The notes under the pieces were generated by a model. That model was given only the letters and a program-made list of their open reading frames with translations. It was not told where the DNA came from and did no database searches. Both the position numbers and the translations under genes were made by a program. Positions 1 through 64,000 of a stretch of 64,000 bases of DNA are shown here, piece after piece (position 1 is the stretch's first letter; every line of letters begins with the position of its first letter). Source of the DNA: Haloferax denitrificans ATCC 35960 (GTDB taxonomy: Archaea > Halobacteriota > Halobacteria > Halobacteriales > Haloferacaceae); assembly GCF_000337795.1 (NCBI RefSeq), contig NZ_AOLP01000009.1, positions 62,001-126,000 on the forward strand. The letters run 5' to 3'.

Positions 1-818
1 GGCGACTGGCAACTACCGGTGCTCCTGACGGCGCGCTGGCGGACCGCCTCGGCGAAGGCGCGCTCGCCGAACCGCTCGACGAAGTCGACGCCGAACGCGG
101 GGTTCTCCCCCGAGAGTTCGTCGTAGTCGGCCGCGTCCCACGGGAAGGTACCGCCGTCGACGACGACGCCGCCGACGGTCGTGCCGGAGCCGTGGAGCCA
201 CTTCGTCGTCGACTCCCAGACGATGTCCGCGCCGTGTTCGATGGGGCGGCAGAGCGCGGGCGTGGCGAACGTGTTGTCCACGACCAGCGGGACGCGGTGC
301 TCGTGGGCGACCTCGGCGACGGCCTCGAAGTCCGGCGTCTTCAGCGAGGGGTTCGCAACCGTCTCGACGTGGACGAAGGCGGTGTCGTCGTCGATGGCTT
401 CCTCGTAGGCCTCGATGTCGAGCGTCTCGACGGTTCGGGATTCGATGCCGCGCCTGACGGCGGTCTTCGAGAAGTACGAGGCCGTGCCGCCGTACATGTC
501 CTCCGAGAGCACGACGTTGTCGCCGACGGACGCGAGGACGGTCGTGAGCGCGTCGAGCGCGCCCATGCCCGAGGCGGTGGCGACCGCGTCGACGCCCGAT
601 TCGAGGGCGGCGAGGCGGCGTTCGAGGATGCGGGTCGTCGGGTTGGAGATGCGGGAGTAGACGTCGCCGTCGGCTTCGAGGGCGTACAGGTCCGCGGCGT
701 GGTCCGCGTCGTCGAAGACGTACGACGTGGTCTGATAGAGCGGCGGGGCGCGGGCCCCTGTCGCCGGGTCCGGGTCCTGTCCGGCGTGGAGGCCGAGCGT
801 GCGGAAGCCTCGATTCAT
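1..818 (-). CDS. metY: O-acetylhomoserine sulfhydrylase (PLP-dependent), 3' end outside window
   Basis: Cys/Met-metabolism PLP enzyme that would make homocysteine from O-acetylhomoserine and sulfide in the cytoplasm. The reading frame is open from the ATG at 818 down to the window edge, giving about 272 residues of a protein that is normally about 430. The N-terminus (MNRGFRTLGLHAGQDPDP) and the segment SGMGALDAL are typical of MetY/MetB-type enzymes. Lys206 in STTKW is the expected Schiff-base lysine, and Asp181 (VVDNTFATP) is the residue expected to hold the PLP pyridine nitrogen. The last visible residues (GSCQSP) match the family's G-x-C-x-SP region. Cystathionine gamma-synthase/lyase is possible, but the N-terminus favours MetY. 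The gene runs divergently from ligN. Confidence 0.85.
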   Translation of the reverse strand, partial: MNRGFRTLGLHAGQDPDPATGARAPPLYQTTSYVFDDADHAADLYALEADGDVYSRISNPTTRILERRLAALESGVDAVATASGMGALDALTTVLASVGDNVVLSEDMYGGTASYFSKTAVRRGIESRTVETLDIEAYEEAIDDDTAFVHVETVANPSLKTPDFEAVAEVAHEHRVPLVVDNTFATPALCRPIEHGADIVWESTTKWLHGSGTTVGGVVVDGGTFPWDAADYDELSGENPAFGVDFVERFGERAFAEAVRQRAVRSTGSCQS

Positions 819-851
819 GTATCAGGTGCATAATCTTGGACGGAGGAATAA

Positions 852-3095
<2,244 letters not shown>

Positions 3096-3162
3096 AACAG
3101 TCGGAAGTCGGCGTCGCCGAGGCGGTCGCGCCGGCGACCGACTCAGGGTCAGTACGTCGGCC

Positions 3163-4086
3163 TCAGAGGTCAGCCTTCTCGAACGCCCAGTAGCCGAGGA
3201 GCGGCGGGACGACAATCCACGCGAGGAGGATGGCGAGGATGAACGGCCCGCTGAAGTAGAACGGAAGCGACTCCGAGAACGCCGACTGAACGGTGAGTCG
3301 CTCGGCGAGACCGGCCTTGAACAGGCGGGCGGCGACCGCGGGGCCGTACAGTTCCGCGACCAGCGTCTCGTAGGCCCGAAGCGGGTTCAGGTACTTGATG
3401 AACAGTCTCATCTGGACGATTTGCGGCGCGGTCAGCGCGGTGAGACCGAGCTGTTCGACGACCCAGTTGACGAGCCGCGGGACGCCCGTGGCGACCGTCG
3501 ACCAGAGGACGGCGAAGATGAAGTACAGCCCGACGGTGCCGAACAGCGCCTGCCGCTGGGAGGCAGAGGTCGCCGAGAGCCAGACGCCGATGGAGACGAA
3601 CGCCGCGGCGAGGAGTCCCGAGAGGGCCACCTGCCCGGCGTAGGAGACGAACATGACCTGCCCGCCGGTGAACAGCATCGCAAAGAGGGCGACGACGAAG
3701 CCGACGAGCATCGAGACGAGGACGACGAGCGTGCGGCCGACGAGCTTTCCGAACACCACGTCGCGCCGGGAGTTCGGAAGCGACAGCAGGAGCTTGATGG
3801 TGCCCGACTCGCGCTCGTCGATGAGCGAGCCGTGGGCCGTCACGAGCGCGATGAGCGCGAGGACGAACCCGAGCATGCCCGCGTACGAGAAGTTGAACAG
3901 CCCGCCCGGCGCGGTAGTGAGGCCGAACAGCGTCTCGGAGTTCGCGCCCGAGCCGGAGAGCAAGACGCCGTAGAACAGCGCCGTCGACCCGCCGATGAGG
4001 AGGGCGAAAAACAGCGTCAGACCGAGGAGCCACCGCGACCGGAGGGCGTCGCGGAAGTCCTTGCGCGCGACCGATTCGAGCGTCAC
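3163..4086 (-). CDS. ABC-2 type transporter permease
   Basis: Integral membrane partner of the ATPase encoded immediately upstream. The 307 residues begin with a cytoplasmic helix (TLESVARKDFRDALRSRW), followed by about six hydrophobic segments and the cytoplasmic patch DERESGTIKLLLSLPNSR. That patch is characteristic of the ABC-2/NosY-like permeases that undergo exporter-type cycles. Its ATG overlaps the ATPase stop by 4 nt (ATGA), so the two are translationally coupled. A second long C-terminal hydrophobic stretch (about 285-300) ends the protein. The substrate cannot be read from sequence; copper-maturation (NosFY) and drug or lipid export are both common for this family. Confidence 0.85.
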   Translation of the reverse strand: MTLESVARKDFRDALRSRWLLGLTLFFALLIGGSTALFYGVLLSGSGANSETLFGLTTAPGGLFNFSYAGMLGFVLALIALVTAHGSLIDERESGTIKLLLSLPNSRRDVVFGKLVGRTLVVLVSMLVGFVVALFAMLFTGGQVMFVSYAGQVALSGLLAAAFVSIGVWLSATSASQRQALFGTVGLYFIFAVLWSTVATGVPRLVNWVVEQLGLTALTAPQIVQMRLFIKYLNPLRAYETLVAELYGPAVAARLFKAGLAERLTVQSAFSESLPFYFSGPFILAILLAWIVVPPLLGYWAFEKADL

Positions 4087-5063
4087 GCCGCCACCTCCGA
4101 TTCGTCGGCCGGGTCGTCGCCCTCGGTGTACGCGAGGAAGATATCTTCGAGCGACGCCGAGTCGGTCTCGAAGTCGGCGACGGTCGCGCCGCCGACCTCG
4201 ACCGCCTCGATGACGCGGGTCTTGGCGTCGTCGGTACAGCCCACGACGAGGCGGTCGCCGTCGGTTTCGACCGACGAGACGCCGTCGAGCGCGCGGACCG
4301 CGTCGAGGTCGGCGTCGCCGTCGACGTCGATGCGGAGAGTCGCCTCGGCGTCGACGCGGTCGCGGAGGCCCTCGATGGTGTCCTCGGCGATGAGCCGGCC
4401 GTCGCGCATGATGCCGACGCGGTCGCAGACCGCTTCGACCTGCGCGAGGACGTGGCTGGAGAAGAACACCGTCGCGCCGCGGTCGGCCTCGGCGCGGACG
4501 ATGTCGCGCATCTCGCGCGCGCCGGCGGGGTCGAGACCCGAGGAGGGCTCGTCGAGGACGAGGAGGTCGGGACTGCCGGCGAGCGCCATGGCGAGCGCGA
4601 GGCGCTGGGACATCCCCTTGGAGTAGCCGCCGGCGCGGCGGTCCGCCTCGTCGGGGGCTAAGCCGACGCGGGAGAGCAGTTCGTCGGGGTCGTCGTCGGC
4701 TTCCTTGGACTCGATGGCGAACTCGACGTGTTCGCGCCCGGTGAGTCGGTCGTACACCTCGTAGCCCTCGGGGAGCACGCCGGTCCGACGCCGGACGGCC
4801 ACGCTCTCGGCCTGCGCGTCGTGTCCGAGCACGCGGACGGACCCGCCCGTCGGGCGCACGAAGTCGAGAAGCATGTTGATTGTCGTCGATTTTCCGGCAC
4901 CGTTGGGACCGAGGAACCCGAAGACCTCCCCCTCAGCGACGGAAAACGAGAGGTCGTCGACGGCGGTGACGGTGTCGGGTTCGGACGACGGGAGGAGGGA
5001 ATCGAACAGTCCCTCGTCGTCTTCGAACCGTTTCGTCACCCCGTTCAGTTCGATGGCGGCCAT
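4083..5063 (-). CDS. ABC transporter ATP-binding protein
   Basis: Cytoplasmic ATPase of a two-gene ABC-2 exporter with the overlapping downstream permease. In 326 residues it shows Walker A GPNGAGKST (about residue 53-61), an ABC signature region in the YSKGMSQRLALA segment (about 148-159), Walker B LLVLDEPSSGLDP (about 167-179), and the switch histidine in FFSSHVL. The about 100-residue C-terminal extension (RIDVDGDADLDAVRAL onward) is the regulatory domain usual in CcmA/NosF-type ATPases. The start at 5063 is preceded by a C+G-poor stretch (cctaaaacactttaaggca read on the minus strand) that probably holds the promoter. Confidence 0.92.
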   Translation of the reverse strand: MAAIELNGVTKRFEDDEGLFDSLLPSSEPDTVTAVDDLSFSVAEGEVFGFLGPNGAGKSTTINMLLDFVRPTGGSVRVLGHDAQAESVAVRRRTGVLPEGYEVYDRLTGREHVEFAIESKEADDDPDELLSRVGLAPDEADRRAGGYSKGMSQRLALAMALAGSPDLLVLDEPSSGLDPAGAREMRDIVRAEADRGATVFFSSHVLAQVEAVCDRVGIMRDGRLIAEDTIEGLRDRVDAEATLRIDVDGDADLDAVRALDGVSSVETDGDRLVVGCTDDAKTRVIEAVEVGGATVADFETDSASLEDIFLAYTEGDDPADESEVAA

Positions 5064-5195
5064 GGGCGGGCCTGCGTCGCACTGCCTTAAAGTGTTTTAG
5101 GTGCGAAAATCACGGGCGATAACATTCCGGAGAGGACTCGACGGTCGCCGGGCGCTCACCTCGCCGCGGTCGGGCGGTCCGGTCCCCTCGTCGGC

Positions 5196-5471
5196 TCAGA
5201 CCTCGTCGTCGGGCTCGTGGGAGTCTGCCATCTTCGTCGCCTCCGCCGCGTACCGCTCCCGGAGGTCGTCGTCGGTCACGGGTTCGAGGTTCTCCGTCGG
5301 CGCGTCGATGGCGGCGGTCACGGTCATCCGGCGCTGGTGCATCACGGCCGCGGCGAGCTCCTTCCGGAGCTCGTGCTCGCCGTCGGGCGTCGCGTAGATG
5401 AGGATGATGAGGTCCCGGTCGTCGTAGGACCGCTCGACCAACCAGAGCCGCGTCGTGTCGTCGTCGCTCAT
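5196..5471 (-). CDS. Small haloarchaeal protein of unknown function
   Basis: I do not recognise a named family. The 91-residue product begins MSDDDTTRLWLVERSYDDRD, has a predicted beta strand (LIILIYATPDG) followed by an amphipathic helix (ELRKELAAAVMHQRR), another strand (TVTAAIDA) and a helical acidic tail. That beta-alpha-beta pattern resembles a compact ferredoxin-like fold. Codon third positions are almost all C/G as in neighbouring genes, which supports it being expressed. It is divergent from the VIT1-like gene and tandem with the ABC ATPase with a 130-nt gap. No cysteines or catalytic motif are apparent. Confidence 0.75.
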   Translation of the reverse strand: MSDDDTTRLWLVERSYDDRDLIILIYATPDGEHELRKELAAAVMHQRRMTVTAAIDAPTENLEPVTDDDLRERYAAEATKMADSHEPDDEV

Positions 5472-5576
5472 GGGCCGTGGTTCGGTCGGGGTTCCCTTAC
5501 GCGTGCCGGCATCGAATCGCGGAGCGTGCCGCGGCGTCCCCGCCGTTTATTCGCGCCGCGAGCGTACGGTTCCGGC

Positions 5577-6113
5577 ATGTTGGAGACGTTGCTCGGCGAC
5601 GACGTGGAGTCGTCCGGTCGGTACCTCCCCGAACTCATCTACGGCGCGAACGACGGCATCGTCACGACGTTCGCCGTCGTCGCCGGCGTCGCGGGCGCGT
5701 CTTTGAGCCCGGGCATCGTCATCGTCCTCGGGTTCGCCAACCTCTTCGCCGACGGCTTCTCGATGGGGATGAGCAACTACCTCGCCGAGCGCTCGGAGGA
5801 GGACTACCACGACGCTCGCGGTGAAAGCCACGCCCGGACGGACGGAAAGACGCCCGTCAGGACCGCCGCCGCGACGTTCGCCGCCTTCATCGTCGCGGGA
5901 TGGGCACCGCTGTTTCCGTACGTGTTCCGGGTCGAGCCGCTGTTTCCCGTCTCCATCGCCGTCACCGCCGCGGCGTTCTTCGCCGTCGGCGCGAGTCGGA
6001 GCCTCGTGACGAACCGCTCGTGGCTCGCTAACGGCGTCGAGATGTTCGTCGTCGGAATGGCGGCCGCCACGGTCGCCTACGCGGTCGGGAACCTCCTCGC
6101 CGGCGTCGCCTGA
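5577..6113 (+). CDS. VIT1/CCC1 family membrane transporter
   Basis: Likely divalent metal (Fe/Mn) carrier of the VIT1/CCC1 superfamily in the cytoplasmic membrane. The start is the ATG at 5577, which lies about 30 nt after a TATA-like TTTATT; the longer upstream extension is not needed. In 178 residues the first helix carries the family signature YGANDGIVTTFAVVAG, followed by a helix with DGFSMGMSNYLAERSE, then a short charged loop and three further membrane segments. Eukaryotic VIT proteins have a longer cytoplasmic metal-binding domain; here the loop (EEDYHDARGESHA) is short, as in small prokaryotic members. The substrate is inferred from family only. Confidence 0.85.
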   Translation: MLETLLGDDVESSGRYLPELIYGANDGIVTTFAVVAGVAGASLSPGIVIVLGFANLFADGFSMGMSNYLAERSEEDYHDARGESHARTDGKTPVRTAAATFAAFIVAGWAPLFPYVFRVEPLFPVSIAVTAAAFFAVGASRSLVTNRSWLANGVEMFVVGMAAATVAYAVGNLLAGVA

Positions 6114-6136
6114 CGCGGACGCGCGTCCGAGTCACG

Positions 6137-7660
6137 TCAGGCAGACCGGCTCCCGGACAGTTCCTCGACCTCGGTGGCGAGCGACGACAGCGCCCGCGTG
6201 CTCTCGTCGGTCGCGGTGACGATGCTGTCGACCGCGCCCTCGGTCTCGACGGTCCGGTCGCGCACGTCCTCGATGGTCGCGGTCAGTTCCTCGACCGCCT
6301 CGGCCTGCTCGTCGGTCGCGCGGGAGACCTCGGCGACGCCGTCGGCGGCGGTGTCGATGGAGGCGGCGATTTCCTCGAACGCCGACAGCATCTCGGAGAT
6401 GCGCTCGTCGGCGTGCTCGATGCGGTCGTTGGACTCCGTCGCCGCGTGGACCGCCTCGCCGGTCTGCGACTGGATGTCCTCTATCTGCGTGGTGATGTCC
6501 TCGGTGTGCTGGCGCGTCTCGTCGGCAAGCGACTTGACCTCCTCCGCGACGACGGCGAAGCCGTCGCCGTCCTCGCCGGCGCGGGCGGCCTCGATGTTCG
6601 CGTTGAGCGCGAGCAGGTTCGTCTGTTCGGCCACCTCGGAGATGACCTCCACGACCGCCTCGATGTCGTCCATGCGGCCGCCGAGTTCGGTCACGCGCTC
6701 GACGAGTTCGTCGCCCATCGTGACGACGCTCTCCGTGGCCTCGCGCGCCTCGCTGTTGGCCTCGCGGCCCTCGGCGGTCGCCTCGCGCGCCTCCGAGGCC
6801 GCCGTGTCGACCTCGTCTGCGGTCGCGGCGACCTCCTCCATCGTCGCGCTGAACTGTTGCATCTGGGTCGCGCCCTCGTCGAGGAGGTCGCGCTGTTCCT
6901 CGACGTTCTCGACGATTGCGTCGGCCGCCGACGCCGCCCGCGTGACCGCCGCGGTCGCCGTCTCCGTCTCGTCTTCGACGTTCGACGCCAGCGTCGAGAG
7001 GTTCCGCGCCGTCTCGTTGACCGCGTCGACGACGAGATACAGCTGGTCGTCGACGGTGCCGCGCTCCGCTATCGTCGCCCGCGCGTCGAGGTTGCCCCGG
7101 CTCAGTTGGGTCAGCGTCGACTCGACCTCGGAGACGAGCGCGGCGACCTCGCGGTGGCGCTCGACCTCCGCCGTCCGGTTGCGGACGGTCTGGAGGACGC
7201 CGACGAGCTCGTCGCCCTCGTAGAGCGGCATCGCCGTGTGCCGGGCGTGGCAGTCGTCGCCGTTCGCGTCCGCGAACGTCTCTTCTGCGGCGTAGAGCAG
7301 GCGGTCTGAGTCGTCGAGTTCCACGCCGTCGAGCGACGCGGCGTCGCGGGGGTTGTCGAGGACCTGCCCCGCGAGCACGCGGGCCGCGGCGTTTCCGTAG
7401 AAGGTCTCACCGAGGTCGCGGCGGCCGAGCGCGGCGTCGGCGGGCGTGCCGGTCAGCGACTCGACGCCCGAGTTCCACGCCGCGATGCGGCCCTGTTCGT
7501 CGAGGACGAACGCCGGAAGCCCGACGCCGTCGAGCAGTACGTCGTCGTCGACGTTCAGGTCCGGCGCGTCGGTGGCGGAGCCGGCGACGATTCCGCCGTC
7601 CGGTACCGGGGCCTGCGAACCGAACCACGAGCGGACGCGAGAGAGTATACCAAGTGACAT
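6137..7660 (-). CDS. Soluble methyl-accepting taxis transducer with PAS domain
   Basis: Chemotaxis receptor-type protein (haloarchaeal Htr) that would feed CheA/CheW. The 507 residues contain no convincing membrane helix, so it should be cytoplasmic. A PAS-like domain at about residues 40-165 ([19 protein letters not shown]... and [12 protein letters not shown] at its end) points to sensing of a small ligand, redox or energy state. A long coiled coil follows, with the signalling hairpin tip at about 340-370 ([20 protein letters not shown] and [13 protein letters not shown]), which is the most conserved part of MCPs. The C-terminus is a heptad-rich helix. No che genes are nearby, so it must work with a complex encoded elsewhere. 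Confidence 0.92.
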
Positions 7661-7792
7661 TAGAGGCCACGTTTCAGAGCATCACAGGAGTATCTTTCGA
7701 GTGTATTATCAAAACAGATAATTGAGGGACTGCGAGGCGGCGACGCGCCCGACGCGTCAGCCTCAAGCCTCTCGCGCGGTAAGCCACCCCAG

Positions 7793-9532
7793 ATGGACCC
7801 TGCCGCGGTCAGCGAACGAGCCAGCGCACTTCCGGCGGACCCCGGCGTGTACCAGTTCGTCGCCGGTGACGCGGTGCTCTACGTCGGCAAGGCGGTCGAC
7901 ATCCGCGCGCGGGTTCGGTCGTACGCGGACCCCCGCTCGGAGCGCATCTCCCGGATGGTCGCCCGCGCGGAGCACATCGACTTCGCCGTTACCGACACTG
8001 AGACGCAGGCGCTCCTCCTCGAAGCCAACCTCATCAAGCGCCACCAGCCGCGCTACAACGTCCGCCTGAAAGACGACAAGTCCTACCCGCTGGTCCAGCT
8101 GACGGCCCACGCGGTCCCGCGGGTCGAGGTCACCCGCGACCCCGAGGACTCGGCGACCGTCTTCGGGCCGTACACCGACAAGGGCCGCGTCGAGACGGTC
8201 GTGAAGGCGGTTCGGGAGACCTACGGCCTCCGCGGCTGTTCGGACCACAAGTACGCGAACCGCTCGCGGCCGTGTCTCGACTACGAGATGGGCCTGTGTA
8301 CGGCCCCCTGTACCGGCGAAATATCGGAGCGCGACTACCGCGAGGACGTCGAGTCGGCGGTCCGCTTCTTCGAGGGCGAGACGGGCGTCCTCGCCGACCC
8401 GCTCCGCCGGGAGATGGAAGCCGCCGCGCAGGACGAGGAGTTCGAGCGCGCCGCCAACCTCCGCGACCGGCTGGAGGCCGTCGAATCGTTCCACGGCGCG
8501 GGCGAAGACGCCGTCTCGTCGCAGTCCGACGAGCGCGCCATCGACGTGCTCGGCGTCTCGCTCCGCGGCGACTCGGCGACGGTCGCCAGACTCCACGCCG
8601 AGCGCGGCCAGCTGGTCGACCGGACCCGACACCACCTCGACGCCCCGGAGGGCGAAGACCGCACGGCCGCCGTCCTCTCGGCGTTCCTCGCGCAGTTCTA
8701 CGCCGAGCGCGACCTCCCCGACGCGGTCGTCCTCTCGGAGCGCCCCGACGACGAGGACGTGGTGGCGTGGCTCGAAGCCGAGGGCGTGGGCGTGCGCGTC
8801 CCCGGCGCGGGCCGCGAGGCGAAACTGGTCGAACTCGCGCTGAAGAACGCCCGCCGGCGCGCCGGCCGCGACGACGGTCTCGCCACGCTCGCCCGCGAAC
8901 TCGACCTCGACGTGCGCCGCGTCGCCCGCATCGAGGGCTTCGACGTGAGCCACGCGCAGGGCAAGGCCGTCGTCGGCAGCGACGTCTGCTTCGTCGAGGG
9001 GAGCGCCGAGACCGCGGACTACCGCCGGCGGCGACTCCCCGAGCGCAACGACGACTACGCGAACATGCGCGAACTCGTCCGCTGGCGAGCGACCCGCGCG
9101 CTGGAGGGCCGCGACGACCGCCCGGACCCCGACCTGCTCCTCATCGACGGCGGCAAAGGGCAGTTGAACGCCGCGCTCGACGCCCTCGACGAGACCGGGT
9201 GGGACGTGCCCGCCGTCGGCATCGCCAAGGACCGCGAACTGGTCGTCACGCCCGACCGGACGTTCGACTGGCCGGACGACGCGCCGCACCTGCACGTCCT
9301 CCAGCGCGTCCGCGACGAGGCCCACCGCTTCGCCGTCCAGTACCACCAGACGCTCCGCGACGAGGTGAAGACCGTCCTCGACGACGTGCCCGGGGTAGGT
9401 CCGAAGACGCGACGGGCGTTGCTGACGCGGTTCGGGAGCGTCGAGGGGGTGCGCGAGGCGTCGGTCGAGGACTTGACCGACGTGCCCGGCGTCGGCGAGA
9501 AGACGGCCGCGGAGCTGAAACGGCGGCTCTGA
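7793..9532 (+). CDS. uvrC: Excinuclease ABC subunit C
   Basis: Dual-incision nuclease of nucleotide excision repair, recruited by UvrB to UvrA-marked lesions. The 579-residue product has the GIY-YIG nuclease at the N-terminus (GVYQF then LYVGKA, about residues 20-40, with the R-x-x-x-Y region following). A cysteine cluster at about 145-170 ([19 protein letters not shown]) is consistent with an Fe-S cluster. Next come a UVR domain (about 205-240), an RNase H-like endonuclease domain ([11 protein letters not shown] and LLIDGGKGQ, about 380-455) and tandem helix-hairpin-helix motifs at the C-terminus ([14 protein letters not shown] and [13 protein letters not shown]). The start ATG at 7793 lies shortly after GC-rich upstream sequence. 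uvrB is 40 kb away at 47,608. Confidence 0.97.
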
Positions 9533-9552
9533 AGCGGCGGCTGTGACGGGGC

Positions 9553-10479
9553 TTACGCCTCGAACGCCGGCGAGCGAACCACGAGCACCGCGGCGACGAC
9601 CACCCACGGAACGACGGCGACTGCGCCGACGGCGGTCGGGCCGAGTAACGACGGCGCGCCGGCCGTCGCAAAGAGAGTCCCGAGGCCCGCGAAGGCGTTG
9701 AACATCCCGTGGCCGAGCGCCGCGGGCCACACCGAGTCGGCGCGGAGCGCGACCCACGCGAGGAAGACACCGACCGCCGTCGTCATCCAGACCATCGCCA
9801 GAAAGCCGGTCCACGGCGCGCCGGGGTAGCCGAAGCCGTAGTTGTAGCCGAGCGCGATGAGCGGCCAGTGCCACGCGCCCCAGACGACGCCCAAGAGGAG
9901 GACGGCCCGGCGGGGACCGAGCGGGAGGAGCTTCTGCAGGAGGTACGCCCGCCAGCCCAACTCCTCGCCGAAGGCGAAGGCGGTGTTCACCGTCGCGCCG
10001 AGGACGAGCGCCTGCGCGACCTGTGCGACCAAGACGAGTTCGAGCGACGTGCCCGCCGGGAGCACCCCGCGGAGCGCCGTCGCGTCGGGGTCGAAATACG
10101 CCGGAAAGAGCGCGAAAAACAGCGCCGCGCCGACGGCGATGAACAGGCCGGGGACGAGCCACGCGAGGAGGTAGGTGCCGAGGTTCGACCGGAGCGCGGG
10201 GCGAATCCGCAGGTCGGCCCATCCCTCGCCGGTGACGAGCCGGGTGACGACGTTCGCGACCGACGGCGAGAACATGTAGCACGTGCTGACGAGCACGAGC
10301 CAAAGCGGGAGTCCGAATGCGACCGACGGCGAGTTCGTCAGGCCGCCGGTGAGAGACACGACGAGCGCGGTCGCGCCCGCGAGGCCGAAGGCGACGAGGA
10401 GGAAGACGAAGACGCGGCGGGACTCGAACGACTCGGCGCGCGCGTCCGGGTCCGTCCGACCGCCCCCAACTGTAGACAT
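9553..10479 (-). CDS. CPBP/CAAX-type intramembrane metalloprotease
   Basis: Polytopic membrane protein of the CPBP (CAAX protease and bacteriocin-processing, Abi) family. The 308 residues span about eight hydrophobic segments. The four family motifs are visible: FGEELGWRAYLL carries the catalytic EE-x-x-x-R, followed by WGAWHWP with its histidine and GHGMFNAF with the third metal-site residue pair. Members act as intramembrane proteases on prenylated or signal-anchored substrates, or as immunity factors; the substrate here is unknown. It converges with uvrC, leaving only about 20 nt between their stops. Confidence 0.88.
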   Translation of the reverse strand: MSTVGGGRTDPDARAESFESRRVFVFLLVAFGLAGATALVVSLTGGLTNSPSVAFGLPLWLVLVSTCYMFSPSVANVVTRLVTGEGWADLRIRPALRSNLGTYLLAWLVPGLFIAVGAALFFALFPAYFDPDATALRGVLPAGTSLELVLVAQVAQALVLGATVNTAFAFGEELGWRAYLLQKLLPLGPRRAVLLLGVVWGAWHWPLIALGYNYGFGYPGAPWTGFLAMVWMTTAVGVFLAWVALRADSVWPAALGHGMFNAFAGLGTLFATAGAPSLLGPTAVGAVAVVPWVVVAAVLVVRSPAFEA

Positions 10480-10590
10480 ACGAGAACTATCGACCGGCGA
10501 CGAGATAACGGTTGACGCCGCGGAGACACGCGTGTCGGCGGGAGGGGTCGCCGAACCGCAAAAAGTCGGTGTGTCGAGAACCGGACCGAG

Positions 10591-11505
10591 TTACGCGATT
10601 TTGTTGTACTGGTCGCGGAGCTTCTCGGCCGCGTCGTCCATGAGGTCGGCCTCGTAGTCGTCGAGGTCCCACTCGACGACCTCCTCGATGCCGTTCGAGC
10701 CGAGCTTGACGGGGACGCCGAAGGCGGTGTCCTCGTAGCCGAACTCGCCGTCGAGGACGAGCGAGCCGGGGAGCACTTCGCCGGTGTCGTGCAGGACGGC
10801 CTCGACCATGTGAGCGACGCCGGTCGCCGGACCCCACTGGGTCGCGCCCTTGCGCTCGATGACGTCCATGGCGGACTCCTGAAGGTCGCCGAGAATCTCC
10901 TCTTTCTCGTCGGCGGAGAAGGCGGGGTCGTTGCCGTCGACGCGGACCTTCGAGAAGACCGGCACCTGCGCGTCGCCGTGCTCGCCGAGGATGGTCGCGT
11001 CGACGTTCTTGACGGGCACGTCGAAGCGCTGGCTCAGCACGTAGCGGAAGCGGGCGGAGTCGAGGCGGCCGCCGAAGCCGATGACTTTGTGGCGGTCGCG
11101 GTCGCCCGTCTCGTAGAGGTGGCGGTTGAGCAGGTCCACGGGGTTCGACGTGGTGATGGAGACGAAGTCGTCGTTGTGCTCCGCGAGCGAGGAGCCGATG
11201 TCGTCCATGATGGGGGCGTTGTCGCCCGCGAGGTCGATACGGGTCTGTCCCGGCTGGCGCGGGATGCCCGCCGTGATGACGACCACGTCGGAGCCGGCGG
11301 TGTCCTCGTAGCCGCCCTGCGTCACGACCGTGTTGGAGTCGTAGGCGATGCCGTGGTTCGTGTCCGCCGCCTGTCCGACCGTCTTGTCTTCCATCTTCGG
11401 GATGTCGACGAACACGAGTTCGTCACAGACATCGCGAAGCGCGAGGTTGTACCCAGCCGCGGCACCGACCGTGCCGGCCGCACCAATCACGCTAACTTTC
11501 GTCAT
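10591..11505 (-). CDS. mdh: Malate dehydrogenase (LDH-like)
   Basis: Interconverts malate and oxaloacetate with NAD(H) in the citric acid cycle. The 304-residue protein is the LDH-like tetrameric type known from halophiles. It has the Rossmann glycine motif [12 protein letters not shown] at residues 8-19, Asp34 after VFVDI for NAD preference, the substrate-loop region [10 protein letters not shown] with two substrate-binding arginines, the motif TSNPVD, and the catalytic histidine in [10 protein letters not shown] (about residue 174). The surface is strongly acidic, as expected for a halophilic enzyme. The start ATG at 11505 follows an A+T-containing stretch (GTTAATGTGGC on the minus strand). 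It is transcribed alone. Confidence 0.97.
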
Positions 11506-11711
11506 GCCACATTAACGACGCTGTGGATTCCGAGTAAACGTTTCGGAACGGGCACCGTCGCGCGGTCTGTCGATTTCGCATTCGTCAGTCGTCGAATTTC
11601 GGGCGACTGCGCCGGGGTGCCGTCGGCGGCGAGAGCCGGTGAGACCGCCGGTGACGGAATCGACCGAGCGACGCCGTGGGGTTTTTCGACGCACGTCGCG
11701 TCCACACCCAC

Positions 11712-12407
11712 ATGAGCGACTTCGACAAGGAAGCAGAGCGCCAGCGACTTCGGGAGAAGTACGAGCGAGACGAGACGAAGCGACGGTCGACCCAACGGAT
11801 GAGCGAGTTGCTCCTCAAGGGCGCGACGATGACGAACAAGCACTGCGACAACTGCGGCGACCCGCTGTTCCGCTACGAGGGGCAGGTGTTCTGTCCGACC
11901 TGTCAGGCCGAGGGACAGGCCGCGGCGAACGCCGACCAAGACGCGGAGCGGGCCGCCGAGGCGGCCGTCGAAGCCGACGCCAACGAGGGCGAGGGCGAGG
12001 CCGCGTCCGGCGGGGCGACCGCGTCCGCAGAGAGCGTCGATGCGGCGGCCGGTTCTGCGACCGCCAACGCCGAAACAGCGGGAACTGAGCGACCGCAGGC
12101 CGGAGCGCGACAGCCCGAGCAGGCCGGAGGAAACCGCGTCGCCGACGAGGCGCGCCGCGACACTGCCGGCTCGAACGGGCGGGTCCCGTCGGCGACACAG
12201 TCCCGAACCGCGGGCGAGCAGGGGACGACCGAGCGACGCGCGCCCCGCGAGGTCGCCGGCGACGTGACCGCCGCGCGCGAGTCGCTCGTGCGGACGCTGA
12301 CGTGGGCCGCCGAGCGCGCCGAGGCGACCGACGACCCGCGGCGGGCGACGGAGTTCCTGACCGCCGCGCGCGAGGCCGCCGAGGCCATCTCGGCGCTCGA
12401 CCGATAA
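11712..12407 (+). CDS. Sjogren autoantigen/p27-like zinc-ribbon protein
   Basis: Haloarchaeal member of the SSSCA1 (autoantigen p27) family, function unknown. The start is the ATG at 11712 (MSDFDKEAERQRLREKY), chosen over an upstream in-frame ATG because the helical N-terminus typical of the family begins here. The 231 residues show a charged helix with the LLKGATMTNKHC segment, a zinc ribbon CDNC...CPTC at about residues 40-62, then a long alanine/glutamate-rich low-complexity linker. The C-terminal predicted helical hairpin (ESLVRTLTWAAERAEAT to the end) may mediate protein contacts. The divergent mdh gene shares the about 200-nt intergenic region. Confidence 0.85.
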   Translation: MSDFDKEAERQRLREKYERDETKRRSTQRMSELLLKGATMTNKHCDNCGDPLFRYEGQVFCPTCQAEGQAAANADQDAERAAEAAVEADANEGEGEAASGGATASAESVDAAAGSATANAETAGTERPQAGARQPEQAGGNRVADEARRDTAGSNGRVPSATQSRTAGEQGTTERRAPREVAGDVTAARESLVRTLTWAAERAEATDDPRRATEFLTAAREAAEAISALDR

Positions 12408-12489
12408 CCGACCGACGCGTCGTCGCGTCCTCGCGTCGGCCGTCGCTCCCGGCGGTAGAACTTACCGCCCCGCGGACCCTCTGTTTCGT

Positions 12490-12879
12490 ATGGACGTACT
12501 CATCCCCATCGACGGTACCGACGCCAGCAAGCGCGCGCTCGACTTCGCCATCGAGATGGTCGTCGGGATGGGCGGGAGCCTCCACGTCGTCCACTACACG
12601 AACAACCAGACCGACGCGACGGAGGCCATCCTCGACGACGCGCGCGGCAGGCTCGAAGCGAGCGATGTCGGCGGCGAACCGGAACTCTCGACCCTCACGG
12701 TCGACGTGTGGACCGCCGACCGCGTCGGCGAGGAGATTCTCGACACCGTCGAGCGCGGCGGCTTCGACCACGTCGTCATGGGCCACCACGAAGACGGCAT
12801 CGTCGAGCGAACCGTCTTCGGGAGCGCCGCCGAGACGGTGCTTCGGGCCGAGGCCGTTCCGGTGACCATCGTTCCCTGA
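12490..12879 (+). CDS. UspA-domain universal stress protein
   Basis: Single-domain Usp of 129 residues that probably dimerises and may bind ATP. The N-terminal strand MDVLIPIDGTDASKRALDFA carries the family start, and the C-terminal segment HVVMGHHEDGIVERTVFGSA is the nucleotide-loop region (G-x2-G-x9-GS pattern; here GHHEDG spaced from GSAAE), followed by ETVLRAEAVPVTIVP. The ATG at 12490 follows a TATA-poor GC stretch. It converges with hef. A second Usp gene lies at 51,692. The physiological signal cannot be deduced. Confidence 0.88.
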   Translation: MDVLIPIDGTDASKRALDFAIEMVVGMGGSLHVVHYTNNQTDATEAILDDARGRLEASDVGGEPELSTLTVDVWTADRVGEEILDTVERGGFDHVVMGHHEDGIVERTVFGSAAETVLRAEAVPVTIVP

Positions 12880-12903
12880 CGCGCTCCGGGCGGTGACCGC
12901 GGC

Positions 12904-15477
12904 TCAGCGGTACTCCGAGCCGACGACCTCGCGGATTCGTTCCGCGGTGACTTGGCCGACGCCGCGGACCTCTCTGAGGTCGTCCTCGTTTGCGGTCATG
13001 ACCGCCTCGACGCTCCCGAACGCTTCGAGCAGGGTCCGCGCCGTGACCGGGCCGATGTCGGCGATGGCGGAGACGACGTACTCCTGTTGCTCGTCGAGCG
13101 TCTTCGCGCTCTTGCCGCCGTGGACGCTCACGGTGCGCTCGCGGTCCGTCTGCTCGCGGGTGGCGATGGTCGCCAGCATCTCCGCGGTGTCGTCTTCGTC
13201 CTCGGTGAAAAGCACGCTCACGTTGAAGTCGACCGCGACCGACGACAGCGCCCCGCGAATCGCGCCGGGGTGGATGTTGCGCTCCTCGTAGAGGCCGCGC
13301 CCCTCGATGACGAGAAGCGGCCGGGCGTAGTGGCGCGTGAGGTCTGCGACCTGCTCGAATATCGAGCGGTCGCCGCCCGTGAGCGTGTCGAGGAAGTCCG
13401 AGACGCTCTTTCGCTCGACCGCGACGCGGTCCGAGAGGACGTAGTCGCCGACCGCGAGCGTCTCCAGTCGGGTCGTCAGGTCCTCGCGCTTCGAGAGGGT
13501 GCGGGCGATGTTGGAGTCGAGTTCGCGCTGGTCGACGACGATTTCGACGGTCTCCTCGTCGTCGGTTCCCGCCGCGGCGACGGTGGCCGGGTCGTCCGCC
13601 TCGTCGCGCTCGGGGGAATCGCCGTCGCTGTCGTCGCGGTCGTCGCCCTCATCGCCCTTATCGCCCCCGTCGCCGTCGTCCGCCCGCGCCAACTCCTCGT
13701 CCGAGGGACCGAAGTCGGCGAGGCCGGACTGCCCGTCGGGGTCGGTCGCGGCGGCGGCCGCGGTCTCTCCGTTCGAGGCGGACGACCCGGCGGCCGACGC
13801 CTCGTTCGCACCGCCCTCGCTCGCGGCGTCAACCCCCTCGTTTCCGGTGGAACTCCCCGCGTCACCGGCGGAATTCCCGTCGTCTCCGGCGAACGCCGAG
13901 AGGTCGCGCTGGGAGGGGTCGAGTTCGGCTTCGAGGTCGTCGGCCGCGCCCTTGAGGTCCCGAAGCTCGTTTTGCATCGTCTTCTCGCGGCGGCGCGATA
14001 TCCAGAAGTACGCCTCGTCGCGAGTGTCCTCGGCGAGGAGGACGACCACGCGGCCGTCGGCCTGCCGGCCGGTCCGGCCCTTCCGCTGGATGGACCGAAT
14101 GGCCGTCGGCACGGGTTCGAAAAAGAGCACGAGGTCGACCTCGGGCACGTCGAGGCCCTCTTCCGCGACGGACGTCGAGACCAGCACCTCGAACTCGCCG
14201 TTTCGGAACTTGTCGAGGGTCTCCTGCTGTTCGTTCTGGGTCATCCCGTCGGAGCCCTCGCGGTCGCCCTGTCCGACGAACCGCCGGACCGAGAAGCTCT
14301 CCGAGAGGAACTCCGTGAGCGCCTCGGCCGTGTCGCGGGACTCGGTGAAGACGATGACGCGCTCGCCGTTCTGGATGCCGAGCGTCTCCGCGAGGAGGAT
14401 GCGCGTCTTCCTGAACTTCGGGTGGAGGCCGTCGAACGACTCGGCTTTCCGCATCGCCTCGCGGACCTTCGGCTCGGCGACGAGTCGCTGGCTCGCCTTC
14501 GACGCGCCCGACGACCGGGCGGCGTTGCGCTGGCGCTCGAAGTACCGCCGGACCGACTCGACCGACTGGGTCTCGACGAGTTCGACCGCCCGGCGGAGCT
14601 TCATCACCTCCGCGTGCGTGGACATCCCCTTGTAGCCCTCCGACTTGTCGGCGTTCATCAGCCGCTGGAGCTCCGCGCGCATCCGGTTGAGCTTCTTCTG
14701 GGAGATATCGGGCTTCGTCGACTTGGTGACGCCCAACTGCTTGAGCTTCTCCAGCCGGTCGGTGATGACCTCGTTGAGGGCGTCGCGTATCTCCAGAATC
14801 TCGTCGGGGAGCTGGATGCGGTTCCACTCGACGTCCGTGTCGTGGGTGTACTCCGACACGTCGGCGTCCTCCTCGGTCATCACCTCCACGTCGACGATAC
14901 CGAGGTTCTCACAGACTTCGAGGATGGCCTCCTCGTCGCCGCCGGGCGAGGCGCTCATCCCCGTGACGAGCGGGTCTTCGGCGTCGGCGTGGTAGCGCTC
15001 GGCGATGTAGACGTAGGCGTAGTCGCCGCTGGCGCGATGACACTCGTCGAAGGTGAGGTGCGTCACGTCCCGAAGCGAGATGCGGTTGCCGATGAGGTCG
15101 TTTTCGATGACCTGCGGCGTGGCGATGACGATTTGGGCGTCCTCCCAGAGCGCGGCCCGGTCGTCGGGCCGAACGTCGCCGGTGAAGACGACGATTTCGT
15201 CGTCCGGGACGGTCAGCGCCTCGCGGTAGAAGTCGGCGTGCTGTTGGACGAGCGGCTTCGTCGGCGCGAGAAACAGCGACTTCCCGCCCACGTCGTAGAG
15301 CCGCTGGGCCGTGACGAGCAGGCTGACGGTCGTCTTCCCGAGACCGGTGGGGAGACAGACCAGCGTGTGGCCGTTGCGCGCGGTACCGGCGAGGCGAATC
15401 TGATAGAGCCGCCGCTCGATGAACGACGGCGCGAGTAGCGGGTGGTCCACGTACGCAACGTCCTCAGAGGCCGACAT
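12904..15477 (-). CDS. hef: Hef helicase-nuclease (Hef/FANCM-type)
   Basis: Processes stalled forks; the archaeal counterpart of FANCM/XPF. The 857 residues comprise a SF2 helicase with Walker A PTGLGKTT (about residue 42-49), the DECH box TFDECHRASG (about 140), and motif VI (QRKGRTGR, about 460). An acidic low-complexity linker follows (about 530-640, rich in Asp/Gly/Ser), then an XPF-type nuclease with ERKSVSDF (about 700) and two C-terminal helix-hairpin-helix motifs (DIGPVTARTLLEAFGS and VRGVGQVTAERI). Hef is known in Haloferax volcanii as essential when the Holliday junction resolvase Hjc is absent. An ORB-like sequence is embedded in the linker (13831-13853). Confidence 0.97.
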   Translation of the reverse strand: MSASEDVAYVDHPLLAPSFIERRLYQIRLAGTARNGHTLVCLPTGLGKTTVSLLVTAQRLYDVGGKSLFLAPTKPLVQQHADFYREALTVPDDEIVVFTGDVRPDDRAALWEDAQIVIATPQVIENDLIGNRISLRDVTHLTFDECHRASGDYAYVYIAERYHADAEDPLVTGMSASPGGDEEAILEVCENLGIVDVEVMTEEDADVSEYTHDTDVEWNRIQLPDEILEIRDALNEVITDRLEKLKQLGVTKSTKPDISQKKLNRMRAELQRLMNADKSEGYKGMSTHAEVMKLRRAVELVETQSVESVRRYFERQRNAARSSGASKASQRLVAEPKVREAMRKAESFDGLHPKFRKTRILLAETLGIQNGERVIVFTESRDTAEALTEFLSESFSVRRFVGQGDREGSDGMTQNEQQETLDKFRNGEFEVLVSTSVAEEGLDVPEVDLVLFFEPVPTAIRSIQRKGRTGRQADGRVVVLLAEDTRDEAYFWISRRREKTMQNELRDLKGAADDLEAELDPSQRDLSAFAGDDGNSAGDAGSSTGNEGVDAASEGGANEASAAGSSASNGETAAAAATDPDGQSGLADFGPSDEELARADDGDGGDKGDEGDDRDDSDGDSPERDEADDPATVAAAGTDDEETVEIVVDQRELDSNIARTLSKREDLTTRLETLAVGDYVLSDRVAVERKSVSDFLDTLTGGDRSIFEQVADLTRHYARPLLVIEGRGLYEERNIHPGAIRGALSSVAVDFNVSVLFTEDEDDTAEMLATIATREQTDRERTVSVHGGKSAKTLDEQQEYVVSAIADIGPVTARTLLEAFGSVEAVMTANEDDLREVRGVGQVTAERIREVVGSEYR
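13831..13853 (-). promoter_or_regulatory. ORB-like sequence inside hef linker
   Basis: Minus-strand reading contains GTTCCACCGG directly followed by AAACGAGGGGGTT, which matches the origin recognition box pattern seen in oriC (TTCCAC..GAAAC.AAGGGGT) at nearly every position. It falls in the part of hef encoding the disordered linker, where codon constraint is low. A functional Orc1 site is inference. Confidence 0.45.
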
Positions 15478-15563
15478 CGGTGACGATTGCTCGCCCTCGC
15501 CGATAAGGGTTCGCAGAGCAGGGTGAAACTAAAGGAGTCCGCCGGAAGCGACCGCGGCGGTCG

Positions 15564-15677
15564 TTACCCAGCGCTGTCGGCGGTATCGAGGTCGGGGTCG
15601 TCTGGTCGCGCGGTCGGGAGCGACGCTCCGAGGAGCGACGCCCACTCGGCGACCTTCTCGTTGTGCGGATTGGACAT
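15564..15677 (-). CDS. Putative 37-residue protein
   Basis: Short ORF MSNPHNEKVAEWASLLGASL followed by a Pro/Asp-rich tail. Third codon positions are mostly C/G as in real genes here. A strong TATA-like element (TTATATACG on the minus strand, 15711-15719) sits about 35 nt upstream of its ATG. A Trp-containing amphipathic helix is predicted at residues 6-19; no metal-binding residues are present. It lies between oapC and hef on the same strand, with 86 nt to hef. I do not recognise the family; it could also be a leader peptide in the hef transcript. Confidence 0.5.
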   Translation of the reverse strand: MSNPHNEKVAEWASLLGASLPTARPDDPDLDTADSAG

Positions 15678-15710
15678 AGCGCTTCCCCAAGGAGATATAC
15701 TCTCAACTAT

Positions 15711-15719
15711 CGTATATAA
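15711..15719 (-). promoter_or_regulatory. TATA-like element upstream of small ORF/hef
   Basis: The minus strand reads TTATATACG, one of the best archaeal TATA matches in the window. A second AT stretch (GTATATCTC) lies 12 nt downstream. The position fits a transcript starting around 15685-15690, just upstream of the ATG at 15677. Confidence 0.5.
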
Positions 15720-15772
15720 CGGTTGTGCCGATTCGACGGATGGACTCGTACGAGCGAGACCGGGAGACCGTC

Positions 15773-15794
15773 GCTCCACCGGAAACAGTGGGGT
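15773..15794 (+). promoter_or_regulatory. ORB-like sequence between small ORF and oapC
   Basis: The plus strand reads GCTCCACCGG followed by AAACAGTGGGGT. Compared with the core origin ORB at 18642 (GCTCCACCCG then AAACAAAGGGGT), only three of 22 positions differ. It is intergenic, about 2.7 kb left of the origin core. Binding by Orc1 is inferred. Confidence 0.5.
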
Positions 15795-15822
15795 CGAGCG
15801 CGGTCGGCCGCGGGAGCCGCGG

Positions 15823-16833
15823 TCAGTCCTCGCTGTTGCCGGGACCCCACGAGTCCGGGACTTCGATGACGTACCGGCCGTCCTCGCGGAGCGAGATGAT
15901 GTACTCGCTTCGGTCGTACAGCTCCATGAGGTTGAGCTCGTACTGACCGGGATTGACGATTTTGATGCTCTCGAACTGGTCGTTGAGCTCCTCGCGGAGC
16001 TGGTCAAGGTCGGGTCGCTCGTCGGACGACGGCTCGATGACCGTGCCGTCGGCGTCCGTGGGCGCGGCGTCCGCGGGCTGGCCGGCCGCCGCGTCGGGGG
16101 CAGGAGGCACGTCGGGGTCCGAAGGCGCTTCCGACGGCGTCTCCGCCGCCGAACCGCGTCGGTTCGCATCGGCCGCGGCGAGTTCCTCCGGCGTGACGAT
16201 GTCGCTTCGGGCGCTCTTCTGGGAGTTGTCCTCGTCCGTCTCGCGCGCGTTGATTGTACTGGGGTCTCGATTCGAGGGCGATGACGAACGCGGCGAGCTA
16301 TCGGACTGACCCGCCGCGGGCTCCCCTCGGGGTTCGTTCCGCGACGCCGGTGGCTCTTGGGGGTCTGCCCCCGGCGACTCGCCGGGCGCCGACGGCCACT
16401 CACCCCACCCGCGGGGGTCGGGTTCGGGTCCGCTCCCCGTGTCGGCCGCGTCACCCGCGTCGCTCGACCCGGTCGCCTCGGTCGGCGACGGCTCGCTTCG
16501 GGTCGAACCCGCGGCGTCGCCGGTCTCGGTTCGCTGTGGGGCGTCGGCGTTCGCGTTCGCCCAGTCGCTGACGGTCATCGACTCCTCGTCGGTCGAGTCG
16601 GGATGGGACTGTTGCTGTGCGCGGTCTCGGACGGCGTCGGCCGCCGAGGAGGTCAGGTCCCGCGTTCCGGCGCCGCCCGCCGACGGCGTGTTATCGCTTG
16701 CGCTCGCGGGAGCGCTCCCGCTCGACGCGGGCTTGAACTGAAACTTGTTGCCGCCGCAGTTCGGGCACCCCGAAAGCATCTCCTTCGAGCCGTCGGGGAA
16801 CACCTTACCGCACGTGGTGCATTGATGTGGCAT
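15823..16833 (-). CDS. oapC: Origin-associated zinc-ribbon protein OapC
   Basis: Third gene of the origin-linked oap operon. The N-terminus MPHQCTTCGKVF...CPNCGG is a four-cysteine zinc ribbon (two CxxC pairs at about residues 5-8 and 22-25) characteristic of the OapC/ArvC family. A roughly 210-residue low-complexity stretch rich in Ser, Asp, Pro and Ala follows, then a conserved C-terminal domain of about 85 residues (RPDLDQLREELNDQFESIKI... YELNLMELYDRSEYIISL). Total length is 336. The zinc ribbon suggests nucleic-acid or protein binding. The family is tied to the small GTPase two genes upstream. Spacing from oapB is about 48 nt. Confidence 0.85.
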   Translation of the reverse strand: MPHQCTTCGKVFPDGSKEMLSGCPNCGGNKFQFKPASSGSAPASASDNTPSAGGAGTRDLTSSAADAVRDRAQQQSHPDSTDEESMTVSDWANANADAPQRTETGDAAGSTRSEPSPTEATGSSDAGDAADTGSGPEPDPRGWGEWPSAPGESPGADPQEPPASRNEPRGEPAAGQSDSSPRSSSPSNRDPSTINARETDEDNSQKSARSDIVTPEELAAADANRRGSAAETPSEAPSDPDVPPAPDAAAGQPADAAPTDADGTVIEPSSDERPDLDQLREELNDQFESIKIVNPGQYELNLMELYDRSEYIISLREDGRYVIEVPDSWGPGNSED

Positions 16834-16881
16834 TGGTGGATGGTAGCGCCGGATGGCGCGTGAGGGCGTTCGTGGGACCCC

Positions 16882-17274
16882 CTATTTTCGGGAGACGAGC
16901 GCGCTGATGAGGTTCTCGTCCTTGTGGAGCGTCTGAATCTGGTTCGCGGGACCGATGACCGTGAGCTTCTGGGTCGACTGTCGGCCCATGAGCCGGTCGA
17001 GGAAGCTCTGGTCTGCGGTCTGCGAGCGCGGATACGTCTCGATTTCGATACCGTTGAACTCGTCGGGGCTTATCTCGGCCATCGTGACCTCGATGAGCTT
17101 CGACTCCTCGTCGGGCGAGAGGCCCTCTTCGAGGATGACGATGTTGCCGTCGCGGACGCCGTCGAGGATGAGCCGAATCTTCTCCATGCTCGTGAGATTT
17201 GCCATCCGATTCCCGCTGAAGAGGTCTATCTGGACCCCGTCGGTGCCGTTGTCGGAGGCGGTTGCTTCAGGCAT
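16882..17274 (-). CDS. oapB: Origin-associated protein OapB (DUF2073)
   Basis: 130-residue OapB/ArvB (DUF2073) family protein. The core DGVQIDLFSGNRMANLTSME begins the conserved domain, then a helix (KIRLILDGVRDGNIVILEEG) and alternating strands and helices ending in TQKLTVIGPANQIQTLHKDE. This is reminiscent of a KH-like or ferredoxin-like alpha-beta fold, but no function is assigned. It starts 6 nt after the GTPase stop, so the pair should be co-translated. The conserved order GTPase-OapB-OapC beside orc1 suggests that the three proteins work together. Confidence 0.88.
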   Translation of the reverse strand: MPEATASDNGTDGVQIDLFSGNRMANLTSMEKIRLILDGVRDGNIVILEEGLSPDEESKLIEVTMAEISPDEFNGIEIETYPRSQTADQSFLDRLMGRQSTQKLTVIGPANQIQTLHKDENLISALVSRK

Positions 17275-17280
17275 GGTGAA

Positions 17281-17922
17281 TCACGCGAAGTACTCCGCGA
17301 TTTTGGCGTACACTTCGTCCATGTTCTCCCCTTCGAGCGCTGACAACTCGACTGTTTCGTGCTGGGGGTACGCGTTCGCGATGCGCTCGACGTTCGCCTC
17401 TTCGAGGTCGATCTTGTTCGCGAAGATGAGCACGGGCAGGTCCTGGCTCTCGATGATGCCGATGAGCATCGTGTTGACCTGCGAAATCGGGTCTTTCGTA
17501 CTGTCGAGCACGTAGATGACGCCGTCGACGTCCTCGCGGAGCCAGTGCATGGCCTCGGCGACGCCCTCGGTCGCCTCGCGGGACCGGCGGACGGCGTCGT
17601 CCTTCTCCATGTCGTGTTCGAGGAACTCCTTGTAATCGACTTTCGTCGTGACACCCGGCGTGTCGACGATGTCGATGGTGACTTTCTTGCCGTTCCGCTC
17701 GATTTCGACGTTCTCCTTCCGCCTGGCGCGGCGAGTCTCGTGAGGGATGTGGCTCTCGGGACCGATGGCGTCACCGGTCCAGTCACGGGCGATACGGTTT
17801 GCGAGAGTCGTCTTCCCGGCGTTGGGCGGGCCATATATACCGATCCGCTTCGGCTCGCTCTCCGAAAAGAGCCGGTCGACGACTCGTGAGATGCTGTCTC
17901 TTAAATCTGTGAGCAGTCCCAT
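17281..17922 (-). CDS. oapA: Era-like small GTPase OapA (ArvA)
   Basis: GTP-binding protein of 213 residues. I chose the ATG at 17922 (MGLLTDLRDSISRVVDRLF) rather than an upstream one, because a Shine-Dalgarno GGGAGG precedes it and an amphipathic helix starts there. G1 is GPPNAGKTT (about 30-38), G3 is DTPGVT (about 85), G4 is NKID (about 168) and G5 is SALEGE (about 195), so all nucleotide-binding elements are intact. The basic N-terminal helix may attach to membrane. From memory, the H. volcanii homologue drives extracellular vesicle formation and was renamed ArvA. It heads the oapABC operon, transcribed away from oriC. Confidence 0.93.
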   Translation of the reverse strand: MGLLTDLRDSISRVVDRLFSESEPKRIGIYGPPNAGKTTLANRIARDWTGDAIGPESHIPHETRRARRKENVEIERNGKKVTIDIVDTPGVTTKVDYKEFLEHDMEKDDAVRRSREATEGVAEAMHWLREDVDGVIYVLDSTKDPISQVNTMLIGIIESQDLPVLIFANKIDLEEANVERIANAYPQHETVELSALEGENMDEVYAKIAEYFA

Positions 17923-17928
17923 CCTGGG

Positions 17929-17934
17929 CCTCCC
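17929..17934 (-). promoter_or_regulatory. Shine-Dalgarno site of oapA
   Basis: The minus strand reads GGGAGG with six bases before the ATG at 17922, inside a second GGGAGGTGC repeat just upstream. This is unusual in a window dominated by leaderless starts. It decides in favour of the 17922 start over the one at 17976. Confidence 0.6.
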
Positions 17935-18153
17935 GCACCTCCCGAACGCGTCGTGGAGGGCGTATGGAGGTATCACCCAACCGGACTCACTTAAGCACTA
18001 CGTCAGACACCAGTCACGTGGGAGACAAGACGACAGAAAGGAACGGCGAAACGGCGGCCGACTCGGCGAGCCGGCATCGAGCGGAGGAGATTCGGCCTGC
18101 GGACGTCCGGTTGCGGCGTGTCGAACGGTCGACGTGAAACCGGGCGACGTCGG

Positions 18154-18179
18154 GGTCGGAGTTGTAGGTCGGAGTTGTA
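18154..18179 (+). repeat. 13-bp perfect tandem repeat in origin region
   Basis: GGTCGGAGTTGTA occurs twice in direct succession (18154-18166 and 18167-18179), left of the ORB cluster. No role is known; it could be a binding site pair or slippage product. Confidence 0.8.
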
Positions 18180-18445
18180 GTTTTGTGGTAACTGTTACTT
18201 CGGGCGTACACGTGCGTCCCCCGAACCAACGGGATGAGCGTCATCTGCATCGTTCTCCAGTGAATCCCGAACGTTCTCCGGCGAACCTCACACGGTGCCG
18301 GACGGCATTCGTGAAACGCGAACAGCGTTCGCGAAGCCACTGAATCAGTTCGACTCGGAATGACCGCACGCCGGGAGTCGCAGACGCGACACGGCGTTGG
18401 GGGGGGTTCCGACGGACGCGAAACACTCTACCCGGTAACACCCCC

Positions 18446-18467
18446 ACCCCTTCGTTTCGGGTGGAAC
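18446..18467 (-). promoter_or_regulatory. Origin recognition box, left inverted copy
   Basis: The minus strand reads GTTCCACCCG followed by AAACGAAGGGGT, then a G-string (GGGGGTG) on the same strand, as in typical haloarchaeal ORBs. It is oriented opposite to the ORBs on the right side of the AT-rich stretch. Confidence 0.9.
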
Positions 18468-18471
18468 GGCT

Positions 18472-18490
18472 CGAAGGGGTGGGTGGGGGG
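18472..18490 (+). repeat. G-rich block beside left ORB
   Basis: CGAAGGGGTGGGTGGGGGG on the plus strand resembles an ORB right half (CGAAGGGGT) plus a long G-string. With runs of four, three and six G it could form a G-quadruplex. It directly borders the AT-rich stretch. Confidence 0.7.
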
Positions 18491-18511
18491 AGACCGCTAG
18501 ACGGCGGTGAG

Positions 18512-18595
18512 ACGTTAATTGAATCCTAGGTGTGGGTAATAATATAGTATTTCTCTCTACTACGGATATGGTACGGATACATTTGTGATAAAACC
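18512..18595. other. AT-rich duplex-unwinding element
   Basis: About 84 bp with roughly two-thirds A+T, in a region otherwise very G+C rich, between the inverted ORBs. It includes AATAATATAGTATTTC and a direct repeat of TACGGATA (18561-18568 and 18572-18579). This is the probable site of initial strand opening by Orc1. Confidence 0.85.
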
Positions 18596-18641
18596 ACCCC
18601 TTTTTCAAGAATCGCCGAGACCCCCTCCCCACCGATTCACG

Positions 18642-18663
18642 GCTCCACCCGAAACAAAGGGGT
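18642..18663 (+). promoter_or_regulatory. Origin recognition box, right copy 1
   Basis: Plus strand GCTCCACCCG followed by AAACAAAGGGGT and a G-string (GTGGGG). It is the first ORB to the right of the AT-rich element and is inverted relative to the 18446 copy. Confidence 0.9.
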
Positions 18664-18717
18664 GTGGGGCAATCGACACCCAGGCGTTTCCCGTCGAACT
18701 GGAGAACCACCACTTAA

Positions 18718-18739
18718 TTGCACAGGAAACCGAGGGGTT
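18718..18739 (+). promoter_or_regulatory. Degenerate origin recognition box, right copy 2
   Basis: TTGCACAGGAAAC followed by CGAGGGGTT. The right half matches the other ORBs well and the left half is diverged. Spacing from the neighbouring ORBs is about 76-79 bp on both sides, roughly seven helical turns. Confidence 0.7.
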
Positions 18740-18796
18740 AGACAGCGACGAGAACCGTTCTATCTCCCGATTTTTCGAAAAGCGCGTTTCCGGCGT

Positions 18797-18818
18797 CTCC
18801 ACTCGAAACAGAGGGGTT
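18797..18818 (+). promoter_or_regulatory. Origin recognition box, right copy 3
   Basis: CTCCACTCGAAAC followed by AGAGGGGTT, plus orientation, a strong match to the consensus. No long G-string follows (TCGACCC instead). Confidence 0.88.
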
Positions 18819-18984
18819 CGACCCACCGATTTTTCTCGTCGGACGCCACCCACACGCTGAGTTCCACTCTGACTGCCTCCGATTGTCGGTTCGCGTGGAC
18901 CGCAGACTCGACTCGGAACCGTCGGTCGTCAGAGCCGAGAACAACTCTGACGGCTCGACCCGTCTCGACTTGGTGCGACTCGGC

Positions 18985-19060
18985 GCGTCTTTGTTCGACC
19001 CGCCGTGGTTCGTTCGACTAGTGCGTCTTTCGTTCGTCTCGTTCGACCCGCCGTAGTTCG
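18985..19060 (+). repeat. Imperfect direct repeat in origin-orc1 spacer
   Basis: GCGTCTTT...GTTCGACCCGCCGT(G/A)GTTCG occurs twice (18985-19012 and 19023-19060), the second copy with a 10-nt insertion (CGTTCGTCT region). The shared 3' portion TTCGACCCGCCG is identical. Function unknown. Confidence 0.7.
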
Positions 19061-19402
19061 AGAAGGTTCTCGATTCGATGACCAACCTCACCCACATGTC
19101 TCCTTCGTCCGGTCGCTCGGCGACTCCGCAACTGAGCGTTCGTCTATTCGCTTCTCGGTCAACCGACGGACGCCCACTTACTACAGCCGTCGCGTCCGAC
19201 GATATCGCGACTGTTCGTGTTGAAACGGTCCCGACCCCCCGAGTTCCGGTCGAACGACGGCAGACGAGTCGGAGAAGTAAGATTTTTGTACCGACTGTTC
19301 GTTTGGTTCCTTTGCATCATCTGGAATCGCCTTCTTCGGCGTGGTGTGAAAATGCCGACTATCTCCGGCTTCACACACCCTATGCGCCGGTTTGGGGCGG
19401 CA

Positions 19403-19425
19403 ATTCCACTTGAAACAAAGGGGTA
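19403..19425 (+). promoter_or_regulatory. Origin recognition box at the orc1 start
   Basis: ATTCCACTTGAAAC followed by AAAGGGGTA ends six bases before the orc1 ATG at 19432. Because haloarchaeal transcripts usually start at or just before the ATG, this ORB occupies the core promoter or initiation region. It is a likely site for Orc1 to repress its own gene (inference). Confidence 0.85.
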
Positions 19426-19431
19426 TTCACG

Positions 19432-21138
19432 ATGGACGAGGAAGAGAATCCGAGAGGCGGCACACGAGAGGGAGCCGGGGACAGCAGGTCGGACGACATC
19501 GTCGCGGACGCCGACCCCGGCGCACCGAGTACCGACGCGTCCGACGGCGACGCGCCTGCCGACGGCTCTTCCGCCGCGGACGACGTATCCTCCGAAGAGA
19601 GCGTCTCCCCCGAGGACGACGAGGACGTGTCTCCCGAAGACATCGACATTCAGGCGAGCATCGGCCCCGACGCCGACGCGCCCGACGGGGACCTCGACCA
19701 GCACAAAGACCCCGACGTCGGCCTCGACAAGGTCGTGCTCAACGACGACGAGGGGTCGAAGGGGCTGTTCGACGACCTCCTCGCCGGCGAGCCGATCTTC
19801 GAGAACAAGGAGGTCCTCCGCCCGTCGTACACCCCGCACGAACTCCCCCACCGGACCGACCAGATAAACCAGATGGCGACGATTCTCGTCTCCGCTCTGC
19901 GCGGGGAGACGCCGTCGAACATCCTCATCTACGGGAAGACCGGGACCGGCAAGACCGCGAGCGCGAAGTTCGTCAGTCAGGAGCTCGAATCCACCTCCCA
20001 GAAGTACGACGTGCCCTGCGAGGTCGAGTACATCAACTGCGAGGTGACCGACACGCAGTACCGCGTGCTCGCCCAGCTCGCCAACAAGTTCATCGAGAAG
20101 AACGTCGAGCGCATCGAGGCTGAACAGGAGCGCCTCGACGAGATGCGCACGCGGGCGACCGAAGACCCAAACGCTCTCGCGGACACGCCGTACGACTCCA
20201 TCGCCGAAATCGACGAGCGCGCGGCGGAACTCGACGACGACGCCGACGAGATGGAGACGGTGCCGATGACCGGGTGGCCGACCGACCGCGTCTACACGAC
20301 CTTTTTCGACGCCGTCGACTACAAGGAGCGGGTGGTCGTCATCATGCTCGACGAAATCGACAAACTGGTCGAGAAGTCGGGCGACGACACGCTCTACAAC
20401 CTCTCGCGGATGAACTCCGAACTCGACAACTCCCGCATCTCCATCATGGGCATCTCGAACGACCTGAAGTTCACCGACTTCCTCGACCCCCGGGTCAAAT
20501 CGAGCCTCGGCGAGGAGGAAATCGTCTTCCCGCCGTACGACGCCAACCAGCTCCGCGACATCCTCCAGCACCGCGCCGACGTGGCGTTCAAGCCCGGCGC
20601 GCTCACCGACGACGTGATTCCGCTGTGCGCCGCGTTCGCCGCGCAGGAACACGGCGACGCCCGGCGCGCGCTCGACCTGCTCCGCACGGCCGGCGAACTC
20701 GCGGAGCGCGGGCAGGCCGACACCGTCGAGGAGGCCCACGTCCGGCAGGCGCAGGACAAAATCGAACTCGACCGCGTGGTCGAGGTCGTCCGCACCCTCC
20801 CCACGCAGTCGAAAATCGTCCTCTTCGCCATCATCCTCCTGGAGAAAAACGGCGTTCGCAACATCAACACCGGCGAGGTGTTCAACATCTACAAGCGCCT
20901 CTGCGAGGAGATCGACGCCGACGTGCTGACCCAGCGCCGCGTCACCGACCTCATCTCGGAACTCGACATGCTCGGCATCGTCAACGCCGTCGTCGTCTCG
21001 AAGGGTCGCTACGGCCGGACCAAGGAAATCAGCCTTTCTGTCCCCATCGACGAGACCGAGGCCGTTTTGCTGACGGACTCCCGACTCGGCGACATCGAGA
21101 GCGCACAGCCGTTCGTGCAGGCGCGGTTCGACAACTGA
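19432..21138 (+). CDS. orc1: Origin-binding initiator Orc1/Cdc6
   Basis: Binds ORBs at the adjacent oriC1 and loads MCM. The 568 residues start with an about 120-residue acidic, Asp/Ser/Gly-rich tail that is probably disordered. An AAA+ ATPase follows, with Walker A GKTGTGKTAS (about 167-176), Walker B VVIMLDEIDKL (about 301-311), sensor-1 IMGISND (about 337-343) and the sensor-2 arginine region GDARRALDLL (about 407). The C-terminal winged helix (about 470-568) includes RVTDLISELDMLGIV. The ATG at 19432 immediately follows an ORB. This is the origin-linked paralogue (Orc1 of oriC1); other Orc genes are expected elsewhere. Confidence 0.97.
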   Translation: MDEEENPRGGTREGAGDSRSDDIVADADPGAPSTDASDGDAPADGSSAADDVSSEESVSPEDDEDVSPEDIDIQASIGPDADAPDGDLDQHKDPDVGLDKVVLNDDEGSKGLFDDLLAGEPIFENKEVLRPSYTPHELPHRTDQINQMATILVSALRGETPSNILIYGKTGTGKTASAKFVSQELESTSQKYDVPCEVEYINCEVTDTQYRVLAQLANKFIEKNVERIEAEQERLDEMRTRATEDPNALADTPYDSIAEIDERAAELDDDADEMETVPMTGWPTDRVYTTFFDAVDYKERVVVIMLDEIDKLVEKSGDDTLYNLSRMNSELDNSRISIMGISNDLKFTDFLDPRVKSSLGEEEIVFPPYDANQLRDILQHRADVAFKPGALTDDVIPLCAAFAAQEHGDARRALDLLRTAGELAERGQADTVEEAHVRQAQDKIELDRVVEVVRTLPTQSKIVLFAIILLEKNGVRNINTGEVFNIYKRLCEEIDADVLTQRRVTDLISELDMLGIVNAVVVSKGRYGRTKEISLSVPIDETEAVLLTDSRLGDIESAQPFVQARFDN

Positions 21139-21191
21139 GACTGAAGAACGAAGTCCCGAAGTCCGACGCCGACGCTGTTACTTTTCCCGCG

Positions 21192-22058
21192 TCACGCCGC
21201 GAGCGCGTCGGCTCGCGCCGATGTCTCCGATGGTTCCGACAGCTCCGGCGGCTCGACCTGAAGCGGTGCCGTCGTCGCCGGCGCGTCGCCTCCCGCCGCG
21301 TTCGTTGTCGACACGTCGGGAGCCGCCGTCTCCATCGTCGTCACGTCGACGTACTCGACGGGGGCGGGCGCGACCTGCGTCGTCGTCGCCATCGAGTTGG
21401 CGAGCGTCAGTCGAACCCACCCGAGAAGCGGGATGCGGATTCGCGCGACGCCTTGGACCCACTCGGGGCGGACCGGGTCGGCGATGCCGCTCACCTGGTC
21501 GTACCGCGGGTTGTTGTCGCCTTTCGTGATGAAGCCGGCGTACTCGGCGGGGCAGTTGGCGAGTTCGCGGCAGTTGTCGGCGGCCATGTACTCGGGGTTC
21601 GCCCTGTCGTACCAGTTCTCTCCTTCGTCGACCCAGAACATCGCCCGGTGGATGATCGGGGGGCCGCCAGCGCCGGGGTCGTCGTAGACGATGACGCTCC
21701 CGGGGCCGCCGAACTTCCGGTAGTCGACTTCGGAACCCGTTTCGGCCGTGACGACGGCGGTTCCCTCGACCGCCGAGTCGGGGGCGTATCGCTCCGGCCC
21801 CGTGATGAACACGAGGTCGCCTTTGTGCATGTGCGGTTCCATGCTCCCGCTTTCGACGGCGACCATCGGCGGCCACACGCCGCTCACCGCGAACAGGAGC
21901 AACCCGACGGCCAACACGGCGAGCGCGCTCGTCAGGATTTCGCGGACGAACAGAAGCGGCCCCTCCTCTGCCGTCCGAAGCCGAGTTAGCACGCCTTCGT
22001 CGGAGGCGGAACCGCGCCGCGGGTCGGGGGAGGGAGGGCGGCCATCGTCGTCACTCAT
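21192..22058 (-). CDS. sec11: Signal peptidase I (Sec11 type)
   Basis: Membrane protease that removes signal peptides from Sec-exported proteins. The start is the ATG at 22058 (MSDDDGRPPS), 288 residues; upstream in-frame ATGs would extend into the polD1 start region. After a charged N-terminus there is one membrane anchor (ILTSALAVLAVGLLLFAVSG). The catalytic serine is in VESGSMEPHM (about residue 67). GFITKGDNN carries the box with the conserved GDNN; the general base expected there in ER/archaeal Sec11 is a histidine, and a candidate is the IIHR segment. A second membrane segment precedes a long Ala/Thr/Pro-rich C-terminal tail. Divergent from polD1, with about 78 nt between. Confidence 0.93.
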   Translation of the reverse strand: MSDDDGRPPSPDPRRGSASDEGVLTRLRTAEEGPLLFVREILTSALAVLAVGLLLFAVSGVWPPMVAVESGSMEPHMHKGDLVFITGPERYAPDSAVEGTAVVTAETGSEVDYRKFGGPGSVIVYDDPGAGGPPIIHRAMFWVDEGENWYDRANPEYMAADNCRELANCPAEYAGFITKGDNNPRYDQVSGIADPVRPEWVQGVARIRIPLLGWVRLTLANSMATTTQVAPAPVEYVDVTTMETAAPDVSTTNAAGGDAPATTAPLQVEPPELSEPSETSARADALAA

Positions 22059-22136
22059 CACTCCCAGTTTACCCGGACCGGGTTTCAACGTTCTGGGTTT
22101 CGGCATCCTTTTTGCCGCGTGTCGCACACTCCGGGT

Positions 22137-23738
22137 GTGCCACTGGAGACGCCGGCGCGCATCGTCCGAGCGCTCGTCGGTCGCGGCTACAACGCCGAGC
22201 GCGAGGCCGTGACACTCATCGCCGGCTCCGACGACCCCGGCCGCACCCTCGCCCGCGTCGTCGAAGCCGCCCCGGACGACGCGCTTCGCATCACCGCCGA
22301 CCACGTCCGCGAGGTGCTCGCCTCCGCCCCCGCCGCGGACCCGCCGGGAACCGCACCGACGGGGCCGACCGCCGCGGACGCCGCCGCCGCATCCGACGCC
22401 GTCGCGTCCCACACCGCCGCGTCAGACCCCTCCGCTTCTGGTGCAACATCGCACGACAACGCGGCTCACACCTCTCAATCGACTCCAGCCGAAGCGAAGG
22501 TGGGGTCGGGCGGCCGGAACGTCGACCCGGCGCTTCGGTCCCTCGAAATCGCCAACGACATGACCGGCCAGTCGACGGGGACCGGCGAGTACGACGACTT
22601 CGTGAAGGTGTTCCGCGACCGCTACGAGAAGCTCTCGAAGATGCTCCGCGGGCGCGTCAACCACCGCCCCGCGAAGGCCATCTCGAACATGTCCGGCGGC
22701 GAGGACGCGGAACTCATCGGCCTCGTCGACGACGTTCGGTCCACCAAGAGCGGTCACTGGATTATCGACCTCGAGGACACGACGGGGACGTTCCCCTGTC
22801 TCGTGATGAAGGACAAGGACATCGCGGGCTACGTCGACGAACTCCTCATGGACGAGTGCATCGCGGTGCAGGGGACGCTGTCGGGCGACGCGGGCATCCT
22901 CTTCGTCGACTCGATGCACTTCCCCGACGTGCCGCGGAGCCACCGCCCCAACACCGCCGACAGGGACGTGCAGGCGGCGCTCATCTCGGACGTGCACGTC
23001 GGCAGTCAGGAGTTCATGGCCGGCGCGTGGAATCGCTTCGCCGACTGGCTCCACACCGAGGAGGCAGAGCGCATCGAGTACCTCCTCATCGCCGGCGACA
23101 TGGTCGAAGGCGTCGGCGTCTACCCGAATCAGGACGAGGAACTCGACGTCATCGACATCTACGAGCAGTACGAGGCGTTCTCCGAGCACCTCAAATCGGT
23201 CCCCGGCGACCTCGACATCGTGATGATTCCGGGCAACCACGACGCGGTCCGACTCGCGGAGCCCCAACCCGGCTTCGACGACGAACTCCGCGATATCATG
23301 TCGGCCCACGACGCCCGCATCACGAGCAACCCCTCGATGGTCACCCTCGAAGGCGTCAACGTGCTCATGTACCACGGCGTCTCGCTCGACGAGGTCATCG
23401 CCGAACTGCCGGCGGACAAGGCGAGCTACGACGAGCCGCACAAGGCGATGTACCAGCTCCTGAAAAAGCGCCACGTCGCGCCGCAGTTCGGGGGTCACAC
23501 CCGCCTCGCGCCGGAGGAACTCGACTATCTCGTCATGGAGGACGTCCCCGACATCTTCCACACCGGCCACGTCCACAAGCTCGGCTGGGGCAAGTACCAC
23601 AACGTCCTCGCCGTCAACTCCGGCTGTTGGCAGGCCCAGACCGACTTCCAGAAGTCCGTCAACATCGACCCCGACGCCGGTTACGCGCCCATCGTCGACC
23701 TCGACACGCTGAACATGACGGTCCGGAAGTTCTCCTGA
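22137..23738 (+). CDS. polD1: DNA polymerase D small subunit (DP1)
   Basis: Exonuclease/phosphodiesterase subunit of the replicative archaeal polymerase D. I place the start at GTG 22137 (MPLETPARIVRAL, 533 residues); an in-frame GTG at 22119 would add six residues. A variable Ala/Pro-rich linker (about 70-125) is followed by the OB domain (KSGHWIIDLEDTTGTFPCLV). The calcineurin-like phosphoesterase domain follows with ISDVHVGS, AGDMVEG, PGNHD and TGHVHKLGWG, which together supply the metal ligands of the Mre11-like nuclease. The proximity to orc1 is conserved in haloarchaea. Confidence 0.95.
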   Translation: MPLETPARIVRALVGRGYNAEREAVTLIAGSDDPGRTLARVVEAAPDDALRITADHVREVLASAPAADPPGTAPTGPTAADAAAASDAVASHTAASDPSASGATSHDNAAHTSQSTPAEAKVGSGGRNVDPALRSLEIANDMTGQSTGTGEYDDFVKVFRDRYEKLSKMLRGRVNHRPAKAISNMSGGEDAELIGLVDDVRSTKSGHWIIDLEDTTGTFPCLVMKDKDIAGYVDELLMDECIAVQGTLSGDAGILFVDSMHFPDVPRSHRPNTADRDVQAALISDVHVGSQEFMAGAWNRFADWLHTEEAERIEYLLIAGDMVEGVGVYPNQDEELDVIDIYEQYEAFSEHLKSVPGDLDIVMIPGNHDAVRLAEPQPGFDDELRDIMSAHDARITSNPSMVTLEGVNVLMYHGVSLDEVIAELPADKASYDEPHKAMYQLLKKRHVAPQFGGHTRLAPEELDYLVMEDVPDIFHTGHVHKLGWGKYHNVLAVNSGCWQAQTDFQKSVNIDPDAGYAPIVDLDTLNMTVRKFS

Positions 23739-23879
23739 GCCGGCGACCGTTTCACTACTGACGACCGTTCGACTCAGCGGTGCTCTCCCGCAGATATGCG
23801 CCCTGATAGCACGCCGGATGTGCGGCGACCGGGACCATTCCGCCGTCGCTTTTTACCCGCGACGCGCACAGAACCGGTG

Positions 23880-25007
23880 ATGACCGACGACGCGCTGTTC
23901 GACGCGACGAGCCTGAACGACCTGTCGCTTTCCAACCGAGTCGGGCTGGCACCGATGACGCGCATCAGCGCCACCGACGAGGGGTTGGCGACAAACGAGA
24001 TGGCTCACTACTACCGGAAGTTCGCCGACGGCGGCTTCGGCTTTCTCGTCACCGAGGGCGTCTATACGGACGACGCGTACAGTCAGGGCTACCTGAACCA
24101 GCCGGGGCTCGTCACCGGCGACCACGTCGAGGCGTGGACGAACGTCACGGACGCCGTCCACGAGGTCGACACGCCGATTTTCGCGCAGTTGATGCACGCC
24201 GGGGCGCAGTCGCAGGGGAACCCCCACCTCGACGGCGACCGGACGCTCGCTCCCTCCGCGGTCCAGCCCGACGGCCAGAAGGCCGAAGCCTACGGCGGGA
24301 GCGGGGAGTTCGCGGTCCCGAAGGCGGCCGACGAGACCGACCTCGAAACCGTCCGCGAAGGATTCGTGCGGGCGGCGCGGAACGCGGTCGAAGCCGGCTT
24401 CGACGGCGTGGAACTCCACGGCGCGAACGGCTACCTGCTCAACGAGTTCCTCGCGGCCGACGCGAACCGACGCGACGACGAGTACGGCGGCGGTCCCGAG
24501 TCCCGAGTCAAATTCCCCGCCGAGGTCCTTTCGGCGGTCGCCGACGCGGTCCCCGAGGAGTTCGTCGTCGGCGTCCGCGTCTCGCAGGAGAAAGTGACCG
24601 ACGGCGACTACGAGTGGCCCGAGGGCGAGGAGGCGGCCGCGGTCTTCTTCGAGGCGCTGTCGGCCGCCGGAGCCGACTACGTCCACACGACCGAGACCGA
24701 CGCGACGGGTCCGACTTTCGGCGCGGACGGCCCGTCGCTCGCGGAGGCCGCCGCCGAGTACGTCGCGGACGACACGGTCGTCGTCGCCAACGGCGACCTC
24801 GGCGACCCGGACGCGGCGCGGGCCGCCGTCGACGCCGGCGCGGACCTGTTCACGCTGGGGACGAGCGCGCTCGCCAACCCGGACTGGCCGGCGCGCGTGG
24901 CCGCCGGCGACGACCTCGACGCGTTCGACCCCGCGAAGTACCTCGCGCCGACCGCGGGACTCTCGGACCACGAAGTGCCGTCGGAGCCGCCGCTCGCCGA
25001 CGACTGA
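23880..25007 (+). CDS. Old-yellow-enzyme family NADH:flavin oxidoreductase
   Basis: FMN-dependent reductase of the OYE family. The start is the ATG at 23880 (MTDDALFDATSLNDLSLSNR), about 25 nt after a TATA-like CTTTTTACC; 375 residues. Visible elements are the N-terminal RVGLAPMTR, QLMHAGAQS (FMN/substrate region), VELHGANGYLLNEFL with the conserved His-Gly-Ala-x-x-Tyr-Leu-x-x-x-Phe pattern, RDDEYGG and a C-terminal phosphate-binding barrel segment (VVANGDLGDPD... FTLGTSALANPDWP). No Fe-S cluster or second domain is fused. Enoate, nitro or quinone substrates are all possible. Confidence 0.9.
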   Translation: MTDDALFDATSLNDLSLSNRVGLAPMTRISATDEGLATNEMAHYYRKFADGGFGFLVTEGVYTDDAYSQGYLNQPGLVTGDHVEAWTNVTDAVHEVDTPIFAQLMHAGAQSQGNPHLDGDRTLAPSAVQPDGQKAEAYGGSGEFAVPKAADETDLETVREGFVRAARNAVEAGFDGVELHGANGYLLNEFLAADANRRDDEYGGGPESRVKFPAEVLSAVADAVPEEFVVGVRVSQEKVTDGDYEWPEGEEAAAVFFEALSAAGADYVHTTETDATGPTFGADGPSLAEAAAEYVADDTVVVANGDLGDPDAARAAVDAGADLFTLGTSALANPDWPARVAAGDDLDAFDPAKYLAPTAGLSDHEVPSEPPLADD

Positions 25008-25050
25008 CGCACGTTCGACGCCGAACTCTCTGACGCTGAACCGACCACCG

Positions 25051-25074
25051 AACCCCTTCGCTTCCACTCGAACT
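25051..25074 (-). promoter_or_regulatory. ORB-like sequence between convergent genes
   Basis: The minus strand reads AGTTCGAGTGGAAGC followed by GAAGGGGTT; compare the ORB pattern GTTCCAGTGGAAAC, then GAAGGGGT. It lies in the 121-nt gap between the stop of the OYE gene and the stop of the ZIP gene. Function is inferred from similarity only. Confidence 0.5.
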
Positions 25075-25128
25075 CTCGTTTCACAACTCCTCGACGCCGC
25101 CGTATTCGGCCGCGCTGACTCGATTCGA

Positions 25129-25989
25129 CTACCCGAGCGTCACGTCGAGGTAGAGCATCACGACGACGCCGAGCATCGTCCCGAACGTCGCCACGCGCTC
25201 GTGACCGTTCGAGTGCGTCTCGGGGACGATTTCGTCGGAGATGACGAACAGCATCGCGCCGGCGGCGAAGCCCATCGCGTAGGGGAGCAACGCCGCGGCG
25301 TACTGGACGGCCCACGCGCCGAAGACGGCGAGCGGAATCTCCACGAGGCCGGCGCGGATGCCCGCGAACGTCGCGTAGGTCGTGTTCCGGAGGCCGGCGT
25401 TGACGGCGGCGATGGAGACGGCCAGCCCCTCGGGGATGTTCTGGATGCCGATGGCGAGCATCAGCGGGATGGCGGTCCCGAGGTCGCCGGAGCCGAAGCC
25501 GACGCCGACGGCGAGGCCCTCGGGCATGTTGTGGATGGTGATGGCGACGATAAACAGGATGACTGAAGCCATCTTCTTGTCCGTCTCCGGGGCGTCCGCT
25601 CGGGTCTTCCCGGTCACGAGGATGTGGACGTGCGGAATCCACAGGTCGGCTTGGTCGAGGACGACGACGCCGATGACGAAGCCGGCGAGGACGGGAATCG
25701 GGTTCCCGCCCGCCGCCTCGATGCCGGGGAGGATGAGGCTCGTGAAACTCGCGGCGAGCATGACGCCGGCGGCGAAGCCGAGGAGCGTGTCGAGCGAGCG
25801 CTTCGAGGGGTCGCGCCAGACGAGGATGAGGAGCGCGCCCAGCATGTTCATGCCGGCGATGACGATGCCCCCGAGGAGGCCCTGCATCACCGGGTCCGAG
25901 CCGGCGAGCGAGACGAACAGCTCTTCGGCCGCGGTCACGGTCGTCTCACGCTCGGCGGTCGGTTTCCGCGTCGTTCGGTCATGGGCCAC
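25129..25989 (-). CDS. ZIP family metal transporter
   Basis: Inner-membrane divalent-metal carrier with about eight membrane segments in up to 286 residues. The two metal-site helices are clear: IHNMPEGLAVGVGFGSG and IQNIPEGLAVSIAAVN, the signature of GufA/ZupT-type ZIP proteins. A short histidine-containing cytosolic loop (DLWIPHVHILVTGK) lies between helices 3 and 4. The start is uncertain: the longest frame begins with GTG at 25989, but another GTG at 25938 gives 269 residues. A TATA-like ATACATA at about 26002-26008 is too close for leaderless use of 25989. Zinc, iron or manganese is possible. Confidence 0.87.
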   Translation of the reverse strand: MAHDRTTRKPTAERETTVTAAEELFVSLAGSDPVMQGLLGGIVIAGMNMLGALLILVWRDPSKRSLDTLLGFAAGVMLAASFTSLILPGIEAAGGNPIPVLAGFVIGVVVLDQADLWIPHVHILVTGKTRADAPETDKKMASVILFIVAITIHNMPEGLAVGVGFGSGDLGTAIPLMLAIGIQNIPEGLAVSIAAVNAGLRNTTYATFAGIRAGLVEIPLAVFGAWAVQYAAALLPYAMGFAAGAMLFVISDEIVPETHSNGHERVATFGTMLGVVVMLYLDVTLG

Positions 25990-26046
25990 CTGACGGGCGG
26001 GAGGTATGTATTCCCTCCGTCGGTTCTCGCCGCCCGCGAGGACCGA

Positions 26047-26475
26047 CTACCCCGTCTCGTCGAGGACGTACCGGACCGTCGGTGACCCCTCGAACCGCGG
26101 ACCGTGGCCGACGCGGTCGAAACCGGCGTGCTCGACCGCATCGCACAGCGGCGTCTCGGATTCGAGGACGAGCACCTCGACCGGCAGGTCCTCGGCGCTG
26201 GCGAAGCGGAGCGGCTCTTCGAGCAGTCGCCGCACCGCCGTCTCGGTCCCGCCGAGCCGGGTGACGTGGAGGACGCCGTCGCGGACGTCGAAGCCGACGA
26301 ACCCGAGCACCGGTTCGTCGTCCGCCGGCGCGTCGGCGTGGGGGTCCGACCCCGTCTCGGCGGTGGCGAGGCGGACCGTCCGGTCGCGTATCAGCCGACG
26401 CATCGCCCGTATCGGCGCGTCGGCGACGGCGGCGAGCGCCTCGGCGTCGGTGTCAACGGCGTCTCTGACATCCAT
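26047..26475 (-). CDS. GNAT-like acetyltransferase
   Basis: 142 residues from the ATG at 26475 (MDVRDAVDTDAEALAAVADA), which begins exactly at the beta-1/alpha-1 pattern of GCN5-related acetyltransferases; the longer frame upstream adds proline-rich sequence without coding character. Predicted strands LGFVGFDVRDGVLHVTRLGG and VEVLVLESETPLCDAVEHAG fit the GNAT beta-4/alpha-3 to beta-5 region, although the pyrophosphate loop (GGTETAV) is atypical. The substrate is unknown. Assignment to the fold is by pattern only. Confidence 0.65.
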   Translation of the reverse strand: MDVRDAVDTDAEALAAVADAPIRAMRRLIRDRTVRLATAETGSDPHADAPADDEPVLGFVGFDVRDGVLHVTRLGGTETAVRRLLEEPLRFASAEDLPVEVLVLESETPLCDAVEHAGFDRVGHGPRFEGSPTVRYVLDETG

Positions 26476-26662
26476 ACCCGAACCTTCCGCGGCTTCGGTG
26501 ATAAATCTCCGCCCGCGAGGCGTCGGTACGGGCCGTCTCAGCGCCGGATTCGCGGGTGACGGCAACGGTTGAATCGGAGGACATAGTTATACGTCCCCCC
26601 GCGTTAGCCCCTCGCATGTTTACCAACGAAGCCCCGAAGCGACGCGACGCACCGGAGGGACG

Positions 26663-27841
26663 ATGCGCGTAGTCGCGAAGTTCGGCGGCACCTCGCTCGG
26701 TAGCGGCGACCGAATCAACCGCGCCGCGGACTCCATCGCCGCGGCCGTCGAACACGGTCACGAAATCGCCGTCGTCGCCTCCGCGATGGGCTCGACGACC
26801 GACGACCTCCTCGACGAGATCAAGTTCGAGGCCGACGACCGCGACCGCGCGGAAATCGTCTCGATGGGCGAGCGGACCAGCGTGCGCATGCTCAAGGCGG
26901 CGCTGGCCGCCCGCGGCGTCAACGCCTTGTTCGTCGAACCCGGCACGGACGAGTGGCCGGTCATCACGAACGACCTCGGCGAGGTCGACGTCGAGGCGAC
27001 CAGAGAGCGGGCCGCGAAGCTCGCGGCCGAACTCGACGGCGTCGTCCCGGTCATCACCGGCTTCCTCGCGCAGAACCACGACGGCGAAATCACGACGCTC
27101 GGCCGCGGCGGCTCCGACACCTCCGCCGTAATGCTCGGCAACTACATGGACGCCGACGAGGTCGTCATCGTGACCGACGTGGAGGGCGTCATGACCGGCG
27201 ACCCGCGCGTGGTCGAAGGCGCGCGAAACGTCGGCCGCATCACCGTCGACGAACTCCGAAACCTCTCGTTCCGCGGGGCCGAGGTCGTCGCGCCGTCGGC
27301 GCTGTCGTACAAGGACGCGGCGCTCGACGTTCGGGTCGTCCACTACCAGCACGGCGACCTGCTCACCGGCGGGACGCTCATCGAAGGCGAGTTCCACAAC
27401 CTCATCGACATGCAGGAAGAGCCCCTCGCGTGTCTCACCGTCGCCGGGCGGGCGATTCGCAACCGACCGGGCATCCTCGCGGACCTCTCGGCCGCCCTCC
27501 GAGAGGAGGACATCAACGTCGACTCGGTCGCCTCCGGGATGGACTCCATCACGTTCTACGTCCTCGAAGACGACTCCGACCGGGCCGAGGCCGTCCTCCA
27601 CGACCGCGTCATCGCCGACGACGCGCTGTCCTCGGTCACCGTCGAAGACGACATCGCCGTCGTCCGCGTCACCGGCGGCGAACTCCCGAACCGCCCCGGC
27701 GTCATCCTCGACATCGTCCAGCCGCTGTCCGACGCCGGCATCAACATCCACGACGCTATCACCTCCGCGACCTCCGTCGCCATCTTCGTGGCGTGGGACG
27801 ACCGCGAGGAGACGCTCGGCATCATCCAAGACGAGTTCTAA
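26663..27841 (+). CDS. lysC: Aspartate kinase
   Basis: First enzyme of the lysine/threonine/methionine branch, phosphorylating aspartate with ATP. The 392 residues open with the kinase motif KFGGTSLGSG (residues 6-15). The ATP region includes RGGSDTSAVMLGNYMDADEV (about 150-170) and TDVEGVMTGDPR (about 173-184). Two C-terminal ACT repeats (LTVAGRAIRNRPGILADLSA, about 258-277; VVRVTGGELPNRPGVILDIV, about 333-352) are the expected sites for feedback by lysine or threonine. A Shine-Dalgarno-like GGAGG lies nine bases before the ATG (CACCGGAGGGACGATG). It runs codirectionally with tnaA, 234 nt apart. Confidence 0.95.
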   Translation: MRVVAKFGGTSLGSGDRINRAADSIAAAVEHGHEIAVVASAMGSTTDDLLDEIKFEADDRDRAEIVSMGERTSVRMLKAALAARGVNALFVEPGTDEWPVITNDLGEVDVEATRERAAKLAAELDGVVPVITGFLAQNHDGEITTLGRGGSDTSAVMLGNYMDADEVVIVTDVEGVMTGDPRVVEGARNVGRITVDELRNLSFRGAEVVAPSALSYKDAALDVRVVHYQHGDLLTGGTLIEGEFHNLIDMQEEPLACLTVAGRAIRNRPGILADLSAALREEDINVDSVASGMDSITFYVLEDDSDRAEAVLHDRVIADDALSSVTVEDDIAVVRVTGGELPNRPGVILDIVQPLSDAGINIHDAITSATSVAIFVAWDDREETLGIIQDEF

Positions 27842-27937
27842 CTCGACCCCGCCCCGTACCTCTCGACGCTGTTTTCGCGCGACTGCGTCCCCGCCAGCGA
27901 CGCCAACGGCCGGTGAGCCACGACGGCCGCCGAGGTC

Positions 27938-27957
27938 GGTTCGTGGCGGTTCGTGGC
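27938..27957 (+). repeat. 10-bp tandem repeat between lysC and tnaA
   Basis: GGTTCGTGGC occurs twice in succession in the intergenic region. The surrounding 234 nt contain no gene that I can support. Confidence 0.7.
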
Positions 27958-28075
27958 GAGAGCGGAACAGCCGGCGACACCGATGCACACACCCGTCCAC
28001 GAGCGCCGGAAACCGGGCGTCGTCCCTCGATTTTCCGCCTGCCGATTACTTCACATTCGCGGGCCTATTGCGGGC

Positions 28076-29422
28076 ATGAAATCGTACAAGGCGAAGATGG
28101 TCGAGCCCATCGAACTCCCCTCGCGCGAGGAGCGCGAGGCCGCCCTCGAACGGGCCGGCTACAACGCGTTCAACCTCGACGCCCGCGACGTGTACATCGA
28201 CCTCCTGACCGACTCGGGGACGGGAACGATGTCCGCCGAGCAGTGGGCGGCGATGATTCGCGGCGACGAGGCCTACGCCGGAAGCGAGTCGTTCGCCCGG
28301 CTCGCGGAGTCGGTCCGCGACGTGATGGGCTTCGAGCACGTCGTGCCGACCCATCAGGGCCGCGGCGCGGAGAACGTCCTCTACGGCGTCCTCTTGGAGG
28401 ACGGCGACGTGGTGCCGAACAACTCCCATTTCGACACGACCCGCGCCCACGTCGTCAATCAGGGCGCGGAGCCGGTCGATTGCCCGTCGCCCGCCGCTCG
28501 GGACCCCAACTCGACGGAGACGTTCAAGGGCAACTTCGACATCGACGCGGGTTACGCGCTCGTCGAGGAGGTCGGCACCGACGCGATTCCCGTCGTCGTC
28601 CTCACCATCACGAACAACTCCGTCGCCGGCCAGCCCGTCTCGATGGCGAACATCCGCGCCACCGCCGAGTTCGCCCGCGACATCGACGCCATGTTCGTCA
28701 TCGACGCCTGCCGGTTCGCCGAGAACGCCCACTTCATCAAGACCAACGAGGCGGGCTACGAGAACCGCTCGGTCGCCGAAATCGCCCGCGCGCAGTTCGA
28801 ACACGCCGACGCCATCACCATGTCCGGCAAGAAGGACGCCCTCGTCAACATCGGCGGCTTCGCCGCGATGCGCGACGAGACGGTGTTCGAACACGCGAAA
28901 CAGCGCGCCATCCTCTACGAGGGCTTTCCCACCTACGGCGGTCTCTCGGGCCGCGACATCGAGGCGATGGCCGTCGGCCTCCGCGAGGCCGTCACGCCGC
29001 CGTACGTGACCGACCGCGTCGAGCAGGTGGCCGAACTGGGCGACCTGCTGGTCGAAGCCGGGGTCCCCGTCTATCAGCCGACGGGTGGCCACGCGGTCTA
29101 CCTCGACGCCGGCGAGGTGTTCCCGCACGTCCCGAAAGACGAGTACCCCGGACAGCAACTCGTCTGCGCGCTCTACCTCGAAGGCGGCGTCCGCGGCGTC
29201 GAACTCGGCGGCTTCGCGTTCCCCGGCACCGACCGGCCGGACCTCGTGCGCCTCGCGCTCCCGCGGCGCACCTACAGTCGCGAACACCTCGAACACGTCG
29301 CCGAGACGGCCGCGAAAGTGATGGACTCCGCCGGCGAGTACGGCGGCCTCGAAATCGTCGAGGAGCCGCCGATGAAGGAGCTTCGCCACTTCTCGGCGCG
29401 GCTCGAACCGGTGTCGAACTAA
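28076..29422 (+). CDS. tnaA: Tryptophanase (beta-eliminating PLP lyase)
   Basis: PLP enzyme that would cleave tryptophan to indole, pyruvate and ammonia; tyrosine phenol-lyase is the close alternative. The start ATG at 28076 (MKSYKAKMVEPIELPSREER) fits the family N-terminus and lies about 30 nt after a TATA-like TTACTTC; 448 residues. Motifs include HQGRGAENVLYGVL, NNSHFDTTRAHV, the Asp in VIDACRFAEN, and the Schiff-base lysine in TMSGKKDALVN (about residue 257). The C-terminal RVEL-type substrate arginine lies in GFAFPGTDRPDLVRLALPRR. No TnaC-like leader peptide or TnaB permease is visible, so regulation differs from enteric bacteria. Confidence 0.92.
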   Translation: MKSYKAKMVEPIELPSREEREAALERAGYNAFNLDARDVYIDLLTDSGTGTMSAEQWAAMIRGDEAYAGSESFARLAESVRDVMGFEHVVPTHQGRGAENVLYGVLLEDGDVVPNNSHFDTTRAHVVNQGAEPVDCPSPAARDPNSTETFKGNFDIDAGYALVEEVGTDAIPVVVLTITNNSVAGQPVSMANIRATAEFARDIDAMFVIDACRFAENAHFIKTNEAGYENRSVAEIARAQFEHADAITMSGKKDALVNIGGFAAMRDETVFEHAKQRAILYEGFPTYGGLSGRDIEAMAVGLREAVTPPYVTDRVEQVAELGDLLVEAGVPVYQPTGGHAVYLDAGEVFPHVPKDEYPGQQLVCALYLEGGVRGVELGGFAFPGTDRPDLVRLALPRRTYSREHLEHVAETAAKVMDSAGEYGGLEIVEEPPMKELRHFSARLEPVSN

Positions 29423-29450
29423 CCCGACCGCGCCGTTCCGTTCTTCTCTC

Positions 29451-29480
29451 GTCTTTTCTCCTCTTTTCTCGTCTTTTCTC
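29451..29480 (+). terminator. T-rich tandem decamer terminator after tnaA
   Basis: Three consecutive 10-mers of the form GTCTTTTCTC / CTCTTTTCTC / GTCTTTTCTC lie 28 nt downstream of the tnaA stop. Archaeal polymerases terminate at T-runs, and repeated T4 tracts make this a strong candidate. It ends 2 nt before the stop of the convergent phosphoesterase gene. Confidence 0.65.
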
Positions 29481-29482
29481 GC

Positions 29483-30142
29483 CTACTGCCCCTCGTACAG
29501 CCGACTCGCCAACCGCTCCGGCAGGCCGACCTCGCGCACGCGCTCCGCGACGCGGTCGATGTCGTAGCCGACGCGCTCCGCCTCGATTTCCATCGCGTCG
29601 AGGTCGGCGACCGCGTAGGCCGCCCGCGGGTCGCCGTCGCGGGGCTGGCCGACGCTTCCGGGGTTCAGGACGATTCCGTCGTCGTAGATTCGGTGGCCCT
29701 GCACGTGGGTGTGGCCCAGCACCAGCAGGTCCTCGCCGTCGAGGAGCGACGGCGAGAAGTCGTCGGGGTAGGTGTAGCGGTCGGGGTCGCTCGGGTGGCC
29801 GTGGGCGAGTTTGACCCGGCCGTCGGCGACGTGCCGCGTGTTCGGGAGCGCGGAGAGCCACTCCATCGACGCCGGAGAGAGCGCGTCGCGGGCGTAGTCG
29901 ACGCCCGCGGCCGCCATGCTGTTGAAGCGGAAGCCGGTCCCCGACGTGACCGCGCGGTCGTGATTCCCCGAGACGGTCGGCACGTCCCGCTCGACGAGTT
30001 CGGACACGCACTCCTCGGGCCACGGGTTGTAGCCGACCACGTCGCCGGCGCAGACCAGTCGGTCGACCGGCGGCATCGATTCGAGCACCGCGTCGAGTGC
30101 CGGGAGGTTCCCGTGCACGTCCGAGATGACGCCCAGACGCAT
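29483..30142 (-). CDS. YfcE/MJ0936-type metallophosphoesterase
   Basis: Calcineurin-fold phosphodiesterase of 219 residues. The metal ligands are visible in order: GVISDVHGNLPAL (Asp8 and His10), CAGDVVGYNPWP (Asp39 region), SGNHDRAV (Asn-His, about residue 60), KLAHGHPSD and LGHTHVQGH (His pair, about 115-135). LNPGSVGQPRDGD is the loop typical of the YfcE subgroup. Substrate unknown; cyclic nucleotides or nucleotide 2'-phosphates are family options. It converges with tnaA. Confidence 0.9.
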   Translation of the reverse strand: MRLGVISDVHGNLPALDAVLESMPPVDRLVCAGDVVGYNPWPEECVSELVERDVPTVSGNHDRAVTSGTGFRFNSMAAAGVDYARDALSPASMEWLSALPNTRHVADGRVKLAHGHPSDPDRYTYPDDFSPSLLDGEDLLVLGHTHVQGHRIYDDGIVLNPGSVGQPRDGDPRAAYAVADLDAMEIEAERVGYDIDRVAERVREVGLPERLASRLYEGQ

Positions 30143-30190
30143 GGCTCGGTGTACGGGAGCGCGGCTGAAAAATCTCGGGCCGAGGCGGCG

Positions 30191-30763
30191 TTACTCGCCG
30201 TTGTAGAAGGCGGTCTCGACGGCGTCGCCGACGGTCGCGGCGGCGGCGCAGACGGCGTGTTCGAACTCGTGGTCGTACAGTTCGCGGGCCGCGTCGGCGG
30301 CGGTCTCCGCGTCGAGGTCGAACGCCCGCGGGTCGTCTTCCTCGTAGGTCGCCACGAGCGTGGGTTCGGAGACGGCTTCCACGACGAGGGCGTCCTTGCG
30401 GACGATGCCGATGAAGGCCTCGTCGTCGCCGACGACGCCCGCGATGCGGGGCGTGTCGTAGTCGTCCTTCTCGTAGTCGAGCGCGAGCAGAATCTCCGCG
30501 AGGGCGTCCCGCGGCGGGTAGCCGAGGTCGAGTTTCTCCGCGATGGGGTCGACCTGCGAGCCGTTGCCGACGACGACGTAGTCGCCGCCCTCGCGGACGC
30601 AGTTGTAGGCGATGTAGGGGTTGTCGGTCTCGGGGGCGTCGGGCGTCGGTCCGACGGTCAGGGCGTCGTCTCGGTCGACGACCTGTCGGTTCGGGAAGGA
30701 CCGAGAGGAGACGCGATACGCACCGATTCCGGGGCCAACGACGACGAAACGTCCGACGTACAT
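30191..30763 (-). CDS. purO: Archaeal IMP cyclohydrolase
   Basis: Final step of de novo purine synthesis, closing FAICAR to IMP; the archaeal PurO replaces the PurH cyclohydrolase domain. The start is the ATG at 30763 ([12 protein letters not shown]), which fits the conserved N-terminus; a longer upstream reading adds hydrophobic sequence. In 190 residues the hallmark segments are [11 protein letters not shown] (about 17-27), NPYIAYNC (about 49-56), [12 protein letters not shown] (about 64-75) and the C-terminal [11 protein letters not shown]. It is tandem with the phosphoesterase gene with a 48-nt gap, and divergent from tRNA-Gln. Confidence 0.9.
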
Positions 30764-30859
30764 ACACGACAGTGGATAGAATAGGGGCAAATAGTTGGCG
30801 GTTTATGCACGTCTGTCCGTCGCCGTGCGACGAAATCCCACGGCGGAATCGACACGCAA

Positions 30860-30870
30860 CGTTTACAAAT
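30860..30870 (+). promoter_or_regulatory. TATA element of tRNA-Gln
   Basis: CGTTTACAAAT begins about 35 bases before the mature tRNA 5' end, the normal distance for an archaeal tRNA promoter. Confidence 0.65.
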
Positions 30871-30895
30871 ACCCGCGAAGTACGAACTGATGCGA

Positions 30896-30968
30896 AGTCC
30901 CATGGGGTAGTGGCCAATCCTGTTGCCTTCTGGGGGCAACGACCCAGGTTCGAATCCTGGTGGGACTA
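30896..30968 (+). tRNA. trnQ: tRNA-Gln (anticodon CTG)
   Basis: A full cloverleaf: acceptor AGTCCCA/TGGGACT, an anticodon arm with a 5-bp stem TTGCC/GGCAA around loop TTCTGGG (anticodon CTG, reading CAG), T-arm CCAGG/CCTGG around TTCGAAT, and discriminator A. No CCA is encoded, as usual in haloarchaea. No intron is present. The D-loop contains GG(T)AGTGG. Confidence 0.92.
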
Positions 30969-31013
30969 CTTCTCAGCGTTCTACTCTCGACGAGGCCGCG
31001 CCGTCCCCCTGTT

Positions 31014-31071
31014 CTCCAGTTGAAACGAAGGGGTAGGTTTCAGAAACCAAAGGGGTCCGTTTCGAGTGGAG
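31014..31071 (+). promoter_or_regulatory. Cluster of ORB-like sequences downstream of tRNA-Gln
   Basis: CTCCAGTTGAAAC followed by GAAGGGGT (31014-31034) is a near-consensus ORB. Directly after it GTTTCAGAAACC followed by AAAGGGGTCC (31037-31058) repeats the right half. TTTCGAGTGGAG (31060-31071) is the left half on the opposite strand. The cluster fills the gap between tRNA-Gln and the convergent cgi121 gene. Confidence 0.55.
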
Positions 31072-31130
31072 TTTTCCATTATGGACTCTCAGACACCTGA
31101 ATACGGGCGATAGGGGACCGCGAAAATCGT

Positions 31131-31625
31131 TTAGCGGTCGACCGCGAGGAGCGCGACTCGCTCTCTGACCAGCGCGGGGAGGTCGCCGTCGGCGACGCGC
31201 AACTCCGTCTCGCCCACGTCGAACACCTCGCGGACGAGCGCTTCGTCGTAGTCGCCGAGGGTGTCTGCGGGTTCGAGGTCGAGTCGGTCGAACAGCGCGG
31301 CCTCGGCGTCGGCCTCGTCGCCGCCGTCGACGAGAATCACGACGGGGAGCGTCCCCTCCGAGACGCCGATTTCGAACGCGCGGTTAATCTGCCGGCGGCC
31401 GCTGGCGTAGAGGAGGATTTCGACGGCGCGGTCGCGGGCGATTTCGTTGCCCCGGGCGATGGCTCGGTCGGCGAGTTCGGTCGCCCGTTCGAGGTGCTCG
31501 CGGTCCACGACGTACCGGGCGTCGAACGCCTGCACCGTCGCGCCCGTCTCGTCGGCCACCTCGCCGACTGCCGCGATGAACGAATCGAGGTCGGAGACGG
31601 TCGCCTCGGCCTCGACGAGCCTCAT
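31131..31625 (-). CDS. cgi121: KEOPS complex subunit Cgi121
   Basis: Peripheral subunit of the KEOPS complex, which with Kae1 and Bud32 makes N6-threonylcarbamoyl-adenosine on tRNAs reading ANN codons. In the KEOPS literature Cgi121 binds tRNA and Bud32. The 164 residues include a long N-terminal region with [23 protein letters not shown] and the conserved [19 protein letters not shown] (about 68-87), followed by VVILVDGG. The gene overlaps the upstream hel308 stop by 4 nt (ATGA), so the two are co-translated. The pairing with a DNA helicase is repeatedly seen in haloarchaea. Confidence 0.88.
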
Positions 31626-34120
31626 TCGAAATCACCCAGACTGGCTTGCTGGTCGGCGCGCTCTTTGGCCGTCTCGAAGCCGGTGTCGTCGGGAACGGCG
31701 TCGTCCGGCGCGTCGTCTTCGTCCACTGCGTCCATCGACGGGTCCTTTCGCCCCGCGGCTTCGAGGATGTTCTCCGCGGTCTTCCTGCGACCCCGGAGGG
31801 CGGCGAGGACGCGCGATTTCTCGGCCTCCCGGAGGTCGGCCCGGCTCTCGACGCCGGCCTCGAACAGCCGGCGGGCGCGCTTTCGGCCGACGCCGCGGAC
31901 GCCGGCGAGGTCGAGCAGTTCCTCGCGGACGCCGTACTCGACGCGCTTTTTCGCCTCGCGGACCGCGTACACCGAATCGAGGTCGAGTTCGGAGGCGAGT
32001 CGCTCGGCCGCGCCGAGGAGCCACTCGGCGGTCTCGACCTTCCCGCGGATGTCGCCGGGGCCGACGCCGTAGCGCTCGGTGATGCGGTCCTCGTCGACCT
32101 CGCCGACCCAGTCTTCGAGGAGCTTCGCGGTCTTCAGCGCCGACAGCCAGTCCTCGAACGCCACGTCCTCGTACTCGGAGGGGACGCGCCCGAGGAACTC
32201 CGGTTCGCGCTCGTAGCACAGCTCGGTGTACGTCTCGCGGTCGCCGGACTTCAGGTAGAGCTGATACATGTCCGGCGTCCGGCAGACGAGGTGATAGAGG
32301 CCGAGCGGCGTCGGATACGTCCGGTCCGTCTCGAACGCGTCGGCGTCCCCGTCGCCGCCGTCTGTGTCGTCCGCGCCGTCCGAGCCGTCCCCGTCGTCGC
32401 CGCCTCCACCGCCGCCGTCGTCGGCGACCATCTCGCTGGCCCGCTGGAAGCCGCCGGGTTCGTTGTCGGATTCGCTCCGGTCTCGCTTCGGCTTCTCGGG
32501 CGTCTCGCCCGCGAGCGCCCGGAGCTTCTCGGTTCGGTGGTCCGCCGCCCATTCGAGGCCGTCGATGATTTCGGCGGCGCTCATCGGGTCGAGGTAGAGC
32601 CGCGAGACGGTGTGGCCGACGGGCGTCGCCTGAATCGTCTCTCCGTCGAACTCGACGAACCCGTTCACTTCGAGGTAGTCGAGCACGCGGTCTGTCACCT
32701 GTCCGAGTCGCTCGGGGTCGTCGGTCTGGGTCGCATACAGCGTCTGGTCTAAGAATTCGAGCAGTCCCTCGCGGGTGTGGGCGAAGCCGGAGGCGACCGT
32801 GGCGAGCAGGTGCGTCCGCAGGGCGGGCTCGGCCGCGAGCTTCGACCGCACGTCCTCGGCGTCGGCCCAGATGTACCGCTCGAACAGCTCGTCGCGGGCG
32901 TCCGCGTCCTTCGCCAACAGCACCGCCTCGCCGTAGGGGTCGAGGCCGGGGCGGCCGGCGCGGCCCATCATCTGGTGGACTTCGAGCACGTCCAGCGGTT
33001 TCATCCCGCCGTAGTCGCCGTCGTAGCGTTGCCAGTCGCGGACGACGACCCGGCGGCTCGGGGTGTTGACGCCGGCGGCGAGCGTCGGCGTCGCGCAGAT
33101 ACATTTGATGAGTCGGTCGCGGAAGGCGTCTTCCACGAGGGTGCGGTGCTCCGCGGCGAGCCCCGCGTGGTGGAACGCCGCGCCCTTGGCGACCGCCTTG
33201 GCGAGGTCCTCGGAGGTCTCGGTGTCGGACACGTCGCGTATCTCGGCGGCGAGTTCCGCGAGGTCGCTCCGCTCGTCGCCGGTGAGGTAGCGCTCCGTCA
33301 CGTCGGCCATGCGGCGGGCCGCGGACTCCGCGTTGCGCCGCGAGTTCACGAAGACGAGCGAGGAGCCCTGGTCGCCGTCGTCGTCGCCCTCCAACGCGTC
33401 GGCGACGAGCGCGGGCGTCTGTCGTTCCCCGCGGCCGACCGGCACCTCGCGTTGGCTCCCGTCGGCGAAGGAGACGGCGTTGCCGTAGTGGACGCCCATC
33501 TTGAGGTCGATGGGTCGCCAGTCGGACTTGACGAGCTCCGCGTCGAGCCAGTCGGCGACGACGCCCGCGTTGCCGACGGTCGCCGACAGCGCGACGACCT
33601 GCAGGTTCGGGTTGAGTCGGCGGAGCTTCGCCAGCGTGACCTCCAGCGTCGGCCCCCGATGGCGGTCGTCGACGAGGTGGACCTCGTCGGCGACGACGCA
33701 GGTGAGTTGGTCCATCCACGCCGCGTTGTTCCGGACGAGCGAGTCGACCTTCTCGCTCGTGGCGACGATGATGTCGCGCGAGGAGAGCCACTCGCCGTCG
33801 GACTCGTAGTTGCCGGTCGAGACGCCGACGTCGATGCCGTACTCCTCCCAGCGCTCGAACTCGGCTTTCTTCTCGGAGGCGAGCGCCCGGAGCGGGACGA
33901 TGTACAGCGCCTTCCCGCCGCGCGCGACGCTCGACAGCATCGCCAGTTCGGCGATGAGCGTCTTCCCGCTCGCGGTCGGGACGGCGGCCACGAGGCTCTC
34001 GCCGTCCGTCAGGCCGGCCTCGACGGCCTCGGCCTGCGGCGGGTACAGCTCCTCGATGCCCTCGTCGCGGAGGGCCTCGGGAATCCCCGTCGGCAGGCCC
34101 GTCAGGTCCGCAGTTCGCAT
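31622..34120 (-). CDS. hel308: ATP-dependent DNA helicase Hel308
   Basis: Superfamily-2 3'-5' helicase that acts at stalled replication forks. The 832 residues include the Q-motif region [12 protein letters not shown] (about 26-37), Walker A VPTASGKT (about 47-54), DEVHLVDD (about 146-153), motif [12 protein letters not shown] (about 178-186), and motif [13 protein letters not shown] (about 382-392). A winged-helix and ratchet domain follow. An inserted acidic stretch (about 572-598, Asp/Gly rich) separates them from domain 5, whose helix-hairpin-helix [16 protein letters not shown] (about 745-760) acts as a brake. The start ATG at 34120 precedes [17 protein letters not shown]. It shares the transcript with cgi121. 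Confidence 0.95.
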
Positions 34121-34284
34121 TGCATCCCCCTTGGACCGTCCCCCGGTTTAAGCCATCGGGTCGGGTCGGTCGCGGGGGCGTCGCCGTCGGCGGTGTCGAC
34201 CGCGCCGTCACGGCGCTCGTCGCCGCCGCCGAATCGGGGTCCCGCGTCGGCAGGGCTTTGTACGGCCCGGCGGTACGATTGCCC

Positions 34285-34530
34285 ATGAAAGTCGAGTACG
34301 ACCGCGACACCTGCATCGGCATGTTCCAGTGTGTCGACGAGTGGGAGGGCTTCGAGAAGAACGTCGACGACGGCAAGGCCGACCTCGTCGACGCCGAGGA
34401 GACCGACGACGGCGTCTTCGTCCGCGAGGTTCCCGAGGACGCCGAGTTCGACGCGAAGTTCGCCGCCCGCGTCTGCCCCGTCGAGGCCATCCGCATCCTC
34501 GACGACGACGGCGAACAGCTCGTCCCCTGA
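34285..34530 (+). CDS. Ferredoxin with three cysteine ligands ([3Fe-4S] type)
   Basis: Small electron carrier of 81 residues starting at ATG 34285 (MKVEYDRDTCIGMFQC). The cysteines present are C10 and C16 (CIGMFQC, C-x5-C) and a C-terminal CPVEAI at about 67. With no fourth ligand in the first motif, a [3Fe-4S] cluster is expected rather than [4Fe-4S]. A strongly acidic middle (residues 27-58) is typical of halophilic ferredoxins. Its partner is not evident in the neighbourhood; a P450 gene lies at 55,207 but far away. The gene starts 164 nt after hel308, divergently. Confidence 0.85.
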   Translation: MKVEYDRDTCIGMFQCVDEWEGFEKNVDDGKADLVDAEETDDGVFVREVPEDAEFDAKFAARVCPVEAIRILDDDGEQLVP

Positions 34531-34615
34531 CCGCGACGCCGAGGAGCCTGCTGTTTTCTCTCGCGTCCGCGACGCGACCGGACCGTGTGACCGTCGCCCG
34601 TGGGGCGCGTCCCCG

Positions 34616-34638
34616 AACCCCCCCGTTTCGACTGGAGA
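34616..34638 (-). promoter_or_regulatory. ORB-like sequence upstream of small membrane gene
   Basis: The minus strand reads TCTCCAGTCGAAAC followed by GGGGGGGTT. It lies 55 nt before the ATG of the 28-codon gene at 34693. The left half fits the ORB pattern; the right half has a G-run in place of GAAG. Confidence 0.4.
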
Positions 34639-34692
34639 TTCGCCCGACGACAGAGTGTAACAGTTAAGCGGCGGGCGTCTAATCGTGCCACT

Positions 34693-34779
34693 ATGAGCCA
34701 AGCGACGAAAATCGTGCTCGGTACCGTCGGCGTGTCGGCCCTGCTGGCCGTCGTGTTCATCGGGATGAGCATCGCCTGA
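34693..34779 (+). CDS. 28-residue single-span membrane protein
   Basis: MSQATKIVLGTVGVSALLAV then VFIGMSIA, a complete hydrophobic membrane helix with a short charged N-terminus. The stop is followed after 4 nt by the ATG of the next gene (34784), a tight operon arrangement. Codons are C/G-ending. Tiny single-helix proteins of this kind are commonly conserved in haloarchaea but without assigned function. The promoter is likely in the TTAAGCGGC region about 30 nt upstream. Confidence 0.7.
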   Translation: MSQATKIVLGTVGVSALLAVVFIGMSIA

Positions 34780-34783
34780 GCGG

Positions 34784-35632
34784 ATGTTCGAGACGCGCAC
34801 CCTGCCGTCGGACCTCGAATCGGTCCGCGACGAGTACGCCTCCGGCGCGCTCGTCTTGGACGTGGCCGGCGACTTCGACACCATTCCCCCGGAGGCCGCG
34901 GAGAACCTCGGGCTGGTGGTCGAGTCGCTCTCCCCGGCGGCGTACCCCGCCGAGTGGCTACCAGACGACGCGCCCCAACAGCTCCGGCGCTACGCGTCGT
35001 CCGACTTCACCATCGGGATGCCCGGCGACGGCACGGTGACGTGGTCTCGGCAGACCACGCCGCCGGTCGTGCTGGTGAAGTACCGCGCGAAGGGGACGCC
35101 CGACGACTTTCTTGATTTCCTCGTCGCCGAGGCGTTCGTGCAGGCCGGTAACGACGAGATTCCCGAACAGTTCCTGCCCTTCTTCGGCGAGCGCTACCGC
35201 GACCTCGCCGCGGCGACGCCGCTCGGCCCGAGCGAGACGTATCAGGTCGCCGCCGCGCTCTACGAGGGCTGGGTCGGCCTCCACACCCGCGAGGCGTTCG
35301 CGTCGTGGGAGGGCCGATACGACCGCCTCCACGAGGCGTGGGTCGACGCGGGCGGCCGGCTCGACGACCGACTCGAAAACCTCCCGCGGCTCGTCGCGCT
35401 CGGCAGGCTCTCGTTCGCCGAGGCGACCGAGTTCGCGTGCTCGGCCGTCAAACACGGCCGCGACCTCCCCGCGCCGTTTTCGGCGCTGGACACCGCGGCG
35501 TACCGCGACCACGGGCCGAGCTACGCGGTCAAGTGGGCCGAAAAGACGTTCGAGCAACTCGCGGCGGACGATGACACGGCGTCGGGCGGCGACGCCGACC
35601 CGACCGCCGCCGACGACGCGGACCCGGCGTAG
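34784..35632 (+). CDS. Haloarchaeal protein of unknown function
   Basis: 282 residues, not recognised. The N-terminal half has strand/helix patterns (LPSDLESVRDEYASGALVLD). The middle contains a helical block FLDFLVAEAFVQAGNDEIPEQFLPFFGERY, where the DEIPEQFLPFFG segment looks like a conserved motif. The C-terminal tail (about 260-282) is low-complexity Asp/Ala. It is soluble by hydropathy. It starts 4 nt after the 28-residue membrane protein gene, suggesting that the pair functions at the membrane. Confidence 0.75.
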   Translation: MFETRTLPSDLESVRDEYASGALVLDVAGDFDTIPPEAAENLGLVVESLSPAAYPAEWLPDDAPQQLRRYASSDFTIGMPGDGTVTWSRQTTPPVVLVKYRAKGTPDDFLDFLVAEAFVQAGNDEIPEQFLPFFGERYRDLAAATPLGPSETYQVAAALYEGWVGLHTREAFASWEGRYDRLHEAWVDAGGRLDDRLENLPRLVALGRLSFAEATEFACSAVKHGRDLPAPFSALDTAAYRDHGPSYAVKWAEKTFEQLAADDDTASGGDADPTAADDADPA

Positions 35633-35653
35633 CCGGTCGCCTCGCGGCCCGCC

Positions 35654-36232
35654 TCAGAACTCGGTCGTGACGGTGCCGTCCTCCTCGAGGTCGACGACGC
35701 CGTCGAACAGCTCGCGGAAGCGGTCCAGCGTCTCCTGGTCGTGGACCTCCTTCGAGAGGTGGAACAGCCCCACCGCGTCGAACTCGTCGAGGAGTTCGAG
35801 AATCTGCTTCGTCGCCTCGAATGCGCCGTCCTCGTCGGCGTAGTAGGCCATCTCCGTGACGGAATCGACGCTGAGCCGGAGCTTTCCGTCGTGACCTTCG
35901 AGGAACTGCCGGGTCTTCTCGACGATGGCGTCGAGGTCGTCGGGGGCCGCGACGTAGTGGATGTTGTCCGAACTGCGTCGGGAGTAGCCGCGCTCGATAG
36001 ACAGCGTGTCGAGGATGGTGGCGCTGGACTCGTCGACCTCGTAGTGTTCCAGCTTCTGTTCGACCTCGCGCGCGGTGGTCCGCGTCGAGATGACGAGGAA
36101 GTGGTCGGTGTCGACCTTGAAGAAGTCCGTGTCGATGCGGTCGGTCTCGCCGATGCTCGGGTGAAGGAGCAAGATACCTGTGCCGCCCGGAATCGTCTCG
36201 GGCGCGTCTTCGATGGCGAGCTCGTAATCCAT
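35654..36232 (-). CDS. HTR-like KaiC/RecA-fold protein without Walker A
   Basis: 192 residues in a haloarchaeal family sometimes called HTR-like, related to the RecA/KaiC superfamily. The core starts TIPGGTGILLLHPSIGETDR, where a P-loop would be expected, but there is no GKT/GKS. LVISTRTTAREVEQKLEHY and LRLSVDSVTEMAYYADEDGA are the expected strand/helix pair around Walker B. The absent nucleotide-binding motif suggests a structural or regulatory role. It converges with the 282-residue gene (21 nt gap). Confidence 0.7.
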   Translation of the reverse strand: MDYELAIEDAPETIPGGTGILLLHPSIGETDRIDTDFFKVDTDHFLVISTRTTAREVEQKLEHYEVDESSATILDTLSIERGYSRRSSDNIHYVAAPDDLDAIVEKTRQFLEGHDGKLRLSVDSVTEMAYYADEDGAFEATKQILELLDEFDAVGLFHLSKEVHDQETLDRFRELFDGVVDLEEDGTVTTEF

Positions 36233-36325
36233 ACCCCAAGCAGTTACCCTGCCGACTTAATCCTTCATGCCGTTTGGGCGGCGTCGTCCCGGAATCGTAA
36301 CGTATGTTCACGCCTCTCGGCGAGG

Positions 36326-36784
36326 TCAGAACAGCGAGTCGGCGGTGGCCGCGCCGATGACGCTGAACACCGCGCCGACGCTCGTCGCCTTGAGCGTGAT
36401 GCGGAGCACCGCGAGGTCGACTTCGTAGCCGAGGGCGATGATGAGGCGCTGTCCCGACACGTCAGAGAGGAACGTCCCCGGCGCGTCGAACGCGAGCGCG
36501 AGGATGAACACGGAGAGATACGAGACGGAGATGAGCGAGATGAACCGGACGGGAATCCCGCCGACCTCGCGCTCCCGGTCGGGGTCGCGGTCGTCGGCCT
36601 TGTAGAGCGCGCCGTAGCCGACCGCGAGCACGATACAGAGCGTGAGAAGCGCCTGCGCGAACGACATGCTCCGCGCGAGCACCCACACCTCCTCGGTGAC
36701 GACGAACGGCCCCGCGAGGAGGAACCCGCCGACGACCTGCTGGGCGGTGTCGGCGAGCGCGAACCGGCGGCGGACTCCGACCAT
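36326..36784 (-). CDS. DUF2391-type integral membrane protein
   Basis: 152 residues with four predicted membrane segments (AQQVVGGFLLAGPFVVTEEV, ALLTLCIVLAVGYGALY, VRFISLISVSYLSVFILALA, and a C-terminal ATSVGAVFSVIGAATADSLF). The conserved acidic pair in VVTEEVW and the VLRITLKATSVGAVFSVIGA end match the archaeal DUF2391 family. Function unknown. It is transcribed towards the HTR-like gene, 93 nt apart. Confidence 0.8.
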   Translation of the reverse strand: MVGVRRRFALADTAQQVVGGFLLAGPFVVTEEVWVLARSMSFAQALLTLCIVLAVGYGALYKADDRDPDREREVGGIPVRFISLISVSYLSVFILALAFDAPGTFLSDVSGQRLIIALGYEVDLAVLRITLKATSVGAVFSVIGAATADSLF

Positions 36785-36909
36785 ACACCGGTCGTCGTGA
36801 CGGCGGCAATTAAAAGGCGCGACGGGGGACGCGACCGAGTCGTCGCCGGATTCGCCGCCCGTGCGGTCCGGTCCGAACGCATTTTCACTCCGGCGCGCGA
36901 GGCCCCGGT

Positions 36910-37590
36910 ATGAGCGTCCGCGACGAGTTCGACGCCTGGGCGGCCGACGGCCGCGACAAGGGCATGGAGGACCGACACTGGCACACCGCGAAGCACGCGC
37001 TCGCGCGGATGCCCGTCGAGGAAGGCGACACCGTCGTCGACCTCGGGACCGGAAGCGGCTACGCCCTCCGCGCGCTCCACGACACGAAGGGTATCGGCCG
37101 CGGCTTCGGTCTCGACGGCTCGCCCGAGATGGTCCAGAACGCCCGCGAGTACACCGACACCGACGACCTCTCGTTTCTCGTCGGCGACTTCGACGACCTC
37201 CCGTTCGAGGACGACAGCGTCGACCACGTCTGGTCGATGGAGGCGTTCTACTACGCCGCCGACCCGCACCACACCCTCGAAGAGGTCGCGCGTATCCTCA
37301 GACCGGGCGGCACGTTCTACTGCGCGGTGAACTACTACGAGGAGAACGTCCACTCCCACGAGTGGCAGGACCTCATCTCCATCGACATGACCCGCTGGTC
37401 CCACGCGGAGTACCGCGAGGCGTTCCGCGACGCCGGTCTCCACGTCGCCGAACAGGACTCCATCGCCGACCTCGACATCGACATCCCGGCGGCCGCCGAG
37501 TTCCCGACCGACGACTGGGAGAGCCGCGAGGCGATGGTCGAGCGCTACCGGACGTTCGGCACGCTCCTGACCGTCGGCGTCGCGCCCTGA
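36910..37590 (+). CDS. SAM-dependent methyltransferase (class I)
   Basis: 226 residues. The Rossmann AdoMet site is VVDLGTGSGYALRAL (about 42-56), followed by LDGSPEMVQNAREY (about 74-87), FLVGDFDDLPFEDDSVDHVW (about 93-112; motif II/III) and LRPGGTFYCAVNYYEENVHS (motif IV). The N-terminal segment (DEFDAWAADGRDKGMEDRHW) is helical and may help bind substrate. This resembles UbiE/generic small-molecule methyltransferases; the substrate is unknown. It starts 125 nt from the divergent membrane gene. Confidence 0.87.
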   Translation: MSVRDEFDAWAADGRDKGMEDRHWHTAKHALARMPVEEGDTVVDLGTGSGYALRALHDTKGIGRGFGLDGSPEMVQNAREYTDTDDLSFLVGDFDDLPFEDDSVDHVWSMEAFYYAADPHHTLEEVARILRPGGTFYCAVNYYEENVHSHEWQDLISIDMTRWSHAEYREAFRDAGLHVAEQDSIADLDIDIPAAAEFPTDDWESREAMVERYRTFGTLLTVGVAP

Positions 37591-37629
37591 CTGACCGGCG
37601 CGGAAAAACGACCAAACGACCGCCCCGCG

Positions 37630-38766
37630 CTACTCGACGATGTGGGCCGCCGCCGGGTCGAATCCGACCTCCATCGTCGTCCCGACCTCGAACCCCGCGC
37701 CCGACTGTTCGCCGCCGTCGTCGACCGCCACGACGAGTTCCGTCCCGCCCCAGTCGAGTCGCACCCGCGTCGTCGCCCCCTGAAACTCGGTGTCGACGAC
37801 GGTCCCGCGAATCCGGTTCGTCCCCGCGTCGGCCCGGAGCCGTTCGGGCCGGACGCAGAAGGTGAGTTCGTCGCCGGGTTCGGGACGCGCGGGCCGGTCG
37901 CCGTCTCTCCCGTCGTTTTTAGCGCGTTTGTCGGAGACCGCCCTCGCCCGCCCGAGGACGCGTCGCCCTTCGGCGAGCGTGAACACCGCGTCGCCGACGC
38001 CGACGCGAATCCCCCCCGTTTCCGGTCGAGACTCGACGACCGCGTCGAGGACGTTGTTCTCGCCGAGGAACTCCGCGACGAACCGCGTCCGCGGTCGGTG
38101 GTAGAGTTCGCGGGGGTCGCCGACCTGCTCGACGCGGCCGCGGTTGAGGACGGCCACCCGGTCGGAGACCGCGAGCGCCTCCGACTGGTCGTGGGTGACG
38201 TAGACGGTCGTCACGCCGAGTTCCGACTGGATGCGCTTTACCTGTCGGCGGAGGCGGTCGCGGAGGCGGGCGTCCAGCGCCGACATCGGCTCGTCGAGGA
38301 GGAGCAGGTCCGGGCCGGGAGCGAGCGCGCGGGCGAGCGCGACCCGCTGTTGTTGCCCGCCCGAAAGCGAGTCGGGGTCGCGGTCTTCGAACCCCGCGAG
38401 GTCGACGAGGTCAAGCAGTTCCGCGACGCGGTCGTCGCGGGTGCCGCCGCCCGGCGGGTCGGTAAACCGGAGGCCGTAGGCGACGTTCTCGCCGACGCTG
38501 AGATGCGGGAACAGCGCGTAGTTCTGGAACACGACGCCGACGCCGCGCGACTCGGGCGCGACGCCGGCCATCGACTCGCCGTCGAAGCGGACGGTCCCCT
38601 CGGTCGGGGCCTCGAACCCCGCGATACAGCGGAGCGTGGTCGTCTTCCCACAGCCAGAGGGGCCGACGAGCGTGAAGAACTCGCCGTCGTCGACCGACAG
38701 CGAGACGGAATCGAGCGCCGTCGCCGACCCGTAGCGTTTGGACACCGCGTCGAGTTCGAGTCTCAC
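37630..38766 (-). CDS. ABC importer ATPase (thiamine/iron-type)
   Basis: ATPase of the three-gene importer with the permease and binding protein upstream. The 378 residues carry Walker A GPSGCGKTT (about 35-43), Q-loop FQNYALFP, signature LSGGQQQRVALARAL (about 135-149), Walker B LLLLDEPMSALDARLRDRL (about 155-173), and a switch histidine in YVTHDQSEALAVSD. An extended C-terminal regulatory OB (TOBE) domain (about 245-378) is interrupted by a charged spacer (RAVSDKRAKNDGRDGDR). Similar haloarchaeal operons are annotated as probable thiamine transporters. An ORB-like sequence is embedded at 38009. Confidence 0.9.
   Translation of the reverse strand: MRLELDAVSKRYGSATALDSVSLSVDDGEFFTLVGPSGCGKTTTLRCIAGFEAPTEGTVRFDGESMAGVAPESRGVGVVFQNYALFPHLSVGENVAYGLRFTDPPGGGTRDDRVAELLDLVDLAGFEDRDPDSLSGGQQQRVALARALAPGPDLLLLDEPMSALDARLRDRLRRQVKRIQSELGVTTVYVTHDQSEALAVSDRVAVLNRGRVEQVGDPRELYHRPRTRFVAEFLGENNVLDAVVESRPETGGIRVGVGDAVFTLAEGRRVLGRARAVSDKRAKNDGRDGDRPARPEPGDELTFCVRPERLRADAGTNRIRGTVVDTEFQGATTRVRLDWGGTELVVAVDDGGEQSGAGFEVGTTMEVGFDPAAAHIVE
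38009..38032 (-). promoter_or_regulatory. ORB-like sequence inside ABC ATPase gene
   Basis: Minus-strand GTCTCGACCGGAAAC followed by GGGGGGGAT resembles the site at 34616 (TCTCCAGTCGAAAC then GGGGGGGTT). It encodes part of the TOBE domain, so chance similarity is possible. Confidence 0.25.
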
Positions 38767-38857
38767 GGGTTCGCCTCCGAAGTCACGTGCTCCCCTCGCC
38801 GGCGGACGGGCATAATTCTCACTTCCCGTCTCTCTCCGGTTCCCACCGCCAGTCCCC

Positions 38858-40579
38858 TCACAGCTCGCCCCACCGGCCGCCGAAGCGGTCCACGACGAGG
38901 AAGCTGGCGGACGTGACGAGAAGCAGGAGACAGCCCATCGCCGTCGCGGGGCCGAGCCGCCGGCCGAGGAACCGCTCGACGGCGACGGGCATCGTGTAGC
39001 TCCCCGCCCCCTCCGCGAGGATGATGGTCGAGTCGAACTCGCCGATGCTGATGGCGACGGCGAACGCCGCGCCCGCGACGACGCCGGTCCAGACGAGGGG
39101 CAGTTCGATGTCCACGAGCGCGCGGGTTCTGGTCGCGCCGAGCGACCGCGCGGACTCCACGAGCCGGCCGTCGAGTCGGGCGAAAAGCGGCGCGACGTTC
39201 CGGGTGACGAAGGGGTACGCGCCGACGGCGTGGGCCGCGACGATGGCGAGCGCGCCGGTGACGCGGATTCGCGTCCCCAACACGTCGACGCCGAACACCA
39301 GCCCGCGGAGCAGGCCGAGGCCGACGACGATGCCCGAGACGGCGAAGGGGGCCATCGAGAGCACGTCGATGAGGCCGCGCCCGCGGTACCGGCGGGTCGT
39401 GAGGACGGCCATCGTCACGCCCATCGGGACGGCCACGACGAGCGTCCCCGCGGCGAAGACGAGCGAGTTCAGGATGGCCGGGAGGGGCTTGACCTGAAAG
39501 CTCGCGCCGGTCGCCTGCCGCTCGGCGAGGAAGGCGTAGTTGGCGAGGGTGAGGCCGCCGTCGCCGCCGGTGACGCTCGCCAGAATCATGCTGGCGATGG
39601 GGACGACGAACACCAGTCCGACGACGAGGGCGTAGCCGGCGATACCGACCGTCCGGAGCGTCGATTTCGGCGTCCAGTCGGCGGGGAGGACCGAGCGTCG
39701 GGGAAGCGGGTTCGCCGCGCCGCCGGCCGACCGCTGGCTCGCCTCGTATCGGAGGTAGACGGCGGTCAGCGTGATGGAGACGGCCGTCTCGACGACCGCG
39801 AGGCTGGCGGCCTCGGCGTACGCGAGGTCTCGCACCCGCGAGTAGACGAACACCTCGATGGTCGCCAGTTGGAAGCCGCCGAGCGCGAGGACGATGGGGA
39901 ACGACGCGAAGGTGAAGATGAACGTCAGCGTCGCGCCGACGCCGATAGACGGCAGGAGTTGCGGGAGGACCACGTCGCGGAAGGCCCGCCGCGGGCTCGC
40001 GCCGAGCGAGCGGGCGGTCTCGACGGTTCGGGCGTCAACGCTCTCCCACGCCGCGGTGACGACGCGGGCAACGAGCGGGGCGTTGTAGAACGCGTGGGCG
40101 ACGACGATGGCTTCGAGCGTGAACAGCAGTTCGACCGGCGGGAGGCCGACGAGCGAAAGCGCGCGGTTCAGCGTCCCGTTGCGGCCGAACGTCGCCACGA
40201 AGCCGATGGCGACCATGATGGAGGGCATGACGAACGGGAGGATGGTGAGAGAGCGGAGCGTCTCGCGGCCGCGGAACTCGAAGCGGGCGAACAGCCACGC
40301 GGCGGGGAGGCCGAGCGCGAGGCTGGCGAGCGTCGAGTAGAACGCCTGCTTCGCCGTGAACCAGATGATGTCGACGAGGTAGAACTCGCTCGTCAGCACC
40401 GCCGCGATGGGTTCGACAGTGAGTCGGCCGTCGGCGAGGACGGCGTCGGCGAAGACGGTGGCGACGGGGTAGTAAAACAGGACCAGAAGGACGACGGCGG
40501 TGAGCGCCGCGACGAGGGTGAGCAGTCGCTGTTCGAGGGCGCGGGCGGCCCGTCGAACCGAGGCCGAGGCGCGGCTCAC
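38858..40579 (-). CDS. ABC importer permease, fused double-domain
   Basis: 573-residue inner-membrane protein with about 12 helices. It holds two copies of the binding-protein-dependent permease domain, as in ThiP/FbpB. The EAA-loop pairs are ARSLGASPRRAFRDVVLPQL (about 188-207, contacting the ATPase) and ARSLGATRTRALVDIELPLV (about 482-501). It lies between the ATPase gene (91 nt downstream) and the binding-protein gene (9 nt upstream). The two-domain form is typical of thiamine and Fe(III) importers. It is coded in the same direction as the other two. Confidence 0.92.
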   Translation of the reverse strand: MSRASASVRRAARALEQRLLTLVAALTAVVLLVLFYYPVATVFADAVLADGRLTVEPIAAVLTSEFYLVDIIWFTAKQAFYSTLASLALGLPAAWLFARFEFRGRETLRSLTILPFVMPSIMVAIGFVATFGRNGTLNRALSLVGLPPVELLFTLEAIVVAHAFYNAPLVARVVTAAWESVDARTVETARSLGASPRRAFRDVVLPQLLPSIGVGATLTFIFTFASFPIVLALGGFQLATIEVFVYSRVRDLAYAEAASLAVVETAVSITLTAVYLRYEASQRSAGGAANPLPRRSVLPADWTPKSTLRTVGIAGYALVVGLVFVVPIASMILASVTGGDGGLTLANYAFLAERQATGASFQVKPLPAILNSLVFAAGTLVVAVPMGVTMAVLTTRRYRGRGLIDVLSMAPFAVSGIVVGLGLLRGLVFGVDVLGTRIRVTGALAIVAAHAVGAYPFVTRNVAPLFARLDGRLVESARSLGATRTRALVDIELPLVWTGVVAGAAFAVAISIGEFDSTIILAEGAGSYTMPVAVERFLGRRLGPATAMGCLLLLVTSASFLVVDRFGGRWGEL

Positions 40580-40588
40580 CGGCTCACC

Positions 40589-41728
40589 TCACTTGCTGGC
40601 GAACTCGCGGGCCCACGCGTCGGTCCAGTCACTCAGGTTGTTCTGAAGCCGGTCGTAGGTGAACGTGACGGCTTCCGGCGGCTCTTGGGCGTACTGCGCG
40701 AACTCCTCGGGGAGTTCGGCGGTGGTCGTCGCCGGGAACTGGACGTTGCGGACGGCGATTTCGGCCTGCACCTCGGGGCGGAGCACGAAGTCCATGAACT
40801 CGGCGGCGAGGTCGGGGTTCGACGCGTCGGCGAAGGGGGCCATCCCCTCGGGGTTGGCGTAGCCCTCGTCGTTCAGGAAGCGAATCTGGTGTCTCGCCAT
40901 GTCCTCGCCGGACTCGGCGGCGTACACCTGGTCGGTCGAGTACGAGACGACCATCGGGGCCTCCCCGTTCGAGTAGGCGTTGTAGGAGTCCTCCCAGTTG
41001 CCGAGGACGCGCACGTCGTTTTCCTTCAGGCTCGCCCAGTAGTCGAGGTAGCCGTCTTCGCCCTTGGCGTCGATGGTGTGGAGTAAGAACGCCTGCCCCG
41101 TCGCCGACGACGTGGGGTTCTGCGCGAGGAGCGCGCCCGCGTATTCGGACTCCAGCAGGCCGTCGAACGTCTCGGGGGCGACGAAGTCGCCGTCGCCGTA
41201 GGTCTCGTCGTAGACGAGCGAGATGTAGCCCGTGTCGTAGGGGACCGCGCGGCCCTGCGGGTCGAAGTTCAACTGCTCGTTCACGTCGCCGAGTCGGGAC
41301 AGCCCCTCGGCGGGCGAAAACAGCGCGTCGTCGAGGTTCTCGTCGATGCGGACGAGCATCTGCGCGTCGAGGCCGACGTAGAGGTCCGCGCCGGACTCGA
41401 CGCCGCGGAGCGCGCGCTCGATGTAGTAGTTCACGCCCGAGTCGGGCGTCTGCCACTCCAGCGCCGCGTCGAACTCGGATTCGAACGTCTCTTTCAGCCA
41501 CGGGCCGGGGCTCGAACTCGGCGCGTCGACGAACGAGCCGTAGGTGCCGACGGTGAGCGTCGGCGACTCGCCGCCCGCGGTCGTTCCTTCGGTCGTCGTC
41601 GCGGTCGTCTCGGTCGCGTCGCCCGAGGCCTCGGTCGTCGCCTCGTCGCCGCCGGTCCCGGTACAGCCGGCGAGGAGCGCGGAGACGCCTCCCGCCCCCG
41701 CGGCCTTCAGGAAGCTACGTCGTCTCAT
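40589..41728 (-). CDS. Tat-exported substrate-binding lipoprotein
   Basis: 379 residues. The N-terminus MRRRSFLKAAGAGGVSALLA has the twin-arginine motif RRSFLK, and the lipobox is LAGC with lipid-attached Cys22. A Thr/Glu-rich linker (about 25-50) precedes a type II periplasmic binding domain that starts with LTVGTYGSFVDAPSSSPGPW (about 58-77) and includes FDPQGRAVPYDTGYISLVYD. That region resembles the thiamine/Fe binding family (ThiB/FbpA). It acts outside the membrane, delivering ligand to the permease. The gene is the first of the operon. No thiamin-pyrophosphate riboswitch structure was visible in its leader. Confidence 0.9.
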   Translation of the reverse strand: MRRRSFLKAAGAGGVSALLAGCTGTGGDEATTEASGDATETTATTTEGTTAGGESPTLTVGTYGSFVDAPSSSPGPWLKETFESEFDAALEWQTPDSGVNYYIERALRGVESGADLYVGLDAQMLVRIDENLDDALFSPAEGLSRLGDVNEQLNFDPQGRAVPYDTGYISLVYDETYGDGDFVAPETFDGLLESEYAGALLAQNPTSSATGQAFLLHTIDAKGEDGYLDYWASLKENDVRVLGNWEDSYNAYSNGEAPMVVSYSTDQVYAAESGEDMARHQIRFLNDEGYANPEGMAPFADASNPDLAAEFMDFVLRPEVQAEIAVRNVQFPATTTAELPEEFAQYAQEPPEAVTFTYDRLQNNLSDWTDAWAREFASK

Positions 41729-41857
41729 TACTCGGTTGTTGTACTCTGTGGTACTTAACGGGAGTGATGTTCCCGGGGGTGGTACCCTGCCGAAACCGTC
41801 GGGTTCGAGGCTCGTCGCGGGAGAACGACTTTACCCTCTGCCGGAGTATCATCGGAG

Positions 41858-42940
41858 GTGACTGCTTCTCGTCCGTACGTCTTCGGCGGCGTGCTCGCCC
41901 TCTTCGCGCTCCTCGCGGCGGTCATGCTCGCGAACGTGCTGGCGACGGTGTTTTTCGCCATCACCGTCGCCTACCTGCTCGTCCCGCTCAGGCGAGGCCT
42001 CGAAGCGCGCGGGGCCTCCCGGTGGGTCGCCAGCCTCGCCGCCACCGTCGTCGCGGCGGTCGGCGTCGTCGTCGTGCTCGCGCCGCTCTTCGTCATCCTC
42101 TTTCTCCGGCTGAGCGACATCCTCGAACTCGCGGCGCTCCTCCCCGACGTGGTGACCGTCGAGTTCCTCGGGATGGTCGAGACGGTGACGCTGGACGACG
42201 TGGTCGCGGTCGGCCTCGGCCTGCTCCAGTCGGTCGGCCGCGCCGCCGCCACCGCCGCGCCCGTGGTGCTCATCAAGCTCACGCTGTTCGGCTTCCTCGT
42301 GTTCGCGCTCCTCCTCAGCGGCGACGCCGTCGGCCGAACGCTCCTCGCGCTGGTCCCGGCCGACTACCGGGACGCGGCGACGGCGCTCAACGAGCGGGCC
42401 CGCGAGACGCTGTTCGCCATCTACGTCCTGCAGGCGGCGACCGCCGTCGGCACGTTCGCCATCGGCCTCGTCGTCTTCTGGGCGCTCGGCTACGACTACG
42501 TCGTCACGCTCGCGACAGTCGCGGCCGTCCTCCAGTTTATCCCCATCGTCGGCCCGAGCGTCCTGCTCGCGGCGATGGCGGCCTACCACGTCGCCGTCGG
42601 CGACCTCGTCGCCGCCGCGCTCGTCGTCGCCGTCGGCGGCTTCGCGGTCGCGTGGCTCCCGGACATCCTGATTCGCCCGCGGCTCGCCAAGGAAACCGCC
42701 GACCTGCCGGGGAGCCTCTACTTCGTCGGCTTCGTCGGCGGCCTGCTCAGCCTCGGCCCGGTCGGCATCATCGCCGGCCCGCTAGTCGTCGCGCTCCTCG
42801 TCGAGTCCGTGGACCTGCTCGGCGCGGAGTTACGCGTCGATGGGGGTGGCGGCGTCGGTGGGGGCGGCGACGATGGCGGCAAGAGCGACGGAACCGCCGG
42901 GACCGCGGGCGGTGACGCCGCCGACTCGCTCCAGTCGTGA
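41858..42940 (+). CDS. AI-2E/PerM-type membrane transporter
   Basis: 360 residues with about eight membrane segments, starting at the GTG at 41858 (MTASRPYVFGGVLALFALLA). The family's PerM signature is visible in VFFAITVAYLLVPLRRGLEA (about 30-49), and the downstream block QFIPIVGPSVLLAAMAAYHV and DILIRPRLAKETADLPGSL carries the conserved P-x-[IV]-x-x-x-x-G. It ends in a Gly/Asp-rich hydrophilic tail (about 332-360). Substrates in the family range from autoinducer-2 to Na+/H+. It lies divergently from the importer operon with a 129-nt gap. Confidence 0.85.
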   Translation: MTASRPYVFGGVLALFALLAAVMLANVLATVFFAITVAYLLVPLRRGLEARGASRWVASLAATVVAAVGVVVVLAPLFVILFLRLSDILELAALLPDVVTVEFLGMVETVTLDDVVAVGLGLLQSVGRAAATAAPVVLIKLTLFGFLVFALLLSGDAVGRTLLALVPADYRDAATALNERARETLFAIYVLQAATAVGTFAIGLVVFWALGYDYVVTLATVAAVLQFIPIVGPSVLLAAMAAYHVAVGDLVAAALVVAVGGFAVAWLPDILIRPRLAKETADLPGSLYFVGFVGGLLSLGPVGIIAGPLVVALLVESVDLLGAELRVDGGGGVGGGGDDGGKSDGTAGTAGGDAADSLQS

Positions 42941-42949
42941 CCCTGCTCG

Positions 42950-43726
42950 TCAGTCCTCGACGACCGCGCCGTCGCGGGCCTCCCACTCGGTGAGACTGCC
43001 CTCGTAGAACGCCACGTCGTCGTAGCCGAGATGCGAGAGCACGACGTAGGTGTGGCTGATGCGCCGGGCGGTGTTGCAGTAGAGGACGACCCGCCGGTCC
43101 GGGGTGACGCCCGCGGCCTCCAGAATCGAGTCGAGTTCGTCCCGCGGCTTCAGCCCGCGGGTCTCGTCGTCGACGAGCTCGCGCCAGTCGAGGTTGACCG
43201 CGCCGGGGAGGTGCCCCTCCTCGTACTCCGCGGGGTCGCGGGTGTCCACGATGACTGTCTCGGAGTCGTCGAGCGCGGCCTCGACCGCCTCGAAGTCCAC
43301 GAGCGGCGTCTCGGCCGGCTCGGTTATCTCGTAGACCGTTCCCTCGACTTCGGTCGCCTCCGTCGTCGTCTCGCGCTCGCGGTTCCACGCGCTGAAGTCG
43401 CCGTCGAGGAGGTGGAGTTTGTCGGGGTCGTGCCCGTAGAGGAGCGCGGTCACGAGAAAGCGGGCCGCGAACACGCCGTGGGTGTCGTCGTAGGCGACCA
43501 CGTCGTCGTCGGCCGCGACGCCCGCGCCCGACAGGAGGTCGGTCCACGCGTCGCGGCCGGGGAGCATCCCCACGTCGCCGTCGGCGCTCCGGAATCTGTC
43601 GAACGGTATCGAGACCGCGCTGGGGAGGTGCCCGATGCCGTCGAACTCCCAGCCGTCGCGCACGTCCACGACGCGCACGTCGCCGAGCCGGTCCGCGAGC
43701 CAATCCGAAGAGACCACGTCTACCAT
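42950..43726 (-). CDS. tssA: Rhodanese-family thiosulfate sulfurtransferase (tssA)
   Basis: 258 residues, the ATG at 43726 ([20 protein letters not shown]) being the family start; a longer frame adds unrelated residues. There are two rhodanese domains: an inactive N-terminal one (GIGHLPSAVSIPFDR) and an active C-terminal one with DTRDPAEYEEGHLPGAVNLD and the catalytic cysteine in VLYCNTARRISHTY (about residue 219). It transfers sulfur from thiosulfate to cyanide or a thiol acceptor. It converges with the PerM gene (9 nt gap) and runs divergently from the second sulfurtransferase. The gene name follows my recollection of H. volcanii naming. Confidence 0.87.
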   Translation of the reverse strand: MVDVVSSDWLADRLGDVRVVDVRDGWEFDGIGHLPSAVSIPFDRFRSADGDVGMLPGRDAWTDLLSGAGVAADDDVVAYDDTHGVFAARFLVTALLYGHDPDKLHLLDGDFSAWNRERETTTEATEVEGTVYEITEPAETPLVDFEAVEAALDDSETVIVDTRDPAEYEEGHLPGAVNLDWRELVDDETRGLKPRDELDSILEAAGVTPDRRVVLYCNTARRISHTYVVLSHLGYDDVAFYEGSLTEWEARDGAVVED

Positions 43727-43977
43727 GACCCCATGTTTCCGGGCCGCGGATTTAGGTCCGCCCCTCCTCGCACCCCTCGCCACGTGTCCGGGGTAGCGGA
43801 CGTTGTTGCTGGTTCCGTCGGATACCGGATTCAGACAGCGCGTGACGGCTGTTCTCCGAGTCGCTTTCGCCGTCTCCCCCGACATATGCAGGTCAATATT
43901 GCCGCATCACCCGAGGTCAGGCCGTACATGCCGTCGCTGTGAGAGTTATGGGCCTTCCTGTTGTACGGGGAAACGCG

Positions 43978-44838
43978 ATGTCAAACTCCGATTACGCGAA
44001 GGACGTACTCGTCTCTGCGGACTGGGTGGAGAGCCACCTCGACGAGTTCCAGAGCGACGACGCGGCGTACCGACTCGTCGAAGTGGACGTGGACACCGAG
44101 GCGTACGACGAGAGTCACGCCCCCGGTGCCATCGGGTTCAACTGGGAGTCCCAACTGCAGGACCAGACGACCCGCGACGTGCTGACCAAGGAGGACTTCG
44201 AGGACCTCCTCGGCTCGCACGGCATCTCCGAGGACTCCACGGTCGTCCTCTACGGCGACAACTCCAACTGGTTCGCCGCCTACACCTACTGGCAGTTCAA
44301 GTACTACGGCCACGAGGACGTTCACCTCATGAACGGCGGCCGCGACTACTGGGTCGACAACGACTATCCGACGACCGACGAAGTCCCGTCCTTCCCGGAG
44401 CGAGACTACACCGCCAAGGGTCCCTTCGAGGACATCCGCGCGTACCGCGACGACGTCGAGAAGGCGGTCGACAAGGGCCTTCCCCTCGTCGACGTTCGCT
44501 CGCCCGAGGAGTTCTCCGGCGAGATTCTCGCGCCCCCGGGACTGCAGGAGACCGCCCAGCGCGGCGGCCACATCCCCGGCGCGAGCAACATCTCGTGGGC
44601 CGCGACCGTCAACGACGACGGCACGTTCAAGTCCGCCGACGAACTCCGCGACCTCTACGCGGACCAGGGCATCGAAGGCGACGAGTCCACCATCGCCTAC
44701 TGCCGCATCGGCGAGCGCTCGTCCATCGCGTGGTTCGCCCTCCACGAACTCCTCGGCTACGAGAACGTCACCAACTACGACGGCTCGTGGACGGAGTGGG
44801 GCAACCTCGTCGGCGCGCCCGTCGAAAAGGGTAACTGA
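43978..44838 (+). CDS. tssB: Rhodanese-family thiosulfate sulfurtransferase (tssB)
   Basis: 286 residues from ATG 43978 (MSNSDYAKDVLVSADWVESH), about 30 nt after a TATA-like TTATGG. A two-domain rhodanese: the N-terminal domain has VDTEAYDESHAPGAIGFNWE, and the C-terminal domain has VDVRSPEEFSGEIL and the active-site loop AYCRIGERSSIAWF, whose CRIGERS matches the active cysteine loop of thiosulfate sulfurtransferases (Cys about 242). The 251-nt divergent gap to tssA contains the imperfect palindrome GGTCAATATTGCC. Having two rhodaneses side by side suggests a sulfur-relay or cyanide-detoxification role; I cannot tell which. Confidence 0.9.
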   Translation: MSNSDYAKDVLVSADWVESHLDEFQSDDAAYRLVEVDVDTEAYDESHAPGAIGFNWESQLQDQTTRDVLTKEDFEDLLGSHGISEDSTVVLYGDNSNWFAAYTYWQFKYYGHEDVHLMNGGRDYWVDNDYPTTDEVPSFPERDYTAKGPFEDIRAYRDDVEKAVDKGLPLVDVRSPEEFSGEILAPPGLQETAQRGGHIPGASNISWAATVNDDGTFKSADELRDLYADQGIEGDESTIAYCRIGERSSIAWFALHELLGYENVTNYDGSWTEWGNLVGAPVEKGN

Positions 44839-44888
44839 GACGCCTCGTTTCGGTTCGATTCGACCGACCGTACGGTTCTTTTTGCGGC

Positions 44889-46331
44889 TTACATCGGGAG
44901 GACGCTGATTCCGACAGCGACGATGACGCCCGCGCCGAGAAGCACCATCACGCAGTAGCCCATGATGTCGCGGACCGACAGGCCGCTGATGGAGAGAAGC
45001 GGGATGGCCCAGAAGGGTTGAATCATGTTGGTCCACGCGTCGCCCCACGAGGCGGCGACGGCGACTCGCGGGATGGACTCGCCGGACGCCTTCGCGGCCG
45101 TGACGAGCGTCTCGCCGATGACCGCCCACTCGCCACCGCCCGAGGGGACGAAGAAGTTCACGAGGCCGGCGGTGAAGAAGGCGAAAGCCGGGAGCGTCCC
45201 GTCGGGCGCGACGGCGACCATGCCCTGTGCGATCTGCGTGGCGAGGCTGACCGACCCCTCGGGTGCGTAGGCCATGATGCCCATGATGCCCGCGTAGAAG
45301 GGGAACTGGAGGATGATGCCCCAGACGTTCTCGACGGCCTCGACGATGGCCTCGATGTACGCCTTGGGCGTCCCGTGGAACAGCAGGCCGAGGAAGAGGA
45401 AGCCGAAGTTGACGATGTTCAGGTTGAGGTTGTTCCACGGCATCGTCCCGTTCTGGATTCCCTCGACGAAGTACAGCCCGACGGCGAACAGGCCGACGAG
45501 GCCGATTGCCACGCCGATGCCGAGCGAGTGCTCGATGCGCGTGGCGAGCGAGGCGTCCTCGGGGACGGACGTGGAGGCCCACCCACCTGTCGCCTGTTCG
45601 CCGCCGTCGGCCGCCGCCTCGAACTCCGCGGGGTCGATGGGCGTCTTCTTCGCGTCGTCGGTCGGGTACATGAGCGCGAACAGCGCCGGCAGGAAGAGGA
45701 AGCCGACCGCGACGACCAACGCGAGGTTGGCGACCGTGAAGATGGTCCCGCCGGTGCCGAACGTCGCGTCGAGGATGCCCGCTTCGATGAGGAAGTTATC
45801 CTCGGTGTTCAACAGGAGCGGAATCGACCCCGCGAGGCCGCCGTGCCAGACGACGAACCCGGAGTACGCGCCGGCGACGACGATGGGGAAGTCGATGCCG
45901 CGCATCTCGGTCGCTATCTTCCGGGCGAAAAGCGCCCCGACGACGAGGCCCAGCCCCCAGTGGACGAACGACGCCGCGGCGGCGACGACCGGCACCATCG
46001 CGGCCGCGCCGCGCTCCGTGTTCGGGACGCGCGCGAGTCGCGTCAGGAGCCAGTCCACGGGCTTCGTCTGCGCGAGCGCGTAGCCCGTCATCAGGATGAG
46101 CGTCATCTGCATCCCGAACGAAAGCAGGTTCCAGAATCCGCCGTACCAGCCGTCGAGAAGCAGGTTCCCGGCGTGTCCGACGACGCCGGTCCCCTCGCCC
46201 GGAGCGACCGATACCAGCGCCAGCACGAACGCCACGCCCGTCAGAATGATGGCGAACAGAAACGCGTCGGGGAGGTACTGTTCGACCAGTTTCGAACTGC
46301 GCTCCGCCGCCTGCCTGATAGCGTTTGTCAT
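44889..46331 (-). CDS. atoE: AtoE-type short-chain fatty acid transporter
   Basis: Membrane carrier of the short-chain fatty acid transporter (AtoE) family, 480 residues from ATG 46331 (MTNAIRQAAERSSKLVEQYL); an upstream in-frame extension is unneeded. About ten to twelve hydrophobic segments. The hydrophobic blocks PDAFLFAIILTGVAFVLALV, ASFVHWGLGLVVGALFAR and FFVPSGGGEWAVIGETLV include the conserved FVPSGGG motif of the family. The promoter lies in a strongly A+T-rich stretch (46340-46380). It would import acetoacetate/butyrate-like acids; no atoAD genes are adjacent. Confidence 0.85.
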   Translation of the reverse strand: MTNAIRQAAERSSKLVEQYLPDAFLFAIILTGVAFVLALVSVAPGEGTGVVGHAGNLLLDGWYGGFWNLLSFGMQMTLILMTGYALAQTKPVDWLLTRLARVPNTERGAAAMVPVVAAAASFVHWGLGLVVGALFARKIATEMRGIDFPIVVAGAYSGFVVWHGGLAGSIPLLLNTEDNFLIEAGILDATFGTGGTIFTVANLALVVAVGFLFLPALFALMYPTDDAKKTPIDPAEFEAAADGGEQATGGWASTSVPEDASLATRIEHSLGIGVAIGLVGLFAVGLYFVEGIQNGTMPWNNLNLNIVNFGFLFLGLLFHGTPKAYIEAIVEAVENVWGIILQFPFYAGIMGIMAYAPEGSVSLATQIAQGMVAVAPDGTLPAFAFFTAGLVNFFVPSGGGEWAVIGETLVTAAKASGESIPRVAVAASWGDAWTNMIQPFWAIPLLSISGLSVRDIMGYCVMVLLGAGVIVAVGISVLPM

Positions 46332-46339
46332 AGCCTGAG

Positions 46340-46380
46340 TTATTTCATGATAATACGATACATAATGTTTAATATTCGGA
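46340..46380 (-). promoter_or_regulatory. AT-rich promoter region of the AtoE gene
   Basis: The minus strand contains ATTAAACATTATGTATCG and TATTATCATGAAATAAC in the 50 nt before the ATG at 46331, the most A+T-rich promoter in this half of the window. A likely TATA is within ATTAAAC at about 46366-46372. Confidence 0.5.
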
Positions 46381-46512
46381 CAGGTTCGGCTCGGTTGAAT
46401 GTCACGTACCGGCCGGCGGTTGACTCGTCGTTCGTCTCCGCGGCCGTCGCAGACTCGCGCCGGACTCGCCGCCGCCGATGGGTACAAACCCGAGACGACC
46501 ATACGGGGCCGT

Positions 46513-47112
46513 ATGACCGAACTCCTCGACACCCTCCGCGACGACCACGAGACGCCGCTTTCCCGACTCGGCTCCTCGAAGGCGCTGTACGCCGTCACCG
46601 GCGGCGAGATGGACGGCGACGCGGTCCGCGCGGCCGCCGCCGCCGAGGCCGCCGCCGCCGCCGACCTGTTCGACTGGTGGGCCGACGACGAACCGAACGA
46701 CGAGGCCGCCGCGCTCTTTTCGGACCTCGCCGACACCGCCCGCGACCACGCCGAGGCCGTCGGCGCGGAGCCGGACGGGTCGAAGCCGAACGTCTACGAC
46801 GTGCTCGCCGAGTTCGAGACCACCGACGGTCGCCTCGGCGGCGCGCTCGCCCGCGCGCTCGTGTCGCTGAAGACCGTCGAGCAGATGGTCGGCTTCTTCG
46901 TCGGCGACGCGGACCCGATGGCCGCAAACGACTTCCGCACGCTCAAGTCCGACCTCAACGACCAACTCGACACGCTCGACGCCGCCGTCTCCGACCTCGT
47001 CGAAGACGACGCCGTCGCCCGCGAGGCCGCCGACGCGGTGGTCGAAGCCGCCTACGACGAGTACGTCGAGACGCTGGAAGGCATGGGCGTCAAGCCGAAG
47101 AACGTCTGCTAA
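46513..47112 (+). CDS. Helical ferritin/rubrerythrin-like protein (tentative)
   Basis: 199 residues from ATG 46513 (MTELLDTLRDDHETPLSRLG); the frame upstream lacks coding character. The whole protein is alpha-helical, rich in Ala/Glu/Asp, with segments AAAAAEAAAAADLFDWWADDE and LADTARDHAEAVGAEPDG that resemble the E...E..H helix pairs of ferritin-like iron proteins. The metal-ligand pattern is incomplete, so iron binding is doubtful. A third helical pair (ALARALVSLKTVEQMVGFFV and DAVVEAAYDEYVETLEGMGV) completes a four-helix layout. Function unknown. Confidence 0.65.
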   Translation: MTELLDTLRDDHETPLSRLGSSKALYAVTGGEMDGDAVRAAAAAEAAAAADLFDWWADDEPNDEAAALFSDLADTARDHAEAVGAEPDGSKPNVYDVLAEFETTDGRLGGALARALVSLKTVEQMVGFFVGDADPMAANDFRTLKSDLNDQLDTLDAAVSDLVEDDAVAREAADAVVEAAYDEYVETLEGMGVKPKNVC

Positions 47113-47213
47113 CTCGCGTTTTCACACTCGGGGTCGCGGGGCGACCCACTCGGCGCGAAATCCGTCTTCGCTCACCGAGTGCCGACAGTGGCGAATGGCG
47201 GGCTAACGGGTGA

Positions 47214-47237
47214 GTTCCAGTAGAAACGAAGGGGTTT
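47214..47237 (+). promoter_or_regulatory. ORB-like sequence between convergent genes
   Basis: GTTCCAGTAGAAAC followed by GAAGGGGTTT is the closest match outside oriC to a full ORB. It lies in the 137-nt gap between the ferritin-like gene and the convergent 89-residue gene. Confidence 0.55.
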
Positions 47238-47249
47238 GTCAGCCGGTCG

Positions 47250-47519
47250 TCAGACGCCGGGGACGCCCTTGCGGTATTCGAGGACCTCGCTTCGGGCCTC
47301 GCGGACCGTCTCGGCGACGTCGCCGTCGAGTGCTTCGGCGAGGTCGTGGAGGACCGTCATGTGACGGGCGAGTCGCCCGTGGTCCGGTCCCTGCTCGCGC
47401 GTCGCCAGCTTCGCCAGCTGGTCGGACTGTTCGTAGAGTCGCTCCTGTACGTCGCCGTCGGTCGCCTCGGCGGCCTCCTTGAGCAGGTTGCTCGCGCGTT
47501 CGAGTTCGGCTCGGGTCAT
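47250..47519 (-). CDS. Small helical haloarchaeal protein
   Basis: 89 residues from ATG 47519 ([20 protein letters not shown]). Predicted to be a helical bundle with repeated heptads ([30 protein letters not shown]); no cysteines. A longer upstream frame overlaps the uvrB start region and is not needed. Divergent from uvrB (88 nt). It looks like a protein-interaction module in the neighbourhood of uvrB, but I do not recognise it. Confidence 0.75.
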
Positions 47520-47607
47520 ACCGGATTGTTCGACAGCCCGCCCCAAAACCGTTCCTCCGGCGACAAGCACCGCCTCGCTCAAGTACGCCGCGACCCAAGG
47601 ACGGGCA

Positions 47608-49704
47608 ATGAGCGAGTCCGGTCCCCTGTCCGCCGACAGACCCGACGCAGACCGCGAATTCCGCGTCGACGCCCCCTTCGACCCCGCGGGCGACCAGCCC
47701 GAGGCAATCGAGGCGCTGGCCCGCGGCTTCCGCGAGGGCGCCGACGTACAGACCCTGCTCGGTGTCACCGGCTCCGGCAAGACCAACACCGTCTCGTGGG
47801 TGGTCGAGGAGATTCAGAAGCCGACGCTCGTCCTCGCGCACAACAAGACGCTCGCCGCCCAGCTGTACGAGGAGTTCAAGGGGCTGTTCCCCGACAACGC
47901 GGTCGAATATTTCGTATCGTACTATGACTATTATCAACCCGAAGCTTACATCGAACAAACCGACACCTACATCGACAAGGACATGTCGATAAACGAGGAA
48001 ATCGACCGGCTCCGCCACTCCGCGACCCGGTCGCTTCTCACCCGCGACGACGTCATCGTCGTCGCCTCGGTGTCGGCCATCTACGGCCTCGGCGACCCGA
48101 AGAACTACACCGACCTGTCCCTGCGGCTGGAGGTCGGCCAGCAGATGGACCGCGACGAACTGCTCGGCGCGCTCGTCGACCTCAACTACGAGCGCAACGA
48201 CGTGGACTTCCGGCAGGGCACGTTCCGCGTCCGCGGCGACACCGTCGAGGTGTTCCCGATGTACGGCCGCTACGCCGTCCGCATCGAGTTCTGGGGCGAC
48301 GAAATCGACCGGATGCTGAAGCTCGACCCGCTTGCGGGCGAGGTCAAATCGTCGGAGCCGGCCGTGCTCGTCCACCCGGCGGAGCACTACTCCATCCCCG
48401 AAGCACAGCTCGAAGGAGCCATCTCCGAAATCGAGGAGCTGATGGAACAGCGGGTGAAGCACTTCCAGCGACAGGGCGACCTCGTGGCCGCCCAGCGCAT
48501 CGAAGAGCGAACCACCTTCGACATCGAGATGCTCCGCGAGACGGGCCACTGCTCGGGCATCGAGAACTACTCGGTCCACCTCTCGGACCGCGAACCCGGC
48601 GACGCGCCCTACACGCTCCTCGACTACTTCCCCGACGACTTTCTCACCGTCATCGACGAGTCGCACGTCACGCTCCCGCAGATTAAGGGCCAGTACGCCG
48701 GCGACAAGTCCCGAAAAGACTCGCTCGTCGAAAACGGCTTCCGCCTGCCGACGGCCTACGACAACCGCCCGCTCACCTTCGAGGAGTTCGAAGAGACCGT
48801 CGGACAGGCGCTTTTCGTCTCGGCGACGCCCGGCGACTACGAGCGCGAGCACTCCGACCAAATCGTCGAGCAAATCGTCCGCCCGACCCACCTCGTGGAC
48901 CCGAAAGTCGAGGTGACGGAGGCGACCGGGCAGGTCGACGACCTGATGGCCCGCATCGACGAGCGCATCGACCGCGACGAGCGCGTGCTCGTCACGACGC
49001 TCACGAAGCGGATGGCCGAGGACCTCACCGAGTACCTCGAAGAGGCCGGCGTCGACGTGGCCTACATGCACGACGAGACCGACACGCTCGAACGCCACGA
49101 ACTCATCCGGTCGCTCCGCCTCGGCGACATCGACGTGCTCGTCGGCATCAACCTCCTCCGGGAGGGCCTCGACATCCCCGAAGTTTCGCTCGTCGCCATC
49201 CTCGACGCCGACCAGCAGGGCTTCCTACGCTCCGAGACCACGCTCGTCCAGACGATGGGCCGCGCCGCCCGCAACGTCAACGGCGAGGTCGTGCTCTACG
49301 CCGACGAGATGACAGATGCGATGGAGGCCGCTATCTCCGAGACCCAGCGTCGCCGCCGCATCCAACAGGCGTTCAACGAGGAACACGGCCACACGCCGAC
49401 GACCATCGAAAAGGAGGTCGGCGAGACGAACCTGCCGGGGAGCAAGACCGACACCCGCGGCGTCTCCGGCGACGAACCCGCCGACGCCGACGAGGCGGCA
49501 GAACAGATAGCCTTCCTCGAAGACCGGATGCAGGAGGCCGCCGACAACCTCGAATTCGAACTCGCCGCCGACATCCGCGACCGCATCCAGAACCTCCGCC
49601 GCGAGTTCGACGTGGACGCGCTCGAAGACGGCGTCGCGCCCGAGTACCCCGACGAACGCGACGGCGAGGGCGACGACGGCCTGACGCCGCCGGACGAGTT
49701 CTGA
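47608..49704 (+). CDS. uvrB: Excinuclease ABC subunit B
   Basis: Damage-verifying helicase-like subunit of nucleotide excision repair. 698 residues from ATG 47608 ([20 protein letters not shown]). Walker A is [10 protein letters not shown] (about 52-61). The beta-hairpin that inserts into DNA follows in [20 protein letters not shown] (about 105-124). The helicase motifs include [14 protein letters not shown] (about 350), [11 protein letters not shown], a motif [14 protein letters not shown] (about 549-560), and a C-terminal UVR domain ([20 protein letters not shown]). It pairs with uvrC at 7793 and a uvrA that is not in this window. A short A/T-ending codon patch spans the hairpin region (see findings). 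Confidence 0.97.
47905..47967 (+). other. A+T-ending codon patch inside uvrB
   Basis: Codons for [20 protein letters not shown] are GAA TAT TTC GTA TCG TAC TAT GAC TAT TAT CAA CCC and GAA GCT TAC ATC GAA CAA. Eight of these use T or A in the third position (TAT four times, GTA, GCT, CAA twice), in a gene otherwise nearly all C/G-ending. The peptide is the most conserved UvrB element. Confidence 0.7.
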
Positions 49705-49706
49705 CC

Positions 49707-50132
49707 GTGGTGTCGTCGACGACTCCGACCCTGACGTTCGCGGCCGGCGGCCTCCTCCGCCGCGACGACGGCCGGCTCTGTCTCGTCCACCGGCCGCGCT
49801 ACGACGACTGGTCGCTCCCGAAGGGGAAACTCGAACCCGGCGAGACGCTGGTCGAGACCGCGGTCAGAGAGGTCCGCGAGGAGACGCGTTGTAACGTCGA
49901 CTGCGACCGGTTCGCCGGGCGCTACGAGTACCGCGTCCCCGACGGCGCGGGGACGCCGGGCGGGCCGAAAGGCGTGTTCGTCTGGCACATGCGCGTCGCC
50001 GACGAGCGCCCGTTCGAACCGGACGGCGAGGTGGACGCGCGCCAGTGGGTCACCCCGGCCGAAGCCCGCCAGCGGCTCACCTACGAGACCGAACGGGCGC
50101 TGGTCGGACGGGCGTTCGAACTCAACGAGTGA
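49707..50132 (+). CDS. Nudix hydrolase
   Basis: 141 residues starting with GTG at 49707, two bases after the uvrB stop, so probably co-transcribed. The Nudix box GKLEPGETLVETAVREVREE then TRCNV (about 40-64) matches the G-x5-E-x7-R-E-U-x-E-E-x-G-U pattern with the last G replaced by Arg-Cys-Asn; the catalytic REVREE is intact. It should hydrolyse a nucleoside diphosphate linked to another moiety (ADP-ribose, 8-oxo-dGTP or a dinucleotide), consistent with a house-cleaning role near a repair gene. The alternative GTG at 49710 is equally possible. Confidence 0.88.
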   Translation: MVSSTTPTLTFAAGGLLRRDDGRLCLVHRPRYDDWSLPKGKLEPGETLVETAVREVREETRCNVDCDRFAGRYEYRVPDGAGTPGGPKGVFVWHMRVADERPFEPDGEVDARQWVTPAEARQRLTYETERALVGRAFELNE

Positions 50133-50256
50133 ACGCAGATTTTGGATAGAAACACATGTTACTGGTTTTTCGACGCGCGTCGGTGTGTGGACCGTACCCA
50201 AAATGCCGGGGAGACACCAAGACTTATTAGCCCGTCCTCGCTATGCCCGTTCCACC

Positions 50257-50331
50257 GTGATCCGCACCTCGGCGGACGAGCCTGCAACCCACACCGTTCA
50301 CCACGCCTTCCCCAACGGAGGCATTACCTGA
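50257..50331 (+). CDS. Possible 24-residue leader peptide
   Basis: GTG start giving MIRTSADEPATHTVHHAFPN then GGIT and stop. It begins about 30 nt after the TATA-like element and its stop immediately precedes the ATG of the next short ORF. The tight layout is the only evidence that it is translated. Confidence 0.25.
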   Translation: MIRTSADEPATHTVHHAFPNGGIT

Positions 50332-50526
50332 ATGGTCCGCGGATTCGAGCACTCCGTGCTCGACAGTTCGGGCGACCACCGCACGCCGGTCCACCCGGCG
50401 TGCGACGCGGTCGCATCCTCGGGAGACGGTGAACACGCGCGGGTCGGTGCCGCTGATGACTCGGCAAACGGGCTGTTTTCGACGCGTCACTCCACGCGAG
50501 TGCACGCGAACGCTACTGCGAACTGA
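50332..50526 (+). CDS. Possible 64-residue leader protein
   Basis: ATG 50332 directly after the stop of the preceding short ORF; ends 14 nt before the TauE/SafE ATG. The sequence MVRGFEHSVLDSSGDHRTPV continues with a His-, Ala- and Ser-rich composition. It overlaps two perfect hairpins, so the region could act as RNA rather than protein. One cysteine (Cys24) might act in sulfur sensing, but this is speculation. Confidence 0.3.
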   Translation: MVRGFEHSVLDSSGDHRTPVHPACDAVASSGDGEHARVGAADDSANGLFSTRHSTRVHANATAN

Positions 50527-50540
50527 CAACAACGAGAACC

Positions 50541-51623
50541 ATGAGCTCTCAGTCTCTCAGTCACGTTCAGAAGTCGTTCCTGAAGTACCAACACATCCTC
50601 GTGTTCATCGCTCCCCTGCTGTTCCTCGTCTCGGTGTTCACCATGGCACCGACGCCGTCGGGTGCAGGCATGGAGTACTGGCTCCAGTACTGGTGGCTGT
50701 TCCCGGTGTTCCTCACCGGCGCGACCATCGTGAACACGGTCGGCATCAGCGGGTCGGCGCTCTTCGTCCCGTTCTTAATCTTCATCTTCCCCATCTTCGC
50801 GCACCCGCTGGACTCGTCGACGCTGGTGAAGGTGGGCCTCATCAGCGAGGCGTTCGGCCTCTCCAGTTCGGCCGTCGCCTTCATCCAGTACGGGCTCGTC
50901 GACCGTCGACTGGCGCTGACGCTCGTCGGCGGGTCGATTCCGTTCGTCGTCGGCGGCGCACTGCTGTCGTTCGTCATCCCCGACGTGGTGTTCCACGCAC
51001 TGCTCGGCATCGCACTGCTCGCCGCGTCGTACCTGCTTTTCACCGCCGACCTCGGTCACGAGGACCACGGCTCGTCGGATTCCGACCACGCCGCGGCCAC
51101 CGACGGCGGCGTCTCCGCGAGCCTCCCCAACGACCCCGGTAAGCTCGGTCCCGCGGGCGTCAACACGGCCGACGACGGGACCGTCACCCGCGTCGACCGC
51201 GACGGCGACGACTACACCTACACCCGCGGTGGCTACCTGCGCCGCTTCGCCAACTACAGCGTCGGCGGGATGTTCCAGGGCCTCGCCGGCTTCGGTATCG
51301 GCGAACTCGGCATCATCTCGATGCTCGGCACGAAAGTTCCCGTCCGCGTCGCCATCGGCACGAACCACATCGTCGTCGCGCTGACCGCCATCCTGGCGTC
51401 GCTCGTCCACGTCTTCGGCGGCGGCCTCGTCGGCGGCCACTCGCTGAGCCTCGCGACGACGCCGTGGAACATGGTCGTGTTCACCGTCCCCGCGACGGTG
51501 CTCGGCGGCCAAATCGCTCCCTACGTGTCGAACGCGCTGGAGACCAGCGTCATCAAGAACTTCGTCGGCGTCCTCTTCGCCGTCATCTCGGTCGCGCTGT
51601 TCCTTATGGCGCTGGGTATCTAA
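50541..51623 (+). CDS. TauE/SafE family sulfite or sulfonate exporter
   Basis: Membrane protein of 360 residues with about eight hydrophobic segments, starting at ATG 50541 (MSSQSLSHVQKSFLKYQHIL). The family's two repeats are visible: FPVFLTGATIVNTVGISGSA (about 54-73) and MFQGLAGFGIGELGIISMLG (about 245-264), the latter carrying the G-x-G-G-G-like loop that marks TauE/SafE domains. An acidic loop (about 173-220, DLGHEDHGSSDSDHAAATDG) links the halves. Sulfite or taurine export is assumed from family; nearby sulfurtransferase genes at 43-45 kb make a sulfur role plausible. It is the first gene after the structured leader. Confidence 0.85.
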   Translation: MSSQSLSHVQKSFLKYQHILVFIAPLLFLVSVFTMAPTPSGAGMEYWLQYWWLFPVFLTGATIVNTVGISGSALFVPFLIFIFPIFAHPLDSSTLVKVGLISEAFGLSSSAVAFIQYGLVDRRLALTLVGGSIPFVVGGALLSFVIPDVVFHALLGIALLAASYLLFTADLGHEDHGSSDSDHAAATDGGVSASLPNDPGKLGPAGVNTADDGTVTRVDRDGDDYTYTRGGYLRRFANYSVGGMFQGLAGFGIGELGIISMLGTKVPVRVAIGTNHIVVALTAILASLVHVFGGGLVGGHSLSLATTPWNMVVFTVPATVLGGQIAPYVSNALETSVIKNFVGVLFAVISVALFLMALGI

Positions 51624-51691
51624 CGACTCGGACCCACCCGAACCACCTCGCTGGCACCACTTTCACAGTCCCCGATTCTGAACGTCCACCC

Positions 51692-52132
51692 ATGTACGAC
51701 CACATCCTGCTTCCGACCGACGGCAGTGACGCGACCGACGCGACCATCGAGCACGCGGCGACCCTCGCGGAGACCTACGGCGCGACGGTCCACGTGCTGT
51801 CGGTGGCCGACTCGCGCAACCGCTTCGAATCGCCCTCGGCCGGCATCGCGCCGGACGTGTGGAAAAAATCCGAACTCGAACGCGCCGAGTCCGCGGCCGA
51901 CGCCGCAATCGAGGCGCTTCCCGACGGCGTCGAGACCGAACGAACCGTCGTGGAGGGCGTCCCGCACTCGACTATCGTCGACTACGCCGCCGACGGCGAC
52001 ATCGACCTCGTCGTGATGGCGACCCACGGCCGCACCGGCCTCGACCACTACCTCGTCGGCTCCGTCACCGAGCGCGTCGTCCGCCAGTCGGACGCGCCGG
52101 TGTTGACCGTCCGCGCGACGGACGAAGAATAA
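51692..52132 (+). CDS. UspA-domain universal stress protein
   Basis: 146 residues from ATG 51692 (MYDHILLPTDGSDATDATIE). It has the complete family C-terminus: VVMATHGRTGLDHYLVGSVTERVVRQ, which contains the G-x2-G-x9-GS nucleotide-binding motif (GRTGLDHYLVGSV), then PVLTVRATDEE. This copy, unlike the one at 12490, retains the canonical ATP motif. It starts 69 nt after the TauE/SafE stop and may be cotranscribed. Its role is likely to be stress survival, but the signal is unknown. Confidence 0.9.
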   Translation: MYDHILLPTDGSDATDATIEHAATLAETYGATVHVLSVADSRNRFESPSAGIAPDVWKKSELERAESAADAAIEALPDGVETERTVVEGVPHSTIVDYAADGDIDLVVMATHGRTGLDHYLVGSVTERVVRQSDAPVLTVRATDEE

Positions 52133-52159
52133 GAACCCGCGGCCCGCTCGCGGGCCGCG

Positions 52160-52654
52160 CTACTCGAACTCTTCCGCCAGCGCGGCGCGGTGCTCGCGGC
52201 GCTTCTGGAGCGCCGAGTCGCGCAGTTCGCGCTCCTCTTGGGAGTCGCAGACGAGGTCCGGGACCGGAACCGGCTTCTCGTCGTCGTCGAGCGCGACGAA
52301 GGTGAAAAAAGAGGTGAGCGTCTCGCGGCGGTCGCCCTCGCTCGGGCGCTCGGCCGTCACGTCGACCTTGATGTCCATGCTGGTGCGACCGGTGTCGAAG
52401 ACGTACGCCTCGACGGTCACCACGTCGCCCACGTCGATGGGCGCGAGGAAGTCCACGTGGTCCATCGACGCCGTGACCACCTGCCGCTCGGCGAAGCGCC
52501 GCCCGGCGATGGCCCCGCAGACGTCCATCCACTCCAAAATCCGACCCCCGAGGGCGCGCCCGAGGTTGTTCGTGTCGTTGGGCATCAGAATCTCGCTCAT
52601 CTCGGCGCGAGACGCCGACAGCGACCGCGTCCCGACCGACGACTGCTGTTGCAT
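52160..52654 (-). CDS. Acyl-CoA thioesterase (hot-dog fold)
   Basis: 164 residues. N-terminal MPNDTNNLGRALGGRILEWM (about 24-43) is the HotDog signature with the catalytic-type Asn/Asp environment of YciA-like thioesterases, followed by MDHVDFLAPIDVGDVVTVEAY (about 64-84). The C-terminus is helical. It would cleave acyl-CoA. Its promoter lies in the A+T-rich stretch 52680-52700 (TTTTTTACG read on the minus strand), in front of the ATG at 52654. It converges with the Usp gene (27 nt gap). Confidence 0.87.
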   Translation of the reverse strand: MQQQSSVGTRSLSASRAEMSEILMPNDTNNLGRALGGRILEWMDVCGAIAGRRFAERQVVTASMDHVDFLAPIDVGDVVTVEAYVFDTGRTSMDIKVDVTAERPSEGDRRETLTSFFTFVALDDDEKPVPVPDLVCDSQEERELRDSALQKRREHRAALAEEFE

Positions 52655-53100
52655 ACCACACGGTCCGTGACGAGCGGGGTTAAATTATTCTACGTCGTAA
52701 AAAATAGAAATAAAGGCGATTAATCGCTCGGGTTGGGTGGTTTTGCGGGTCGCTCGTCGTTTCAACGACCTAAATGATTAATAGTGTTTATCCCGTTTAG
52801 TACGGTGTCTGCGCGAACCGCAGACCGGTGGTGGGACGCCGACACCCGTCTCTCGTCCGCGTTCGGGGGGACGTTCCCGAAGGTTCCGACTCTCGTTCGA
52901 CCGGACGGGCGGGGAATCAGCCGCGACCCGAAGTCGACGCACCGAACGGTCTCCCGTCTCACGTCCGCCTCGCGCCTCGCCGAACCGCGACGGCCGGATG
53001 ACGGGACCGACGTCGGTTGCCCGCAGGCCGGCCACGACGCTGTACCGGCCCCCGGTGCGTCGAACGGGTCTCCGACTGATTCGCGTATCGGATTTTTCGC
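52655..53100. other. 446-nt intergenic region with palindromes
   Basis: No gene is convincing in this stretch. The left part is A+T-rich. It contains a 12-bp palindrome GCGATTAATCGC (52716-52727), the inverted repeat GTCGTT/AACGAC with a 2-nt centre (52756-52769), a TATA-like AGTGTTTATC (52783-52792) and a perfect 7-bp hairpin GTCTGCG/CGCAGAC with a 5-nt loop (52807-52825). A small RNA starting near 52810 is possible. The right part (52830-53100) is GC-rich without features that I can name. Confidence 0.5.
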
Positions 53101-54315
53101 TCACTCGACGCGTTCAGTTTCGACGCCGCCGTCTTCGATTTCGATATCGACCGCGTCGGCGGAGATATCGGCCCTCTCGATGCCGTCCAACTCACCGAGT
53201 ATCTCGCTGATGTCGTCGAGACCGAGGAGTTCGCGGGTCTCCTCGTCGAACGCCTTGCTTTCGAGGCCTGCGGCCTGCTGTATATCGGAACCGCTCAGCC
53301 CTTTCCCGTAGCGACCGAGAAGCGACGTGAGTTCCTGCGGCAGGACGTACGTCGTCGACGGTGAGGTGCCGATGTTCGCCAGCGTCTCCATGCCCTTGTC
53401 GATGATGGCGCGCTCGCCCATCGACTCCGCCGCGCGGGCCCGAAGCACCGTCGAGATGGCGTCCCCCTGCGCTTCGAGAATCTGTGACTGCTTTTCGCCC
53501 TGTGCGCGGATGATGTTCGACTGCTTGTCACCCTGAGCTTTCTCGACGGCGGAGCGACGCTTGCCCTGCGCTTCGAGAATCATGGCGCGGCGGCGGCGCT
53601 CGGCGGAGGTCTGCTGTTCCATCGCGTTCTCGACGTCCTTCGAGGGCTTCACCTCGCGGACCTCGACGGACTCCACGCGGACGCCCCACTCGTCGGTCGG
53701 CTCGTCGAGTTCCCGGCGGATGCGCGCGTTGATGTGGTCGCGTCGCGCCAGCGTGTCGTCGAGTTCCATGTCGCCGAGGGCGGCCCGGAGCGTCGTCTGT
53801 GCGAGCAACGAGACGGCCCGGCGGTAGTTGTCCACCTGCAGGAAGGCGCGTTCGGGGTCCATCACGCGGATGTAGACGACGGCGTCGGCCGTGACCGGCG
53901 AGTTGTCTTCCGTGATGGCCTCTTGGGAGGGCACGTCCAGCGTCTGGGTCCGCATGTCGAAGCGGTAGGTCTTCGAGACGAACGGCGGGACGACGTTCAG
54001 CCCCGGTTCGAGGATGCCCTTGTAGTCGCCGAACACCGTCAGCGTCCGCTTTTCGTACGCCTGCACGATTTCGACCGCGTCGTACACCGCGGCGACGGCG
54101 AGCGCGAGGGCGACGTAGCCCGCGAGCGTCAGCGGCGTGACGGGGAAGACGACGACGGCGAGGCCGAAGACGAGCACCGCGACCGCGAGGGGACCGAGCC
54201 ACCGCGGGATTCGGCCGGGCTCGCTGTCGACCCGTGCCGCGCCCGACGAGGAGGACGAGGAGGACGACGACCCCGACGCCGAGAGCTTCCCGAGTTGGTA
54301 GAACAGGCTGTCCAT
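53101..54315 (-). CDS. SPFH/Band-7 (stomatin-like) protein
   Basis: 404 residues from ATG 54315 (MDSLFYQLGKLSASGSSSSS), which sits about 28 nt after a TATA element (54339-54346), matching a leaderless transcript. A Ser-rich N-terminus is followed by two hydrophobic segments (WLGPLAVAVLVFGLAVVVF and LAGYVALALAVAAVYDAV, about residues 38-80), then the Band-7 domain (TLTVFGDYKGILEPGLNVVP to about 250) and a long coiled coil (AQGKRRSAVEKAQGDKQSNI). These proteins form oligomers that organise membrane microdomains, often with a NfeD partner; none is adjacent here. Confidence 0.92.
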   Translation of the reverse strand: MDSLFYQLGKLSASGSSSSSSSSSGAARVDSEPGRIPRWLGPLAVAVLVFGLAVVVFPVTPLTLAGYVALALAVAAVYDAVEIVQAYEKRTLTVFGDYKGILEPGLNVVPPFVSKTYRFDMRTQTLDVPSQEAITEDNSPVTADAVVYIRVMDPERAFLQVDNYRRAVSLLAQTTLRAALGDMELDDTLARRDHINARIRRELDEPTDEWGVRVESVEVREVKPSKDVENAMEQQTSAERRRRAMILEAQGKRRSAVEKAQGDKQSNIIRAQGEKQSQILEAQGDAISTVLRARAAESMGERAIIDKGMETLANIGTSPSTTYVLPQELTSLLGRYGKGLSGSDIQQAAGLESKAFDEETRELLGLDDISEILGELDGIERADISADAVDIEIEDGGVETERVE

Positions 54316-54338
54316 GGTGGAGAGTGACACCGAGGCGG

Positions 54339-54346
54339 AATAAAGC
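54339..54346 (-). promoter_or_regulatory. TATA element of the stomatin-like gene
   Basis: The minus strand reads CTTTATTC, 24-31 nt upstream of the ATG at 54315. This spacing implies a leaderless mRNA and supports the ATG over the GTG at 54330. Confidence 0.6.
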
Positions 54347-54407
54347 TACCCGGCTGTTCCCCCACCCGGCCGCCAGCTATTTGTCCGCGAACGCCCCACG
54401 GCCCCGT

Positions 54408-54602
54408 ATGCGAACGAACCGCGGCCGAATCGACGTGGAGGACCTGCTGAAAATCATCCTCCTGCTCGTCCTCGTCTGGCTCGTCCTCGAAATCATCGGC
54501 GAGGTGCTCGGGCTGTTCGGTGCGTTGCTCGGCCCGCTCCAGCCGCTCTTGGGCCTCGTCGTCGCGGCGCTCATCGTCCTCTGGCTCCTCGACCGAATCT
54601 AA
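54408..54602 (+). CDS. 64-residue two-helix membrane protein
   Basis: MRTNRGRIDVEDLLKIILLL leads into a hydrophobic helix (LVLVWLVLEIIGEVLGLFGA) and a second (PLLGLVVAALIVLWLLDRI), joined by a short Gly/Pro loop. It resembles small membrane proteins that are widespread in haloarchaea; function unknown. Divergent from the Band-7 gene, which may be relevant if both modulate membrane organisation. Confidence 0.75.
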   Translation: MRTNRGRIDVEDLLKIILLLVLVWLVLEIIGEVLGLFGALLGPLQPLLGLVVAALIVLWLLDRI

Positions 54603-54657
54603 CCGCCCTCCGCGGCGACGACGATACGCCTTTGTGTCTCTCGCGTGAGACACGGGC

Positions 54658-55155
54658 GTGTACAGTCTGAACGTCCCGGTTCCGGGGCGGGTCGCCCGCC
54701 TCGCGTCCGACCTGTTTCCGTACCTCGCCTCGTTCGACCGGGTTCGCGACCGGCACACGCTCGTCTGTAAGCGGTTCGAAGACGACGACCTCGACCGCCT
54801 ACGCGAACAGTTGCGGCACGCGCTCGCCGGCCAGCCGGCGTTCGAGGCCCGCGTGACCGACATCCGGTTCTTCGAGGACCCGCCGCGCGGGGCCGCGCCG
54901 GTCGTCTACCTCGCGGTCGAGAGCCCCGGCCTCCTCGACCTGCACCGCGCGCTCGCCGACGAGTTCGGCGCTATCGAGGGTATCGAGGGCGACGACTACG
55001 TCCCGCACGTCACGCTCGCCCGCGGCGGGAGCGTCGCCGACGCCCGCGCGGTCGCGAGCCAGCCGCTCGACCCCATCGAGTGGACCGTCTCACAGCTCGA
55101 CGTCTACGACTCGTCGTTCCGCGAGACCGCCGCCTCGATTTCGCTCCCGGCCTGA
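54658..55155 (+). CDS. 2H phosphoesterase (2'-5' RNA ligase-like)
   Basis: 165 residues, GTG start at 54658 (MYSLNVPVPGRVARLASDLF). The two catalytic histidine motifs are HTLVCKRF (about 39-46; an H-x-T/L variant) and PHVTLARG (about 119-126), diagnostic of the 2H superfamily that includes 2'-5' RNA ligases/phosphodiesterases. The acidic surface and length are normal for archaeal members. A role in tRNA or cyclic oligonucleotide processing is possible but not visible. Confidence 0.85.
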   Translation: MYSLNVPVPGRVARLASDLFPYLASFDRVRDRHTLVCKRFEDDDLDRLREQLRHALAGQPAFEARVTDIRFFEDPPRGAAPVVYLAVESPGLLDLHRALADEFGAIEGIEGDDYVPHVTLARGGSVADARAVASQPLDPIEWTVSQLDVYDSSFRETAASISLPA

Positions 55156-55206
55156 CCGCGAGGTCCCGACTCCCAGCGACGGCGCGTCGAGCCGCCGGTC
55201 CGCGCG

Positions 55207-56583
55207 TCAGTCGCGCGCCCGGAGCCGCATCCCCATCGGCTCTTCGGGGTGCATCGTCAGCGACCCGCGGAGCGAAAACGGCTCGTCGCGGACGTAGTCG
55301 AGTTCGTACCGCTGGGCGACGGTACCGAGGATGAGCCGCCCTTCGAGGAGCGAGAGGTGCTTGCCGATGCAGTGGCGCGGCCCGCCGCCGAACGGGAAGT
55401 ACGCAAAGCGCGGGCGGTCGCCGGTCCGCTCGGGCGCCCAGCGGTCCGGGTCGAACGAAAGCGGGTCGTCCCACCACCGCTCCGACCGGTGGACGACCCA
55501 CTGCGGGAGCATGATGGCCGACCCCGCGGGGACGCGGTAGCCGCCGAGGCGAACGTCCACCTTCGGCTCGCGGAACATCACGTACACCGGCGGGTACAGC
55601 CGCATCGCCTCGTTCAGCACGCGTTCTGTGTACTCCAGTTTTCGCACGTCCTCGAACGTCGGCGTCCGCCCGCCGAGCACCTCGTCCAGTTCGCGGTGGA
55701 GTTTCGCCTCCGCCTCGGGGTGTTGCGAGAGCAGATACCACGCGTACGTCAGCGTCAGCGCCGTCGTGTCGTGGCCCGCGAGGAGCATCGTCATCAGCTC
55801 GTCGCGGAGGTTCTTCTCCGTCTGTTCGCCCTCGTCGTAGGCGCGGAGCAGAATCGAAAGCAGGTCCATCGGCCCCTCCTCGCCCGTCGCGCCGCCCGAC
55901 ACCGACGACGCCGGCGTCTCGCCGTACTCGGTCCCGCGGCGCTCCTCGACGATGTCCCAGACGAGCGATTCGAGCTCCGACAGCGCCTCCTTGTACTGGC
56001 GGTTCTCCCGCGTCGGTACCCAGTCGGGCGTCAGGAACCGAAGCGGGTCGGGTTCGAACCGCGCGCCGAGTGGTTCGAGGTTCTCCTGTACCCGCCGGAC
56101 GCGCCCCTCGTCGAGGTCGGTGCCGAACATGGCGTCGACGATTATCTCGACGGTCAGCCGCGCCATCTCCAACTGCACGTCGACCACGTCGCCGTCGCCC
56201 CACGACGACAGCATCGACGCCGTCCGGTCTGTCATCATGCCGGCCATCGTCGAGATGCGCCGCACGTCGAACGCCGGCTGGGCGAGTCGGCGCTGTTTCT
56301 TCCACGTCGCGCCCTCGCTCATCAGCAGGCCGTCGCCCAGCAGGTCGCCGATGGCTCTGTCTTGGAACTGCGGCTTTCTGAACTTCGACGCCTCGCTCAC
56401 GAGCACCGTCTCGACGTCCGCCGGGTTCGTGAGCATGTACGTGTCGAGCGGGCCGAGGTCGAAGTGGACCACGTCGCCGTAGGCGTCCGCGACGGCCGTC
56501 AGGAACGTAAACGGGTCGCGGGCGTACTGTCTGCTCGCGCCGAACAGCGGGAGGCCCTTCGGTCCGGGAGGGGTCGAACTCAT
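55207..56583 (-). CDS. Cytochrome P450
   Basis: Heme-thiolate monooxygenase of 458 residues (ATG 56583; GTG at 56586 is an alternative). The I-helix motif is LLAGHDTTALT (about 267-277), the K-helix pair is EAMRLYPP (about 326), the PERF-like region is DPDRWAPERT, and the heme loop FPFGGGPRHCIGK carries the ligand cysteine at about residue 404. No membrane anchor is present, so it is soluble. Similar P450s (CYP174-type) occur in haloarchaea. No dedicated reductase is adjacent; the small ferredoxin at 34285 could in principle donate electrons, though nothing links them. Substrate unknown. Confidence 0.93.
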   Translation of the reverse strand: MSSTPPGPKGLPLFGASRQYARDPFTFLTAVADAYGDVVHFDLGPLDTYMLTNPADVETVLVSEASKFRKPQFQDRAIGDLLGDGLLMSEGATWKKQRRLAQPAFDVRRISTMAGMMTDRTASMLSSWGDGDVVDVQLEMARLTVEIIVDAMFGTDLDEGRVRRVQENLEPLGARFEPDPLRFLTPDWVPTRENRQYKEALSELESLVWDIVEERRGTEYGETPASSVSGGATGEEGPMDLLSILLRAYDEGEQTEKNLRDELMTMLLAGHDTTALTLTYAWYLLSQHPEAEAKLHRELDEVLGGRTPTFEDVRKLEYTERVLNEAMRLYPPVYVMFREPKVDVRLGGYRVPAGSAIMLPQWVVHRSERWWDDPLSFDPDRWAPERTGDRPRFAYFPFGGGPRHCIGKHLSLLEGRLILGTVAQRYELDYVRDEPFSLRGSLTMHPEEPMGMRLRARD

Positions 56584-56661
56584 CACCCTGTGTTGGTTCG
56601 AACAGGTAAGAATCGCACGGCGGTCGCCGTCGCTGTCGCTCCGACTGCGAGCGCGACGCGC

Positions 56662-58866
56662 TCAGGGCCGCGGCGGGTCGCCGTCGTAGGCGTCGCGGTC
56701 GGCGTAGAAGTTCAGCATCGCGAACTTGAGTTTGTTCGGCGCGATGTCGACCATCTCGGCGCGCTCCTCGACCGGGAACGACCCGCGGACGCCGTACTTC
56801 CCCATGGAAGAGCTCTCGCGGGTGTAGCGCTTGTCGGCCAGCACGCGGACGCCGAAGTCGTCGGGCGCGCGGATGACCCGGCCGAGCGCCTGTCTGGTCT
56901 TCCGAATCGTCGGAATCTCGACGGCGTAGCGCCAGCCGGCGTCCCTCTTGCCGCGGTAGGCGCGGTCGTAGGCGGCCTGTACCGCCTCCAGCCGCTCGGA
57001 GAGATGCGGGTAGGGCACGCCGACGACCACGACGGTTCGGGCGTCGTCGCCGTCGAAGCTCACGCCCTCGGCGAGCGTCCCCCAAAGCGAGGTGAGAAGC
57101 ACCGCGCCGTCCTTGCCGACGAACTCCCGGCGCAGTTCCTCGGCGCGGACGCCCGGCTCGTCCAGAAACAGCTCCGCGTCGACGTCCGGGTTCGCCCGCA
57201 GGCGCTCGTGGTGGCGCTCCGCCTCGGCGTACGACGGGAAGAACACGAGCGTGTTGCCCGGCGTGAAGGCGGCCGCGTCCGCGAGCATCTCCTCGATCGT
57301 CTGTTGGGTGCCGGGGTCGTCACGCTCGGAGGAGAACAGCGCGGGCAGTGAGACCGAAAACGTCCGGCGGTTCTCCTCGGGGTATTCGAGGCCGTAGGCC
57401 ATCGTCACCGGGTTTTTGAGGCCGAGCGTGCCCTCCGTCACGTCGAACGGGCGGAGCGTCGCCGACATCAGGATGCTCGCGTGGACCTCCTCGAACAGCT
57501 CTTTGGTGACCTCTCGCGGGATGCAGGTGTACAGCTCGGCGCGGCCGTAAATCTCGTCGGTGCCGCCGTCGCGGCGGACCGACAGCATCGGATGGCGGCC
57601 GAGTTCGCCGCCCATCTCCGTCCAGTCGGCGATGAAGTTCGCCGCCTGTAGCGTCTGGCACTCCTTGCGCGTCGTCGCCTCGCCGTTCTTGTACGCGTCT
57701 TCGTACTGCTCGTCCAACTGCTTGCCCAACTGGAGGGCGAGTTCGACCTCCACGTCGATGCCGCGGCCCTCGTAGGACTGCAGGAACTCCATCGTCAGGT
57801 CGTCGCGGCGGCCCTGATTGGCGATAGAGAGGTCGTACCAGTTCTCGCCGACCTGCTCGCGCTCGCCGAAGCCGAACGCCTCCTCGTAGCTGTCGCGAAG
57901 CGCGTCGAGGAACGTCCCGATGACGTTGCGGGCGCTCTCGGCCCGCGAGTCGTCTTCGTCTTCCAGCTCGTTCATCGCGCTTTCGAGCGTGTTCTCCGTG
58001 AGCGCGCGACTGGCGTGGTCACGGGCGGCGCTCTCGATGTTGTGCGCCTCGTCGAACACCGTAATCACGTCGTCGGGATCGCGGTCCAGCCACCGGAAGA
58101 ACTGCTCGCGTATCATCGGGTCGAGCAGGTGGTGGTAGTTGCAGACGACGAGGTCGATGCCCTCCATGCCCTCCTTGAGCAGTTCGTAGCCGCAGAGGTT
58201 CTGCTTGCCCGCGTACTCGAAAATCTCGTCGGGCGTCCGCACGTCGTCGAACAGCCACTGGAAGAACTCGTCGGTGTTCCGCGTGAGGTTGTTGTAGTAG
58301 TGCTCGCAGTAGTTGCCCTCCTTCAACTCCTCCAGTTCGTCGTCGATGCTGTCGAGTTCGTCAGTGACGGCGCTCCGCGCGTCGGCCGCGCCGGACTCGC
58401 CCTCGCGCATCCCGTCGAGGAGCGACTGCGCCTGCTCGGAGAGTTCGGCCTTGTCGGACTCCTTTTCGACGATGCTCCGGGTCGTATCGCGGAGGGTCTG
58501 ACACTCCTGAAAGCCCACGTCGATGTGGCACATCGAGGACTTCCCGCGGAACACCACCGCACGGATGGCCTCCTCTCTGGTGATGGCGCGGGCGTCCTCG
58601 ACGAACTGGCGCATCTGCTGGTGGACGTTCGTCGTGATGACGACCGTCTTGTCGTGCTCGCGGGCGTACGAGAGCGCGGGCACGAGCGCGGAGATGGTCT
58701 TGCCGGTCCCGGTCGCCCCTTCGAGGAGGACGTTCCGCTCGTCGTCGAGCGCGTCGGCGATGCCGGACATCGCCGCCTCCTGATTGGGGTACGGCTCGTC
58801 GTACGGGAAGAACCGCCACGCTCCGTCCGCGTCGCCGTCGTCGGGTGCGCCGTTGGCGTGGGCCAC
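56662..58866 (-). CDS. rad3: XPD/Rad3-type DNA helicase
   Basis: SF2 helicase of the XPD (Rad3/DinG) family, 734 residues. Walker A is GATGTGKTISAL (about 49-60). The four cysteines expected to bind a 4Fe-4S cluster are in SSMCHI, FQECQT, NYCEHY and LCGYEL (about residues 110-225). The DEAH box VFDEAHNIES (about 268-277) follows. The C-terminal motor shows the motif region LTSLWGTLAEGVSFDGD (about 593-609) and QALGRVIRAPDD (about 662-673). The start is GTG at 58866 (MAHANGAPDD). It would unwind DNA in repair. It lies 142 nt from argF, tandem on the minus strand. Confidence 0.92.
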   Translation of the reverse strand: MAHANGAPDDGDADGAWRFFPYDEPYPNQEAAMSGIADALDDERNVLLEGATGTGKTISALVPALSYAREHDKTVVITTNVHQQMRQFVEDARAITREEAIRAVVFRGKSSMCHIDVGFQECQTLRDTTRSIVEKESDKAELSEQAQSLLDGMREGESGAADARSAVTDELDSIDDELEELKEGNYCEHYYNNLTRNTDEFFQWLFDDVRTPDEIFEYAGKQNLCGYELLKEGMEGIDLVVCNYHHLLDPMIREQFFRWLDRDPDDVITVFDEAHNIESAARDHASRALTENTLESAMNELEDEDDSRAESARNVIGTFLDALRDSYEEAFGFGEREQVGENWYDLSIANQGRRDDLTMEFLQSYEGRGIDVEVELALQLGKQLDEQYEDAYKNGEATTRKECQTLQAANFIADWTEMGGELGRHPMLSVRRDGGTDEIYGRAELYTCIPREVTKELFEEVHASILMSATLRPFDVTEGTLGLKNPVTMAYGLEYPEENRRTFSVSLPALFSSERDDPGTQQTIEEMLADAAAFTPGNTLVFFPSYAEAERHHERLRANPDVDAELFLDEPGVRAEELRREFVGKDGAVLLTSLWGTLAEGVSFDGDDARTVVVVGVPYPHLSERLEAVQAAYDRAYRGKRDAGWRYAVEIPTIRKTRQALGRVIRAPDDFGVRVLADKRYTRESSSMGKYGVRGSFPVEERAEMVDIAPNKLKFAMLNFYADRDAYDGDPPRP

Positions 58867-59008
58867 GGGAGAATCTCGGCCGCCATCCGATTAAAAGGCT
58901 CGGAGGCCTCGACACCGCCGGAGGCGACGGGAACGGTATAGCGTACCTCCGCGCTCGACGGCGTCTTCTGAGAAGCTGAAAAGAGCCGCGACCGCCGTGG
59001 ACCCGAAT

Positions 59009-59905
59009 TTATTCGAGCAGTTCGACGATGAGGCCCTTCTGGGCGTGCAGGCGGTTCTCCGCCTGGTCCCAGACGAGCGACCGCTCGCCTTCGAGCACGT
59101 CGCCGGTAATCTCCTCGCCGCGGTGGGCCGGCAGGCAGTGCATGACCTTCGCGTCGGTCCCCGAGAGCAACTCCTCGTTGAGCTGGAACCCCTCGAACGC
59201 CTGCAGTTTCTCGTGGCGCTGGTCTTCCTGCCCCATCGAAATCCACACGTCGGTGTAGACCACGTCCGCGTCCGAAACGGCTTCTTCGGGGTCGGTCGTA
59301 ATCGTCGGTGCCGAGCCGAGTTCGTCCGCCTTTTCGAGCACGTCGTCGTCGACGCCGTACGCCGGCGGGGTCGCCACCGTGAGGTCGATGCCGGCCATCG
59401 CACAGCCGAGGACGAACGACTGGCCGACGTTGTTGCCGTCGCCGACCCACGCCGCGGACACCTCGTCGAAGTCGCCGACGTGCTCGCGGATGGTGAGCAG
59501 GTCGGCGAGCGTCTGACAGGGGTGGGCGTCGTCGGTCAGGCCGTTGATGACCGGCGCGTCGGAGTGCTCGGCGATTTCGAGCAGGTCCTCGTGTTCGAAC
59601 AGGCGGACCATGATGGCGTCGCCGTAGCGACCCAGCACGCGCGCGGTGTCCGAAAGCGGCTCGCCGTGGCCGAGCTGGATGTCCTCGGGGCCGAGGAACA
59701 GCGCGTGGCCGCCCAGTTCGGTCATCCCCGTCTCGAAGGAGACACGCGTCCGGGTACTCGGCTTCTCGAAGAGCATCGCCAGCGTCGCTCGGGTGAGTTG
59801 CGTCTCGTCGTCGCCGGACTTGATGTCGGCGGCGCGGGTGAGGACGCGGTCTAACTCCGATGCGCTGATGTCGTCGATGTCGGTGAAATGGGTGGTTTCG
59901 AGCAT
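59009..59905 (-). CDS. argF: Ornithine carbamoyltransferase
   Basis: Converts ornithine and carbamoyl phosphate to citrulline. 298 residues from ATG 59905 (MLETTHFTDIDDISASELDR). The carbamoyl-phosphate loop FEKPSTRTRVSFE (about 47-59) and HPCQTLADLLTI (about 127-138) are standard, and the ornithine-binding loop is at HCLPAHRGEEI (about 256-266). Last gene of the arg cluster in transcription direction; 92 nt separate it from argE. That gap holds short repeats of ACGACAC. Confidence 0.95.
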   Translation of the reverse strand: MLETTHFTDIDDISASELDRVLTRAADIKSGDDETQLTRATLAMLFEKPSTRTRVSFETGMTELGGHALFLGPEDIQLGHGEPLSDTARVLGRYGDAIMVRLFEHEDLLEIAEHSDAPVINGLTDDAHPCQTLADLLTIREHVGDFDEVSAAWVGDGNNVGQSFVLGCAMAGIDLTVATPPAYGVDDDVLEKADELGSAPTITTDPEEAVSDADVVYTDVWISMGQEDQRHEKLQAFEGFQLNEELLSGTDAKVMHCLPAHRGEEITGDVLEGERSLVWDQAENRLHAQKGLIVELLE

Positions 59906-59997
59906 TGTGTCGTGTGTCGTGTCTCCGTGTCGGTTCGTCGTCTCGGATGTGTGTCTGTCGCCCCGGTCGTTCGGTCGTCGCCGCCGCTCGGCTCGCC

Positions 59998-61140
59998 TCA
60001 GTCGTCGGCGAGGCGCTCGCACACGTCGACGAGCACGTCGATGGCGCTGTCGAACTCGGCGAGGTCGAGGTGTTCGTTCGGGGCGTGGTCGAGGTCGGAG
60101 TCGCCGGGACCGTAGGTCGCCATCGGGCAGTCCCACGTGCCGGCGAAGATGTTCATGTCGCTGGTCCCGGTCTTGCGGAGGAGCCGGGGCTTCACGCCGC
60201 CGACGTTGCGGATGGCGACGCGGAACGCCCGCGCCACGTCGGTCCGGGGGCTCATCATGACCGGCGGGATGGGCTTGTTCCAGTGGACGCCGCCGCGGGT
60301 GAGTTCGCCCTCCGCGACCTCGCGCACGTCGTCGATGGTGAGCCGCGGCGGGACGCGGAACTGCACGTCCACCGTCGACTCGACCGCGAGGCCGTCTTCG
60401 GTCGGGCCGCCGTCGAAGCGCACCGGCTTGGTCGTCACCGTGTCGAAGACGCCGTCGCGCTCCTCGTCGAAGAAGTCGGCCACGCGGGACCACCACGCGA
60501 CCGCGGACTGGATGGCGTTCTCCTCGGGGCGCGAGGAGTGGCCCAGTTCGCTCGTCGAGATGTACGTCCCGGAGAGGAAGCCGCGGTAGCCGAGGGTGAC
60601 GCCGTCCCAGCCCGAGGGTTCGCCGTTGACGACCGCGTCGGGCTCCTCGCGGTCCTCCACGAGGTGCCACGCGCCGCGCGAGGAGGTCTCCTCGCCGACG
60701 ACGCCGACGAACGAGACGCCCGTCTCGACGGCCGCCGCGGCCATCGAACAGAGCGGTCCGGTCGCGTCGACGCTCCCGCGACCCCAGAGGACGCCGTCTT
60801 CTATCTTCACCGGCACGTCGCCGGGGACGGTGTCGATGTGGGAGGTGAGAAGCACCGCGTCGTCGGCCGGCGCGCGGACGTTGCCGACCTCGTCTATCCA
60901 CACCTCGCGGTCGTGCGCCTCGAAGAACGCCTTCAGCACCTCGGCGGCCGCCTCCTCGTCGCCCGACACCGAGGGCGTCGAGACCATGTCGTAGAGGAGG
61001 TGGCGCGCCTCGGCCCACTCGCCCTCGTCGAGGGCGTCGGTCCCGTCGTCGGAGACGGCGCTCGCGTCGGTCTCGGCGTCGGCCGCTCCCGCGTTCTCCA
61101 CGTCTGCCTCGTCGTCTTCGCGTTCGATTTCGGCGTTCAT
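59998..61140 (-). CDS. argE: LysW-linked ornithine/lysine hydrolase (ArgE/LysK type)
   Basis: Zinc peptidase of the M20 family that releases ornithine from the LysW carrier. 380 residues from ATG 61140 (MNAEIEREDDEADVENAGAA); its ATG overlaps the argD stop by 4 nt, so it is translationally coupled. An acidic N-terminal tail of about 45 residues precedes the metal site: LLTSHIDTVPG (about residue 95-105), the catalytic Glu pair VVGEETSS (about 148-155), and a His/Asp in SRPEENAI... and NEHLDLAEFD. In other archaea the same enzyme serves lysine; the neighbouring genes favour arginine here. Confidence 0.87.
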   Translation of the reverse strand: MNAEIEREDDEADVENAGAADAETDASAVSDDGTDALDEGEWAEARHLLYDMVSTPSVSGDEEAAAEVLKAFFEAHDREVWIDEVGNVRAPADDAVLLTSHIDTVPGDVPVKIEDGVLWGRGSVDATGPLCSMAAAAVETGVSFVGVVGEETSSRGAWHLVEDREEPDAVVNGEPSGWDGVTLGYRGFLSGTYISTSELGHSSRPEENAIQSAVAWWSRVADFFDEERDGVFDTVTTKPVRFDGGPTEDGLAVESTVDVQFRVPPRLTIDDVREVAEGELTRGGVHWNKPIPPVMMSPRTDVARAFRVAIRNVGGVKPRLLRKTGTSDMNIFAGTWDCPMATYGPGDSDLDHAPNEHLDLAEFDSAIDVLVDVCERLADD

Positions 61141-62273
61141 GATAACACGTTCGTCATGGCGTCGACCGCGCGGTCGGCGTGTTCCTCCTCGATGACCAGC
61201 GGCGGCAGGAACCGGACGACCGTCCGACCCGCGGGGAGCGCGAGCAACTGCTCGGACAGCGCGAGGTGCTTCAGCGTGCGGTTCGCGCCGCGTTTGACCT
61301 CGACGCCGACCATGAGGCCGTCGCCGCGGACCTCGCGGACCGGCAGGTCGTGGTCCTCGACGGCGGCTTCGAGCTCCGTCGTGAGGTAGTCGCCCACCGC
61401 GGCCGCGTGGCCGGGCAGGTCCTCTTCGACGATGGTGTCGAGCGTGGCGTTCGCCGCCGCGCAGACCACGGGGCCGCCGGAGAACGTCGAGCCGTGGGAG
61501 GCCGCGCCATCGGCAATCCAGTCGGCACACAGCGTCGCGCCGAGCGGGAGACCGTTGGCGATGCCCTTCGCGCTCGTGAGGATGTCGGGGACGACGCCGG
61601 CGTTCTCGCAGGCCCACAGCGACCCGGTGCGACCGATGCCGGTCTGAATCTCGTCGAAGACGAGCGCGGCACCCGCCTCCTCGGTCAGGTCGCGGGCGGT
61701 CTGAAGGTACTCGGTCGTCGCGGGGTTGATGCCGCCTTCGCCCTGAATCGGCTCTAAGAACACGGCGGCCGTCTCGTCGTCGACGGCCTCGGCGAGTTCT
61801 GCTTCGTCGCCGTAGCTGACGAACTCGACGCCGCCGGCGACCGGCTCGTAGGGCTTTTTGTACTTCTGTTTCCACGTCAGCGCGAGGCTCCCGAGGGTGC
61901 GACCGTGGAAGGCGCGCTTCGTGGCGACGATTTTCTGGCGACCCGTCGCCGAGCGGGCGAACTTCATCGCCGCCTCGTTGGCCTCGGTGCCGGAGTTACA
62001 GAGCCAGACGTTCGAGATGTCGCCGGGCGCGAGCGTCGCAAGCTTCTCGTACAGTTCCGTGCGGACCTCGACGGGGTACGACGCCTGCACGTAGGTCAGC
62101 TTCGCGGCCTGTTCCTGAATCGCGGAGGTGACCGCGGGGTGGGAGTGGCCGAGCGCCGCGACGGCGTAGCTCGCGCCGAAGTCGAGGTACTCGGTGCCGT
62201 CGTCCGAGTAGAGATACGGCCCCTCGCCGGACTCGATGGCGATGGGTTTCTCGTTGAAGACGAAGCCGCTCAT
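61137..62273 (-). CDS. argD: LysW-linked gamma-semialdehyde aminotransferase (ArgD/LysJ)
   Basis: PLP aminotransferase of 378 residues. N-terminal FVFNEKPIAIESGEG and GASYAVAALGHSHP fit class III aminotransferases. NSGTEANEAAMKFAR carries the PLP phosphate contact, FDEIQTGIGRTGSLWA the Asp-Glu-x-Gln pair, and the Schiff-base lysine is in LTSAKGIANGLPLGA (about residue 232). It overlaps argB by 4 nt and argE by 4 nt, so the central part of the operon is tightly coupled. Confidence 0.93.
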   Translation of the reverse strand: MSGFVFNEKPIAIESGEGPYLYSDDGTEYLDFGASYAVAALGHSHPAVTSAIQEQAAKLTYVQASYPVEVRTELYEKLATLAPGDISNVWLCNSGTEANEAAMKFARSATGRQKIVATKRAFHGRTLGSLALTWKQKYKKPYEPVAGGVEFVSYGDEAELAEAVDDETAAVFLEPIQGEGGINPATTEYLQTARDLTEEAGAALVFDEIQTGIGRTGSLWACENAGVVPDILTSAKGIANGLPLGATLCADWIADGAASHGSTFSGGPVVCAAANATLDTIVEEDLPGHAAAVGDYLTTELEAAVEDHDLPVREVRGDGLMVGVEVKRGANRTLKHLALSEQLLALPAGRTVVRFLPPLVIEEEHADRAVDAMTNVLS

Positions 62274-63202
62274 TGTTCGGCCCCCTCGGCTTCGACCAGC
62301 GCGCCGGGCGTCACGTGCGTGCCGCCGCCGTTGAGCGCCGTCACGATGGGGTCGTTCAGGTTCGCGTCGGAGACGACGACCTCGGCGGCCCCGCCGTCGA
62401 GCGCCTCTTTCGCGGCCATGACCTTCTTCGTCATGAACCCTTCAGCGGCCGATTCGAGCGCCGAGAACTCCTCGGGCGTGTCGGCCGTCTCGATGAGCGT
62501 GGACTCGTCGTCGGGGTCGGCGTAGACGCCCTTCACGTCGGTGAGGACGACGAGTTTCGCGCCGAGCGCGCCAGCGACCGCGGCGGCGGCGCGGTCGGCG
62601 TCGGCGTTGACCGGTACGCCGTCGTCGGCGAGCATCGGAACGGTCACGATGGGCGTGTAACCGCCGTCGAGGAGCGTTTCGAGGAGCGTCGCGTTCACCG
62701 AGGTAATCTTCCCGGAGTGGTCGCCGCGCTTGATTTTCTTCTTGCCGTCTTCGACGACGCGGACGGCCGACTTGCGCGGGCCGGTCAGGAGGCCGCCGTC
62801 GACGCCCGAGAGGCCGAGCGCGTCGACGCCCGCCTCGCGGAACAGCGCGGTCAGGTCGGTGTTGAGCTTGCCGGGCATCACCATCGAGAAGACCTCCATG
62901 GTGCGCTCGTCGGTGAAGCGGCCGGAGACGCCCGAGGGCGACTCGACGTAGGTCGGTTCTTCGCCGAGTTCTTCGAGCGTCTCGTCGACGGCGGTCGAGC
63001 CGCCGTGGACGACGACCACGTCGGTGCCGTTGGCGACGAGGTGGGCCACGTCGGAGACGGCTCCCTGCGGGTCGACGGCCTTCGCGCCGCCGATTTTGAC
63101 GACGACCGGCGGCTCGGAGCCGCCATCGGTGAGTAGGTTCGCTTCGTTGTCGACGAGCTGTTCGTGTGCCGCGAGCAGTTCCTCGCGTGTGTATCCTGTC
63201 AT
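62270..63202 (-). CDS. argB: Acetylglutamate/LysW-glutamate kinase
   Basis: Amino acid kinase of 310 residues from ATG 63202 (MTGYTREELLAAHEQLVDNE). The phosphate-binding start PPVVVKIGGAKAVDPQGAVS, DVVVVHGGSTAVDETLEELG and the C-terminal APSDANLN-like segment (VVVSDANLNDPIVTALN) are family hallmarks. The extended N-terminus (about 25 residues) is unusual. It sits between argC (54 nt) and argD (4-nt overlap). The LysW carrier and its ligase (lysX/argX) are expected just beyond the right edge. Confidence 0.9.
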   Translation of the reverse strand: MTGYTREELLAAHEQLVDNEANLLTDGGSEPPVVVKIGGAKAVDPQGAVSDVAHLVANGTDVVVVHGGSTAVDETLEELGEEPTYVESPSGVSGRFTDERTMEVFSMVMPGKLNTDLTALFREAGVDALGLSGVDGGLLTGPRKSAVRVVEDGKKKIKRGDHSGKITSVNATLLETLLDGGYTPIVTVPMLADDGVPVNADADRAAAAVAGALGAKLVVLTDVKGVYADPDDESTLIETADTPEEFSALESAAEGFMTKKVMAAKEALDGGAAEVVVSDANLNDPIVTALNGGGTHVTPGALVEAEGAEQ

Positions 63203-63256
63203 AGTCGAAATGGTGCGTAAATCGTGGGTCGGAGCGAGCGTTCGGGGGCGGTGCGG

Positions 63257-64000
63257 TCAGGGCGAGCCGATGGGGTGGAAGCCGGTGAAGTCGAGTCCGG
63301 CGGTCTCGTCCAGCCCGAGCGCGATGTTGGCGGCGTGGACCGCCTGCCCCGCGGAGCCTTTCATCATGTTGTCGATGGCCGAGAAGACGACGAGTCGTCG
63401 GTTTCCGGGGTCGATTTCGAAGCCGACCTCGCCGAAGTTCGTCCCGGCGACCGACTTCGGTTCCGGGTAGCGGTAGACGCCGCCGCCGCCGGCGACGGTG
63501 CGCATGAACGGTTCGTCGCCGTAGGAGCCGCGGAACGCTTTCCACATGTCGCCCTTCGAGACGGGGCCGTCGGGGAAGACGTGACAGGTCGCCGCCGCGC
63601 CGCGGACCATGTCGACCGCGTGGACGGTAAACGAGACCGAGAGGCCGAGGTACTCCTCGATTTCGGCCTCGTGGCGGTGGCCGGTCGGCGCGTAGGGGCG
63701 GACGATGCCCGAGCGCTCGGCGTGCGACGACGCCTTGCTCGCGCCCGCGCCGCCCTCCGACGAGCCGACTTTCACGTCCACGACGACCTGCTCGTCGCCG
63801 GAGAGGATGCCGGCGTCGAAAAGCGGCTTGAGGCCGAGAATCGTCGCGGTCGCGTTACAGCCGCCCGCGGCGATGAGGTCCGCGCCGGGGAGGTTCTCGC
63901 GGTTCAGTTCGGGGAGCGCGTACTCCGACTTCTCCAGATACTCGGGGCAGACGTGGCCGTCGTACCACTCGTCGTACTGCGCCGCCTCGGAGAGACGGAA
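63257..64000 (-). CDS. argC: N-acetyl-gamma-glutamyl-phosphate reductase (ArgC/LysY), 5' end outside window
   Basis: The frame is open from the right edge to the stop at 63257. Residues visible are FRLSEAAQYDEWYDGHVCPE, then the catalytic cysteine in LIAAGGCNATATILGLKPL and the dimerisation region DVKVGSSEGGAGASKAS. The C-terminal FEIDPGNRRLVVFSAIDNMM is typical. At least 247 residues of an about 350-residue protein are present. It is the second step in converting the LysW-glutamate phosphate to the semialdehyde. It lies 54 nt upstream of argB. Confidence 0.93.
   Translation of the reverse strand, partial: FRLSEAAQYDEWYDGHVCPEYLEKSEYALPELNRENLPGADLIAAGGCNATATILGLKPLFDAGILSGDEQVVVDVKVGSSEGGAGASKASSHAERSGIVRPYAPTGHRHEAEIEEYLGLSVSFTVHAVDMVRGAAATCHVFPDGPVSKGDMWKAFRGSYGDEPFMRTVAGGGGVYRYPEPKSVAGTNFGEVGFEIDPGNRRLVVFSAIDNMMKGSAGQAVHAANIALGLDETAGLDFTGFHPIGSP

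Follow-up and report, generated by a model that had tools for sequence, protein, structure and literature searches.

ORBs of the oriC1 type lie at conserved sites dispersed around oriC1 in Haloferax

The origin oriC1 of Haloferax is accompanied by further ORBs, dispersed over its surroundings, which as judged from their sequence are real, specific and conserved sites of the oriC1/Orc1 type. Genome comparison indicates that they are held by selection, at fixed places in Haloferax and at partly different places in other haloarchaea. We give a probability of about one half to the reading that these ORBs constitute an origin-proximal reservoir of Orc1, which would compete with oriC1 and delay its re-firing. 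The window, i.e. the whole stretch of 64,000 nucleotides from Haloferax denitrificans ATCC 35960 that we analyzed, holds the origin together with its initiator gene:

18446..18465, minus strand: oriC1 ORB, left, inverted; exact pattern match, in 9/9 Haloferax regions
18644..18663, plus strand: oriC1 ORB; exact pattern match
18719..18738, plus strand: oriC1 ORB, divergent; 1 mismatch
18798..18817, plus strand: oriC1 ORB; exact pattern match
19405..19424, plus strand: ORB whose end lies 7 bases ahead of the orc1 start codon; exact pattern match
19432..21138, plus strand: orc1 (oriC1-type Orc1/Cdc6) with Cdc6_C and Cdc6_lid domains; 93% to Hfx. larsenii within the part that matches

The ORB at 19405 starts 27 bp ahead of the called orc1 start in 7/9 Haloferax regions and is a possible candidate site for orc1 autoregulation.

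Exact matches to TCCANNNGAAACNNNGGGGT number nine in the whole 3.83-Mb Haloferax genome, four in oriC1 and five dispersed, and all nine fall within 33 kb (C9:75832-109235); the reversed TCCANNNGAAACNNNGGGGT pattern has no exact match in the same genome. At ≤1 mismatch the oriC1 pattern yields 13 matches genome-wide versus 0 for the reversed control. Within the 64-kb window YTCCASTNGAAAC finds 10 matches at ≤1 mismatch versus 0.54 expected, and 0/100 shuffles reach 10; the weaker sites at 25052 and 38010 are absent from these ten. Specificity is gone at ≤3 mismatches (118+91 matches versus 61+65 in the reversed control, whole genome), a level at which many matches are background and on which no claim rests. 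The five dispersed exact matches carry the ORB core and the halophile G-string as in oriC1. The initial annotation had set a genome-wide scan as a test; strong matches indeed concentrate at oriC1, above chance and with an intergenic bias. Chance origin of the matches is ruled out by the whole-genome scan, the reversed-pattern control and simulated sequence. The sites outside oriC1 and two of the genes concerned are:

12904..15477, minus strand: hef-like gene (helicase + ERCC4 nuclease, by Pfam domains), which we take to be hef
13832..13851, minus strand: dispersed ORB inside hef (-5.6 kb), between the helicase and nuclease domains; ≤1 mismatch, 15/15 genus genomes
15775..15794, plus strand: dispersed ORB between oapC and hef (-3.7 kb); exact, in 7/9 Haloferax regions, weakest conservation
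15823..16803, minus strand: oapC (origin-associated protein), PF09845; start from our own gene calls
25052..25071, minus strand: dispersed ORB between converging genes (+5.6 kb); in 9/9 Haloferax regions
31015..31034, plus strand: dispersed ORB forming the left half of a conserved dyad (+11.6 kb); 15/15 genus genomes
31051..31070, minus strand: inverted half-site of the 31015 dyad, TCCA...GAAAC, G-run on the opposite strand; from an alignment of 9 genomes
34617..34636, minus strand: dispersed ORB upstream of a DUF7089 gene (+15 kb); 15/15 genus genomes, flanks conserved too
38010..38029, minus strand: weak ORB-like site within the gene of an ABC transporter ATPase; 14.6 bits
47216..47235, plus strand: dispersed ORB between converging genes (+28 kb), about 370 bp before uvrB (by Pfam); 15/15 genus genomes

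An ORB-like motif had previously been noted at seven loci of the window, and all seven were recovered about 1 bp from the places first given, at 13832(-), 15775(+), 25052(-), 31015(+), 34617(-), 38010(-) and 47216(+). The set also includes an inverted pair inside the DP1 gene, the half-site 31051(-) and, outside the window, C9:174674(-) and C9:43363(-), the latter some 38 kb to the left of orc1; the pair and the -38 kb site had been missed. Five of the seven sites are intergenic, as had been stated, versus 12% non-coding DNA (binomial p 4.6e-4, own gene calls); 13832 and 38010 lie inside genes. The p-values take species as independent, and the gene calls come from a simple codon-score caller with some wrong starts (DP1 is too short in several genomes). 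Three sites had been placed between converging genes. This holds for 25052, in 8/9 regions by gene calls, and for 47216, but the genes on either side of 31015, IMP cyclohydrolase (30191-30763) and CGI-121-like (31131-31625), both point leftward, leaving two sites instead of three for the predicted bias towards convergent gaps. At 12475 a weak match of 16.5 bits runs across the start of the gene at 12490; of the 8 other regions one, G009, has it too.

Four dispersed sites (-5.6, +11.6, +15 and +28 kb) are common to 15/15 genus genomes at ≤1 mismatch; all four are on the oriC1 contig in 11/15, and in G001, G002, G003 and G012 at least one lies on another contig and was paired by motif and spacing only. 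Seven sites were aligned, and five of them (-38, -5.6, +5.6, +11.6 and +28 kb) are conserved islands in variable flanks. In the Haloferax alignment motif identity is 0.98 versus 0.30 in the flanks at 25052 and 0.94 versus 0.52 at 47216; at 31015, 14 core columns are invariant in 9/9 aligned genomes. At the +15 kb site the flanks are conserved as well, and the -3.7 kb site is poorly supported. The -38 kb alignment comprises 8/9 genomes, without G007, although this one has a match at -35.0 kb; that of the -3.7 kb site comprises 7/9, G005 and G007 having no match there. Near +17 to +18 kb, ORB-like matches of 16-20 bits occur in 5/9 regions inside a gene of 349-403 aa.

The inverted pair inside DP1 comprises the following features:

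22137..23738, plus strand: DNA polymerase D small subunit (DP1), with DNA_pol_E_B and Metallophos domains; start from our own gene calls
22426..22445, minus strand: dispersed ORB, left half of the inverted pair; from the motif scan, the pair recurring across haloarchaea
22484..22503, plus strand: dispersed ORB, right half, 58 bp from the left half; 14.6 bits here, strong in many other species

This pair and the inner oriC1 pair show the same inverted arrangement. We examined 35 haloarchaeal DP1 genes chosen irrespective of the motif, duplicates (G004 = L048, G010 = L047) being dropped before counting: 25/35 carry the pair and 10/35 are without a full pair. Spacing is 58 bp in 20/25 non-redundant pairs and otherwise 55 (two), 70, 73 and 76 bp, so strict helical phasing is not required. 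A first codon test was biased, as it drew on 24 of the 25 DP1 genes preselected for the pair, and it was rerun on all 35. Ranked by third-base constraint, the top seven columns of the DP1 coding part then all fall within the ORB pair. Since silent positions are constrained, selection acts on the DNA, and protein-level conservation as the cause is ruled out in this alignment unselected for the motif. It is unusual for coding DNA to be constrained in this way by the initiator sites that it contains. Halosimplex and Halovenus also carry an ORB in hef, at a comparable position but in a different reading frame, which rules out protein-level conservation for this site too; Haloarcula pellucida hef has no ORB at the corresponding place. 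Functionless matches, whether due to chance or left over from decaying old origins, would be in keeping with site 38010 and with the many matches at 2-3 mismatches that are indistinguishable from background. Such a reading is hardly credible in view of the genome-wide clustering with its controls, the conservation above the flanks, the silent-site constraint in DP1 and the frame-independence in hef.

Extra ORBs are also found around oriC1 in other haloarchaea. At ≥18 bits, 24/26 haloarchaeal loci of about 21 kb contain at least one, and L061 and L082 none at this threshold. The mean is 3.2 per locus versus 0.03 in simulated sequence, the interval from -2.5 to +0.05 kb relative to the orc1 match being excluded from the count; one or two counted extras in the Natrialbaceae loci L073 and L079 may belong to oriC. 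Ten non-haloarchaeal loci gave 2 extra ORBs in all, a control that is partly blind, L108 and L117 being matchless even at the origin. Matches at ≤1 mismatch were tallied on the oriC1 chromosome of five genomes from other genera: of 55 located >2 kb from oriC1, 41 fall ≤130 kb from it, where a uniform spread would give about 4. These five are the genomes, out of eight from other genera, in which a complete chromosome forms the oriC1 contig; one Haladaptatus and three Halovenus matches located on further contigs were left out. At several sites the neighbor genes stay the same across genera.

Orc1 might act on the scattered ORBs as a chromosome organizer that marks, folds or segregates the origin region over about 100 kb, perhaps recruiting other chromosome proteins, as an archaeal counterpart of ParB-parS; where sites lie within the DP1 and Hef coding sequences, one DNA would code for a protein linker and hold initiator sites. 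We consider this rather doubtful. It agrees with a mostly intergenic cluster, tens of kb wide and centered on the origin, two of whose sites lie between converging genes, with the four sites of all 15 genomes and with the concentration of matches towards oriC1 on the five other chromosomes, but ORBs also exist far from oriC1: in Halovenus the DP1 pair is at a distance of 96 kb, and in Halosimplex a DUF7089 homologue that has a site at its 3' end is at 417 kb. Unlikely, too, is local gene regulation with Orc1 as a transcription factor for adjoining replication and repair genes. The neighbors, retained at several sites across genera, do include DP1, hef, an archaeal helicase (presumably Hel308-like) and uvrB, one ORB directly precedes the orc1 start, and the match at 12475 overlaps a gene start; however, in this genome the remaining intergenic sites are found between gene ends or 148-298 bp ahead of a start codon, and further sites are inside genes, away from core promoters.

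We also asked about the other origins of the genome. The full motif is absent from its ten other orc loci (1.5 kb flanks), with a loose partial match at L037, and eight of the ten, scanned for repeats, show repeats of other sequence. Other initiators as owners of the motif are ruled out by its absence from these loci. Three other ORB types were searched: the C8 origin type has 2 outlying copies, the C17 type 4 local matches plus 2 elsewhere at 3 mismatches, and the C6 type 6 local matches plus 3 on C2. ORB dispersal is strongest at oriC1 and may perhaps not be limited to it.

Secondary or dormant origins were among the roles first suggested. The dispersed sites do include full ORBs with G-string, and the arrangement of the DP1 pair resembles that of the inner oriC1 pair. 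None of the seven dispersed sites checked, however, has an AT-rich stretch of the oriC1 type: the lowest 60-bp GC is 0.43-0.57 versus 0.30 at oriC1, the stretches at 15775 (0.43) and 31015 (0.45) being among the lowest 0.7% of the window and still far above oriC1. In Hfx. mediterranei lacking oriC1-3, oriC4 was reported as the sole replication peak (PMC4595724), and the ORB-rich oriC2D of Haloarcula hispanica was reported to have no ARS activity (PMC3936714). The missing AT-rich element together with the firing of oriC4 only makes backup origins very improbable.

To our knowledge, how re-initiation at oriC1 is limited in haloarchaea is little understood. In the proposed reservoir Orc1 would bind the scattered single and paired ORBs, which would not fire, as they lack an unwinding element, and would vie with oriC1 for the initiator. 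Because of their closeness to the origin they would be copied soon after initiation, so that competing sites would increase about twofold and re-firing would be delayed; the ORB at the orc1 start codon might add autorepression. As in a titration locus, multiple boxes outside the origin are retained by selection. A dense cluster at one place is not seen, the dispersed ORBs being singles and pairs over about 70 kb, whereas known titration loci hold many boxes together. Further points speak against a reservoir: pure titration needs no fixed positions, and early duplication explains closeness to the origin only; the distant DP1-pair and DUF7089 sites of Halovenus and Halosimplex also fit local roles; and the -3.7 kb site is poorly conserved, the +15 kb site embedded in conserved flanks. 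Overall the initial annotation, which had put forward Orc1 titration, secondary or dormant origins, or Orc1 as a DNA-bound regulator, is partly supported, Orc1 titration appearing to fit best, with oriC2D as a precedent (PMC3936714). Conserved and genetically accessible, the extra initiator sites of Haloferax allow direct tests of titration or of an origin domain built by the initiator.

E. coli datA is a chromosomal initiator-box locus that acts negatively on initiation and promotes DnaA-ATP hydrolysis with IHF; it is a single locus, whereas the Haloferax ORBs are dispersed. Bacterial parS sites are scattered over tens of kb round the origin, and the likeness is confined to this origin-proximal scatter, ParB, a symmetric site and spreading being features of parS. 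Haloarchaeal origins adjacent to orc/cdc6 genes have been described with ORBs bearing a G-string (PMC3528665, PMC4595724), occasionally in both intergenic regions flanking one cdc6 gene (PMC3528665). These surveys concern intergenic regions next to cdc6 genes, whereas the dispersed ORBs lie elsewhere and without an unwinding element. The literature searched, mostly open-access main text, gave no description of ORBs dispersed around oriC1 (PMC3528665, PMC3936714, PMC4441112, PMC4595724, PMC6063281, PMC7776575). In B. subtilis, initiator boxes likewise occur outside the origin (oriC-proximal according to a cited title), there for DnaA and as clusters, not single boxes (PMC5295017). Removal of all six clusters is reported to cause early initiation (PMC5295017, citing Okumura 2012), but the precedent is contested, the same article stating elsewhere that no B. 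subtilis DnaA-box clusters with significant regulatory roles have been identified. Closest is oriC2D of Haloarcula hispanica, where 11 ORBs for Cdc6E in one 722-bp gap downstream of oriC2-cdc6E exert negative control of oriC2 (PMC3936714). Both cases have extra ORBs outside the origin core, and in oriC2D initiator titration was proposed in a haloarchaeon; unlike oriC2D, the sites described here are singles and pairs over about 70 kb, belong to the oriC1-type Orc1, lie partly inside genes and occur in many genera.

The window covers C9:62001-126000 of the Haloferax denitrificans genome (3.83 Mb, 21 contigs). The gene calls place oriC1 in the gap at 17922-19432, which holds five origin recognition boxes (ORBs, predicted Orc1 sites) and an AT-rich stretch with 30% GC over 60 bp at 18537. 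Genes near oriC1 include orc1, oapC, hef (helicase plus ERCC4 nuclease) and the gene for DP1, the small subunit of DNA polymerase D; judged by the best segments, the orc1 product shares 93% identity with that of Haloferax larsenii and 90% with that of Hfx. mucosum, which places the genome in Haloferax. ORB-like sequences had been reported at seven places outside oriC1 in the initial annotation, and the motif was present at all seven. Genome-wide, TCCANNNGAAACNNNGGGGT matches exactly nine times, four times in oriC1 and five times dispersed, all inside 33 kb of contig C9. Allowing one mismatch added four matches in the whole genome, at C9:43363, C9:80719 (oriC1), C1:382718 and C1:412730; the reversed pattern gave none with up to one mismatch in the whole genome. 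At three mismatches the signal was lost in the genomic background. A position weight matrix built from the five oriC1 ORBs reached at least 16 bits at 15 places over C9:1-220000, those five included, against a mean of 0.35 in 20 simulated sequences. By gene calls five of the seven places are intergenic, as had been claimed (p = 4.6e-4 against 12% non-coding). Three were said to lie between converging genes, which holds for 25052 and 47216; 31015 is flanked by two leftward genes.

Further motif copies were seen. A weak ORB-like match at 12475-12494 (16.5 bits) overlaps the start of a gene spanning 12490-12879; it is shared with one other region (G009) and absent from the other seven at the cut-off used. 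The one-mismatch ORB at C1:382718 (L183) recurs with identical sequence in G003, G008, G010 and G011. The origin at C8:143 kb, which belongs to another orc, has its own, different ORB with two outlying copies at C8:138377 and C8:112059, about 5 and 31 kb away. A related but distinct motif, in which GTG or GTC follows GGAAACGATGGGGT or GGAAACAGTGGGGT, was found four times beyond the oriC1 region.

Places of the related motif in H. denitrificans (G000; L179-L182)
C2:110260, related motif
C2:156037, related motif
C6:13929, related motif
C1:188925, related motif

Sites matching 13832, 31015, 34617 and 47216 with at most one mismatch were found in all 15 genomes of the genus, all on the oriC1 contig in 11 and some on another contig in the remaining four. 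Across nine regions of 80-90 kb, position, strand and neighbors of the sites largely agree, and a site or pair lies at -35 to -42 kb from orc1 in all nine. Motif identity was compared with that of the 60-bp flanks, and 20-column stretches conserved at least as much as the motif were counted.

Conservation of aligned sites (distance from orc1; motif/flank identity; stretches equal or better)
hef site (13832): 0.91/0.28; 5 of 336
-3.7 kb (15775): 0.69/0.31, out of register; 117 of 321
+5.6 kb (25052): 0.98/0.30; 2 of 372
+11.6 kb (31015): 0.96/0.67; 7 of 274
+15 kb (34617): 0.89/0.70; 59 of 258
+28 kb (47216): 0.94/0.52; 1 of 290
-38 kb (near C9:43363): 0.90/0.38; 2 of 306

By these values five of the seven aligned sites stand out. 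The +15 kb site is embedded in a conserved stretch, and the -3.7 kb site is weakly supported. The +11.6 kb site is one half of a dyad (31015-31070). The other half (31051-31070) is an inverted half-site with its G-run on the opposite strand and can be seen in each of the nine Haloferax sequences.

Overlooked in the initial annotation, an inverted ORB pair at 22426-22503 lies within DP1, with 58 bp spacing and preceding the first Pfam domain match; it is widespread in haloarchaea and shows silent-site constraint. At a 12-bit cut-off the pair was found in 25 of 35 non-redundant haloarchaeal DP1 genes, 20 of these with the 58 bp spacing; nine of the other ten carry one half and one carries neither. 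The pair is absent from all 19 non-haloarchaeal DP1 genes; a lone ORB in the open frame occurs in L105. We tested 521 columns for constraint on the third base at a given amino acid, using a codon alignment that comprised all 35 genes irrespective of the motif. Three of the ten most extreme columns are at or ahead of the start codon; once the columns there are set aside, the top seven all fall in the ORB pair. For example, a T precedes the CCA codon in 33 of the 35 genes while the residue varies among Ser, Thr, Ala and Val, and a CCA or GCA codon occurs in 33 of the 35. The DP1 pair is therefore under selection at the DNA level. The hef ORB, located between the helicase and nuclease domains, is read in frame 0 in each of the nine Haloferax genomes compared and in frame 2 at roughly the same place in Halosimplex and Halovenus; hef of Haloarcula pellucida (L062) has no ORB.

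Dispersal extends to other genera. Of 26 haloarchaeal loci, each about 21 kb long, 24 carry one or more extra ORBs beyond oriC1 (mean 3.2 versus 0.03 simulated); ten non-haloarchaeal loci held two in total, with no origin ORB found by the matrix in L108 and L117. Five complete chromosomes from other genera together hold 55 matches more than 2 kb from oriC1; 41 of them fall within 130 kb of it, where about four are expected. Some sites have the same neighboring genes in different genera. ORBs recur within DP1 or at its start, the Halovenus pair being 96 kb from oriC1. The site upstream of the IMP cyclohydrolase gene also occurs in Halorussus and Natrialba, that after the 67-aa gene at -19042 in Halorussus and Haladaptatus, and that before the DUF7089 gene in Haladaptatus. 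In Halosimplex a site 417 kb from oriC1 lies at the 3' end of a DUF7089 homologue (58% identical), whereas in Haloferax it is at the 5' end.

ORBs, titration and ORB-rich regions are already known. In the available parts of their texts, haloarchaeal origin surveys searched beside cdc6 genes and describe some with ORBs on both sides (PMC3528665, PMC4595724). As far as the literature examined shows, three findings are new: ORBs scattered for tens of kb around oriC1, the presence of this scatter in many haloarchaeal genera, and ORBs within DP1 and hef on which selection acts at the DNA level.

An AT-rich stretch like that of oriC1 was absent at the seven dispersed sites checked. The intergenic dispersed sites are mostly away from core promoters, a placement that fits poorly with local gene regulation. 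Dispersed sites are present in Hfx. mucosum (L047), a relative of Hfx. mediterranei. In the latter, oriC4 was the sole peak after removal of oriC1, oriC2 and oriC3 (PMC4595724); the strain list of that study has separate entries for deletion of oriC1 and of oriC1-cdc6A, which suggests that the deletion strain retained cdc6A. Taken together with the precedents below, these observations lead us to favor, at about even odds, an origin-proximal Orc1 reservoir, in which Orc1 would bind the dispersed ORBs; organization of the origin domain by these sites and local gene regulation are live competing explanations.

Among the nearest tested precedents for an Orc1 reservoir are DnaA-box clusters of B. 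subtilis, whose joint removal leads to early initiation according to one section of a review (PMC5295017); elsewhere the same review says that in this species no cluster with a significant regulatory role has been identified. Another is Haloarcula oriC2D, which contains 11 ORBs, has no ARS activity, is not deletable alone and reduces replication of an oriC2 plasmid (PMC3936714).
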